Positions 1 through 64,000 of a DNA stretch of 64,000 bases are shown here, piece by piece; the stretch's first letter is position 1, and each line of letters starts with the position of its first letter. Below the pieces are notes generated by a model, which saw only the letters and a list, made by a program, of their open reading frames with translations, searched no databases and was not told the DNA's origin. A program made the translations under genes and the position numbers. This stretch comes from Argopecten irradians. Lineage: Eukaryota; Mollusca; Bivalvia; Pectinida; Pectinidae. The stretch is taken from positions 4,033,778-4,097,777 of the forward strand of contig NC_091142.1 of NCBI RefSeq assembly GCF_041381155.1. Direction: 5' to 3'.

Positions 1-955
1 GTAGTGATGCGGTCCGAAGTGGAGCGAGCTGCCATATTTGATTTTGAAATAGCCTGTTGATCAAATTGTATGACTGTTGAGCTACTGAATGTTTGCAATG
101 TATGTATCGGTCTACATACGCGATATAGACTAAATTCTTCATAGTCACGACTTTTATTTTATTGTACGGATGGTAGACAAGTGTTTGCATGGTGTGTGAC
201 TGACGTAACTATGGAATTCCTCGAAAATTCCCGAGGAAAGCCCCCGGTTGTAGCCCCGACCAGCGATTCTTTTTGTTGTTTATTATCGTTACAATGCTTC
301 AACACATATTCTGTTTTGATGTCAAATACATTTTAATTAGATCTAATAACAACTCTTTATTATTATTTTGAATCCGACAACGAGGAAACTTCGTTTACAC
401 TTCATACAGTAGGCCAACCGAGTAGGCTAATGACGAGCATGCTATTGTCTGTGCCGCCTAAGGATAAGTCTTGAGACAAATAGAAGACCGAAATCGTTTT
501 TTGAGTTTATTATTAATTCAAAGCAAATCTGTCATCTGTGAAAAGGTAAAATGTAAATTAAGTAATTAAAGTTTATTTAGATTATCATATGACGCAAAAT
601 ATTACCGAAGCGTGAACTAGAAGTAGTCCGATCCTATTCTGGGTTTGTATTCATACGTCGTTGCGTTTACGCTAATTTGAACGCAACTCCCATCCCGTTG
701 ACTATATAGGGGCATATGTAAATATATTTGTATTAATCGTTTGTTTCATGTATTGATAACGTTGTTCATTTAGATGAAATACCTTTTAAACATGAAGACA
801 TTGACTAGTTATGTCGAAGATACCAATGAGAGAACATTATACCGTGATCACTAAAGGCGTGTAATATACATAGCTTTGTCGTTAGTTTACAAATGTACAC
901 AAAGTGACATTTATTGATTCATTTGTCAAATTGTTAATGCAAAGCGCTGATTTAC

Positions 956-1240
956 CTGTCAAAGATTTTTTCACTATGTGAAAATATACGTCGGTGATAC
1001 CAAATACAGAATCATTGACGTATCGCGATCGAGGCTTTGTGGAATCCAGGTTGTGGGATGTATTCAATAAAAGATCAAAATCTGTAATGGTGTCCACCTT
1101 CTTCACCTGTATGTTTCCGTAAAAGTCCCTCTGATTGGAGCATGTATTCGGTTGTCCGTGTGGCACTTGCGATCTTCGTTCGTCATTGTGTTCGTCTGTT
1201 ATTTTCATTTGGCATGTCAAAGCTTCCGCAGTCCTTGTAA
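956..1240 (-). CDS. Gene 1 exon 7-equivalent: two-cysteine module
   Basis: 285 nt, phase 1 to 1. Conserved motifs are LTCQMKI, CSNQRDFYGNIQVKKV and FGITDVYFHIVKK, shared with all other copies. It directly follows the exon 4-equivalent with a 348 bp intron: I found no counterpart of exons 5 and 6 in between. Module identity unknown; possible N-glycosylation sites (NDS, NTS). Confidence 0.8.
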
Positions 1241-3274
1241 CTTGTAATGGCAATAATACATAAAAACTGTTCAAAATAAGCTAACTTAGAAAGTGTAAAA
1301 ATAGTATCATAGATATAAAATATTTGCATAAATATGAATGTTCATATTAATGTAGGATGTATATTTCATTCTCTATTATGCAGTAATGTTATATCAGTAA
1401 TCAATCTGGCCTGTCAAAGCTTCCACAGACCTTACAACTTTTGCAAACAACATCAAAATGGTTTAAAGATATAAAATATAAAAAAGTCTGTATTATTATG
1501 ATTGTCCAATAATGTGTATCCCATTCCTGAACATACAAATGTAATATCAGAAAAACAAATTAAATTACATCTACATTTCTAAACTTACAGGTACATTTGT
1601 TTCCGTCGATTGAGAATCCGTCCCAACAGCTTGTACACCTTCCAATGTGACATTCAACTCTCACAGGGTCCAATAGACAATTGTCGATAGGTTGGCTATA
1701 GTAGCATTCTGTACATTATAGAAAAAAAGGTGTCTACAATTTTTTATCTACATTATCTTTAAGTATTTGATAAAATGGTTAATGTTCTTTTTTCAATGTA
1801 TATAATGATACAAATAGATTGTTTATCGATTTAATAAAGCAGCATAAAAGCTATTAATAACGATTATTGTTATCCGTTATTCTTTACTTCTCAACTCGAA
1901 TTTGAAAATATTATACATACATATACTATCCTGATATTAAGTTTCAATACTGATTATGAATATAATATGTTACAATAGCATACCTTTTGAGGATATCTTT
2001 AAGTCATGACTCTCTACCACTGAACAGTTACATTTAAATGTATACTTCAGTCGAGTTGATGCATCGGTTATTTCAATCTAAATCACATGAATGCATATAA
2101 GAGGACAGTCGTTTACCGCATCATCTATACAGTTCTCTGGTGGTTTTTGGGACAATGTCTATTCTATAACTTACAGATGGGTAGTGGGCAAAACATCTTA
2201 AACATGCTACATAATGGTGTAGCATGTTCTATACATTAAGCAAAACACAGTAAGATAAACATTAGTCATAACATTATCATTTACTTGAAATTAACTAAAC
2301 AAGATTAACTTATTAATTAACAGAAACCTCAAATGAAATGAAAGGCTATGGTTCGTTATGGCTCTCGGCTATTCTCATGTTGACCAACCATAATTAATCT
2401 TTACAGATTCGTTTACGGGTACATTTGATATACTAACATAGTGTCGTATGCAGTGACCAAACAAATAATAACTGATATATATAATTCACATTACATAATA
2501 TTGAACAGAAATATATTGCACACCTAACTTTAAAGTGCACACTAACTAACGCTTTTTACGAATTAGTGACTACCTGAGACCAATCAAAGTTTTGATTATC
2601 TCTGGATTGTATATGCTAATGATCATATTCTACATTTCCATATATACATACATAATCCAAAAACCATCCCGGGTTCTTCCCACGATTGTCCCGGTAAACG
2701 GTAATTTTGTTTATTCTTCCAACGTTGGCCTCCACGTCTATATAGTTAGTTCCGTCTACTTGGAAGTTATTGCCAAGATATACAGAACTTGCATTGTTCG
2801 TTGTTCCCTCTATATCCATACTCACTGTAGCACGCGTGTCAGCCCAATATATAGTTCCAGTTTTTATTTTAACGTGTAATGTAACACCTGAAGTATTCAA
2901 ACGTTTTCAGATTTTGAGACGGAACAATCTATATCATATTATATTTCAATAATATAAAGACTGATATAATTTCTTTCTTGTAACTAGCATTTTCATTGGC
3001 TTACAAAACATAGTATTATGTCATAGCGAAAATTGCGGAATTATATTTAATCATTGCGACTAGCGTAAACATATTTTTGGACCTATACCACACTTATCAA
3101 AGAGTACTCATATTTATCAAATTAATAAGAGATGAATAAAGTGTAATAAAATGTCTCTTAAAATGCTTCTTACCCGTTACTGCTAACGAAATAGAAAGAA
3201 TCACGAAAACGCCCAACGTCTGGGCAACACTCGCCCCCATTATTTAGCATCGGCTTAGTCACGTAGTTAAGTAC
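956..3274 (-). CDS. Gene 1: N-terminal part of a secreted PLAT / EGF-like family protein (continues past left edge)
   Basis: Minus-strand copy of the family seen complete in gene 3. Exons, in transcript order, are 3240-3174 (signal peptide), 2887-2652 and 2077-1984 (PLAT), 1708-1589 (six-Cys module) and 1240-956 (two-Cys module). All have GT-AG borders, and the first four match gene 3 exactly in length (67, 236, 94, 120 nt). A 3' splice site at 3275 precedes 34 nt of 5' UTR, as in genes 3 and 4. The second and third six-Cys exons of the full architecture are absent, but the flanking introns are both phase 1, so the frame continues. No stop or frameshift is seen in these exons. The donor after 956 requires further exons beyond the window. 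Product: secreted, function unknown. Confidence 0.8.
1589..1708 (-). CDS. Gene 1 exon 4: six-cysteine EGF-like module
   Basis: 120 nt, phase 1 to 1, flanked by a TACAG acceptor and a GTAAGT donor. Six cysteines occur in the same order as in gene 3 exon 4 (ECYY..NC..EC..GRC..C..KC), with VRVECHIGRC conserved. The spacing fits a compact EGF-like disulfide module. Nothing further about binding can be read from it. Confidence 0.8.
1984..2077 (-). CDS. Gene 1 exon 3: PLAT domain, last strands
   Basis: 94 nt, phase 0 to 1, too short for ordinary ORF listing. It starts IEITD and reaches a KYTFKCNC motif, the terminal strand of PLAT. Genes 3 and 4 have Trp after CNC, the usual PLAT end (CNxWL). Here it is Ser, and the remainder has diverged, so this PLAT C-terminus may be altered. 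Confidence 0.75.
2652..2887 (-). CDS. Gene 1 exon 2: PLAT domain, first part
   Basis: 236 nt, phase 1 to 0. The translation has the PLAT/LH2 pattern: a first strand ending KIKTG, a central YLGNNF, then VGRINKITVYRDN and PGWFLDY. PLAT domains are beta-sandwiches that bind lipids or proteins (lipoxygenases, polycystins). Residue-for-residue similarity to the corresponding exons of genes 3 and 4 is high. Confidence 0.85.
3174..3240 (-). CDS. Gene 1 exon 1: signal peptide
   Basis: The ATG at 3240 opens about 22 codons: a short N-terminus, a hydrophobic stretch rich in Leu, Val, Ile and Ala, and a small-residue end before a GTAAG donor at 3173. Length is 67 nt, as in genes 3 and 4, ending in phase 1. 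The upstream acceptor (TTGTTGTTTTAG just above 3274) matches the gene 3 context. Confidence 0.8.
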
Positions 3275-6200
3275 CTAAAACAACAAGCAATGACCATGAA
3301 TAATTACCACCAAATAGTAACCACCACTATATATTGAATAGGACATTTCATTTTTAAACCTACCGAGATAATTTGATGAATTGATTTATTAATACGATAT
3401 ATAAAAGGAAACCGATAATAAAATATTACAGTGAAATCAATATCATGAAAGCTTAATTCATCTTATATATCCAATAGTACAGTGTACTTACCTCCATACA
3501 AAGGGTCTCTGTTGACAGCATGATATGACGGGATTTCCATATAGGTTATACTATTACGTTGTGTATATTTCATTTTTTGTTATTATTTCTTTTGTCGAAA
3601 TTATTTCATAGAGGAGCTGATATCAATTACTATATGGGATCGATGTAACCAAATTAATGTCATACTATAGCATGCTATATGTAATAAAATATAAATCATT
3701 TAATATTCATATTTATCAATTACTAAATTAATTTGTTAATCTTAATTATTATTAAAATATTTGAGTTTCTGTTACAGAACATGTACAATATTATAATACT
3801 ATATAAATGTATTATAAATATATTGTTATAAATATATTAGATAGTAAACTACAAAAACAAAATATGATGTACTGATTTGCATATTAATGAGTGTATATCC
3901 CTGTAAGCTGCTTGTTTATTTCTTTTCCATTTACATATGCAAGATAGTCTTGGTTAATCATGCTAGTAAGAAGTATAACCCAACTTGCCAAATACCAGTA
4001 TCAATACACAATCAAGCAATCGAGTAACTCACCTCTTCGCTCAAAACTCAATAGATTATAACGACTGTGAAGTTCAGGTGCAGCCCACCCGAATGCTTGC
4101 GAATGTTTCCGTTTGCTAACTACTTGTATGATTGATTTGTTTAAGATAGCGTATAAGATAAAAAAAGGCTTGACGACTTACGTGTCTGTGCATGAATATT
4201 ACTTATATTATATAATAACTAATGTACGTTCAAACGTTCATTTCACTCTGATATCTTCACTTCCACCATAGAAAGATAAAAAAAAGTGTAATATTTTATA
4301 TAATGTGTCTTTTGGCCCTAATCTTCAAAATGAGAGTCTTATATAAGGCTACTATAACCTCTCAACCCGATGACCCTATACCTACAATGTCCTTTTAAAT
4401 AGTGTATAACTACGCATGAAACTAATGATACGTCATTTCCATCTAAAACATAAAATAATATAGTTTAATGAAAGTGCGTATAGTAACCGAATGGCCGAAC
4501 GTTGATAATATCGATATGTTTAAAACTAAATGCATGTTTCCTCCTAAAGATGCGTTTACAAAACACGTTTATTCACTTGTTGTTTGTCATTACAGTTGGT
4601 GGTGTTTACAGGGATAAGTCACAGTCGGATTATCATAAAATTTGACTAATATCTAATTACTCAAGGAATTCACTCATGTACAATTAAAACTGTGGCATCA
4701 GTGTTGTTCCTTGTCTTTTGGATGTTAATGGACATATGTGGTAATTTAAGCTACATCAATAAAAAGTAGATTAAAGCAATGGACAATGTTTAGTATTTGT
4801 TAATATGATCTCTAACTATTTAATAGGGTAGATTTAAAAAACATGGTCAAACACGTTGTTGACATATCCATGCTAAATTTAATCTAATTTACCCAAACTC
4901 GTGAATTTCGAAGATCTAGTCTGAAATACAAATGTATTGTAATCGTCTCAGCCAAACTTTTTCATTTTACTTAAACTCGAATAATTAGACAATAGGACAC
5001 TTTATCGTGATCCGATCAACTTCGAGTAAATTAAGTTTAACATCAAGTGACTGTTTCCATTGGTCTGACTCTGATTTGAATGCTTAAATATTACATACCT
5101 TTTAGGGTCCTTCTTTTCACTAAGAATACTTCATATATAATATATCGTAAGTAAAACTTAAAGGGAACTGGGACTGGACTTTGATTGTTTAAATATCCAC
5201 AGGATGACCTTTCCATTATTACTTTTCTAGACCTGTTCATTCGTATTTGTGTTCAATGATAAAGTGAACTTCCTGCTCTAAACTTTCTATTTTTATCATA
5301 CTTTGTATATTTAAGACCTTATCTTAATGTCGCATATACTGAGGCATATATAATGTTCATTATGATAAAAAGTACATTTGGCATCATTTTAGTTTATACC
5401 AAAGTAAATGTTTTTGGAATCTGGGTCTCGAAATAGCCATATGACATCACTACTGGCGGCTATTTTTCAAGATTGCAGCTAGAAACACTTAAAACCCCAT
5501 TCCATTTCAGATTAAGTGTTATTTAATTGTATGGCGTTTTATTTCTTTCAAAAGATTGATGAATAAATAATAGTTCATTGAATGTGTTATCATTAATACA
5601 ACAGAACTAGAAAAAAAACATGTAAGGCGAAGGAATAAGGCTTACTTCCGGGTGTCATCGCTGATTTGTAAGGCTGTGGGGACTATTGACTTTGGTTTTA
5701 TATATTAAACGTATAACTTCTATAATATTAAAGTAAACATCGCTGTATTTGCTTACAAATGAAAAATCAATCTGAATGTCAGTCAAATCAGCAAGCATTG
5801 TATTGACTGGCCAAAAAGATTTCTATCGGAGTTATGATAATGTATCTTATCAGATCTACGGGGTCAAAAGGGTAATCTCGAATGGAAGAATAACAGTTGT
5901 TTACATATGTTTGTGATGGAAGAAAGGAACATTTCATTCGGGCTAAGATATCCCTGACCATTTGCTGACTCATAGACAAACAGTATATCCTGTTTGGGTA
6001 TATAAATTATTAGGTATCGGCATTTGCACTGTAGGAAACATCGACTTTACATCAATGTTGTGAACTCGCAACCAGGTTAATGTTGTACTAGCAATGCAAT
6101 GCTTACTAAAACGTTCAATTGTTTAGGGTTGAGTCCTTGGCAATCGTTCTTATAAAGTAGTTTGAGATCCCAAAACGATGTGGGTAAAGTACAATTTACC

Positions 6201-7391
6201 GTAGATTTGTCCAACAATCCGGTAATTATAACGTCATCACTTGGCGTAATTTTCATGACGTCATAAGCACGTGGGATAAATCGACGGTAAATTATACTTT
6301 AACCACGTCTTTTTGGATTTCGAAACTCCCATATTACATGTCTATCAAATAACGATTTTGATACTTAAATATTCATTCTATTATCACACCATATTTACCT
6401 TTTACCTCAACAAAGGAAATTGTTAAGTGTTTAATAACTCTTGATGACACTAATGATATGATTCATTAGAAGATAATATTTTAATGGGATATTTTAACAT
6501 GAGAGATTTGACAAATAATCGAAATGATTCTGTTCAAATTGCTCGGCTATAACCGGAACAAGGACGTCAATCTCCATCCATCAATCATTCGATGTGCGAA
6601 TGATCTAATAAACATACATTACATGTTTGACGACAATCAGAATTCCTCATTCATAAAGTAGATTTAGGTGCAATCCGAACTCGAGGACTATATCCCATCA
6701 CGAATAATATGAGGCATCAAAGGACAATAATAGTACAACGCCCTCATATGTACATAATATGATCCCTTTCCTTTTCATCGCACCAGAAACACTTCAAGAG
6801 ACGCCTAGAAACGCTATATTCATTTCAACACCTTGTTGTTAAATTAAATTATACATAAATTGTCACAGACATATGTGTTTTCTCCAAACGAGATTCATTT
6901 TCATCATGTGTTTCCTTCCCAATACACAACACTCTGTCCGTCATCATCGTTTTTGTTAAAACGCAACGATAAAATTATATCTTTTAATAGTAAGGTCATG
7001 TTAACTTTACGTTTAGTCTCATGTCATTCCCCGGGCATATTGCACAGTCATGTGTATAGCCAATCAGAATCCAGTATTATTTTACGTAATGTATTAATAT
7101 TCTAATAATACCATGTAAAATTGCACCGTTTTTTCACTGGACTCTATTTATAAGATAATTGTCATGACTTTAATGTTGCCATGTGAATGTATGACTAGAT
7201 AATTTTGGTAAATGACAATTATTTTTAATTATTTTAATTTCTTCATTCTATTTCATAATGTTGATTGAATCAAGTTTTCATTTTATGGTTCTCACTATCT
7301 GATGGCCCTTACTATCAATAAAACGAATTCTAACATAATGATGAGTTTGACATGACTTTCATCACAGACAATAGTGCGGACACAACCGCTA
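3275..7391. other. Intergenic region between genes 1 and 2
   Basis: No gene recognised. The first part should hold the gene 1 promoter and 5' UTR. A GAAGAG followed by GTGAGT (minus strand, at 4032) could be a 5' UTR exon donor, but I cannot confirm it. One foldback element occurs at 6165-6321. The short ORFs look random. Confidence 0.5.
6165..6321. mobile_element. MITE-like foldback element
   Basis: About 48 bp at the left (ATCCCAAAACGATGTGGGTA onward) is repeated inverted at the right, ending in TTTTTGGATTTC, with most positions matching. The centre contains TGACGTCAT. No coding capacity. It looks like a short non-autonomous inverted-repeat transposon; target-site duplications were not established. 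Confidence 0.65.
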
Positions 7392-7949
7392 CTAATCGCT
7401 TGAATTTGTTGTTTTTTGTTCCAATCTTTCGAGTACGACACCATCCGAGCAGACAGGTGTTGATGGTTCCATGGCGTTGTTGTAAGCAACTACAGTCACG
7501 TAGTACTTTCCTTCCTCTGGTAGAGAAAAATTAGCTGAGGTTAGCGTTGTCTCATCTATAGATGTGTAGTGATTGAAGTCTGTTATATGCAAACATTTCG
7601 TCGACAGTCCGACTTTATATAACTTTATACCGCTCTCATTATCAATGAATCCTGCCCATGTAACGGTAATTTCCTCATCACTTGTGTAGTCTACATCTGG
7701 TGAGCCAGCCGTCCCTTCAATAACAATCCCCGGTGCTGGGGGCGAGTCGTCAGCCAAAATTTCTAAATGTTCTCCATACACCAGTCGTGTTATATTGGTA
7801 ATTGTTATGGTAAAATGGTACTTGTGGTTGTGGCTTCCGAAACTAGCGTTGCGATGGAGACGCGAATTGAGGTTGAGAGTGAAATTGTAAAAGAGGCAGT
7901 CTCCGACGACAGGACAATAGCATGGGTGAACACCATCCAGACAGGTTAT
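7392..7949 (-). CDS. Gene 2 exon 10-equivalent, truncated
   Basis: Starts at a TTTTAG acceptor with a Cys-rich stretch (TCLDGVHPCYCPVVGDC), then the HLEILADDSPPAPG repeat start and VTWAGFIDNESGIKLYKVGLS, a canonical FN3-like repeat of this family. After VVLER the sequence departs from gene 3 and stops at 7392. There is no GT donor at the departure point, so this looks like a duplication or deletion breakpoint rather than a splice site. Confidence 0.75.
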   Translation of the reverse strand: MTCLDGVHPCYCPVVGDCLFYNFTLNLNSRLHRNASFGSHNHKYHFTITITNITRLVYGEHLEILADDSPPAPGIVIEGTAGSPDVDYTSDEEITVTWAGFIDNESGIKLYKVGLSTKCLHITDFNHYTSIDETTLTSANFSLPEEGKYYVTVVAYNNAMEPSTPVCSDGVVLERLEQKTTNSSD

Positions 7950-9489
7950 CTAAAACAAATTAAATTAAAAATTTCTGTTTAACATAAAACAAATCGGAAA
8001 TATTTTTCTTACGATAGAGCTATAATTTTGTAATTCTAATATTTCACAAACTATAATTAATAGGAAGGAACCGAATGATTTGTGATTTTGCAAAGTCTAT
8101 CAATCAAGTTATATTTTATTCTGATACGTGCTATTATTCTAAAGGCTAAAAGAGTTAAAACAATCTTTTATTTCCAAATATACTTAATGCATGCACTTGC
8201 AAAATATATTGAAAAATACTTACGTTTGTGTTAGCCGTTAGAATATCAATAGAGCCCTGTCCAATGTCGTTCCCCCCAAATGCTGTTCCAAGTGACCAAT
8301 CTACGGAGTAAATACCACTGTGGACATCGAGAGACTTGAATGCGAGGATCATTTTGGAGAGGTCATTACTGTAATGTACATAGAATCGCTCATAACCGTC
8401 TCTCACAAGCCACACATCAAATATCTCCGGTCCACTGGAGTCAATATAAGTTACAAGAGAGTCTGCATATGTCTGGTTAAAGATATCTTCTGCCACTAAA
8501 TCCAAACGGCAAGTTTCACCGTCAGTTAGTTTTGGAGAGACACATAGTGTCTGTGACGTAAAGTCAGGAACCTTCGTCTGATTCAAAATATGTCCCTCCC
8601 GTCTCAGTGTGTAATAAAACCTCGTAATGCCGTGGATGTTTTCAGTTCCTGATACGGGAAGGATTCCAGTTGTTTGTTCGTACACACCAGATATCAAGCC
8701 GTGTGGATCGTCTCGTATTGGTTTTAGAAGATTCAGTGTATGGAATTTGTCGTTGTAGTATTTGTCGGTCCAGGAGTAACATATCTGTCCAAGGTTTGTT
8801 TGCCACTTGTGGTTGGTTTTCTGAGAGGCTGTTGTGGAGTAGAAAGGTTTGTCATCCCGCGAGGTTACTGTTGATGAATTGTCAAACATGACGAATCTTC
8901 GAGCTTGTCGCACATTGTTAGCAACGTCAGTCACTTCTAAAAATATAGCGTACATAGCCGGATTTGGTAAATTTGAGGGAATGCTGATATTTACCGGAGA
9001 TAACTTCTCTATCTGTTCTGCCGGTATAACAGGAGTTCTTCCAACGTCAAGGAAATCATACCCTGATTCTTTAACTTCATACATGTTTATTACGTATGTG
9101 TGTATACCGGAAGCGAACTTTGAATCTCCCGGTACTGGAAAAGGGTCATCCCAGCCTGTGAAGGTCACTGTGAAGTCCCGACTGGTCAGGATACGACTGG
9201 ACGTGTCCAGTGGTTCTGTATCACAAGAGGAATGCTCCAGGCATTGTTCTGGTGGGGCATCGTCATACCAGTAACATAATTCTCTAGTAGAAGTTTTAGG
9301 GTATGGTACTGAATGTGTGGTATGTGTTTGGAAATTCCGTGACACAACATGGCCGCCTCCATGAACTTCCAATCGTAGACAAAGCCTTTCACAAGGCCTT
9401 TCAGAGACTTTTTTATTATACAGTTTATATGAATGCAAACTCTCTATAAAGTAGAATACTGCTAATATCCTAACGAATTTAAATGTCAT
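7392..9489 (-). CDS. Gene 2: truncated family member (core exons 9 and 10 only)
   Basis: Exon 9-equivalent is 9385-8224 (1162 nt, open, 3 nt shorter than in gene 3). Exon 10-equivalent runs from 7949 to a stop at 7392. Both borders of the intron between them (GTAAGT at 8223, AG at 7950) are intact. Homology to gene 3 stops abruptly after the CSDGVVLER motif, and the last 11 or so codons are unrelated, so the whole C-terminal repeat array is missing. Upstream, the open frame extends to an ATG at 9489 whose first 20 residues are hydrophobic and signal-peptide-like (MTFKFVRILAVFYF). Gene 2 could therefore make a short secreted protein of about 580 residues, or be a dead fragment with a chance ORF extension. 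Confidence 0.6.
8224..9385 (-). CDS. Gene 2 exon 9-equivalent
   Basis: Open throughout. Motifs in order: LCLRLEVHGGGH, ELCYWYDDAPPEQC, SRDFTVTFTGWDDP, ASGIHTYVINMYEV, SNLPNPAMYAIFLEVTD, QICYSWTDKYYNDKFH, TRFYYTLRREG and HSGIYSVDWSLGT. These are FN3-like segments of the core region. The splice acceptor is TGAAAG before GCTTTG, identical to gene 4. Several N-x-S/T sites suggest an extracellular glycoprotein. Confidence 0.85.
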
Positions 9490-11151
9490 AGTGAATATAC
9501 ACGTAATTCTTCAGGTCACAAATAAGCAAACTTAATTGACATGTCGGTGACTGTAATGTGACTGATCCTATAATTAATGGCAGGAATATACAACTTGAAA
9601 GGGTAAACCCTAGTTATTAAAAGAGTCAAATATTGTTCATTTCTTTGAAGTCCTCTGAATACGGAAATGAGTAAATTGTTGTCTTCAGTATTTCTTCGCG
9701 ATTTCCCTATCATAACTATATACGTGGACTGCTGATGACTAGAACACATTCTACACCAATGCGTGCTGAGCCCAACTTTATACTTTCCTGCCTTGATCGA
9801 GTACAAAAAGGTCATGGAAACAACATCTATAAACATTTATTGTTAGGACATTTAAATCAATGTATTTATTGCGTAACACTCAAATGTAATATATTACCTT
9901 TGTCCGTTTTCTATCATATCACCGTTCATAACCCGGTCATACGACACCACACTAAGAGAGATAGTACTATCTCTGTCCTCTTTAATTGAAAATGTGGTAA
10001 CGATTTTACGAAACTGCATCAGGTAGAACATGTATATTAAGTAATAAATGACGACATCCCCTTCCGATCAAAGCAGGCTTGCACGATGACATTAATTTTG
10101 ACCTTACAATGATAAAAGTCAGACTAGCCCCGGATCCATTGCAATTTCAAAATATTTACAATTGGCATTGTTTCTGTATCGATGAACTATGTTTGGGCAG
10201 ATATCTTTATTTCCCAATATCTTGAGTGCAGAACGTGACCCGATTCGTTGCGTATGGATACCTGTAAACTTTGGTGGACTTCCTTTGACATTCCCCAAAA
10301 TCACGGGCCAATGTTTACAAAAAAACACATTACGAGACATTCGGATACATGCAATGTAATATAATCATTTTTTGGATGTATTATTGATATTTGACATGAA
10401 TAAAATAAGTGAAATATGAAAACTGTGAAAAATTGTGACGACATGGAAATAAAGGGCGGGATTAAGTTGCTCAGTCAACGGCGCGCTTTTTTTAATGACT
10501 GTTGTACATGGATAAACATGACGGCAGTATAAGTTTGACGGCGAATAACACACGGTTAATGACTGTATCTGACGTTTTGGTTGATTTTATTGTTAAAAGA
10601 AAATATTGTAAATATAAAGATTAACCTCTTACACTGTTTAGTTTATGAGATGATAAACCCAATGGAGCAGTCGGTTAATTATTTACTTCGTGCTCCATTG
10701 GGTCTATCATCTCACAAACAAAACAAAGTAAAAGGGTAATCCTTGATTAACATTTTGGCCCCGTATTCAATCTCAGGCTGAGTTGTCCCACATGGAAGCA
10801 TTTAATTGTTTGAGTTTTGAGTTTGAGTCTAGAAAACAAATGTCCGGAAAGAGACATACATACAGTACAGACGGAGATAAACACTATTATAGACCCCTGT
10901 GGTTTCACAGGAAAGGGACTCATAAAAATGTATCAGCACTTAATATCATTATACTGGGTAAGTAATATACACATATACCCAATATATGTAAATACAAAAA
11001 AAAAATCTTATAGCATACATTTACAATTATATTATGTTTTATATTTGATGTATACAATTAGCACTAGCTTCATTTAATAATTGTATTAACGGACAGTATC
11101 ATTTTTAGTCTACAGCAAGTCACATATTTTCTAACACTTTATATCAATTAC
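9490..11151. other. Intron-like spacer of gene 2, partly conserved with gene 4
   Basis: No coding exon recognised. The part at about 9530-9740, read on the minus strand, resembles gene 4 intron 8 at about 62780-63050. Shared blocks include the GAAGAAATACT region and the TATAGGATCAGTCACAT block. A foldback element lies at 10619-10740. Confidence 0.5.
10619..10740. mobile_element. Foldback element
   Basis: Arms of about 50 bp at 10619-10669 and 10690-10740 are inverted copies. The inner 24 bp (GAGATGATAAACCCAATGGA and beyond) are nearly perfect. The loop is only about 20 bp, so the single strand would form a long hairpin. It lies in the gene 2 spacer. Confidence 0.65.
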
Positions 11152-11423
11152 CTGTCAATGGCTTTTTCACGATGTGAAATTAACAGTGACACCGAATGCA
11201 TAGTCGGTAACGAAATGTGGCTTTTGAGCATCGAGGTGAGTTACGTCGACTACAAGATCGAATTTTGTCTCTGTTTCCATTTTCTTGACTTTTATGTTGC
11301 CGTAAAAGTCCTGTTGATTGGAGCAATCATTCGGTTGCCCAGCTGGCACTAAAGACATGCGTTCGTCGTTGCGTTGGTCTATAATTTTCATTCGGCAAGT
11401 CACAACTTCTGGAACCTTCATCA
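11152..11423 (-). pseudogene. Gene 2 orphan exon 7-equivalent, frameshifted
   Basis: Matches exon 7 of the other copies (VVTCRMKIIDQRNDER, NDCSNQQDFYGNIKVKK, HFVTDYAFGV) with an AG acceptor at 11424-11425 and a GTAATT donor at 11151. It is 272 nt instead of 276: one codon and one further base are missing near its 3' end, putting a stop just before the donor. No exons 1-6 are found upstream on this strand, and no clear exon 8 is seen between it and 9489. It is probably no longer translated, or the one-base loss is a consensus error. Confidence 0.65.
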
Positions 11424-12499
11424 CTTTGAATACCAACAAATTAAAGGAAAATTGTAATTAATTGAAATAATATTTTCTACCAATCTTTAAATTAGTATGG
11501 CCTTGCATATTAATGCATATTTAATAACAAATTTCAAACCAACTATTTTTCGCGCCGATTTTATTTTCGCGATACAGAAATCTAGACATTATATTTTTTT
11601 AATAATTAGTGTTTGGCACATTTTTTTCCGTGATTATTTTTTATCTCATGTCTAATGGTCCCCAAAAACCTTAAACTTATTACTACATCCTATGGTATAA
11701 GTCATATAAAGTTGCGATAGTGAACCTTCTTTTTCATAGAGCATCATTTCATAAGCAATTTACCAATTGATTATGTTATCTGATATATTAGTCGCATCAA
11801 CTGAAAACGACATTTTGTCGCAGCACACGTATATACGAGTAGCTATGCCGTGTTCTTTGGTCGAGATGACTACAGTACATGTAGCAAAGGGTTATTTACT
11901 GTATGATCAATCATGGTGACTGATTTTCAGAACAAAGTTTCAGTCTGACCCTTCACAAAGGCATTTACCCCATATAGCGTTTTGTTTGAAATACAATGTT
12001 GGCTATCTTGTGTTTGGGTTCTTTGTCCTATATAAGCGTATATGGTCTTTTATTCCTGTACAATGAAAGAAAAATCATGGGGTTCCAATGAAAGTAAATT
12101 GAATGAAGGTCAACATGAACTGTTCAACATAAATCATGGAATGATTAGGAGTGAGTGGTTAGACGATTGGGATTAACGTCCTATTAACAGCCAGCGTCAT
12201 TTGAGAAAGCCCTCTCGTGTATGCCGTGTGTTATACTTGTGCATGTTTTGAGAGACCGCAGAATATTCGTGTTGTATCTGTTCACAATTGTAAACCGTTT
12301 CGCAGATCTTAATTTGGCAATTGGAGAAACTATATGTATGTTATGTGTAAATAATTTGTAAGAAAAATAATTATAACCCTAAAATGAAATAGCATTTTTC
12401 GTCATGTGTAGTTATACATACCGGTATCTTAAATACACCAAAATATTTTAGTGTTGTGGATCTTTTAAGAGTAAAAGCCATGCTATATTTTGTATTTTA

Positions 12500-14850
12500 T
12501 CACTGCATACCGCCGAAGACACAGAACAGTTGATACACCCCACTCAGTCACAGTATACTGGCCAGTCGTCACTTCCCCTATAGGCTTAGTAGCATGAGCA
12601 GACGATAATACTTTTACAGACTATGACCTGTCTCATTAAGGGGTCAGAACCCGGGCTTTTTTCATAAACTGGTGAGCGTTGGTATCGTGAGAGACTTTTG
12701 GAAGAAGAAAGTAAAAAAGGTATGGAGGAATAATGAAAAATATTATCCTAAATTTAGTCACCTTTTATGATCTTGCAATAGAGGGGTAGCAGGTTTAATT
12801 ATGCTGTCTGAATGTTTGTTTATCTAAGTGTTGATTGATTAAGTTTATTTAGTGTTCTCTTTGAAACATGCAAGGTCATATATGTCATGAACGACTGAGT
12901 TTGCCACATTGTAATCGGTATTTAATATACTGGATTTACTTATTTACGAATCTATGAGTTATGTTACTATCTGAGTTTATTTTCTGTTGTCCGTTAATTT
13001 TAACTTGTCTCTGTACTCTTTAATGCTACTGTTTGGTGTTTGAGCAAGATAAGGATATGTTTTGTCATCAAATTTATATATCAAAATACTCGAAGCCATT
13101 ATTTACTCGTTATCTTTCATATTGAAAGAATGTTGTTTACTTCCTGGTATTATCACAGCAATGACCCGGAAGGATTATTTATTGTGGTTTTATGAAAAGA
13201 GTTATATACAATTACATCAAATATCGCTATCTATGTAAAGACATTAAGGTAATCGATGGAGTTCCATGCTGACTGGCCGGATTTTTTCCGCGTTGACTGA
13301 GGCAAGTTTATCTTTAAATCAGTTTGGGGTTACATATGGGGCTCTCGACAACGGGATACTATTCATGAGCTAGCAAGCATGAGACTTGTCGCGGTTCTTG
13401 TTTAAAAAATCATTATTGATTTGCTGACGCATTTTTAAAAGGTTAGTTACATAATCCCGATGAATGGTTCTTTTGTTTGAATGTCAATCATTTGCAGTAA
13501 GAGTATTGACAAGATCGCTTTGTAGGATAGAAGCTCATTATGTAACAATTTTAGGTAAATAAAGTGCAGCTTACAGATCAATAGTAGCAATGGTCACGGC
13601 AGGGACGGCAATCTAAGCTTTCAAATACCGTTTTGAAAAGGTATTGTGTGTAAAGAGGTGGAAATCACACAACGGTTTGTTCAAGCATCGTCTAGAAAAT
13701 TCCCTGATTTGCCGAAGGTAGTAAGACCAAATTCTCCCTGGTTTTGTTTTAACTAAATTACATTTTGACAAGTAACTTCGCTTTAACATTATTGAAATAA
13801 AATTTCAAATTTCATTTTACATATCACCTCCATTGTTGTTTTTGAGTATTCATCCTATACCCTGTAAATAAAAGTTGCATCAGAATCATATAAATGCAAA
13901 ATACTTCAAGCAATACAGTGCGACATTACAGTGGTGATATAAGGAGTAATTTTAGAACGCATTGAATATATATGACTCGAAATAGGAGTACAAGATGTAT
14001 ATGATAATGTAAACTACACCACTTTTTTCATAAAATCTTCATTATCTTCATCGATAATTGATACTGATGCTTTTCACAATTTACATTTTTCTCATTATTT
14101 AATTAAGTTAACATAGGACAAAAACATATAAGGAAGTTCGACCTTATATTCTTAGTATATACAACATATATTTCATCTCGTGAGGTGGACATTTTTATAT
14201 TTATAACGCTTTTAATATCAAAGTTTCCACCTCTAGAGATGAAATATTACTGGCATTCATCAAAATATAAGGAATATTCTAATTTATTACATTTGTTTTC
14301 TCGCTTCTATTTACAGAAGACCATCACTATTCCGCCATTCTATTGTACAGATTGCTATTATTACGTTGAACTGTTGTGAGCAAAACGTCATATTTCTACT
14401 TTAAAATATGACGTCATTTCTGTGCACAAACTAATAATGTAAAACTCTTTTTTTTCATTTTCAATGCTGCATTCCGATTGGTCAAAAGCGAGTGAAAATT
14501 TACATTTTCACTGGAGTGAAGTATATCGCTTTTATGGTCACCGTAAACCTTATATTTTACTGCGGAAATATAATAAATTAGTTATAACGCATGTCAACTT
14601 CATGTCTTATCTAATCTTTACTTGATATAGAACCATAACAACCTTTTCATCTATATGGCCGGGTGTGCGTAACGCCAATATGGTCTTTTTGACACATTGT
14701 GGGAATCAATTTTATGTTACATTCTCATTGAGGCATGTCGCCAAAGACACCGGCCATAATTACCGGTCACATTATACTGACAACGGGCGAACTAGTCGTC
14801 CCACTTCCTTTATCCTAGCGATAAGCAGTAGCAGAAACTATCACTTTTAA
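12500..14850. repeat. Two diverged copies of a dispersed repeat (about 12500-12640 and 14725-14850)
   Basis: Both copies share a segment of the type GTCACAxTATACTGxC followed by GTCGTCCCACTxCC, and an adjacent region about ACAGAAACTATx. I recognise similar wording from dispersed repeats in bivalve genomes, but cannot name the family. Between the copies the sequence is unremarkable. Confidence 0.4.
14168..14247. repeat. Short inverted repeat
   Basis: The 22 bp arm ATATTTCATCTCGTGAGGTG (plus two bases) is matched inverted by TCCACCTCTAGAGATGAAAT, with about 35 bp between. Could be a small MITE remnant. Confidence 0.5.
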
Positions 14851-17800
14851 AATTTATAACGTTATTTGACCGAAGTACAGAATTCCAAGCCTACAGTGAG
14901 AATGTCAAGGGAAATGTAAAAAAAAGAAGAAGAAAACAAGTTAGCAAGAATACAAAAAGGTCTCAGATTCAGTGGCCTTTTACGACCATATATAGGTGGG
15001 GACAGTAGACACACTTTTAACGGTAATCCCTTGATCTATGAATCTGAAATGTTCGGATATTAAACTTTTACATTGGTAACAGACGATGATAGGCCGTCGT
15101 TACATTTAATATATATGACATACAAACTACTCATAGATCCCAGGGACAACAGTTGGGATTATTTTTTTGATCCACTTCCTTATCCCTTCTGCTTGCAAGA
15201 AAAACACTTACTGCTTTAAACGCATATATGTCAACATTTCGTTCATTCGATACAATTTACCTATTGACGATTTTATTGTGTCTCTATGTATAATAAATAA
15301 GTGTTATTGAAGTTCGAAGACATTTATAACACGTTCAAACACCATAAAACAGACAATTTCTTATCAAATACGTGAACAATATTATCATTTTAAAATAATT
15401 CAATGCAATAGACCAAAAGTTCAATGCCTATATCGGAAATACTACTTCAGCTTTACTGGAACATATATCAAGGATCATTCAACAATCAACGATTATCGAT
15501 GTCAAAGACCTCCCGTTCATGGTATAATGCGTCGACAAAAAACCTTTATCTATATACACTCTTTAGCATGATGTGAAAAAGTGCATTGTTTCTTTACCAT
15601 CTGCGATACATCCGTGATAAAATCTTGAGTGATCACAGTACTGTTTACCACTCAAGGATATTGACGATTTTCTCAAATCTTAACGCTTCTATTTTTGTAT
15701 TAATCAATTCACTGCCATTTAATTAATGTTCGATTTTCGACTATACATGCCTTAGGTTTTTTGTCAACATAAAACCTAGCAGAGTGCTTCTTACGAGAGA
15801 ATAGCCACAGTAAACACGATTATGGTTTATTTGTTTTGATGTAGAACATGTTTTCAATCTAATTGTTGTTACTTTTTCGCATTCCGGATTTTGGATTTCG
15901 CCCTTGCCTTGTATTAGTCACAAGGAATTAGAGTAAAACAGGATGGTATAAAATGGAGTTATCATTTTACTATTACATATTTATTATCATTCCGTATAGC
16001 TCCATACTTTATGTTGCGAACCAGACGACATATAATATACAAAGAAAGATAACACAGGGGATATTTCATTTACGATCTCTACTAGTTATATATTTGTGCA
16101 ACACGATAACTTCTATATAAACCGATGCAAATAAGAATAGCCCAAGGCACATTTCATAAACGACTTGTATCAATTGAAGAGTTATATTTTCCCCTAGAAA
16201 ACAAATCCTGGCCTACAAAATATTCATATTAAATATTTGGAACTAATAAATTGAAGATGAATGCATAATGCATAAATTTTTAAATTCTGATTTGATACAG
16301 AACTTTCAATACTGATGAGTGATTAAGTAAAAAAAGATAATCTGCGAAGATTATTCTTCAGTATGATACAATTGATTTATTTATCAAACATAATTCTGTA
16401 GCCAAAAACCACGAGCGCAAGACACTAAACTCTATGCTAAAACAATGGATTACGTATGCTTTAAATTGATAAGTATTACTCTCAACCTATTTGATACTTT
16501 AAGACTTTGACATATTGAATATGAAGGATCGATACGCTATTTACCCAAGATTCGAGAAATGTTGTAAAACCATAGGCTTTACAACATTTGGTGAACCAGA
16601 AGGTACAATGGCCCTATCCTTCACATATATGAGTATTTTTCTATTATCCATCGACGATCTATTTTCAATTTTACAATTATGCCATTTTGAAAGAAGTTCG
16701 AAGATAACCGATACTGCAAGTCATTTCCCCATAAATGAAAATTGCGTGATATTAATACAATAAATGTCATTGTTTGAATCGACTATAATTATTAATCCAG
16801 TCTACATTATCAAAATAACGTTAACATTTAACTAACAAAATGATAATTTTGTTGACGCAGTGACGTTACGAGGTGGCATGGCATGTGTAGCCATATAAGA
16901 CAGCCTCAGATCTAGATGAGACGAGTGTATTGTATGATATTGATATCCGTATGAGAAAGATTCCAAAATGGCTGTGCTAAGGCAAATAAGCAACTCAATA
17001 TGTAACCAATCAATATACCAATTGTTAATTGATATATGTCTCGGCCGAAGAAGCAAATAAGACATGCACTAAAACATTTTCCTCGTTTTACATTAATCTC
17101 CCTTTGACATTCAGGATAATATTGCTAACCAATGTGATACAACTTTTTCTGTGGTGTTTGAGCATGTTGTATATCTTTTCGATCTTGAAGAGAAATTTTT
17201 TATATTATTTTTATACATTGGACATGCGCACGTCGTATTTACAATGCCATCGTGTTATACAATTATCAAATTATTGGATGTCATACAGTTTGTCTTTTAA
17301 ACTGAAAAGATTAGAAAATGATATTACCTTATAAATCAGAACAATATTCTCGACACCTATTCTTAAGTTTATGCCATTTAGCGGTTTCCATATGCTATGA
17401 ATTAAAAATACAACGGCATAATTACCGATTAGTAATATTTATATGCGAAAATGTCAGATTTAATATCAAAATTCTACTGTAATTCCCATTGGAAAACACA
17501 TTCTATGTGAGTTTGTAAATATAGCTATACCTAATGTGAGCTACCCCCTCCCATCTCCCGAGTTAAAAACTTAAAAACAAACGGATTTTACGTTTTTTAA
17601 ATATTTTCAAAAATATCAATTTAGGTTTATACCAGAATTGACATTGAATTGTTTGCACAATAAAACACAATATAAAGCGTTTCAAAGTCAAAATTGATAT
17701 TAGAAAAATAATTGCATTTACACAAACACGTCAATTGGGGCCGGGTGAACAGAGTTTGTATCAATCCTGCCTCTGACATAACCTGTTCTCCTCGCATTGC

Positions 17801-18359
17801 TGGAGTTAGCAAGCCAAGTGACCGATCCAGGACCTACGTTCTATGGTAACAGTAATAAACGCAAGGTTATAGATGTACAGTAGAATAATAACAGCTGTTA
17901 ACTTTAGTGTAGTTTAATTAGAGTAAGCCAACGGACAATGATATCTCAATCTGAACGAAAGCTGTTTTCACAGAACCATGGAAGACAGGTGTTCGACAAC
18001 CTAAGAATGTTAACAGTTAGTGTGTAGATCCCAATGTCTTACTGTGAAGGAGGTAATCTATATTTTAGTCTCACCTAAAAGGGAAAACCTAATCTGGGTA
18101 CTCAGCACGGAGCATGGCAATATGATTGGTATTTTCATCGATAATGTTATCGCTTTACATAGATAACGATATTTGATTTACTTTAAATCATTTGATAAAC
18201 CCCACATATACGACCTTGTTATTGATTCTACCAGGAAGTTTTATGAAAATATTTGCAACGGGATATCACTTAACTCACTACTTGAAATTACCTAAAATGG
18301 TAAATACAGTTATCCTATTGTGATGTGTTCCGAGCCTATACGTCACTTGAATTAATAAA

Positions 18360-18620
18360 TGTATACATAGTCAGTATGTATTATAACTATATTTATTGGA
18401 ATTCGCGTACAGTAATTTGACATGAAGCAGTTTAATCTGTAAATGGGTGGGACAAATCTTCACTAACAAACATTACTTACTTTCCATCATAACCATCATT
18501 GCAAATCTTGAGCTTCTTATTTTACTTCATTTAAAAAAAATCAAGATAAAATTGCATCCAGGAAGAACATCCATTTCAGTATGCTCTATTTTGGAGTGAG
18601 GCACTGATTGCGAAAACAAC
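18360..18620. repeat. Upstream block of gene 3 duplicated upstream of gene 4
   Basis: The CAGTAATTTGA..GAAGCAG segment and a following block with TTGAGCTTCT, AATTGCATCC and ACTGATTGCG recur near 47480-47545 and 49095-49250. In the gene 4 copy they are split by about 1.5 kb of other sequence. This fits a segmental duplication that carried upstream DNA with the gene. Confidence 0.55.
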
Positions 18621-19245
18621 AAAAAACAAACTAAATATGTTTGTTACATGTATTTTTGCTTTAATATATTATATGTATACATATATATATATAGTAGTAT
18701 ATATACACTATCAAAAACCAAAAGGGATATAACCTCACTTTTGCAAGGGGATACGATACTAATATACAGCTTTCTTCCAAAATATGGTCACTTTCACACA
18801 TGCAGTCAATTGCATCCAGATGAGACCGTACAAGCTGTTAATACGACTTAAAATTCAAAATCGACCAACCGATGTTCCATTGACAGTTCTTCTGAACTCA
18901 TGACTTCCCATAACTGTGTTGCAGGTCGTACCGTATGTTTTAAATGAGAAGTCGCTCACAGCCAAATGTATTTTCATGTTAAAATGATAATTATTCTGAT
19001 ACTATAGCTTCACAAGTAACCGATGGCAAACGTCATGAAATAATTGAAACGCTAAACCTCATTAGTAGAACCAGAATAATCCTACCACGATGTTTTTAAA
19101 TCTATATCACACCAAAGAGTGAGAATGATTATTTTTCTCTTCCACAGTTGTATCTAACATTGCCGTGTAAGTTATGCAAACAATACAGACGGGCGATATT
19201 GAAAATTGTCGCCGCCATCTTAGTGATGCCATTGTATTGTTAAAG

Positions 19246-19274
19246 TGACGTCATATGATTTGTCAATGACGTCA
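19246..19274. promoter_or_regulatory. Pair of CRE-type palindromes upstream of gene 3
   Basis: Two TGACGTCA octamers at 19246-19253 and 19267-19274, about 320-345 bp before the predicted transcription start. TGACGTCA is the consensus for CREB/ATF bZIP proteins. The same octamer occurs elsewhere in the window, so function is uncertain. Confidence 0.35.
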
Positions 19275-19558
19275 CATAATTGGTGAGAACATGCAAGCAT
19301 CTCCGATGATTTTTCCTTTGGCTAGATAACAATATCCCACATAATAGTTGTGTGATTATCATTAACTAGTGTAAGTCTTAGAGAATATCCGATAAATCAG
19401 CACTGTCTACCGTCTCGTGAAAAGGCACATAATTTAAAAATCTATAAGACGACAACTGCACGACATACGAATTTGTCTGAGAAATACCAAAAACACACGG
19501 AGATTAATAATCTACTGGTGTGTGATTTCAAAGGACAAGCTTGATCTCCGATTCCCGG

Positions 19559-19570
19559 TTATATATATAA
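19559..19570 (+). promoter_or_regulatory. Gene 3 TATA box
   Basis: TTATATATATAA sits about 30 bp before a stretch (CACACACA..AGACTGACACTCCGG) that is conserved in front of gene 4, where TTATTTATAT occupies the same place at 50555-50564. Conservation between copies and the spacing support a core promoter with a start near 19590-19600. Confidence 0.6.
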
Positions 19571-19589
19571 CGTTTTGGCGATAAGAGGA

Positions 19590-19643
19590 TCACACACATA
19601 TAGACTGACACTCCGGTCTGTCAGTACAGATTGGTTGTTAGAG
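19590..19643 (+). other. Gene 3 non-coding 5' UTR exon
   Basis: Begins about 30 bp after the TATA box and ends at GAG before a GTATGT donor at 19644. Sequence such as CACTCCGGxCTGTCA is shared with 50591-50637 ahead of gene 4. It would splice to the acceptor TTGTTGTTGCAG ending at 20567, leaving 13 nt of UTR (20568-20580) before the ATG. Confidence 0.5.
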
Positions 19644-20580
19644 GTATGTAAAATGTTCGCAAGCTTTCACGATATACTTATCTGGTAGATTCTTTATAAA
19701 TTGTGCTTTTTGTATACATTTATTGAAATATCTTTGTTTACTTTTTACCTAAAAATAATTACTATACCACCTTTTCTGATGGAGGATGCCTTTATTCGTT
19801 ATATATGTTTTCGTTATTTGTTTTATGAATCATCAGTAGATCCATTTTTTATAATAAACTAGAAAAATGACAGGTCAAAAATGGCTCGCTTAATTAGCCA
19901 TACGATAAGAAAGTTACATGTAGTATCTTGACAATGTACACTGTTAAAGATGACTAAAACGACGGATGATGGTAGAGTAAAACACCATTACAACGAACCG
20001 CTAGAGATGAAAAAAAATAACATTTTGCATTGTACACATATAGTACAAACACCTTATAGGAGATTAAGAAATGGAATGCACTATGTTTTAATAACAAATT
20101 TGTTGTAAGCACATTGATTGTAATACTGTTTTACAGATAAATGAAATCTTATGCAAACAGGCGATTATTGAATGAATGAATTAATTTATTTCTTGATTTC
20201 CTCCATTAGACACGAAGAATAGTTTATAATAGAAACATTAAACATTTAAAACAAAAATATATTATTTAACATGCACGCCGACATAAGCTTTCTTTAAATC
20301 TTTAAATTTCAACATACCAATTTGACCTTCAGTCAACTCCTTGTGAATACCTTTGCTTCATAATTTTATCACAGAACGTGTATCAGATAATTATGAAACT
20401 TTTTTTTTCTCAATCTCTAAATCATTGTCAATATGCCCGTTTTGAACCTGGTTAGTCCAAAACGTTACACTGCATCTCTAAATAACAAAGAATATCATTA
20501 TATGAAATGTAAGAGTAATAGTCTACCTCCTTCTATTATAAATGTAAAAAATTGGTTGTTGTTGCAGGTACATACCGATC

Positions 20581-20647
20581 ATGGGTAGGGATTTTTCCCT
20601 TCTTAGGGGTGTGCTTACGCTGCTACTCATCCAGTCGTCTGTGTCAG
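20581..20647 (+). CDS. Gene 3 exon 1: signal peptide
   Basis: The ATG follows a 13 nt UTR after the acceptor at 20567. About 22 residues: charged start (MGRD), hydrophobic core (GVLTLLLI), then small polar residues (QSSVSG) fitting a signal peptidase site. Ends in phase 1 before GTAAGG. Same length as in genes 1 and 4. Confidence 0.85.
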
Positions 20648-23600
20648 GTAAGGCACAATATATCGTTCGTGTTGTTCACCGAGTGTTATTGTCGTTTTAT
20701 ATAGACAATAGTCCTAGAATAAAAATTGACAAAAGGAAGGCAAAGTAAATTAGCATATGGTGAACAAGATGGTAAATACATAATACGTAATACGCGGATC
20801 TAAAACACAATTGTAAACAAGTATACAATATGATAATATGCTAATACATGAATCCATTAATGGATGCAGAACAAGGTGCTTTTGCTGTCCCGCCATTAAC
20901 AATTATTACATGGGTTGTGGGATATAAGAACTGACATACACATTGATTTTTATATGCAAATCTGTGTTAATTTACCACTACTTTATTGGTTAAATTTACT
21001 AGCTCCCCACTTTTTACTCAGATATACACAAGTCTTTCGAAATAACACACCCCTAGAATCTAACGCATATCAGCACTCGACAAATTCTGCCGAATCAATC
21101 AGCTTTGAATTGGGTGGGGTTTGTTTCCGATTGCGCAATCAGTTGCCAGGCGATGTAAAAATTGGGCGGAACTCGTTTCCAATTACGCAATCTCTACTGA
21201 AGTAACTTTCAAACTTCGCCTCGGTGAATAAGGAAACCAGAAACTTGTTATATTCCTCAACCCCCTTGCTTTAACTGTATATTAACACAATGATAAAAAA
21301 TCACTTTTTGTTATTCTTCTTCGATATGTGCTTGGTTATGCATGGAAACGAATCGCCGCTGGGTTTTTTTAATCTACATCCGCTTAGGATACCTTACAAC
21401 ATAACTTAGATGAGAGAGTTAGCGTTTCCTGGTTGTACATCACAACATAGGATAGGTTGATGTTACATTTTAGTCTTTGGAGTGTCTGGGACACAAATTG
21501 TCCACAGAACGTCGTATTTTACAAATATGTAGTGCGATATACAACATTTCTGTCAAATAGCAAATAAATTGAATTTTGCCTTTATATATAAAGTTATATA
21601 TTTTCCTTGTTTCAGTAGTAAGATTTAATGTGAAAATTAAAACTGGGACTAGATCGCACGCCGGAACTTCAGCTAGAGTATATATTGATGTAGAGGGAAC
21701 AACAGGAAATGCAAATTCGGTGTATCTAGGAAATGACTTCCAAAATGGAGAAACCAAATACGCAGACATTTATATTGATGTTGGAAGAGTTAACGCAATT
21801 ACCGTGTACCATGACAACAGTCGAGATCATCCAGGCTGGGATTTGGAATATGTATGTCATCTTTTAATTTTATTTGTTAATCATATATGTAGGAGGAATG
21901 TGGGGTTGCTGATTTCGGCCAAGCACTGTCGCAGTGACGAACTCGCAATGCGAAGAGCGACAATGCTACTATACGCCATGCATCAAATACACTATCGTAT
22001 AGCGCATTGTCGTAATGTCGAAAAGAGCAGTATCGCACTAACACATAGCGCATTGACATGGCCAAAATCAGCCACCATAAGAATGTATAACTAATGTATA
22101 TACAGATCTTGGTAAACATATGACCAAATTTGTGTATTCATTGAACACTAAGCATACCAATAAGCTTACGCATATAAAGCTTGATACATTATTTTTGTGT
22201 ACTTTCATTGTCATATGCATATGTATTTATAACTATTTGTGCGTTCCTTTTGCGGATTCGTGCCAAGTGTACTGAATTAAACAATATGGCGGCACTTTTT
22301 TTGAAAGGTACGCTTCGAATTAAAACAACTGCTTATTAATGAGCATTACGGAGATATTTAGGGAGAAAAATACATGGTATGTAGAACACTTTAAATGCTT
22401 TTTCTATGACAACACAGCAAGTCATAAACCATACAACTTTAAAACGAAGTGCTTAATTTTGTAATCATTTTGAACACGTGGATCCAGAGCTTAAATATCT
22501 GTAAAGATTTTTCTGACCACTCGATCATATTTTCCTTATCTTTCCTATTTCAATGTCAATATTAAAAGTAAAACATGTTGATTATGATTTAGATCGAAAT
22601 GTGGGATATCCCTGCTCTGCTAAAGTATACGTTTGTTTGTAACTGCTGGGTGGAAAAAGGAGATAGGCGAAGAAGGAGCTCGAAAGGTTCTATTAATTTT
22701 TTTCTATCTCTATTGATATTGATATTGTTGTTCCTGCATTTTTTAGGTAATTTTTCCAAATGACCGTAGCTAAGACTTCACAATAACAAAGTTTAAATAT
22801 TTAGTATCTTATATTTCAAATTTTAGACGAAACTGGTTATTATGCCGATTGCATTCTTTACATTCTTTATGCACTATTTATAGTTTTTTTATGATAAAAA
22901 ACAGATGCTAAAATAATTACTTCTTGCCTGATGCAGAGTTAACAATCTCCAAAGTTGCTATCAATTATTTATATACCTGTTCACAAAACTAAAGGTTGAA
23001 TGCTTGACTATTTTTTGTTTTGTTTTACAGAATGTTACTATTATAAAGCGATCGCTCACTGTTCATCGACTCCTGTCAGAGTGCAATGTCATATTGGTAG
23101 ATGCACTAGGTGTGAGGATGGGTATTTCATCGATGGTAATACATGTAGTTGTAAGTAACTCAGTTATCTACTGACGTATTTTTGCTACTAACAAAATAAA
23201 ATAAACATATCACTAAGTAACACGTAAAGTTATACGGAAATTAACTGGGCATACTCGATAATACACATATCTGCTTTCTATTATTTTAGTTTTCAATATC
23301 TACAATTTAATGGATCAATTCATGAACTATACGTTAATTAACATTAATTAACTTACATTATATATAATAATAATAATACAAATACTGTATCAGAACGATT
23401 TTTTAAGTGTTCCAGCAAAATTAATATAGTGTAACTTACTTACTTTTGGAGAAAATCAACTTTTTGTGTCCCTATTTCCCTGATGCAAATATTCACTTGG
23501 AAGGTCTTTATCACTACGGTGTTTATTCGCATTGAAAACAAGCGTCCAGACGCCCTTCGCGGGTTAAGTTCATTTTACGAATTTAAAGTCAATAAAGGAA

Positions 23601-26600
23601 GCGGAACAATATCAAGAAAATGTGCATTTTCAGCTCTAACATCGACATTAGTCGGGCACAGAACTCGATATCGGATAATAAGAATTGCCTATAATAGTTG
23701 CAATAGGAAAATATTACGATGTCAGTAAATAAATGTTTAATTTCTTTCGTTTGATTCAATTTCTAAATTTGATGACTTGATCCCGAACATTCCAGTGACG
23801 TCACTTTTAGTATGAGTGAATGAAACGGCAGTCAGTCCCGCCAAACAGTGACGTCACAATCACCGGAATGACGCCGCTTACATATTTCCCACGGTAGTAA
23901 AAAGGAGTACACACACATTCGGTTTAGTGAATGCATCTTTTCTTGATCATTAAAGAAGCGTTTCGCTTTGAGCGAAATCGTGTAAATAACAGGCAATTTG
24001 CTTTCGTTTTGAATACCATCTTCTGTTTGTATAATGAAAAAGTTGCAGGATAAACAGAATATACGATCACTATCTTACAATACAAGTTTTATTTTGGTGT
24101 CGACAGGGAAAACCGAGATGAATCAGCAAAACCTCATCTCATCTCATCGCACAAACGATAGCAGCATCGATATTAATTAAAGCAAAATTAAAATGTTCAA
24201 CGTTGGAAATATTACAAGTACATTAATTATCAACATAAACCAGTAATTGGAATAATCATTTATTTCATCTAGACTTAATAATTTGCAAATCCCATACACC
24301 GCCTTCAAGGAGACATCCTTGGCCTATCGCTACCCACGATGCTCTCGATCGTGGTCTTATATTATGTAACTTTTCGTGGGATATTAAATCTAGATATATC
24401 TGTTTTCGACAGTTAAATTTCTATGAACATGTGTAAAACAAACAGTCTCAACTGCTATTCCGAGACCGTGAAATGCAATCTTGGTCACCTTAGCCAAACA
24501 TAGGGGCACGCAAATCATGGCAGAAAAGTTTACTAGTAATTTGATACGTATGTCATTTAAAAATATTGGAGACGTTTTGATATGCACGTGTATATCATGA
24601 CGTTTCAAGTGGCTGCCCGTATTGTTTTTTGTGAAAAATGAATTATACATATATGTTATAAAATTCGGTTAGCTTTTTATTGTCATTATTGTTATACACT
24701 GTATGTTATATTTAAACGATAATACATATTTTACCTAAGAAGCCAATGATATATATAATGTAAGTGTCGGTTAGCTTGTAACGTAAACAAAAATAATAAA
24801 AAAAATAAAATTAGGTATATGCTTGCATTTAAGTTCACATAATGATATCATTGTGTTATCGATCGGATATATTGCAGCGTGTGGGCGAATAAATGATTGC
24901 AGTACTACATTATGCAACAATATGGCAGACCGCTGGTGTACAAAGTGTAGGGATATTGATCTGTTTAAACTGGGCAATGGAGGAAGGTCGTGTGAAAGTA
25001 AATATAACCGATAATAACCATATGATATTCATATGGTATTTGAAATATATTTTGATAATAAATTTCATTGGGAATTTACAATTTGTTTCATGATTTTTTA
25101 ATATAAACTAGGTATCATGTGGAAAAATAGCTTAAATTTTTATTACAAATTAAATATATGTTTTTAACAGAAATCATCTTAGTATCCTAGCTAGCGTTGT
25201 TTCAATATAATGTTATCAAGCTGTTTCGAATATTCTATACACCTGTCTTTGCACATAACTTGACCTAGTTTTGAATTTGAATAATTATTTGTTAATTGAG
25301 CTGATGGCTAAGCACAATTAAAACTGCCTGGACCTCTTTTGCCACAATAACTGCATGTGCGACTGTTTTAGGAACGTGTTCGTGGGAGGACCGATGGTGC
25401 TGGCCCGGGACGTGTGGAAGTCCGGATACTCACAACTACGCCAGGAACTGTACATGTGACAGCACCGACTTTAGGAGAGTGTATAGTGCAACTCAAGCCA
25501 AGTGTGAATGTATGTTTAATGTATAAAACATATGTGATATACTATACAATTTGTAGAATCCATCGTGCCTTCTAGTTACCTGAATTATTAGACTCGCACT
25601 TCTTTTGTTCAAAAATAACATCTCATTAAATATATACATTTAAATATTTGTTTCGAATAACACTATTAGCAAAATATTAAGTATGTGTCACCCACAACTC
25701 CCACTATTTCAACATATCAAAGGTTTACTTTTTGTATGACATAAAATGTTCGTTGCTGTCGTGGTTACAATGTCGGTATTGATTAAATACAATACTGGTA
25801 CACAGTTGGGCCGAGCCACGAATATTTTTACGTGCGAAATGATTCCAAACGACAAAAAAAGAGTTTACGGATATTTTATACGGTATTACTCCAAATTAGT
25901 TTCCCTTTTATTAGTTATCATTGTCATTTATTTACAATGCACTCTGCTGTTCACATCTTAATTTGTCATTTAAAGTGGCAAAGCCTCCAGAAGTCATTAC
26001 ATGCCGAATGAAAATCATTGACCAGCATAACGACGAACGCATGTCCATGGTGACACCTGGACAACCGAATCATTGTTCCAATCAACAGGATTTTTACGGC
26101 AACATACAAGTCAAGCACGTGGACACTAGCACAACTTTCGATCTTCTGGTTAACGTGTCTCATCTAAATTCTCAAAAGCCTCATTTCGTCACTGATTATG
26201 CATTTGGTATCACCGACGTACATTTCATCATTGTGAAAAAGACCACGTCAGGTAAGTAATGAAAAACCGTGCTTACATTTATATTAACACGTAAAAATTT
26301 AACAAATTAAAAGGGTTCTCATCATATAATGGAAAATGGCAACTCAAATACTTCGGGTTGCTGTACTATGATTTAATTTTATTTCCTACCCATGACAAAA
26401 ACAAAGTATCCTGCAATTCGGGACGGTTTCTTATGTGGCTCAGCTATATGTGTATGATAAATCAATCGAAGGACTTTAATCATAACAACAATGAGTTTAT
26501 TGTAATGTTCTGTGATTCGTCTATGAGTCCGTGGTTTTCCATAATGAAACTGTGCGGAATGAGATACGTTTTTAACGCCGGGAGATAAAAAAAATATTTT

Positions 26601-29600
26601 TAAACATTATCTTGAACAGGCATTTACACAATGGAGGTCCTAAATATTAACCCTACTGGTTGAAAGAACATTTTTCAAAATTATATCCAAGCTAAACCAT
26701 ATTATTTTGTTGTTTTCTTCAAAAGGCATATTGGTCGTAATTTTTTTATGTTTCAGACTCAGAAACCATTAAAAAAATCCCGATAAAAGAGGATCCAGAC
26801 AGCAATAACATTTTGACCCCGGTGTCCTTTGATCGAACCCTTAATAATGCATTTAGTTTGGAAAATGGTCAAAGGTAAGAAATTAATAATTTAGCAATAT
26901 TATTTTATTCTCCGTGTTCACCGCCATATAGAAATATTTTTAGTTTATTTTATCTGCTAGTCTAATTGTCTTTACGTTACTCTGTCACGCTTTAAATCCC
27001 TATCTCTGAATTCGTTGAACATTAAGATATATAATAGAAATCCGGACAGTAGATGTAACGGTACTGAGATCAATTTTGTCTACTAGATTTACCATGATAC
27101 ATTACTCTATACATGTTGGGGATGTGTAAACTTTCGCGGGTGTAAACTTTCGGGGGGTGTAAACTTTCGCGGGTGTAAACTTTCGGGGGTGTAAACTTTC
27201 GCGGGTGTAAACTTTCGGGGGTGTAAACTTTCGCGGGTGTAAACTTTCGCGGCGGATGTAAACTTTCGGGGGTGTAAACCTTCGCGGGTGTAGACTTTCG
27301 GGGGTGTAAAATTTCGCGGATGTCAATTTTCGCGATATACTGTTTGAACTTATTGGCGAAGGTTTGTTTTCGCAAATTATCTTTGTAGCATTTAAAAGTA
27401 TTATTTATATAACAGTATATGTTATACCAATCCATGACTTTTGAAAAATACCGTAAGGTATTTAATTTCGCGACTTTGGTGAAATCCGCAAGTTCAGCGA
27501 AAATAAAAAAACCGCGAATATTAGCAAACATATAGGATATATTACGCATTTTGATAAGGAACATTTATTTCAATGGTTGATTCATTTTCACACATGCACA
27601 TGGTGTCCAGATTCAATGACATCGGGTAAATGATTTGTTGATTGAATATGTTTAACGTCATGCTAAGGTCATTTTAAGACGAACCCCTTATGTGTAATGT
27701 ATTTCGTGTATGAATGTATGAACGAAGGCTGCGACATATCTGCGTGTATATATCATGGAATAACAGTCGAATTTATACAATTATTATACAATGTAATTCG
27801 CCGATTCATTTCCACATGAAAATGTGAATGTTGATGGATGAAATTTAATGTGTGAATATAGATGCATCATGCGATAAATCAGGTAAAATTTCAAGTGTAT
27901 TATATGTTAAGCAGCGTGAATTTGCTTAATAAGAAGTTTGAGTACCATCATATCTGCGTATATCATCCGTTATTCTAAAAGGCGTAAGCAGGTTATATAG
28001 ATCTTTACATCGAATTTCATTTTCCACATATGTTTCTCAACATTCATTGAAATAAAACAATAAACACAATTTATTCTTGCAACATTTTACACTCACACAA
28101 AATAACAAAAAAACAAGAATGTGGCAAGATCGAAGTTATGGTAGGTGAAATTTCCTTACAATTAATATCTCAACCTAATACTGATTATTTCAATGGAAAA
28201 CAGTCTGAATGTCTACGTTTTATAGTTATATTTTGGAATCAAGGCGCCTGTTTGCAGTTTTTTTTTATTTAATTTTGATTTTGGTGTCAAATGAAAAAGC
28301 AACTATTTTGACGAATACGTACGAATACGTCTATTTAGCATAACATTTCCGATAAAGATACTATATGCTTTTAACAATAGAAACATATGAATGATAAAAT
28401 AGATATAGTATTATTAGAATTGAATTGGAATTGGAAGACCTAAAACATATATAAACGGTGTTTATTGGGTTATCACCATTGCTGCATGGTATTATTGCTT
28501 AAATGATTGTGTATCAAATATGATGTAAAATATCAATAAGAAATGGATACATTACTTGATCAAAACTGGGAAGATATCCCAATCAACTGTATACATGGAA
28601 TGTATTTTGAAGTTTTTATTAAAATGTTGGTCTCTTTTGATTACTTAATTGGTGTGTTATTTTGTGTGTGTTCTGTTTCTGTGCTAGTTTTCGTTTGTTT
28701 ATGTTTATGCAATTCTTCTCCCATTGTCTATATAAGGTCATTTATAAATATATGTTACAATAATTTTGTAATTTTTCTTTTAGGCTTTGTCTTCGATATG
28801 TGATAAAGGGTGGAGGACATATGATTTCTATGAATGTCCAAAATAATAGTACACATCCAGTACCATACCCTAAAACGTCTTCTACGAGAGAGTTATGTTA
28901 CTGGTATGACAATGCCCCGCCAGAACACTGTTTTGAACATTCCGCTTGTGGTACAGAACCACTGGACACAACCAGCCGTATACTGACGAGTCGGGACTTC
29001 ATAGTAACCTTCACAGGCTGGGATGACCCTTCTCCTGTACCTGGAAATTCAAAGTTTTCTTCCGGTATACATACCTACGTAATAAACATGTATGAGGTTA
29101 AAGAGTCGGGGTCTGATTTCCTTAGTGTTGCCAGAATTCCTGTTATACCGGCAGTACAGACAGAAAAAATATCTCCGGTAAATATCAGCATTCCCTCCAA
29201 TTTACCAAATCCAGCTATGTACGCTATAGTTTTAGAAGTGACGGACATTGCTAAAAATGTGCGACAAGCTCGAAGATTCGTCATGTTTGACAATTCATCA
29301 ACCGTAACCTCGCGGGATGACAACCCTTTCTACTCAACAACAGCCTCTCAGAAAACCAATCACAAGTGGCAAACAAACCTTGGACAGATATGTTACTCCT
29401 GGACCAACAAATACTACAACGACAAATTCCATACTCTGAATCTTCTAAAACCAATACGAAACGATCCACATGGCTTGATTTCTGGTGTTTACGACCAAAC
29501 AACTGGAATCCTTCCCGTATCAGGAACTGAAAACATCCACGGTATCACGAGGTTTTATTACACACTAAGACGGGATGGGAAGATAATAAATAACACAGAT

Positions 29601-32600
29601 GTTCCTGACTTTACGTCACAGAAATTATGTGTCTCACCAAAACTAACTGATGGGAATACTTATCGTTTAGATTTACTGGCAGAAGATGTGATGACCCATA
29701 CCTATACAGACTCCCTGGTTACTTACATTGACTCTAGTGAACCTGAAATATTCGATATTTGGCTCGAGAAAGACGGATATGAGCGACTCTTTGTACATAA
29801 CAGTATCGACTTGTCTAAAATGATTCTCACATTCGAGGCTTCTGATATACACAGTGGTATTCACTCCGTAGACTGGTCTCTTGGTACAATTTTTGGAGGG
29901 AACGATATTGGACAGGGCTCCATTGGTGTACAGCGGCTCGGCCCGAACGTAAGTATCTCTTCATTTCTTTCGTGTGAATGTCCCTCCAAGACCGTTATAT
30001 TATAACATTGACAAAATTTAAGTGTTCCCTGCCATCAACATGTATTGCATTAACTGGCACTGACATGTGGAGGACGAAAAATATTAATTGTGTAGTCAGA
30101 TCCATGTTGAGTATATTTAATCGTAATTTGTAATTTATACATTTCCTTTTTTAAAACCCTTGTATGGTCCATTTACAAATGCTAAATTTAAAATCCGTTA
30201 CCTTTCTCATGTAGAGGAACTCAGAAGTCGTTAGTCCTTATTTCATTACCATTTGACCATTACAAAATACATGGGTATATAATTATTCGCAAACAGATGA
30301 AATCAACAATTGGATTTGTCTTTCAGATCACCTGTCCAGATGCTGTACTGACCTGTTACTGTCCTTCCGTAGGAGTTTGTTCCTTTAACAATTTCACGCT
30401 CCATCTGAACTCACTCGTCCATAACCACACCCATAAAGGAAATCACAACCGCCAGTACCACTTTACCATAACAGTTACCAATATAGCTCAACTTATCTCT
30501 GTAGAACATTTAGAAATCCTGGCTGACGACTCGCCACCCACCCCGGGGGTTGTGATGGAAGGGACGGTCGGGTCACCAGACATAGACTACACGAGTAATG
30601 AGATAGTTACTGTTAACTGGGCCGGATTCTTTGATCACGAGAGTGGTATAAAATTGTATAAGGTCGGGCTATCCAGAGAGTGTTTGGACATTGCAGAGTT
30701 TGGACGATCAAATGATAATATCACGAATAAGGGAATATCGGTCTTGGAGACAGCATTGACATCGGCCCGTCTTTCTCTGCCAGAAGATGGGAAGTTCTAC
30801 GTGACTGTAGTGGCTTACAACAACGCTATGGAACCATCAAAGCCCGTCTGCTCGGATGGTATCGTTCTGGACAGGACTAAACCAAAGTTGGTCAACTTTA
30901 CGTTACAGAGTGCGACTATGAGAGAGACTATTCTATGTTCTGATGGTAGCGCATGGTTCATCACAGCAAACTTAACGAAACACGAAATACGCGACATTGA
31001 GTGCAATGAAAAGTGTCAGAATTCTACCACAAATGACTTTGTCTCGAGTCTTCCAAGGGACATCCCGGATATGAAACACGATCTTACTCCGACCTGCAAC
31101 ATAAGTGCTTTACATGGTACTATCTATCTCCCGATCGATTTGATTAACCTAAAATGGAATATAATCGAGGGTGAAAGCCAAACTCACGAGGCATTCTTTG
31201 GGATAGGCTCAACAAAGGATTGTGGATCTTCTCCAGATGTAATAGGTTACCAGAAAACTAATCACAAATATTTCTACAAAAAACGACATACTGGCCTTAG
31301 TAACGGAGATGAGTTCTACATCTTCATCAAGTTACCAACAGTGCCGGCCTTGGTACGACGGCTGTGATTGGTCCGGTTCTACTTGATGAGTCCCCTCCCG
31401 TCTGTCCTATGATCCTGATACCAAATATCCATGACGACATTTTGTTTATCAACTGGACCAATGGAGAGTTCCGTGATAGTGATCAACATGAGGACATATC
31501 GTCCTTTAACTACCGGATTGGTAAATTGGTTTACTTCTTTTATTTCTTCATTAGTAACCTTGCTAGATCTAAAAAAAATCAAATAGGAACGATATACTTG
31601 AACTAGAAAAATATAGTTTAAAGAAAGTATGTTCTACAACACTTTGTTTATTAGCAATTAACATTGTTCATTTCTTAACTGCAGAGTCAATTTCATGACA
31701 GGTGCCTTCTTTAATTTTCAGGTCGTGAAGGGAAACTAGTGTCCGGATTTATCCCTCTTCCTAACACTGGATGTAATGGGAGTAAGTGCTTCAACATTGA
31801 CGTGTCAGATATACAAGCCTACGACATCCATGCAGGATGTGAATTCTATATTGAAGTTTATGCTTTTAATAACGCCGGTTATTACTGTACTGTCGATACC
31901 GAACCATTCTATCTTCCATCGATTCTGCCTCCTGGTCATGGGATCGTTTTTGACATCATACCTGGTAACATCTCCCCTCACAAGAGCTACGAGTGACGTC
32001 GATATAGCGTTAGCGTCATCTCATGTTTGTGTTACGTGGGAGGGATTTGAACATCATGGTGGTGTTTCCTATGAATTCGGAGTTGGACAATCTCCTGGAA
32101 CTGATGATGTGGTTTCGTTTCACCAAATCAGCAATACCGGCGTTCATTGTGATACAGTTACTAACCTGACCAAGTATACACAGTATTTCTCAACAGTCCG
32201 AGCGTCGTCAACAGGAGGAAAAAGGGTCGGGATCTCGGACGGTTTAATCATGGCCAACGAAGATGATATTGATTCTTCAATCTTACATGTTTATGATGGG
32301 CAAGGATGTTCTGGACGCGCACACATTCTAAAAGAAACCGTGTGTTTTCAATAAAAGAATTAGCCTTTATTCCAGCCCACAAAAATTTCCATATTGGACA
32401 TACATATACCTTTATAGCAAACGCGAGCGTTTCCATTCTTAGCGAAGAAGCTATCATTCACACTCAGAGACAGATAAAACAACTATATTACACAGCTTTT
32501 ACAACGATGGTTCGCTCCCCTCGCTTCAACGTGTCATCCAATGACGATAAGAATTATCATGTCAGATTATACGTTGCTGACTGCGTCATCGATCATGACA

Positions 32601-34062
32601 TCATGTTTGCATCTAATCGGGTGTCAGTCTACTGGGACAATGATGATTTCCATCAGTATGTATCACATTACGAAGTAGAACTCCGGGTGTATCACGTGAC
32701 AATGCATCACAAACTGATCTCGTGACATTGGCGTACGGCAAAACGTCTGGTAAACACCGCGTTCTACAGTTTTAATGACGTATCGTTAAAATCCGGGAGG
32801 TATATTATTTCAGTCAGACCTTGTATTCGGGAGATGTGCTTGAAATGGACCAGTTCTGACGGATTTGTAGTCATGGATGCTACGTATGATGAGTTTAATG
32901 TAGAGGCTAACTTGCATAAAACAGGAGACGCGTGTTCAAGTGTTAGCCTAACAATATCAGATATTGAATGTCCATTCGGAATAGATCATGGGTGTGATGT
33001 TATTGCTCGGTGGGGAATATTTCAGGACAACACGGCCACACTACAAGTTACACCGTGGATTGCACATCAAATATCTGAAAACCAAACAGAAAATTTCATG
33101 GTGAGTTTATTTGTTTTTAAATTACAATGCTCCATTAAAAATTATACCATGATATTTTTTTATATATAGTAATGTTTTTTATATATTATATATTGCTTTT
33201 TTACCCGTTTCGTGATCTTGTCATTTTAGTTTATATATTTGATGAATCACTTTATTTACAGATATCACAGTGTATCAAGATCCCACTGTATCCTCACCAG
33301 ACATTGTTTACATGTGTTGAACTTTACTGCCCTTTGGGAACCTCTGGCTTGCAATGCGTCCCTTTAACAGTATCAGAGGATCCCAACAGCTTCGACAAGA
33401 CGGCTCTGTACGAGGTAGACTCTGATTCAGATGTTGTCAGGGAAATAAGGAACTTCATCCACGCTTCAAATTTAGGAAAAAGACTCGCGTCGTTACATGA
33501 GGCCGAACTAGACTTCTCTGCAAAGCCTGTTCGTGTTGGCGGGATAATACTTGGATTGGAGGATCGCCAAGTCACATGGTATCTACTGAAGGATAAAATG
33601 AACCAATCATTCACGTGTGACGATAATCCCCCCGTGTGTGTAACTGTCCATCAAACTGTTGGAGGATTTTGTCCTTTTCAGGGGATTGTACTTGAAAACG
33701 AAATAATCCACTACATCTGTGCAGAGATAGAAAGCTATACAACTCCAAATGGACAGATACTCCCTGCCTTTCAGACTTGTGGTGATGGGTTCGTTTTTGA
33801 CGAAAATCCGCCCGAGAAAGGTGACGTCATTATTATATCACAGAACGGGTACATCACTAACAACAGACATATGCTGGTCCACTGGGATGGGTTTAAGGAT
33901 TTCCATGGTTACAAAGACCTGGGATACCCGGACAGTATATCCAGATATGAATATTCAATAGGTAAGATGGTTAGATCATGGTTTCTTCACTGTATGTTGA
34001 CAAGCTGCATTGAATTGCAATGAATGAAATATATATTTTTCCGATTTTATTGTTTTGTTTTT

Positions 34063-34102
<40 letters not shown>

Positions 34103-37100
34103 GGGGGGAGATATACAATTTCTTACAACATTAATTTCCTCTATTTTAAAGGAAGCAATCCATATGGAGAAGACGTTGTTGCCAGGAAGACAATTGGTCA
34201 TTCGAATTCCGTGAAAATCATCAGTCCGAATCTCCATCCGGGTTCCACGTATTATGCCACCGTTACCGGTATGACTTTTATTAGTTCACATTTAAGACAC
34301 AAAGAACACATCAATCATCACATGTTGATAATCTGTTTTGTATACATTGTATTATTTGCCTTACTAATGTGCTTTATTTTTTTAAATTATCTATTTACAA
34401 GCATTTGATCACGTGGGCCATTCAAGCACAGTTGTCTCCCCTGGAGTTCTGTATGACGACACGCCCCCTGTACGTGGATCGTTACATGTTGGAACCTATC
34501 TGATGTCAAAAGACTTTATTGAGTCAGAGGTCCACGTGCACTGGACAGGTTTCGATGACGACGATAGTGGAATCGATAGGATACAGGTGGGAATTGGATC
34601 AACCAAATCGGAAACAGATATCGTGAGCTTCCGGAACTTTTCCGGGAAATGCGCCATATTTACTGACCTCTCTCACTACCATGACGGACATGACTATTAT
34701 GCTATCATTCTGGTGAGTAACTTTTCTTGTATTCAGAGTGACAAGACACAATCAATTATCGTGTAAGATATACAATTTATGAATCAGACACTTTTTTAGA
34801 TTATTCTTTTTTTTGTGTGTTTCATTCAGGTGACAAACAAAGCGGGACTGTCAGTTCTGTCAGCGTCAGAATCGTTTGTTATAGATAAATCCCCTCCTAC
34901 AAAAGGCACGGTCCAAGATGGAGTTGACGTTCAATCGGTAATGCAATTTTGTGCAATTATCTGAACTCTTTCATGAAGTGAAGAATTAATAAGACTGTTA
35001 CTGATTGAAGTATATGATTGTTATTAAAATTGCTATCAATATGGTTTTCATGGCGAAACATATGGGGTTTTTTTTTAAATGCAAAAAAATCATGAGGGAT
35101 CTAGCGATCAATGATTGTTCATGGCTTTTTATTACCATCATGAAAACTGAAAGGAAACAAATTGATTAAGTTATTATAGACGAAAATTTAAAATAAAAAA
35201 AAAAAAATCTGTGGAAAAATATGTGCGGTCAATGGATCTTGGTTTTCATTTTTATTTTATTGAATTTACAGCCGGACATTGACTTTCAAGCTAACACGAC
35301 ACATGCTGGATGCCATTGGTCCGGATTCAGTGACCCTCATTCCGGAGTGTTGTATTATACAGCAGGTCTAGGTACCCAGCCGTCAGAGGATGACGTCAGG
35401 ACCATGACTTCAACTGGAACACAGACAGGTAAGATTAAAATAATATCGCATGTGTTAGTCAGGTAAAATATGATTTCTATATCTATATCACTTCATGAAA
35501 GGTTATATATTATGCATTTTTTGTGATACCGATGAAATCAGTATCAAATCAAACGCATTCAATTTCTGATATTAGTATAAAAGTTTTGGTTGGCATGGAT
35601 ATATTAGAATAATGCATTCTTAAACTATTTGCATCAGATATATGCGTTCTGTTCTATGTCAACGTTGTGATCTGAGATATATGAATATCAGAATAATCAG
35701 AAGCAATATAACTTAAATCATTACATTTAAGCAAATGTATTTTTACATCCGAAGTCGGATAATGAAAATATATACACCAAATGTAAAATTGGTTTGACAG
35801 CAATACGCTGGCAGCATACACTTGTCCCGGGCGCACAGTATTTCTGTACCGTACAAGCGTGTAACGGAGCTGGATTGTGCACGTCTGTGTCATCCAACGG
35901 CTTTACTACAGACACCTCTCCACCAGTCCCAGGTGTCGTCCATGTAGGAATTGATGGACATCACTCCAGATACTGGCCTCATCCGTAAGTAAAACAATCA
36001 ATCACTACGCATGGTAGTTAATAATGTAACACAAAAGAAAATTAAGAAAATTTACTCATCTCAATGAGACATTTTCTTTATTCCTCATAAACCTATTCAC
36101 CGAAACCATTTATTTTCCTAACACCAGGAAGGTTGGGAATAGCCTGCAAAACACGGTTGTCGTTCCTTTGGGTAGCACGTGACGTCGTATATGTGCTACA
36201 TTAGAACCATTCGAAAAGTTATCTCAATGCATCCTTTCCCTGTATATTACAATTTAAACATTTGGTGTGATATTGCTCGTTATAACACATATTAAGGTGT
36301 CTGTATGTGGGAGCAGTTTTAATTTGTAAATACATTGTAACAAATAAAGCTCCCAGCTTACCGAACTACGGTACATAGTCACCAGATCAACACAAAACGG
36401 TCCATTTTAACAATTCATATTGGATTCTTGAATATTCATTTTAAAAGTAACCGGCGGTCAAAATGTTATATATCCATGTAAATCATTGAAAACATGTGCA
36501 ACAATAATTGTGAACAAGCAATTACAAGCGGAATTTGTAAACACTGTGACGCCATCGTGACGTCATCAGATTTTATTGTAATGCATTAATTGCAACAATA
36601 TACGATATCTTACAACATTTTAACGTTTGCAAAGTGAGCTCTGAATGATGGGCAGCATTAACTCATATGCGTAATATGTTGTGTAGTTTTGCTATGCAAA
36701 ATCCAATTATATCCCTAAGATAGACATATTTGTTAACAATATAAAAAAAAATTTGTTCTATTTTGGTACAGAGATACGATTCAAGCCCAGTGGTTTGGCT
36801 TCTCTGATGTGGAATCTGGGATAAGAAGGTACGAAGTGTGTATCCGAAGTTATTGACAATGAAACATGTGACATTTTACCTTTTCACCAATTTCCTCCTG
36901 GCCGACTACATGACTATCCCAGTCACCCTTCCACTAGACAAGACCCTATGTGTGTGTGGTCAGGGCAGAAAACCATCTTGGAATGTCTATGGAAAGCATC
37001 TCCGACAGCTTCGTCGTGGATCCAACCCCACCAATACTGGTCACCAAACCAATTATCCATACCGAAGAATACACTTCACTAAACAATATGTATCAATTTG

Positions 37101-40100
37101 ACACTTCTGTTCTTAAACTTTCATGGAGGTTTCAGGATTCCGAGAGTCCAATTGTGAAGCAAATCGTTTCAATCACAACCCATCACGAAGGTCATACACC
37201 GGTAGAAAACATACACTTAACGAATATTAACGAACTACGTATATCACTTCCAAATAAAGAATGGCTTAGACCAGGAGATACGTACATCGCAAGAGTGACA
37301 GCCTGTAACGAGGCAGGACTTTGTACTTCTGAGAAGTCAAATAGCCTTCCTATAGACCCAACTCCTCCTCATCTTGGGTGGAATCACTGAGCCGATGACC
37401 TGGTACTCTATAACTGAATCAAATATTACAGTATCAGCAATAAACATCACTTTATCTGGATTCATAGATGTGGAATCTGGTGTCAAGCTGTACCACGTGA
37501 CCGTTAGTGAGACATACAGCGGATCTGAGCTCAGTGACGGCGTTATTTCCTTTACACCATCAGGCTCTGGCATAGAAACCATCCAAGTCTTATTGAATGA
37601 CACAATCGATGCAGGACAGTTACTGATAATCACAGTTTGGGCTGAAAACTTTGCTGGACTTCAAAGTGAAGATGGTAAAGTGACAGTGACTGCTGTATCC
37701 TCAAGTCCTACTGATAAACACGGAGAACTGGAAATTCTAAAACATTCCTGTGATGTACATTATTGTAACAAGGATTGTACGTGTGCTGTTGTAGGACAAA
37801 AATGTCACGATGTTGACGTACCCACTGAGTGTGCCAGAGAGATAACACAAGTTCCTCCATATCACTGTATATTGATGTCATACATGGATCTGTAAATACC
37901 CCGATATCTGCGTCTTCAGCGTGTATATCTGCTCGCTGGACAATAAACGGGTCTGGTGTTGACGATATCATGCGATTCGAATGGAGCATAGGACAAAATA
38001 ATATGCCCGTTGGGACTGGAATATTTGATCCTCTGTATGAAAATCTGTGGTATGACATTGGAAAACAAACATCAATTGTTCATTGTTTGAGAGGTGAACG
38101 CTACCTTAAGCACGGAGCTAGTTATTTGGTCTACGTCAGAGTTTGGATATCTGCATCAGAGTTTATTGTGTTTACCTCATCTCCGATTGAAATTGATAAC
38201 ACCCCTCCATCTGTAAGGAAAGGTAGTTATATCAGAGAAAATGGCCGAGGGTCTTGTGACCGTGACCTTGACATTACCACGACACTGGATTCGTTGACTG
38301 CATGTTGGGGAAAAGTATTTAGTGACCATCAAAGTGGAATCGATTCATTCTTGGTGTCTCTGGGTACCATTCCAGGAGGTAAGATATTTAGGTCTCATAC
38401 AAAGTCAGTTGCTATCTTATTTGTCATTTCAAAAATGTCAATAAAATGATTATCTAAATAACCAAGCTGTTGCTTTATAGTAACCTATAATACATTACTT
38501 CTTCCCTCGTTGACTGTTTGATACATTGATAACTATTTTGAGCGAATTTTGCAATCACTGAACTTCTGCATCATTTGTTTTGACAGCTGATGACATCATA
38601 CCCATTGAAGACGTAGGTTTGAACACTTCAAAGTCCTGGTCTGACTTGACTTTATCTCCAGGAACAAAATATTACGTCACCGTCACGGCTACAAATCAAG
38701 ATCGGACTCCATAAAACGCTTGTATCGGATGGTGTATTGGTCGACCAAGAAAATCCCTATACAGGTGAAGTGTTTAATACAGCGAAGTTCTATAATTCAC
38801 ACTCTCAAAATTATCAAGATGTTGGAGTGTCGTTCCGGGGATTCGCAGACCGTCATTCAGCCATCAAAACGTTTCTTGTGGCTTTCGACAGGTCAGGAAA
38901 TGGTAGCCAAGAACTGTTAAAATTTGAAAGAATCGGTATACAGAATACAAACCGTTATACGGATATGAATCTTACAGATGGACATTGGTATAGATTTGCT
39001 GTGAAAGCATTGGATGCTGCGGGATTTGAAAGTGAAATAATATTTTCGCCTCAATTCATGTATGATTCTTCTACACCAACTGGATTTGCACCGTGCGAGT
39101 ACACGAATCTGTTTAACGAAACATTAGAATCAGAAAACGGAACTTTAGTTTGGACGAAACCGATAGTCAACAACACGCATCCATCTGTTTACAGAGTTCA
39201 TTTGGTATTTACTGAGATTGAGGACGGTGAATTGGTCGAAATTTCGTTTGAAGATCAAAGACATATGTATTCCATTCAATCTAATATGTTCGATACCAAT
39301 GAAGTTCATGCTTCGTTTCTGAGTTCGCCACTCTTTAACGACGACCGAAGCATTGTTTTACAAATGGGCAAAGTAAACACCAATGTAAAAGTACAGCTTA
39401 TGATAGATGTAAGTGACAACATCACACTTACAAACAACACCGACAATTCTGTGATTGTACGACAAGTTTCGCCATCAGAGCTTCATGTTACCGTCAACGT
39501 ACTCGACGAAGAAAGTGGAATCAAAAACATTTTTTGTAGGGGCAGGTTCCACACGCGGTGGGTTTCAGATCCATCCGTTAGTTATTGTGCCACGGTCATC
39601 AACACTCTTCACAGAGGCACTGCACGGACAGGAGGTACATATCACCGCCATTGCAGAAAACCACGCCGGAGATCGGAGTCACTTTCACGCCAGTCCTGTT
39701 ATTGTGGATCACACACCACCACAGATATCAAACACAAATATGACCATAAACTACAAACAAATATTGGAACAGACATTGAGCAAGGTCGGCCTTACTTGGG
39801 AGGTGACAGACGTAGAAAGTAAAATAACTCAATGTGCCTGTGCGATAGGTATGTCTATGTAATAATATTGATAAATATGGCATATCATGTGCATTAGTTT
39901 TCGTGTTTTATGACTATAAAATATATATTATAAAATTATAAAATCACACATAATAACTAAGTACCTATATCGATAAACATACGTGGATGTCTTAAATGTG
40001 AGTCAATGCATTTTTATTTCTTTTTCAGTGGATGACGACAACAGACCAATATATGACGGTATAGCTGTCTCACTCAAACAGTTTGTGACACCATTGCTTC

Positions 40101-40971
40101 CCCTTCCACATGGTTCAATGATATCCGCTCACATCACTTGCTACAATGATGCTAACATGAAAACATTGACTACTGTTGGACCGGTACTTATTTCTTATCT
40201 TCCTCCAGACGTGAAGGAAAGTGAAATATCCTTCGTAACAACAGCTGAGACATCGGCCGGAATTCCTGTCACCTGTCCGAGTTCACCATTAATGTTTTCC
40301 TGGGAAGGCATCGATGACGCATTTGGAATCAAAGGTTATTCATACCGTATCCTCCAGGGTGGCCAGATTTCAAAGGACTGGGAGGACACGAAGATGCGGA
40401 CCTCCGTATTGGTGGAGGACATCAGTCTCACAAACAACCGTCTGTACACTGTGGAGGTCATGGCCAGTAACTACGCTGGGTTTTATAGCAAAGCCATCAA
40501 CGCCTCTATTCTCGTCCTCGGACATGCTCCTACGCTCACAGGTAAGCGTAATGTTCTCGTCCCGAGAAAGGCTCATATATTACTGTAATGTAATATCTGC
40601 ATTTTGAAAAGGATTTAATAATATAACGATATAACGATATAGCGATGTAATGATAAGATATACATCTCAGGATATCTAGCCTTTGTTTTATATTAAATGT
40701 AGGTAAATTTCCACGGATCACAAGAACAGGCAAGACTTTAGATGTTTCATGGAATGACGTCTTTTTTGTACGACATGAGTTACAGCCTTCATACAGCGTC
40801 ACATTGGGGTCAGAAGAGGGTTTTATCGACATCATAAGTCGTAAACATTTACAAGACCAGCGATACGTGGTTGATGTCTCCTATACCGGAAATGACGTAT
40901 TTACCATCATAACATGTACATATATAACAGGGACATCAAACGTGTTTCGTGGGAGGGTGACTGTCTCATAG
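20581..40971 (+). CDS. Gene 3: giant secreted PLAT / EGF-like / FN3-like repeat protein, complete 21-exon copy
   Basis: Coding exons: 20581-20647, 21616-21851, 22593-22686, 23031-23150, 24878-24997, 25372-25509, 25976-26251, 26757-26874, 28784-29948, 30327-31520, 31722-33100, 33262-33961, 34152-34268, 34402-34712, 34830-34937, 35272-35428, 35801-35984, 36772-38378, 38587-39848, 40029-40541, 40703-40971. The product is about 3,370 residues: signal peptide, PLAT, three six-Cys modules, a two-Cys module, a linker and about 20 FN3-like repeats. No transmembrane segment precedes the stop, so it should be secreted. PLAT suggests lipid or surface binding, and the repeat tail suggests a matrix or recognition protein; this is inference. 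Exons 10, 11, 18 and 19 carry about 12 small frame breaks. Once allowed for, all splice phases agree. Confidence 0.8.
21616..21851 (+). CDS. Gene 3 exon 2: PLAT domain, first part
   Basis: Acceptor TTGTTTCAG, donor GTATGT. PLAT hallmarks: FNVKIKTGTRSHAGTSARV, VYLGNDF, VGRVNAITVYHDN, and HPGWDLEY. 236 nt, phase 1 to 0; the domain finishes in exon 3. Confidence 0.9.
21901..22078. mobile_element. MITE-like element in gene 3 intron 2
   Basis: Terminal inverted repeats: TGGGGTTGCTGATTTCGGCC at the left against CATGGCCAAAATCAGCCACC at the right (about 21 bp, few mismatches). Inside are further partly palindromic segments with ACAATGC and GCGCATTG motifs. Non-coding. The ORFs across it are chance. 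Confidence 0.65.
22593..22686 (+). CDS. Gene 3 exon 3: PLAT domain, last part
   Basis: Acceptor GATTTAG. Reads IEMWDIPALLKYTFVCNCWV then EKGDRRRR, the classic PLAT terminal strand with CNxW. Donor is GGTTCTA, a weak GT site where gene 4 has GTACAT. 94 nt, phase 0 to 1. Confidence 0.85.
23031..23150 (+). CDS. Gene 3 exon 4: first six-Cys EGF-like module
   Basis: Acceptor TTTTACAG, donor GTAAGT, 120 nt, phase 1 to 1. Six cysteines (ECYYYKAIAHC, VQCHIGRC, RCEDGY, NTC). Same pattern in genes 1 and 4. An EGF-like fold is the best guess from size and spacing. Confidence 0.85.
24878..24997 (+). CDS. Gene 3 exon 5: second six-Cys module
   Basis: Acceptor ATTGCAG, donor GTAAAT, 120 nt, phase 1 to 1. 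Motifs SCGRINDCSTTLC, DRWCTKC, GGRSC give six cysteines. Present in gene 4, absent in gene 1. Confidence 0.85.
25372..25509 (+). CDS. Gene 3 exon 6: third six-Cys module
   Basis: Acceptor TGTTTTAG, donor GTATGT, 138 nt, phase 1 to 1. Motifs RTCSWEDRWCWPGTC, RNCTCDSTDF, QAKCE give six cysteines and several Trp. Absent in gene 1. In gene 4 it is 9 nt longer and has lost cysteines. Confidence 0.8.
25976..26251 (+). CDS. Gene 3 exon 7: conserved two-Cys module
   Basis: 276 nt, phase 1 to 1, acceptor TTTAAAG, donor GTAAGT. Motifs PPEVITCRMKIIDQHNDER, HCSNQQDFYGNIQVK, HFVTDYAFGITDVHF. Found in all four copies, so it is a diagnostic module. I do not recognise the domain; alternating hydrophobic strands suggest a beta-sandwich. 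Confidence 0.85.
26757..26874 (+). CDS. Gene 3 exon 8: linker
   Basis: 118 nt, phase 1 to 2, between TTTCAG and GTAAGA. Encodes a polar, Asp/Asn/Lys-rich segment (IPIKEDPDSNNILTPVSFD) without cysteine. The counterpart in gene 4 is at 62475-62584. Confidence 0.75.
27125..27345. repeat. 16-bp minisatellite in gene 3 intron 8
   Basis: About 13 tandem units of TGTAAACTTTCGCGGG alternating with TGTAAACTTTCGGGGG, giving a 32-bp higher-order period. Units decay at the right end (TGTCAATTTTCGCGAT). Further TTTCGCG words continue to about 27520. Strongly strand-asymmetric: G-rich on the plus strand. The antisense ORF here (27070-27564) is repeat translation, not a gene. Confidence 0.85.
28784..29948 (+). 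CDS. Gene 3 exon 9: core FN3-like region
   Basis: 1165 nt, open throughout, phase 2 to 0, acceptor TTTTAG, donor GTAAGT. Motifs: LCLRYVIKGGGH, ELCYWYDNAPPEHC, FTGWDDPSPVPG, SSGIHTYVINMYEV, NPAMYAIVLEVTD, ICYSWTNKYYNDKFH, GITRFYYTLRR, HSGIHSVDWSLGT. High identity to the gene 2 and gene 4 copies makes this the best-conserved exon of the family. Several N-x-S/T sites fit an extracellular location. Confidence 0.9.
30327..31520 (+). CDS. Gene 3 exon 10: FN3-like repeats, one frame break
   Basis: Acceptor TTTCAG, donor GTAAAT. Starts with a Cys-rich stretch (ITCPDAVLTCYCPSVGVC), then DDSPPTPG, NWAGFFDHESGIKLYKVGLS and FYVTVVAYNNAMEPS, a textbook repeat of this family, followed by a Cys-containing repeat. 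At about 31331 AAGTT stands where AAGGTT is needed to continue into GPVLLDESPP. With that one base the exon is 1195 nt and the exit phase matches exon 11. Confidence 0.8.
31722..33100 (+). CDS. Gene 3 exon 11: FN3-like repeats, four frame breaks
   Basis: Acceptor TTTTCAG, donor GTGAGT. Readable segments: FYIEVYAFNNAGYYC, CVTWEGFEHHGGVSYEFGVG, YTFIANASVSIL, VSVYWDNDDFHQYVSHYEVEL, CDVIARWGIF. The frame changes near 31985, 32329-32348, 32685 (GGG for GGGG) and 32770 (TTTT for TTT). The changes cancel overall, so the exit phase still fits exon 12. Confidence 0.7.
33262..33961 (+). CDS. Gene 3 exon 12: Cys-containing segment and FN3-like repeat
   Basis: 700 nt, open, phase 0 to 1, acceptor TTTACAG, donor GTAAGA. 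Contains paired cysteines (FTCVELYC, SFTCDDNPPVC, GGFCPF, HYICAEI), then the repeat start DENPPEKGDV and VHWDGFKDFHGYKDLG. Confidence 0.85.
34067..34108. repeat. Poly-T tract followed by poly-G in gene 3 intron 12
   Basis: A run of about 35 T followed by seven G, 43 bp before the exon 13 acceptor. It may serve as an extended polypyrimidine tract or be a retroposed tail. Length is unreliable in most sequencing. Confidence 0.6.
34152..34268 (+). CDS. Gene 3 exon 13: end of an FN3-like repeat
   Basis: 117 nt, phase 1 to 1, acceptor TTTTAAAG, donor GTATGA. Encodes GSNPYGEDVVARKTIGHSNS then LHPGSTYYATVT, the closing strands of the repeat begun in exon 12. Confidence 0.8.
34402..34712 (+). CDS. 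Gene 3 exon 14: FN3-like repeat
   Basis: 311 nt, phase 1 to 0, acceptor TTTACAAG, donor GTGAGT. One nearly complete repeat: YDDTPPVRGSLHVGT, VHWTGFDDDDSGIDRIQVGI, DGHDYYAIIL. Confidence 0.85.
34830..34937 (+). CDS. Gene 3 exon 15: repeat junction
   Basis: 108 nt, phase 0 to 0, acceptor TTCATTCAG, donor GTAATG. Encodes VTNKAGLSVLSASESFV then DKSPPTKGTVQDG, joining two repeats. Too short for ordinary ORF detection. Confidence 0.8.
35272..35428 (+). CDS. Gene 3 exon 16: FN3-like repeat centre
   Basis: 157 nt, phase 0 to 1, acceptor TTTACAG, donor GTAAGA. Contains HWSGFSDPHSGVLYYTAGLG and TQPSEDDV, the best match to the family centre motif. Confidence 0.85.
35801..35984 (+). CDS. Gene 3 exon 17: end of a repeat and next start
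   Basis: 184 nt, phase 1 to 2, acceptor TTTGACAG, donor GTAAGT. Encodes GAQYFCTVQACNGAGLCTS then DTSPPVPGVVHVGIDGH. The pair of Cys around ACNGAGLC recurs in exon 18. Confidence 0.85.
36772..38378 (+). CDS. Gene 3 exon 18: long FN3-like exon, five frame breaks
   Basis: Acceptor TGGTACAG, donor GTAAGA. About five repeats: AQWFGFSDVESGIRRYEV, DPTPPILV with SWRFQDSESP, DPTPPHLG with LSGFIDVESGVKLYHVTVS, ARWTINGSGVDDIMRFEWS, DNTPPSVR with FSDHQSGIDSFLVSLG. Single extra bases are inferred at 36844 (CC), 36891 (TTT), 36958 (GG) and 37376 (GGG), and an extra GA at 37837-37842. Removing them gives a length whose exit phase matches exon 19. Confidence 0.75.
38587..39848 (+). CDS. Gene 3 exon 19: FN3-like repeats, two frame breaks
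   Basis: Acceptor TTTGACAG, donor GTATGT. Contains YYVTVTATNQD, SFRGFADRHSAIKTFLVAFD, HWYRFAVKALDAAGFES, a more diverged repeat, then VNVLDEESGIK, DHTPPQISNTN and TWEVTDVESK. Extra bases inferred at 38703 (C) and 39523-39527 (AAAAA for AAAA). Exit phase then fits exon 20. Confidence 0.75.
40029..40541 (+). CDS. Gene 3 exon 20: FN3-like repeat
   Basis: 513 nt, open, phase 1 to 1, acceptor TTTTTCAG, donor GTAAGC. Motifs FSWEGIDDAFGIKGYSYRI and LYTVEVMASNYAGFYSKAI, the last canonical repeat of the protein. Confidence 0.85.
40703..40971 (+). CDS. Gene 3 exon 21: C-terminal exon and stop
   Basis: Acceptor AAATGTAG. Encodes a final beta-rich segment (TLDVSWNDVFFVRHEL, YSVTLGSEEG, RYVVDVSYTGND) ending at a TAG at 40969-40971. 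No membrane anchor or GPI-like hydrophobic tail, so the mature product is released. Confidence 0.85.
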
Positions 40972-41108
40972 AACAGCTCGTGTGGTTTTGTGTATTATCT
41001 AAATTCTTTTATTTGATGATTAATGCCGTAAAACACTGCTTATAAAATTGATGGTCTTGATCATTTATGGAATGGCTTTAACCGCGTCCTGACACTACTT
41101 TGTACCAA

Positions 41109-41114
41109 AATAAA
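41109..41114 (+). terminator. Gene 3 polyadenylation signal
   Basis: AATAAA 138 bp after the stop, in a run of overlapping AATAAA/AAATAAAAT motifs. Another AATAAA lies at about 41203. Either could end the 3' UTR. Confidence 0.55.
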
Positions 41115-41365
41115 ATAAAATAAAAATTTACACTTCTATCTAATGAAAATTTTACCCTGCATTATGATTTTTTCTGAACTTTCATATATGTCGTTGCGCT
41201 TCAAATAAAGAAATATGATGATCTCTAATAAGCACTGTCTTTGTTTTAATTGGTTTCTACTTATGATAAACGTTTAAATATAAAATATAAATTTAAATTA
41301 TTTTACATCGATTGCGATACAAGTTTCGAACTTATACAAATCACTTTAGTTTTCACGACTGAAAG

Positions 41366-41460
41366 CGCACGAGGGGTCTTAGGGTGGGAGGAAACCGGAG
41401 TGCACGGAGGTAACCCACCTGATCGGGTAGTTGACCCCTGACCTTTTCACGTCCTTGCTG
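41366..41460. repeat. Dispersed repeat fragment
   Basis: Contains GGGAGGAAACCGGAGTGCAC and a following ACCTTTTCACGTCC. I recognise closely similar wording as a frequent repeat in bivalve sequences. No open frame. Confidence 0.4.
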
Positions 41461-43272
41461 GGTTGGCTTATCCAGTACACCACCCGATAGTAATATTTAT
41501 ATATTTGTACATTTATACAAATGTTGCTAAAAAGGTTTTGCCTTCAATTGTTATTGTGTAATCCACAGCTGAATTGATGGAATGTAAAAAAGAAAGATGA
41601 ATGGTAGTTAAAGTTAATAAAGTAACGCAAATATCATGAAAACTTTCTTAAGAAGTATGGAAAAAGACTATTTCTACTTGCACATGATCCTCGAAAACTG
41701 CACGGAAAATAGTGACATAAGATGAAGCAAACCACTTGATCCTTTTATATGACTGCTATATATCTTGATACACCGTGAATTAGGAATATTTATAAATATT
41801 AGAAAATTGAAATACATGGTAATTGGATACCAAAAAGGGAAAAAAAAAAAAAAAAATACTCTATGCTAGCAGGACATAAATTGTTTTTGTATCATTGATG
41901 GTAGATCTATTTTTTGTTATCCTAAATGATTTAAGAGCTATTTAAGAAGTGAAAACAAATCTGGCAGTTCATCACGGCGCTTGCTGATTGGATTGGTAAT
42001 TTATATTATATCGCTTAGTCCTATTTAGTCCTATTACTTTATGCTGTTTACCATAGATAACGATGTTTGATTTAACTGTATACCTTGTATACAATCAAAC
42101 CCCACACGGTCAGAACAGAGATTATACCCGGAGGTAAACCTCATTTTGTCGATTCAAACAAAATATTTTCAATAAACTAAAGCGTGTAATGGAGTGTAGG
42201 TAATATAAACACGAAGCAAAAACAATTCATAAACAATAGATAAGGACTTCCTTGATATTCGTGTTCAATAAGTAAACACTCAACAAATATTTGGAAATAC
42301 ATTATTTGTATATACTAAAATGAAAACAATGAATAATCCCGAAATTTCCAAAAGTAAAAGAAATAAATCGCAGAGCGGAAACTTACATAAGAAACTCAAT
42401 ATAAATCACCTTGGATACGGATAGGTCAAATCAAACCATCATACGTTTAGTTATTTCAGTATACATTCTAGAAATAAGTTGTGAATGTGCAAATGTAATA
42501 TTTGATAGCTATTCGGTTATTTGGTGAACTGTTTCAGTAGTTATTTAGTCGGTTAGTAGCTGTTGAAAGAACTTTAAACCTAATCATAAAATTAAACATA
42601 TTAATTAGTGTGTGCAAAAATTAAACGTGACCTGTTTTACTGCTACGAACATATTGTACGCTAATCAACAACTGTAAGATAGCATCTATTCAAACCGAAT
42701 ATCAGGTAATAGGCATTAAATTGGCATTCGTATATTTCAGTATGATTTTTTTATACTCATTATTATATATTTACATTGCCACTGCACAGTACCTTATGTT
42801 GCTACTTAGCCCACTGCATGATATTTTCCAATATTAAGATGGGCAGTTAGGCTATGGCGTACTTATCAGAGTTGAAAAGGTCACACAAATACTGGGTTTA
42901 AGTCAGTAAAATAATTCACTGCAAAAAAATGTTAAAATGTTCTTAAAATTGACCAATATGAAAATATTTTTTAATCAAAATATTTGAAAATATTGAAGTG
43001 TTGTATTTATCTTTGTATATCCGGTTTATTGATAAGGCTATTTTCATCTACTGCTATTGTTTAGTCGGTTATCCATGACAACATACCGGAAGTCAGTGGC
43101 GCACTGTATTTCTCGCTAAATTATAGGCTCTTCCATCGACTGCTAATTTTTCTCTATGCAGACGTATAAGTTTTATCTTCATGCTTTATCATTTTATATA
43201 TTTTCTTTTTATAAAACGATAATGACTACTTTAAATGTATATTGAAGCATTGTTTGTCATATCTTTGACATA

Positions 43273-43376
43273 CATTGGTGTGTAACATACATTGGGTGTT
43301 CTAGCATATCTATCATGGTGAGCTAATGTTCACCAGTGGATGTGATAGAACACCCAAGGTATGGTACACACCAATG
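43273..43376. mobile_element. Foldback element
   Basis: Arms of about 46 bp: CATTGGTGTGTAACATACAT onward, inverted at the right as far as GTACACACCAATG. The loop is about 10 bp. Non-coding MITE-like hairpin. Confidence 0.65.
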
Positions 43377-45379
43377 CTTAAATTTTTCTCTTAACTTAAT
43401 GACAGAACAATTATTAAGGACTCAGAGAAGTAAAAATCAATTTGGTTGGAAATTGTTGAAATACTAGATCCGAAGTATTTGTTTTTTCGTATGTTCATGT
43501 TTTGCAACAGAATGTAATTAAAACGAATGACTTATGGAAAACAATTGGAACAGCCGGCAAAAATGTAGTTCCTTCAGATATCATAAATAATGAGGACGTG
43601 GAATCATTAAAATATCAATTAAAAGTTTCATCATATTAACAAAATTAACCAGTTTGATGTTACATTGAGGTGCATATGTAGTAGCAGGCGTACAATTCTA
43701 GTCATGGATATGACCAGCCATCGCATGTGTATTTGTATGATAACATACAAATGTTCAAGCAATGTTTTGTGGAAATCTGCATGATAGCGTCTTCCATCAG
43801 AAAATGACTTTATTCTCAAAAAAATCGTGTGAAGCAAGTGCGCATGCGATGGCGAAAATGTGTACTTAACTAGAATTGGTCACTGACCAGTATCTCAATA
43901 TAACATCAAACTAGCTTTAATATATTGAAAGCATCAAAAGCAAAAGTGACACAATTATCCATTCAAGATTTAAAGCGAGAATTTTGTGCCAGTAGACCTT
44001 CTATGTAAAGTGTACTACGGATTTCGAAATTTTGGTTATGTATTTGTTATTTAGTACATTCTTACATAGTGTTTTTTACATAATGATAATGGCGGCACGG
44101 GAGTGTCTCGATATTTCATTTGGGTTATTTATATCTTCAGCATAAGTACACTGTGTGCAATTGCATTTTAGGGATCATACTGTTCCTGTATTTATCATTT
44201 AAAACCCCCAAGGTAAAGGATAATGATTTAAATGAAACTAGAACCGTTAATAACATAAAGGATTTTGATAAGCAGAAATATATATACTTATGGTTTTATC
44301 AATGATTTATCGATGTTGATCATATAAATCAGGCTTTTAGGAAACTTTAATTTATGTTTCTTTAAATACAAATTGAGATTAAGCAGTGTTGTTTGATCAG
44401 GCCTATCGAAGTGTTATAAATATCTATCAGCACTTCACCGATTTAATTCTGTAGACCAAGCGGCAATATATCAATACATTTCCATACATATCACGGCATT
44501 AAACTGTAAACCTGGATTTGAAAAGGTTTTGCGCGGTCATAAATTGGTAAAACATACTATGAAATAAAAGTTGTACCAAAAAAAAGAATGATGAGCGCAT
44601 TGTTGGCGAAAAAACATTTGTCATTTTTATCACCGCTACAATATTTACGTCTACACCATACCAATATCTCAAAAAATATCGCTATTCTTTCTTTAATACT
44701 ACATTTGCCGCTTGACGATTTTTCCCATTTATTTTTCAAATTGTATATTTTTCTTCTTTGAATCTTTAGCTTAGTTGTGACCATGGATATCAAAAATTTT
44801 CCCCCAAACTCCAATAGAGTTTCACCATTGTATTCGGTATTCCTCCAAATCCCTACATTCCAGTTTGCATTTAAAACGGAATAATGTTCAATATTTTAAG
44901 AAACCCCTATTTCATTACCATGAAAACATAAATGGCACCATTGAATTCGGCACCCCGTTGGTATAGATCAATTATACAACTTGATTAGACAGTATTTAAA
45001 TGTTGATCAAATGAATGAGACAACCAGAAATCGCGGCCATATTTGTAATCGATCGCAAAAATGTAATGTTCTTGCTCATTTACGTACCGGCCTTGATACT
45101 CATGTTAAGTGCTATTGCAGTTTGACAAATATTTTTTGAGAAATCACGCAGATTATACAATGTCTAAAGTATGACCATCATAAGCCAGGGAATAGTGGTC
45201 ATGTTTTTACTCCTTCACAAAAGCATATGTTTTCATAAAGTACGCACTCATCCAAAAGCTCAATTGAAGTTTGATCAAACTTTTTTTCAAATGCACGGAC
45301 AAAACCCACGGTGGTAAACGGCCGAAACTAAATAAAATCACTAAATCTGATACATTTAGAGCATTTTTAAGTAGGTATA

Positions 45380-47490
45380 CCTATAGCTAAAGGTATGGGT
45401 CAATGAAGTAATATCAATAGTTATTTTCCATATAACACTGGATCCTTATAGACATATCTCTAAAGGTATACATACATGTCGTTTACCTCCTATCGTGCAA
45501 AAAGTGCAATATGCAATATGTCGGAGAAACCAGCACTCCGCTCAACATCAGGATCAACGGCCATCGTTGTTCTATCACCGAAAACAAACCAGACTCCCCT
45601 GTGACATGCAGGTGGTTGCCATTGATCACTGCCCACTTGGACTGAGATAAAGCGTCGCTCTAGGGAAAGGTTCTGGATCACTAAACTGCAGACCCGATTC
45701 CCCCGAGCCCTGAACGAACGATAAAGGTTCTAACTCTATTATGACCTCCTGTATCAAGCTATCAATATTTTTCTCACTCCTACTTAGCTTCTTTTTATTT
45801 TTGCTATCGTATGTTTCACATTGGGATGCTGGTGCTGTGCTTGCCTTTGGGAGCAATATCACGGAGTCAGGCCATCTGGGACAACTTTACTTGGGATCAG
45901 TCGGTATTGTTTTGACTTGTTTACATATTTTATAGTTACTTCCATGAAATTAAATCGTACAACGCTTCGCATAATTTTTATATATACATATTTTTATTTG
46001 TTGAGTTTGCACGGTTCCATTTTGGTTTTCAGACCCATATAGTAAGGACGTCCTTATATATACCGAAATCCCCACTGTGGGCGAGTTTACTCATAAGACG
46101 TTATGTCCATCTTTTATTTATAAATAAACAGACTGACACCTTCTCTGTTTGATACGCCTAGCATTGCACAAATTTATTGCATAAAGTGTCTACGTATCCA
46201 CAAATGTGAATAATTTTCTAATTTAAAATTAATGTTAAAGGTAGGTTTCTCCCAATGAAATATAGAGACTACGAAACTGAAATTTATCCTGTACATAAAT
46301 ATAATCTTCAGATCATTTTTAAATGCATACAGCGAACAATATGGGTGGTCAGTTGCCTAGCTTGACCAGGAAAATACTCCTTTAAACATAGAGCGAAGTC
46401 AAGCTTTACGTAGAACATGACGTACTTTTTCCAAAACGAGGCCGCATCAACAAACGGAAAGTGTGAAACAAAATGTCAGTAACAGTGGCAGTCTTGTCAC
46501 GGCATATTTAGTAAAAAAATAACAACAAATGTAAGTGTGATGGACTGTTTATACATATCATATAATCTAAAACGCTTCATGTTACTTACATACGCTGGCT
46601 AACTTAGTATATCAAATATATATATCTAGTTTGTTTGCCGCTGTATGTGCGCTGGCATATGTGTTGAAATTTAATTCACCACGTGCAACACGAGTCCCAA
46701 CAGAATCCGGGCAAGTTCCGCTGGAGATGTGGCTTCTGTTTCTTCTATTATTACATGGCATCTTTGAATTTCATTCCCTAGAGATATCCTAGGATGCTAC
46801 CGATTCCATTCTAATTTTCTCCTCTTTGTTGCCGATTAAGATACATTTTTTCTTTTTTTTTCTCACACGTTTTCTTTCAGCCATTCTGTTTACTTTTAGT
46901 GCGTAGCAATGCGCATGCGCGAAACTTCAACAACACAATCCATCGCAACTTCATTTGCATGCTATCCTGCCTGGCTGACATATCGTAATAAATCATGGAT
47001 TTCCTTTAATTTTGTATTCAAGACACATTTGTTCAATCTCAAACGCATAAAGAAATTAAATTGAGATATTTTCAATATGTGTTTTTTTTTTTTTTTTTTT
47101 TAAATGATTTTATAAAACAATATTTATTTGGTTGGGTGAAACCTACTTTTACCTACACACCATTTTGATATACCTTTCTATAGATAAACTAAATACGCAT
47201 AGATATTGTCCCTTTAGTTTATCTGTATGTTTTATATGTGTTCATTGTTTATGTTTTTGTGTGCGTCCGTGACCGTCCTCAACATGAAATTTAATTTGTT
47301 CTTCTTGTGTCTTGACAAAGGGGCAGATCGCCTAGAAAATTCGACAATCTTTTGTCCACACTGTTAGAATTACTTCTTTGCCCTATATTTACTACTTTAA
47401 GTAATTTGTATCCTACAGACATATGTCTATAAGGATCCAGTGTTATATGGAAAATAACTGTTGATATTACTTCCTTGACCTATAACTAAA
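45380..47490 (+). mobile_element. Penelope-like element remnant with inverted flanks
   Basis: A segment of about 70 bp at 45397-45472 is repeated in inverted orientation at 47408-47480 with about 90% identity (for example TTTTCCATATAACACTGGAT). Inside lies a GIY-YIG endonuclease reading frame. Penelope elements often carry terminal repeats in inverted or tandem arrangement, which fits. No reverse transcriptase was recognised, so the element is incomplete. Confidence 0.6.
45481..45724 (+). pseudogene. GIY-YIG endonuclease domain of a Penelope-like retroelement, broken
   Basis: Reads VYLLSCKKCNMQYVGETSTP then NIRINGHRCSI, matching the C-K-x-C-x-x-x-Y-V-G-E-T pattern of Penelope GIY-YIG domains. 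After PV the frame is lost, and it resumes in another frame with IKRRSRERFWITKLQTRFPR up to a TAA at 45722. The order and motifs (RExFWI, LQT..P.ALN) are those of the domain end. A frameshift and loss of the middle part make it non-functional as read. Confidence 0.7.
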
Positions 47491-48514
47491 TGTTATACAT
47501 GTATTACTAACATTGTTTATTACGATGTACAGTAATTTGATAAGAAGCAGTTTTGGCCAAATGAGTTAAAAAATGAGGACCACATAATGTTTTATGGAAT
47601 AATATAAATGATTGCCAATAGACTGTATAGCTAGTACACGTAACAATAGGTTTATCAAAGTATAAACGTTTGGTATGGGAGACGAATCTTCTCCTTTTTC
47701 CTAACTAGCAAAAATTACTTATTCTCTCTCATGACACCGCCTGATGCTTAACTTTTAGTGAGTGAAGCCTTGTCACTGTAATGAAGGCTCTAGGTTCTGT
47801 CTTCTCGTACATACATAGGCACGTGCTAGCCTGTTTATTTTAAGCGCTCAACATAAAATAAGTAGCATAACTAGTTTGTCCGTTGTAAGTATAATATGAT
47901 CGGGTAAAACATACTGTTTTTTGCATCTATGTGATAGCATTATACAAAGCACAATAGTCCCACAAACACAAATATACCACAGCCTCCCGAAACATTCGCA
48001 AATGGCACATATTGCATACAGGGTTATCCGTCTTTAAAATTACGCAACCAATATTGCTGCATAGAATAATGCCCGCATAACCAAAATTATGCACTTTTGA
48101 AAGTATTTGTTTACTTTTACAGGCATGGAAACTAGATGTTTGTATAAATATGATATAATTTTTTGTCATCAATCCTTGAAGTAAAACAACAACAATAACA
48201 CGAAAAAAGATCCTTCCGATTGAAGAAGCCTAAACATAAAATCATTGTGTGAATAATGATTTTTATCACATAACTGGCCCGTCCAGCCATGTCATACGGC
48301 CATGTAATAAATATCGTAAGACACATGTGTAATAACACTATTATGACGTCACATGTAGTTTTGACGTCATAATTTCAATATGACGTCGCCTTATTGTCTC
48401 AGAAGACGGAAACGTCACATCTATTTTGTATAGACAATATATTACTTTTACTTATATCACTATCAATAAAAGTCATGTGATAAATAAATCTTTCATCGTG
48501 ACTATGTGATATGA

Positions 48515-48589
48515 AATAATTTTATATGCCGCGAGCCTTCATAATTTTATATGCCACTCGCCGAAAGGCTCGTGGCATATCAAATTATT
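48515..48589. repeat. Short foldback
   Basis: AATAATTTTATATGCCGCGA and the following GCCTTC are matched inverted by GAAAGGCTCGTGGCATATCA and onward. A third ATATGCC copy lies between the arms. Probably a small MITE relic. Confidence 0.5.
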
Positions 48590-50464
48590 GAACTCGTTTG
48601 AAAAATATATATATATCATGTTATATCCTCTTTTTATGACATTTGATAAAAAGCAATCTCGCGTGGGCAAACTAGAGAAATTTGAATGTATGCATTATCG
48701 AGTGATTTATCATTCCTCCTCAAAACATGTAGGACATAGAACACAAGGAACCCAAACATCGTATATCATGTGAAATGCTTGATTTTCGAGATACGCAGGC
48801 GATAAGACATGAACAAAATATTTGTTTTTGAAATGCAATCGTCATGATTGATTATCAAGTAAATGTAACCTTTTTTACTGTAAACGAACCGAAATGTATG
48901 CTCATATTATAAAAAAACTCATTTCGTTTGATACGACCTTGACATTTAATAACGTCATTAATTTGTCCATTTTCTGTATTATTTGATCGAATATGTTAAT
49001 CTTTTTTTAACGTTTCTAAAGATGTTCCACCGCTGACAAATATGTTTTTCTCAGTAGAAAAAAGGAGCAGACGAATTAGTAATTTTCTGTAGTTAAAAAG
49101 GTTACTTACTTTACACCATTGGAAAGTTTGAGCTTCTAATTTTACTTTAGGATAAAACAAATTAAACATATCAAAAATAAGTAATTGCATCCCGAAAAAA
49201 TAGTGGCACAATGTCTTATATGGAATGAAGTACTGATTGCGCATGCACCATAAGCAAAATAAATTATTTATTTATAGTTTTTATTGTGATGTGTTAATTA
49301 GAAATATATATACATGATTAAACACCAATACTTGTTCACATGATGAGTACAAATTATGCTCTTTTGGCGGTGGAGCATCTTTAATAAATTCAAATGCTTA
49401 TTTACAAACTGACTTTCATGTTACATCTAAAGTTTGTGAACAGTGTGAATATAACATTGCTAAAATTAAAGCATAGCGATATCATACAAGGATATTTAAA
49501 AATGAAAATCAATAAACAAATGAAAGCCTTAACGAGCTACCATTTGGGGACAAACTGGAAACATACATTGATGGGATATTTTTTGACAAGCACATTCACG
49601 TGATAAATTTCTATATTTCTTTAAATATGCATTTTAAGGCCATCTGACCAAATGACCGTCGTCGTCCGTCCGCCGTGGGTCGTGTGTATGACTATTCCTA
49701 TCAAACGCCTAGAAGTTTAAAGAAGTGATATGTAGCATAACATTGTCAAAAATGACTCAATGTGTATGTTTTCGTAAAGTCGAATACGTTCTTACAAGCG
49801 TACAAATATACACGCTATACACAAGTAAAGATATAGGCATAGTACATGTAATATAGTGTCACAAACATGGACAGGGCCATCTGGACTAACCAAACTGAAC
49901 TACATATATATTTTTGGCATATTTTGCTAAAATTTATAAACAAAACACAACAACCTACGAGCCAACATTAATACCCAAGGATAGGTCTGATATATATACA
50001 TTTTTTTCAACTGGAGTATGTTCAAGTATACCTTAGAAATGATATATACGTATACAAAATATCATAAGTTTAAACAGGGTCTAAACCTAAACCATATTTT
50101 GAAAGAGAAAAATCTTATTTTAAAATAATGTAGCTGGCACGACTCATAGGGAGAGAAGGATTGGGCTTCAAAAGAAATAAAGTTTACTGAACATTTTTTT
50201 GCTATAAAATCATGTAATTAAAATTGTTTTTAGTCTTTAAAAATACGTTTGTCTGATGATCGTCAAGACCCCTTGGCTTCAAGTTGATGAACATTTGTAG
50301 ATTTTAACAGTGCGATGCGGATACATTCATAAGGGATATTGCTGTTATGTTTCTAAAATATTTGGGATATTTCTGAAAGTACCTGGGGAAATTTCAATCG
50401 CCATACAATGCTTTGTCTATATCAATAATGCCATATTTGATACATAGTATGCATATAAATATTG

Positions 50465-50550
50465 AGAGTGTAACTAGGTTATTGTTTCTGTACAGAATGT
50501 AACTTTATCAAACCAATCTCAAACTGCCTATCAATGCCCAAGGTGGTGAG
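50465..50550 (+). pseudogene. Vestigial exon 4 just upstream of the gene 4 promoter
   Basis: Intron end plus exon start resemble gene 4 exon 4: GTGTAACTAGGTTAT, then a CAG acceptor at 50492-50494, then AATGTAACTTTATCAAACCA against AATGCTACTATTACAAACCA at 53935. The similarity continues about 55 nt into the exon and then stops as promoter homology begins. The reading frame is not maintained. Confidence 0.6.
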
Positions 50551-50552
50551 AC

Positions 50553-50564
50553 GGGTTATTTATA
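50553..50564 (+). promoter_or_regulatory. Gene 4 core promoter (TATA-like)
   Basis: GGTTATTTATAT in the position of the gene 3 TATA box. Downstream words TTTTGACGATTAGAAGATC and CACACACAGACTTACACTCC align with 19573-19613. Start expected near 50585-50595. Confidence 0.5.
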
Positions 50565-50589
50565 TTCATTTTGACGATTAGAAGATCAG

Positions 50590-50639
50590 CCACACACAGA
50601 CTTACACTCCGGACTGTCAATCCAGACTCGGGAATAGAT
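50590..50639 (+). other. Gene 4 non-coding 5' UTR exon
   Basis: Conserved with gene 3 19590-19643 (CACTCCGGACTGTCA). The donor is less clear: GAT before GTACAT at 50640, where gene 3 has GAG before GTATGT. TTTGCAAGCT after it is shared by both introns. Confidence 0.4.
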
Positions 50640-51223
50640 GTACATAATATATTTGCAAGCTCTAATTATATATCCATCTTATTGAGCCATTTATCTTAAC
50701 ACCTTTATCGTTCTGTCTCCATTTTATTTATAATCTTACATGTATCTGTTAATATGATTTAATATTTACATATCCGTTTTCTCTTTGCTATATAACCTTA
50801 CCAACTGCGAAATCGTTTACACTTACGTAAACGCAGTGGTTGCCGCGCAAGAATACACACACCGGAACACTGACTTCCGCAAGTAGTGTGAATGCGCATC
50901 CGGTTAGGCCTATTGTTTCTGTATGAAACATCTTCAATAAATTGCATGTATGAATGTTATGTAAATCTTAAATTATATGTCAGCAAATAAAGAATTAACA
51001 AATATTGTGTAAATGGGATGAAAAAAAATAAAGTCAATGTGGAACTATATTTTGTGTACTCTCTAAATTTGACAACATTCCCCGCCAAATTGAAGCCAGC
51101 TGTTCCGGGATTCCATCAATTGACTGATTGTTCCAACGATTATATAACATTGGAAAAACAGAGTTTTATTTTATTTAAACACTTGATTTGAATGAAATGG
51201 TCAATCGAAATGTTAATATAAGA

Positions 51224-51376
51224 AATAATTTTGATTGTTTGTTGTTTACTGGTGTGTAAACTGCATTTTTTTGTAGATATATTTCAACATGACGCGCTGA
51301 CGCGCGTTATTTAAAATATCTGTACAAAAAATGCAGTTTACACACCAGTAAACAACAAACAATAAAAATCATTCCT
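51224..51376. mobile_element. Foldback element in gene 4 intron 1
   Basis: Arms of about 60 bp around a GACGCGCTGACGCGCGTTAT centre. The inner part, AAACTGCATTTTTT and TTTACTGGTGTG, is repeated inverted with about 90% identity. It lies between the 5' UTR exon and the coding exon. Confidence 0.75.
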
Positions 51377-51651
51377 TAATTAATCGCTCAATTATGACGG
51401 TGAAAGTTTTTATCAAGAACGCATATTCGCTATTATTTTGAAATATGAATAAGTTTTATTAACATTTCTCTTTTTATTGATTTTTTTCAAAAAATTATAT
51501 AAAACATAAATTATAATTTTGTGCTATGTATAATTTCCACTGCTTTGTTATTTCTTATGATTTTCATAATTGAAATAGTTTCTTCAAGTACTCTTTATTT
51601 TCATACTGCTAACAAATTGGTTATGGCTTCAGGTACATATTGAAGTGACCA

Positions 51652-51721
51652 ATGATGGAAACGGATTGCTCCCTTCATTTGGGCATTTTTATGCTTATAT
51701 TTCTTCCCTACTTCGTATCAG
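51652..51721 (+). CDS. Gene 4 exon 1: signal peptide
   Basis: Two adjacent ATGs (51652 and 51655); the second gives the 67 nt seen in genes 1 and 3. Encodes METDCSLHLGIFMLIFLPYF then VSG, a good signal peptide. Acceptor GGCTTCAG ends at 51632, donor GTACGA. Confidence 0.8.
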
Positions 51722-54700
51722 GTACGAAACTATACATTGTTTGCTTCGTAAAATAAGAGCCATACTCGATAACTTTGGTAATTTTTCAAAATGCAAAAGA
51801 AGAAAGCTATTTTTGTTGATTTAAAAAAAAAACTTAAATTAATTATGCTTATCATGATTCAAATACATGCATATGTTTGGCATATACAGCCGATGAATTG
51901 TTATAGGGCATAGTCCTGTTAAGCTTTACACATTAAAACACGAGATTAATTGATTTGACAGGTTCTTTCACGTTGTTAAGCGCAACGCAAGACAAACAGT
52001 TACTGTAAACAACTTTCATCTGCGTGCGATTTACCTTTGCGAATTTCGTAATCCAATATATTTGTGAAAGTTCATATCAGCGAATTAGCTTCTACATCAT
52101 TTATATTGATTTAATTACATGCCCATCAAACTTTTAAATCCATAGATTATATTCTTCACGACCTGGTTTTAAATAAGAAACAGTGAACAATGCTCATGCT
52201 ATGAATTTGATTATGTCGGCATTAGAAACATGTTTAAAGACAAAATAATTCTTATCAAGTCGGAAATCTTACTCCGATCAAACACTGGCATTATCTTGAA
52301 TATCTTGAATATTTTTCTTGGTTATAGGAGTGACATTTAACCTGAAAATAAAAACTGGGGATAAAGCGTACGCCGGAACTGGAGCTAGAGTACAGATAGA
52401 TGTAGATGGAACAGCAGCCAGTGTAAATTCCGTGTACTTAGGCAATGACTTCGATCGTGGAGATACCGACCATAAAGACGTTGATATAAATGTTGGAAGA
52501 ATAAACAGGATAACTGTATACCATGACAACGATAGAATGAATCCAGGCTGGTATTTGGATTATGTATGTACACTTATTATTAGAATATATATGTATTCGC
52601 CAATCAGAATATGAAATGTTCAACATATAATGTTACATCTAGTATATCTTTTCTTTCATATTTAGGCCATTTAACTAGAAGATGACTTAGTTTTACTGTG
52701 TCCGTCGTTGTCCGCCATCCGCCATCGACCGTCAGTAAACTCTTCACTTATTCTTACGTTCTAGCGGTGGGATTGAGATGGAACTTACTTGAAATTATCC
52801 TGGCATGTCCAAATAATGTTTCTCGTGTTGATCCGAAATCTAGGATAGCCACCACAGCCGCCATCTAAAAAAAATATTTTAAATTCCTCCTACAGTTCTC
52901 TTCACAAGATCAACTGGGCGATTTTGCTGAACCTTGTCTGATATAATCCTGATATGGCCACGACCAAGTGTTGTTATTTTTCGGATCGATCTAATGAAGA
53001 TTGCCGCCACAGCTGCCATGTTTGAAACACATTTCAAAGTTCTTCTTTTCAGTTCAATTACTGCTAATTGAAAATTTGTTGAAATTTAAAGGAGAGTAGC
53101 GTCAAAACTGTATTCGAATATTCAAGTAAACATTGTCTTGTCTGTCCATTTAAGATGGACAACACAGTCTTGACAAAACGTGTAGTAAAGTACATATTTA
53201 GAAGATTGATTGTATTTGAAAAGTTGTTTCGACATTATATTATGTTTTTCCTTTTTAACTCACTGAAATATCAATATTGTGTTGAAATGGAATATATTTA
53301 ATTTGATTTAGATCGAGATGTACGATACGGCAGCAAGGCTTAAGTATACATATGTCTGCAATTGCTGGGTGGAGAAAGGAGACAGACGAAGGATGGACTC
53401 GGAAGGTACATTCATTAATGTTCATGTCTATAATTTTCCATAATTATATTTGAAATAGCAATGCTATTCCTATAGAATCTAAATGTCTTGTTTTAGTCAA
53501 ATTATTGTACAAGCGGAGTATTCAGTAAACAATAAATAATTTTTTTTTCGAGCAAGACATTGGTATGAAACCGATGTTGTGGTATTATTTGCACGCTGTT
53601 TCAGGCGTGATCTTTATTTTTTTAATTGATTGAGTTCTAAATTGATCAAGTAACAAGAGGTTATTGATATATATCTACTCACGTATAAATAAGCCGAAAA
53701 TGATACAGAATAACCAATGCATTGTCTTAAAAACTCGATATATTTCTGTTTTCCTCACATATCATGTGAGATCGTGTTTTATTGCCAGCAGCACTGGTTT
53801 TACTACTATATAGTGAAGCGGTTTCGTTACTTGGCATTACAGAAATACTAATACTATATGAATTGTAATTCTATTAATTAATACGGAGTACATATCAATA
53901 CTGTAAGTGTAACTAGGTTATATTTTCTATACAGAATGCTACTATTACAAACCAATCACCAACTGTCTATCGACCCCTGTCAAAGTGGCGTGTCATATTG
54001 GAAGATGCCTAAAATGTAGGGACGGATACTTTATTGACAGATATTCATGTAGCTGTAAGTAAATAATCTATTTACTTATTGTGTTTTAAGTAAACAAACA
54101 ACATTACTTGTAAAGGATGTATAAATAATCATATACTTTATACTATTTTTTTTCTGTTCAGACACCTATCATTGATTCTGATCTAAAATAAAATTATGAA
54201 TGCATATTACTTTAAATTAGTTTTGTATATTGGGTATCATGTACTTTTACATACTAATAAGTAATTAAATATGTTATAAAAACTTAAATGAACAGTTTGC
54301 TCACATGTGGGTTCAAAGCAATCTTACTAAAATACATAACCTTACAAATTACGAAGTTTCATAGAAAATAATTTGCAAGAACTGTCAAAATAATTTTGGT
54401 ATATATAGTCCTCTTGACCAAAGCGCACAACATTAATTATTGTATATATGATAGGACGAAATGTGATGTGGCCAAATGACGAAAAGTGCAAAGTCATCAT
54501 AACATGACCTTTGATGGGATGTTGTCATATCCTCTATGGCGTGGATTGACAATGAGGATCTGTCTTTTAATCAGATTAGATTTTAACCACTTTCCCTCTC
54601 AGGTATTGATCATATATATTCCAGCGTGCGGAAGGATACCCGACTGTAGTACTACGTTATGTCGGAGTCGGTCAGACCGCTGGTGTACACGGTGTAGAGA

Positions 54701-57700
54701 TGCTGACCTATTCAAACTGGACAACGGAGGGAGGTCATGTGCAAGTAAATATGTGAGTGCTTATATAAAGTTCAAGGAGGTAATAGCAACGGTATGTTAC
54801 GGGTAACACGAGATCCTTAAAAACGTATGTCTGTAAGACATCGCTTACTTCAAATAGTAAATGTTGGAAGAAGAAGAAGTATTCGTAACCAAGTAGATAT
54901 GATATGTTATCGAAGTTTCAAGGCAGTCCACCCATTTACCAAGATATGCATAACACAAACATTATTCCATAATTTGTAATTAACTGTACAAATTATCAGA
55001 AGACAAGGAAAACTAACATATTTTATTAAAACAGAAGGCAATAATCAATGTTTGCACGTTTGAAAAATGTCCGCGTGTGAAATAACACAAATTCGATTAC
55101 ATACATCGCAATGGTGATGAAGGAATGAATCAAAGAGATCATTTTTTGGTAGAAAATCCTTACCTATTTTTTCTAATATTTTCAGAGTTATGGCATGATA
55201 AGCGTAAATATGAGACCGGCTTATAATAACTTTCAAAGCTCTTTATTGTTCAAATTAAAAAAAAAAGTACGTAACACTGTGTTAATGATAAAATACTAAA
55301 CACCACCAAATAACATCGTTATAATGATAATAGTGTCTACAAGTGCGCTTTTTTTTCAAAACCGTTTTTTTCAAGAACTGGCTTATTTTCGATTCAGGTT
55401 TATGATAGTGACCTATGTGTATTTGTAATCTTATATACATCAAATTTTATTATCATTACGTCATTTTATGTGACTTTGTCCATCTATAACTTATGAGAAC
55501 ATGGTTTCATATAATACTACATACAGTTTTAAGTCATCCTTTGTTTTATATCAATATTCTTCTATTTACATCATCATCTGCATGTTTTGATAATATAGCA
55601 CCATTTAAGGTGGTTCGATAAGTTAGCCCTTAAAACTTTCCCTCGTTTAATTTTCTTTTAAAATTTGCTCACTGAAAGATTAGTTGATAAACTGTTTATT
55701 TAGGCTTTTATATAAAATTTGACCGAGCGGTTTTGGAAAAATTTAAAAAAAAAAAAAAAAAAAAAATTAAATGGCTATCAATGACCTCAATGTCGTTTCG
55801 ACTCTTAAAAATACATGAAATATGATTTTTTTTACGCGAAATGCGTATAAATGAGGCATAAAAAGGGCCATTTTTAGCATTTGTATTTCAACTTAAATAC
55901 CTAGTTTCTTGTCCACATAATAAGACAGTTGTTTGGGTTATGATGAAAGAATATAAAACATTGACCACGGAATTTTTTGAGTAATTAGCCTTTCTAAACC
56001 CCTACCCCTTGAAAAATGACTTTTTCACAATTATATTATTAGACCGAAATCGAGCGATAATATTTGTATAAAGTACAACTTATATATTCAACATTATAGA
56101 GTGTAATAGTATGATAATATACATTGTTATATTTGTTAATTTGATTTCATGATGCCACCGATTTGATGCTATACAAAGCTAAGAAATGACATAAATAAGA
56201 CATTATTTTGCCTGGATATAATATTTGAAAAATGATTATGGGAAATTCCATGTAAAGATTCCACTTAAAATACCCTTTACACAATCCATGATTTTATATA
56301 GTTTAAGCAATAAAATATTTTATTAAAACCTATCTTTCCATCGTCAAGATTATTTTAGCTTCAATAGTCGTTTGAGGCAGATTTCAAGCATAGATTTGAA
56401 TTTGGCGCCAAAATTGTAGCTATGAAAAGCGTCTACGTGACAACGGTCGAAGTTGATAACTTCAACTTGATCACAAAAATGTCGATAAAATCGATGTCAA
56501 TATACACAAGTGTATGTCTTTTTATGTTTTTTGAGGAGATATCTGCATATCTAATACATACAACAGATTTTTACATGTGCTTTTTCGTAAGATAGTATTT
56601 GATCAACTAAATCAGAGTACTTGCATTTCATCAAAACATGAAATACATGCATCATCTAATTACAGTAGTTATCTGGCAACGCCTGAAACACTCACTAACA
56701 ATGTAATATTATTGGGTGACTTCAATGTAGATTTTTTAAAACGTAAACCAAGGGAAACTATATAACATACTTATATCTTTTAATCTTACCAATATGATAC
56801 TGGAAACCAACCAGAACGGTTGCAAACTCATCTAGTTTGATTGATCCTATTATAGTGAGTGATACTATCACTACAATCCTCTCTGACGTAATTGAAGTTG
56901 ACAACTCAACAAGTGACCATAAAGCAGTTTTTGCAATAATTGATGTGCAAAGAGGTCTTGAAAAAATCAGTTAAACGTAAAGTATGGATTTTATGATCAA
57001 GCAGATATCGATCAGCTAAAAACAACCATTAATAATGTTCCATGGCAAGAACAGTTTGACTCGTGTAGTTATGTAAATGACATGTGTAACTTCTTAACTG
57101 TTAGTATTAGGATGGCTATGGATATGTGTATACCTTCTAAATTAGTGCAAATACGCAAACACGACAGACCATTATTACTTAAACTCTTACTTAAAGGGGA
57201 AAAAAACACCGATATATCTCCCCTATATTGTGAACATTCATGGAATTTTACTTCTGACGACACACAAAAATGCAACCTTTTAAACGATTACTTTACATCC
57301 ATATCGACAATAGATGACCAAGGCAAACACCTACCTACATTTAATACACAAACTGCCTCCACACTCACCGATATAGTTATAACACCCGATGAAGTGAAAG
57401 ATATTTTAAGCATTTTAAGTATAAATAAAACAACCGGTCCTGACGGAATAAGTCATAGAATGTTGAAATTGATCATGAACGAGATTGCCCTACCTTTTAT
57501 CTATCCTATTTAATGCGTCCCTTCAAACCTGTTCCTATCCCGAAAGTTGGAAAATAGCAAATGTTATACCTATATTCAAGGGTGGTGATAAACACATTGT
57601 ATCTAATTACAGACCAATTTCATTACTAAGTTGTATTGGAAAAATCTTTGAGCGTTTAGTATACAAACATATTTACAATTTTTTCAACCAAAATAATATT

Positions 57701-60700
57701 TTTTTTTTTTTTTTTAACATAAAAGTTTATTCATAATAGGCATGTTATCATGATACATTTAGTGTCCTCTCACAGGAGGAGATCCATTCATCATTCCCAC
57801 TTTCATACATAACTAGGCCTAGAACCTACAGATTTATGTCGTGATACCTTATATTAAGGGAGGTAACTCTTAATACCACCCGGGAGTCAGTAATTTCACG
57901 CGAAACACATGTACGGTATCCACATGTTGGCGTCTACACGTGGTCCACTAAGCTAGCTATAGTCTACACTTGGGTGGTAAAGATAAACAGTTGTCTACTA
58001 TTTCAGGTAAGTGAACTGCTTAATTTATATTATTATAAAAAAGACCATTTTTCCAAATACATTTTTGTATTGTTATTACCATTTCTAGCACAGGGTCCTG
58101 GGAGTCTAGTAAGCTTACACTCTAGCCCTGGGCTGCTCTATACATGTAAATAAATCTTTCATACTCCAGCAGTCTAAGATACAAAGTTACAAACTACCGG
58201 TAAATTGTTATTTAAATAATTTCTAGGTCAATATCCAAAGTTCCTGTACAGTTTTATACCAATTAATGTAAACAAAAGTACTTCACAGTGATTTTTACAC
58301 ATTGTCATACATGCAACTAAATGTAGTTCATATGAAATAATACAAAATTATATTCAGTTTAAAATTAAATGTAATTGACACTATAATTATTTTGATTTGC
58401 TATTATTTCTTTTCAGCATCAGTTGGATTTATTCTAAAGAGTGCCTGTTGAAGCTATGCAGATGCTGTTTGTGTTATTTCAAGTGATCCATTGCCATTGG
58501 GATTTATTTTCTAAAGAAGTTAGTGTTGTTGAAACTACAGACGAAGATCGATGTATATCAAGTGGATATTCAAAATTACAGCTGAACAATTAGTTCATTA
58601 CTTTGTATCACAATGTATTCTAAATTATAATAGACCAAGTTGACTGAAATTCTTAGAATAAAATGTCAAGTCTGCTATAAACATACTATATATGTCAAGA
58701 CTTTTTTGCCTTTTGTCACTGACATAGTAAGATTTATATATTGGGTATCCTGCAAGTGCAAGCAAAAAAATTAAAATTGTTTACACATCTTATTTTCCGG
58801 ATAATAACCCAAAACTATATATTTAAGAGAGCGTACATTTATAAATATTCCTATTTTATAAAGATTCATTGTCAGTTTATTCCAAAACATTTCCATATGT
58901 GTGCATTCTATGAAAAAATGTGTGTTGTCGTCCACCTTATTACAATATGGACACAATTCCGAATTTTCTATTCTCCACCTTTTCAGATTTTTTCTAGTTG
59001 GAATTATATTATGAATCAATTTCCATTTGAAATTTTTAATGAATTGTCATGTAATTTTTTTAAATTAAATTTCAAAATTTCACAGAACTCATTGATATCA
59101 CATCGAAAATGATATCTCCATTTTTCTAACAGGTTTGGTTTTTCTATTTTATGATTAAGTAAGGTTTTATATAAGAATTTGTTTGTATGTCCATTCAATA
59201 CTTGAATTTCATCTTTATTTTTACTTGGCTCTGTTCTTACTTGTGTTTTCATTTTTTCTATCCATGTTTTCGGTATTGATTTTTTTAATTTGATAAGTTC
59301 TGCAATCCAGTTTGCTTTGCAAACTAGTTTTTCATAGATGCTAGCGTCATTAATTTTTCCAGTTTCATCAAATAAATCTTTTATTTGTATTATATTACTG
59401 TTGATCCAATTTTTAAAAATAATAGATTTACCCTCGTAAGTAATGCTGGAGTTACCCTATATTATCTCATTATGCACGTATGTTGGTAAAGCATTTCGCT
59501 CTTGTGATCTAAATTTAATCCAAGACTGTAGTATTTTTTTTATAAAAAGCTGGGATCTCTTCAATTATTATGTATCTTTTTAAGTGATTTGATATTCATT
59601 CTGAATATTAGTGAATTGTTACCAAATTTATCATAATAAAGTTTAGGTATTATTGTCCAGTTCGAAAAAGTATTTTTTGTGTCAAATAGTCTTTTCACCC
59701 ATGTAATCCTAAGCATTTCTATATGCGTTTCAATATATCTTATGTTCAAACCCCCCATTATCTATTTCATTTATCAGTACATTTCGCTTAATTTTGTCTG
59801 GTTTATCATCCCATAAATATCCAAATATTATTTTTTCCAGTGTCTTTATTTGATCACTATTTATATGTTGAACTGTTGCCAGGAAAGTTATTTTAGGTAT
59901 GATTAATGCATTTATTATAGTAGCTTTTCCAATTAGTGTCAGTTTTCTTTTTTTCCAGTTTTTTATGAGATAATTGATAGCATTTATATTTTTTTCCAGT
60001 TCATTTGCTCTACTTACTTCTTTTTTTTAACACCAAAAATCACACCTAGAGACTTGATGTTTTCTCTTGTCATCTTTATACCATAAACCTCTTTTTTGTT
60101 CTTGTTTTTACCTAGCCAAAGACCTTGTGATTTTTCTTTATTAAGCTCAAGCCCAGAATGTATACCAAAGTTCTCAATTTCTTTTATTGCTTCTTTTATA
60201 TCACTTGATTTTACAAATAATGCTAATTGGGAAATTTTTATTATTTTTCTTTTAATTTTAACCCCTTTGATGTTTTGGTTTTCTCTCTATATTTATTGCC
60301 ATAATTTCAACTGCAATCACAAAGATCAAACAGCTTAATGGACAACCTTGTCTTATTCGCGTGAGATTTTATATGTATCAGATACATAATTATTGTTGGA
60401 AATACAACCCATATATATCATAGTACAGTGTCTGTACCCAAGAGATAAAAGATTTTCCAAAACCAAATTTGTCTAAAGCTTCTAGCCATGAACACCCATT
60501 CAATAGTATCAAAAGGCCTTTTTAAAATCTAAAAATAAAATTTGCGCTATCTGTTCCAAATTTTTCAGCATAGTCTATCACATCTTGTATTTTGTCGTAT
60601 ATTTAAACACCAATAAACTATTTTTGATGTAACCATTTTGATCTGTATGTATATGTATATGCAATGTTTTCTTATTGAATGTTTATAATGGACAAAGTTT

Positions 60701-63700
60701 TTAAGGAAGTAACACGATCGGTGTTTCTCAGCCTGTCAGATAACTATGTATACAATTATCACTTTTACAAATAATTATAACTTAATAAATAACTATTCTC
60801 CTCTCCTATACTCCTCTATATTTCCCTTTCTCCTTCATTCTTAAAATAGAAAATTTTGATTCATATTATGTATATGTATTGTCTTCATTGCTGTCCATTA
60901 TGTATATATTCATATTATGTTATTCGGGAGAGGACGTTACTAAGTTGGCAAAACTTGTGTCCAATCCCTGTTGTCAATAATTTACGACAATAAAAAAATT
61001 GTTTAAAATCAAATCACAGTAGTTACAATAACATATAGCATCGCTATTCTTCATAATCTTAGTCACAAAAGAGTTTCATGTGCAGTTTGGTATGCACATC
61101 ATTGACCCAAGGAGGTCAGAAACGAACGGCGCATTCGATCACTGCTCGGAACGTCCTTAAAACTGCCTTATCAATACAAATAGGGACTTGGTCATGGGAT
61201 GATAGTTAGTGCTAGGAGTCGAATCATTTATTAACATGTAAACACTGGGACTGTTTAGGAACTTGTTTCGTGGGAGGACCCGGGTGGTGCTGGCCCGGCT
61301 ACGGGTGGAAGTCCGGATACTCAACAACCTACCGCCAGGAAAATGTGCATGTGGACAGCACTAATTCAGGAGAGTGTACGATTCAACGCAAGCCAATGTG
61401 TGAATGTCAAGTCAAATATATCAGGACACTCAGTAATAATTCGGATGAGATAAAAATCGAGGAAATAAATGGCATACATCTTTTTCAAAAACCTCTTGAT
61501 TAAAAAGGTAAAAAATCTTTATTTTTTAATAGACACTCAATTGTTCAATTCCAATTTTATGATTTCCTATCATTTTTTGTATGCCCGCCTTTTTTTCACC
61601 ATGGACGTGACCGAAATCTCCAGAAGTTAGAGAGTTCGAATGAAAATAATCGACCAAAACAACGACGAAAGAACGTCGCACGTACCGCCAGGACAACGAA
61701 TGACTGTTCTAATCAACAGGACTTTTACGGAAATATACAAGTGAAGAAAGTGGAAACAGAGACAAGATTCGATCTTCTTGTTGACGTAACTCACCTCCAT
61801 TCTCAAAAGCCAAATTTCGTTACCGACTATGCATTTGGTGTAACTGATGTAAATTTTCATATCGTGAAAAAGCCATTGACAGGTAATTGATAGAAGTTGT
61901 CAGTAAATAAATATGTTACTTGCTGTAAAAATAATTGATATAAACCGTTAATGTTATCAATAAATGAAGCCAGTGCAAATTGTATACACCAACTATATAA
62001 TATAACTTAAGTGTGAAAGAATGCTGTTACGTTAACTGTTTCTTTTTTATTATCATTATTATTTGTATTTACATATATGGGATAAAGGTGTATATAACTT
62101 ACTGAGGATTATGATATCAAATGCTGATTTTTATGAGTCCCTTGCCAGTGAAACCGGAGGGGTCTTTAATATTGTTTGTCTCCGTCTGTCCGACTGTACT
62201 GTTATATATCCAAAAGGACATTGGTTTTCCAGACGATAAATTGAGAAAAGATTAATTAATCTGTCAAAAAACTCATACAATGTTGCCATATTAGATTATA
62301 CAGTCTGAGATTGAATATGGGGGTCAAAAGGTCAATTTGAAAATACAACGGATCTGTAGCTAGTTGGACTTTCATAATTGTAAGGTCAAAGTTTAGTTCA
62401 CCATGCACGTCTGCTGGGATCGCCAGCGGATATCGTTAGGTTTAATTCAGTATCCATGTGTTTATTTGATACAGGTTCGGAAATGGTTACCAAATTTTTC
62501 AATGAATCAGGACAAAGACAGTACCAACCCTCTTAGTGACGTGTCATATGATGACCACGTTATGAAACAACTCCGCCAGAAACGGTGATATGGAGAAAGG
62601 ACAAAAGTAAGATAACCAATTTAAATATTACACAATAATATCTCCATTTGAAAGCTGAAAGTTCTAACGTCCAATGTTTACAAATGGTGTTTCCATGAAC
62701 TTTTTGTAATCGAAGGTTGGAAAGTAGAACACTAGTACAAAACGCAATGGCAAAGAATGTGTACCAAATGTCTTCCACGATAAGTGGTAAATAACTTCTG
62801 GTCACTAGCAGTCTGTTTTTTGTAATTATGATAGGAACACCTCGAAGAAATACTTAAGACATCAATCTGCATATTTCCGTACTAAGAGATCCAAGTGTGT
62901 GATTCTTCCTCTTTACAGAGGATTTTCACTTATTGAACAATATTTATGAGAATCAAATACGGTATTACTCTCCAAAATTGTATTTTCCTACCTTAGCTTA
63001 TAGGATCAGTGACATCTCAGCTAACGGCATAACATTCTCAATTTATAAGTAGACGAATTATGCTGCTTTAAAAACTATCTGGTTTTATTATGAAAGGCTT
63101 TGTCTGCGATTTGAAGTCCATGGAGGCGGCCATTTTATATCAAGAAATGTCCAAACACATGCCACACATTCAGTACCTTACCCTAAAACGTCTTCTTTGA
63201 GGGAATTATGTTACTGGTATGATAATGCCCCACCTCAACACTGCCTGGAGCATTCCTCCTGTGTGACAGAACCACTGGACACGTTCAGTCGTATCCTGAC
63301 CAGTCGGGACCTCACAGTGACCTTCACAGGCTGGAATGACCCCTCTCCTGTACCGGGAGACCCGAAGTTCGCTTCCGGTATACACACATACGTGATAAAC
63401 ATGTATGAGGTTACAGAATCTGGGTCTGATTGCCTTGACGTTGGAAGAACTCCTATTATACCAGAACTTGAGAACGAGAATTTGACTCAAGTCAAGGTCA
63501 GTATTCCCTCAAATTTACCAAATCCAGCTATGTACGCTTTAGTTTTAGATGTGACGGACGTTGCTAACAATGTGCGACAAGCTCGAAGATTCGTCATATT
63601 TGACAACTCATCAACTGTAATGGCGAGAGATGACAAGCCTTTCTACTCCACAACAGCCTCTCAGAAAGCCAACCACAAGTGGCAAACAAACCTTGAACAG

Positions 63701-64000
63701 ATATGTTACTCCTGGACCGACAAATACTACAACGATAAATTCCATAAACTGAATTTCTAAAAACCAATAATGAGACGATCCACAAGGTTTGATATCTGGT
63801 GTGTATGAACCCAACAACTAGAATCCTTCCCGTATCAGGAACTGAAAACATCCACGGCATCATGAGGTTTTATTACACACTAAGACGGGATGGGATGGTT
63901 ATAAATAAGTCAGACGTTCCGGACTTTACGCCACAGAAGTTATGCGTCTCACCGAAATTAACTGATGGGGAAACTTATCGTTTAGATTTAGTGGCAGAGG
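51652..64000 (+). CDS. Gene 4: family member with intact N-terminal exons and damaged exons 7-9; runs off right edge
   Basis: Exons: 51652-51721, 52328-52563, 53312-53405, 53935-54054, 54625-54744, 61259-61405, 61608-61882, 62475-62584, 63097 to beyond 64000. Exons 1-5 are open with correct splice sites and the same lengths as gene 3. Exon 6 is in frame but altered. Exons 7-9 contain one-base length changes, and the expected exon 7 acceptor AG reads CG. Intron 5 is 6.5 kb (374 bp in gene 3) because of LINE insertions. Either this is a decaying copy or the consensus from 61 kb onward is poor. If functional, the product would match gene 3: secreted, PLAT plus EGF-like modules plus FN3-like repeats. 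Confidence 0.65.
52328..52563 (+). CDS. Gene 4 exon 2: PLAT domain, first part
   Basis: 236 nt, phase 1 to 0. FNLKIKTGDKAYAGTGARV, VYLGNDFDRGDTDHKDV, VGRINRITVYHDN, PGWYLDY: the clearest PLAT match in the window. Confidence 0.9.
52660..53050. repeat. Dispersed repeat in gene 4 intron 2
   Basis: Starts GGCCATTTAACTAGAAGATG and has a GTCCGTCGTTGTCCGCC stretch. A similar GGCCATCTGACC..GTCGTCGTCCGTCC unit lies at 49636-49700, and related text (TCTCCGTCTGTCC) at 62130-62400 in gene 4 intron 7. This looks like a family-wide dispersed repeat; identity not known. Confidence 0.4.
53312..53405 (+). CDS. Gene 4 exon 3: PLAT domain, last part
   Basis: 94 nt, acceptor GATTTAG, donor GTACAT. IEMYDTAARLKYTYVCNCWV then EKGDRRR, with the conserved CNCW. 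Confidence 0.85.
53935..54054 (+). CDS. Gene 4 exon 4: six-Cys module
   Basis: 120 nt, acceptor ATACAG, donor GTAAGT. Six cysteines: ECYYYKPITNC, VACHIGRC, KCRDGY, YSC. Phase 1 to 1. Confidence 0.85.
54625..54744 (+). CDS. Gene 4 exon 5: six-Cys module
   Basis: 120 nt, acceptor TTCCAG, donor GTAAAT. SCGRIPDCSTTLC, DRWCTRC, GGRSC; close to gene 3 exon 5. Confidence 0.85.
56577..57700 (+). pseudogene. Jockey/CR1-type LINE fragment: endonuclease and N-terminal RT, broken
   Basis: Reads in order: VILLGDFNVDF (APE endonuclease GDFN motif, near 56710), IEVDNSTSDHKAV (SDH motif, near 56900), a connector, KTTGPDGISHRMLK (near 57430), then after a frameshift at about 57508 PESWKIANVIPIFKGGDKHI and SNYRPISLLSCIGKIFERLV (RT motifs). 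Stops and frameshifts lie between the pieces. The frame ends at 57700 where a poly-T tract starts, before the catalytic RT motifs. It lies in gene 4 intron 5 and is dead. Confidence 0.75.
57701..60620 (-). mobile_element. L1/Tx1-type LINE, 5'-truncated, minus strand, inserted into the Jockey-type fragment
   Basis: On the minus strand: RT motif RPFDTIEW (near 60510), GYxSD and RQGCPLSCLIFVIAVEIMAI (near 60350-60290), KISQLALFVKSSD (near 60220), GLNIRYIETHIEMLRITWVK (near 59740) and the terminal zinc knuckle CPYCNKVDDNTHFFIEC (near 58950). About 1 kb of 3' UTR with AATAAA (about 57730) ends in a poly-A tail, seen as 17 T at 57699-57715. Several frameshifts. The Asp-Asp of the RT active site is absent, so it cannot be active. 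Confidence 0.7.
61259..61405 (+). CDS. Gene 4 exon 6: third Cys module, altered
   Basis: 147 nt against 138 in gene 3, acceptor TGTTTAG, donor GTCAAG (gene 3: GTATGT). Open in frame but reads RTCFVGGPGWCWPGYGWKSG onward with only four cysteines instead of six. DNA alignment shows several one-base insertions that sum to +9, so the shared nucleotides are read partly in other frames. Confidence 0.55.
61608..61882 (+). pseudogene. Gene 4 exon 7: frameshifted two-Cys module
   Basis: DNA matches gene 3 exon 7 throughout, and in the right frames encodes MKIIDQNNDER, NDCSNQQDFYGNIQVKKV and NFVTDYAFGVTDVNFHIVKK. One extra base near 61612 and single missing bases near 61635 and 61696 (CAAC for CAACC) break the frame. 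The acceptor position reads CG instead of AG. Donor GTAATT intact. Confidence 0.65.
62475..62584 (+). CDS. Gene 4 exon 8: linker, one frame break
   Basis: Acceptor GATACAG, donor GTGATA. Counterpart of gene 3 exon 8 (SEMVTK..DKDSTNPLSDVSYDD). A run of five T at 62495-62499 is one too long; without it the frame and exit phase fit exon 9. Confidence 0.6.
63097..64000 (+). CDS. Gene 4 exon 9 (partial): core FN3-like region, frameshift near 63757
   Basis: Acceptor TGAAAG, identical to gene 2. Open to 63760 with LCLRFEVHGGGH, ELCYWYDNAPPQHC, FTGWNDPSPVPGD, ASGIHTYVINMYEV, ICYSWTDKYYNDKFH. At 63757-63835 single-base insertions and a deletion relative to gene 3 (AATTTCTAAAAACC for AATCTTCTAAAACC; GAACCCAAC for GACCAAAC) shift the frame. 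DNA similarity continues to the window end. Confidence 0.7.

Follow-up and report, generated by a model that had tools for sequence, protein, structure and literature searches.

A bivalve gene family with differing N-terminal heads on a shared FN3-like stalk and a candidate role in recognition

To our knowledge bivalves have no antibodies, and they rely on large lectin-like repertoires. PLAT, C-type lectin (CTLD) and SUEL lectin domains occur across the polycystin-1/REJ family, which is marked by FN3-like REJ modules, a GPS and transmembrane helices; LOXHD1 carries many tandem PLAT domains, and the hemicentin plan combines TSP1 (thrombospondin-1), a VWA domain and an Ig array. In gastropods, the VIgL lectins (FREP, CREP and GREP) are described in PMC5433772 as multi-gene plasma proteins with fibrinogen, C-type lectin or galectin domains on an immunoglobulin-type scaffold, the lectin (fibrinogen) domain of FREP being C-terminal. 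Here we analyse 64,000 nucleotides (the window) from the bay scallop, Argopecten irradians, in which gene 3 encodes on one strand a signal peptide, a PLAT domain split over two exons, three Cys modules, a two-Cys module and an FN3 array (Table 1). A sequence-only reading of the window had listed these parts, and Pfam matches and the NCBI predicted model P0014 bear them out, with PLAT complete. That reading knew of no named family with this order; likewise, no named equivalent was found in protein database searches or in the literature, where few subscription journals were covered. In the portions available, PMC12001498, PMC5549309, PMC10140915 and PMC5433772 contain no description of the family; in PMC12001498, PLAT occurs only in the reference list, and the main text of PMC10140915 has neither 'fibronectin' nor 'fn3'.

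Table 1. Exons of gene 3 and paralogs in the window; copy counts are tblastn matches kept at ≥60% exon coverage.
Feature	Position	Strand	Details
5' exon, probable non-coding	19559..19643	+	donor gag/gtatgt at 19644; start as in the sequence-only reading
E1, start codon 20581 and signal peptide	20568..20647	+	hydrophobic N-terminus; P0014 starts alike
E2, N-terminal two thirds of PLAT	21616..21851	+	PF01477; 8 copies on contig C9 including gene 3
E3, C-terminal PLAT part	22593..22686	+	PLAT match 54.5 bits with E3, 40.9 without; 8 copies; in P0014
E4, Cys module 1, phase 1-1	23031..23150	+	9 copies
E5, Cys module 2, phase 1-1	24878..24997	+	4 copies
E6, Cys module 3, signature CSWEDRWCWPGTC, phase 1-1	25372..25509	+	3 copies and a damaged fourth; 11 places genome-wide
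E7, two-Cys module	25976..26251	+	20 places genome-wide
E8, two-Cys domain continued	26757..26874	+	in P0014
E9, first stalk domains	28784..29948	+	stop-free in 8 copies; AlphaFold model with FN3-type matches
E10, FN3-like repeats	30327..31520	+	1 frame break near 31329
E11, FN3-like repeats	31722..33100	+	4 frame breaks
E12, FN3-like stalk	33262..33961	+	
E13, FN3-like stalk	34152..34268	+	
E14, FN3-like stalk	34402..34712	+	
E15, FN3-like stalk	34830..34937	+	
E16, FN3-like stalk	35272..35428	+	
E17, FN3-like stalk	35801..35984	+	
E18, FN3-like repeats	36772..38378	+	5 frame breaks
E19, FN3-like repeats	38587..39848	+	2 frame breaks
E20, FN3-like stalk	40029..40541	+	
E21, last exon, ends VTVS-stop	40703..40971	+	AATAAA runs at about 41.11 kb
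Paralog m4036 head (E2, E3, E4, E7)	963..2885	-	stalk outside window
Partial paralog m4045 (E7, E8, E9)	8242..11412	-	head exon not found
Paralog c4086, E2-E9 within window	52330..64000	+	

As assembled, gene 3 is not one open gene of 3,370 residues. It carries 12 frameshifting indels (10 insertions, 2 deletions), which are confined to E10, E11, E18 and E19 and absent from all three aligned paralogs. P0014, whose sequence is identical to the chain derived here, places head and array in one CDS with agreeing exon borders; it maps to 20581-36853 in 17 exons and has 1,673 residues, skipping 31353-33261 and ending at 36853, both at frame-break sites. The neighbouring paralog c4146 (C9:4146145-4163418) yields 21 coding exons and some 3,360 residues once its own single frame break is bridged. 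Separate genes for head and stalk are not favoured, since the public models P0014, P0008, P0009, P0022, P0016 and P0021 all join both. Upstream, the stretch of the 5' exon finds tblastn matches ahead of three paralogs (C9:4145587, 3854771 and 4084345). The private indels and the short P0014 model could mark gene 3 as a decayed copy, a pseudogene, in which case only its paralogs would matter; this concerns the one copy and is compatible with the other readings discussed below. However, the breaks are ten insertions against two deletions, all within four exons, the other exons keep their frame overall (in E7 a +1/-1 pair is separated by nine bases), and E1 and E8, which have no match in the exon alignment, are read through in P0014. 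Moreover, one 1.2-kb stretch of c4086 has 59 insertions against 3 deletions and resembles uncorrected long reads, so that assembly error is no less probable than decay as the cause of the gene 3 indels, and we regard the pseudogene reading as rather unlikely.

With its second exon added, the PLAT domain of gene 3 reaches 54.5 bits against PF01477 (cut-off 23) and that of c4146 reaches 60.6 bits, and a lipoxygenase PLAT in the PDB matches the scallop PLAT head at 5.8e-05. With sequence models, the 126-residue Cys region matched 0 Pfam families at E ≤ 1, EGF included, and we dropped the EGF-like label that the Cys modules had been given. Against PF00041 (cut-off 25), the c4146 protein scores 64.2 bits and the repeat consensus 33.3 bits, single window exons taken alone falling mostly under the cut-off; the consensus also matches fibronectin in the PDB at 1e-6, and an AlphaFold model of E9 (mean pLDDT 73.4) gives FN3-type matches. 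A profile trained on the gene family's own sequences counts 16 repeats in c4146 at iE < 1e-3, 17 at < 0.1 and 21 at < 1, so that the clear repeats number 16, weak ones bring the count to 21, and the earlier figure of about 20 is not confirmed. Also within the c4146 stalk array lie PF24489 and PF25788, above cut-off, and PF13750, below it; all three are Ig-like names on phage- or bacterial-type models. The c4146 protein contains 39 N-X-S/T motifs, and its most hydrophobic windows are its own signal peptide. In P0001, which is modelled without a head, the Kyte-Doolittle maximum over 19-residue windows is 1.27, arguing that a membrane span in the stalk is unlikely.

The family had been taken as lineage-specific, but protein searches found relatives of the stalk in Mytilus, Mya, Dreissena and Tegillarca; these searches catch only relatives with exact shared words, and both the taxon range and the list of heads are lower bounds. 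The tips differ on the shared stalk, with at least four kinds: PLAT, C-type lectin, thrombospondin-1 or SUEL lectin. PLAT heads were found in one species. Related stalks bear other heads: a CTLD in Mya P0022 (PF00059, 43.8 bits), TSP1 in P0007-P0009 and SUEL lectin in Mytilus P0016 and P0021. In the scallop, CTLDs lie at four loci, which hold the four best genome matches of the head exon among the 45 listed (150 of 233 candidates scored); they are putative heads, assigned by genomic adjacency, the one on C968 has an internal stop, and NCBI model P0006 starts downstream of its CTLD. A SUEL head in A. irradians was rejected, as none of the 41 SUEL matches in the genome lies at a family locus. 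On a stalk tree of 21 rows, three of which (P0004, P0020 and P0025) were uncut at the two-Cys module and entered from the first residue, all four head types share one tree, indicating at least three head changes. P0001, P0003, P0004, P0005 and P0006 have no recognised head as modelled, and several public models of the family are truncated or headless and call for caution; P0010-P0013, P0017 and P0026 gave short or weak matches and were not counted as family. Members are filed as uncharacterized protein and similar, and one as Hemicentin-1.

The PLAT exon occurs at eight loci on C9, the contig of gene 3, which together with the signal peptide supports the tandemly expanded, secreted family that had been proposed. 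Further PLAT matches lie beside the copy at C9:9.93 Mb and at C9:2507, and additional family copies at C231 and C9:26595, while m4045 and m4128 yielded no PLAT exon in the DNA examined. The dN and dS comparisons were confined to matches within the named copies. Between copies, dS averages 1.21 for E2 and 1.20 for E7, and it is 0.00-0.06 for E14 among five copies, with c3856 and m4045 (about 34% identity) left out. In nearly pure intron windows, the stalk mostly aligns at about 80-97% and head introns are mostly unalignable. dN/dS is 0.09-0.28 in E2-E7 and 0.22-0.44 in the stalk exons E9, E14, E20 and E21. The heads of the cluster are old and under purifying selection and the stalks almost identical, a pattern that suggests gene conversion. 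Averaged over the heads, nothing points to an arms race: by pairwise counting, dN exceeded dS in 0 of 225 exon-by-pair comparisons, and positive selection on the heads is not seen.

The chain runs from an N-terminal head through Cys-rich linker modules and a two-Cys beta domain to the stalk. From this architecture we infer, tentatively, that the family consists of recognition proteins, either soluble or bound to matrix, whose heads can be exchanged, and the differing binding domains at the stalk tip suggest recognition of microbes, cells or matrix. The N-terminal head would bind the ligand, which for CTLD or SUEL would be a glycan and for PLAT a surface protein or a lipid; a long, glycosylated stalk would keep the head at a distance from the surface of cells, mucus or matrix, or connect several heads; and the family may act in recognising or agglutinating particles and microbes. 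Through gene conversion the stalk would stay uniform as the head exons diverge, and phase 1-1 exons would permit in-frame loss or swapping of modules. The recognition role, already a candidate in the sequence-only reading, gains support from relatives whose heads are lectin or other binding domains, but it draws none from dN/dS, given the comparisons above. Further points count against it: structural matrix proteins have FN3 stalks just as often, head dN/dS is, if anything, below that of the stalk, PLAT heads come from a single species, and the scallop CTLD heads depend on genomic adjacency. A structural extracellular-matrix or mucus protein, with the FN3 array as fibre or spacer, heads that anchor it to different matrix or membrane partners and no immune role, would accord with purifying selection on the heads and with a long chain rich in N-glycosylation motifs, and both FN3 arrays and TSP1 are characteristic of matrix proteins; yet two of the four head types are lectin domains, and tandem expansion with diverged heads exceeds the needs of a single structural role, and we consider it somewhat improbable. 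An egg-coat or gamete recognition protein, suggested by the sequence-only reading and recalling the lectin-type heads of invertebrate egg and sperm recognition proteins, is very unlikely, as gamete proteins are mostly fast evolving, unlike these conserved heads.

Among known systems, LOXHD1 shares the PLAT domain, but the scallop protein has a single PLAT and an FN3 stalk; membership was rejected on the single PLAT stretch of c4146, and P0010, annotated as LOXHD1-type, aligns with no more than 3% of the query. The polycystin-1/REJ family shares the domain set PLAT, CTLD and SUEL lectin; membership was likewise rejected, since the Pfam list of c4146 to E 10 (filters remove most matches above 0.1) has no REJ or GPS and a membrane span is unlikely. 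Hemicentin, which is NCBI's name for relative P0009, is also a giant modular protein, with TSP1 as in the TSP1-headed branch of the family; however, P0009 has no VWA, Ig-superfamily or EGF/fibulin-like match at E ≤ 0.1, its matches at that level being fn3, TSP_1 and, under their cut-offs, two Ig-like names of phage or bacterial type, and hemicentin membership was rejected for want of VWA and Ig-superfamily matches. Like the scallop family, the VIgL proteins form a mollusc gene family whose common type of scaffold bears varied binding domains (PMC5433772). The scallop family differs in its N-terminal head and 16-21 FN3 repeats, the chain ending in the stalk; it lacks the IgSF scaffold and C-terminal lectin domain of VIgL, and no IgSF family appears in the c4146 Pfam list to E 10, filtered as above. 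It is possible, though doubtful, that these giant soluble proteins, with an FN3 stalk homogenised by gene conversion and separately acquired PLAT, CTLD, TSP1 and SUEL heads, form a previously undescribed bivalve-wide recognition system. If so, the pairing of a uniform stalk with an exchanged binding tip would represent a novel molecular design in recognition, and the family would be to bivalves what the VIgL lectins are to gastropods, built on an entirely different scaffold.

Gene 3 lies on contig C9 of an 846-Mb genome, where the window spans C9:4033778-4097777, and its exon model combines frame and splice-site evidence with comparison to paralogs. In profile searches, its PLAT match covered positions 2-84 of the 117-position profile at first and 2-106 with E3 included, the score rising from 40.9 to 54.5 bits. 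P0014, an NCBI model annotated "uncharacterized protein" and identical in sequence to gene 3, was placed exon by exon in the window and, though itself a prediction, lends independent support to a single gene joining PLAT, Cys modules and FN3 array. In P0002, from the copy at C9:9.93 Mb, one model spans the PLAT C-terminal exon through the array.

Features of gene 3 and of related loci (window positions count from its first base)
Feature	Location	Strand	Description
E1	window 20568-20647	+	signal peptide; ATG at 20581
E2+E3			PLAT domain, split over two exons
E4, E5, E6			one Cys module per exon, each phase 1-1
E7+E8			two-Cys domain
E21	window 40703-40971	+	last exon of the gene 3 model
P0014 placement	window 20581-36853		exon by exon
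Minisatellite	window 27124-27334		E8-E9 intron; ~13 copies of 16-base unit GTGTAAACTTTCGCGG
m4045	window 8242-11412	-	E7-E9 present
c4086 insertions	window 61259-64000; C9:4099853-4101046		many, small, from the Cys3 exon onward
c4146	C9:4146145-4163418		full-length copy
c3868 stalk	C9:3876603-3878614 (L025)		E14 and E20 ~1.1 kb apart; intervening stalk stretch unmatched
L017 matches	C9:4180394-4184929	-	weak stalk-repeat matches, 27-33% identity, just outside the cluster
Two-Cys match near contig start	C9:6858-7010		1 TGA and 2 TAA; ~4 kb from the PLAT match at C9:2507
Two-Cys matches	C9:3.71-4.15 Mb		10
Two-Cys matches	rest of C9		6, one with internal stops
Two-Cys matches	C3; C968; C231		2; 1; 1
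CTLD-exon matches, best four	C9:35974535; C9:35886024; C968:17255; C9:35927054		one internal stop in C968:17255
Further dense PLAT clusters	C7:19.23-19.51 Mb; C8:10.85-10.89 Mb

The modelled protein of c4146, another copy in the C9 cluster, has 3,357 residues. One frame break in this model is bridged by a false 61-base intron, so its 22 printed exons stand for 21 coding exons. The sequence-only reading of gene 3 as one 21-exon gene of about 3,370 residues therefore fits the family form, but not the window copy as assembled, whose frame is broken. The c4146 protein ends in VTVS and carries 39 N-X-S/T motifs and 90 Cys, and its top four hydrophobic 19-residue windows all fall within the signal peptide. 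A repeat profile seeded with seven c4146 repeats and iterated over 12 family proteins finds 16 repeats in c4146 at iE < 1e-3, 17 at < 0.1 and 21 at < 1. The repeat consensus scores 33.3 bits against the FN3 model (cut-off 25) and matches fibronectin structures at 1e-6; the predicted structure of E9 shows strands along its whole length, with structural matches of FN3 type.

When E10, E11, E18 and E19 of the window copy were aligned with those of c4146, c4105 and the minus-strand copy m4036, 10 frame-shifting insertions, two frame-shifting deletions and one in-frame deletion were private to the window copy. No private change is found in c4105; c4146 has one insertion near 30769 and, in addition, a 2-base exon-edge difference that is an artefact of exon cutting. 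In m4036 there is an insertion of 11 bases, along with two small differences at exon edges. The NCBI model of gene 3 departs from our reading at 31352 and 36853, where frame breaks are located. In c4086, the copy that begins at 52.3 kb and runs over the window edge, 59 insertions against three deletions occur in a 1.2-kb stretch downstream of that edge (C9:4099853-4101046), an excess that looks like uncorrected long reads. Because of this resemblance, assembly error is a serious alternative to decay of gene 3, and gene models across this C9 cluster call for caution.

The two-Cys module has 20 matches genome-wide, and none on C7 or C8. PLAT exon E2 occurs at eight loci within the C9 stretches examined, to which genome-wide PLAT matches add two, the first next to the copy at C9:9.93 Mb and the second at C9:2507; the stop-bearing two-Cys match near the latter is perhaps a decayed or misassembled copy. 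E5 is seen in four of the eight PLAT copies and not in the other four; an exon of phase 1-1 can drop out with the frame intact. Next to m4045, a truncated or headless copy, the search revealed neither a PLAT nor a Cys exon. The c3868 locus would reflect either internal shortening of the copy or a gap in the assembly, and the L017 matches possibly belong to a more distant FN3-like gene.

Related stalks carry different heads. At the C9:35.97 Mb copy, a C-type lectin domain (CTLD; PF00059, 41.7 bits for the joined sequence) was read upstream in frames, followed by a Cys module resembling E5. Among the matches listed for this CTLD exon, the best four (E <= 1.6e-23) all lie upstream of a two-Cys match on the same strand, and the fifth (E 4e-12) lies elsewhere in the genome. 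TSP1 heads are found in the C3 copies P0007 and P0008 and in Mizuhopecten P0009, SUEL lectin heads in Mytilus coruscus P0016 and M. galloprovincialis P0021, and a CTLD head in Mya arenaria P0022. Dreissena P0025 gave no TSP1 model match; its Cys-rich start appears TSP1-like by eye. No head model matched P0015, P0018, P0019, P0020, P0023 or P0024, in some of which the head is absent because the models begin late.

In a midpoint-rooted stalk tree (21 sequences, 920 columns, three rows uncut at the two-Cys module), the scallop PLAT clade adjoins a clade that unites P0005 with P0006, the model of the CTLD locus at C9:35.97 Mb; a scallop TSP1 clade, a Mytilus clade with SUEL heads and a Mya/Dreissena pair stand separate. 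Four head states require at least three changes, whose order is unsettled owing to the midpoint root, two open forks, the long branch of P0025 and the uncut rows. In Mya and scallop alike, the CTLD may date from a common ancestor or may have arisen by two separate gains.

Within the C9 cluster, mean pairwise dN and dS are 0.32 and 1.21 in E2, 0.19 and 1.20 in E7, and 0.12 and 0.53 in E9. As ratios of means, dN/dS is 0.09-0.28 in E2-E7 versus 0.22-0.44 in E9, E14, E20 and E21, so that heads evolve no faster in proportion than the stalk. dN exceeds dS in 0 of 225 exon-by-pair comparisons, a count including saturated-dS pairs, which cannot show such an excess. The heads are constrained, on average with no sign of an arms race. 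E14 dS is only 0.00-0.06 among W4055 (gene 3), c4105, c4146, c3868 and m4036, and about 0.7 for c3713. Scanning c4146 against other copies in 300-base windows, we found head introns mostly unalignable and exons from E9 onward highly identical; stalk windows almost wholly of intron mostly reach ~80-97% identity, apart from one intron near 67% and another alignable in c4105 alone, and ~4 kb of stalk is unmatched in c3868. The c3868 and m4036 copies have near-identical heads (E2 dS 0.02) and diverged ends (E21 dS 0.87), the reverse of W4055 and c3868 (E2 dS 1.01, E21 dS 0.16). Such switching of partners points to a mosaic of the kind left by gene conversion or unequal exchange.

Secretion, the set of heads and the stalk-plus-tip design suggest that the family may serve recognition at a distance, a reading drawn by analogy from the VIgL proteins of gastropods (PMC5433772); a structural role in the matrix is almost as good a fit. 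Our literature search found no paper on such a family, whose members bear database names such as uncharacterized protein, unnamed protein product, hypothetical protein, Hypothetical predicted protein, SUEL-type lectin domain-containing protein and Hemicentin-1. Recognition-type proteins of modular build whose binding domains can be exchanged are already known; for the FN3-stalk scaffold and head set of this family, as far as searched, no precedent is known.
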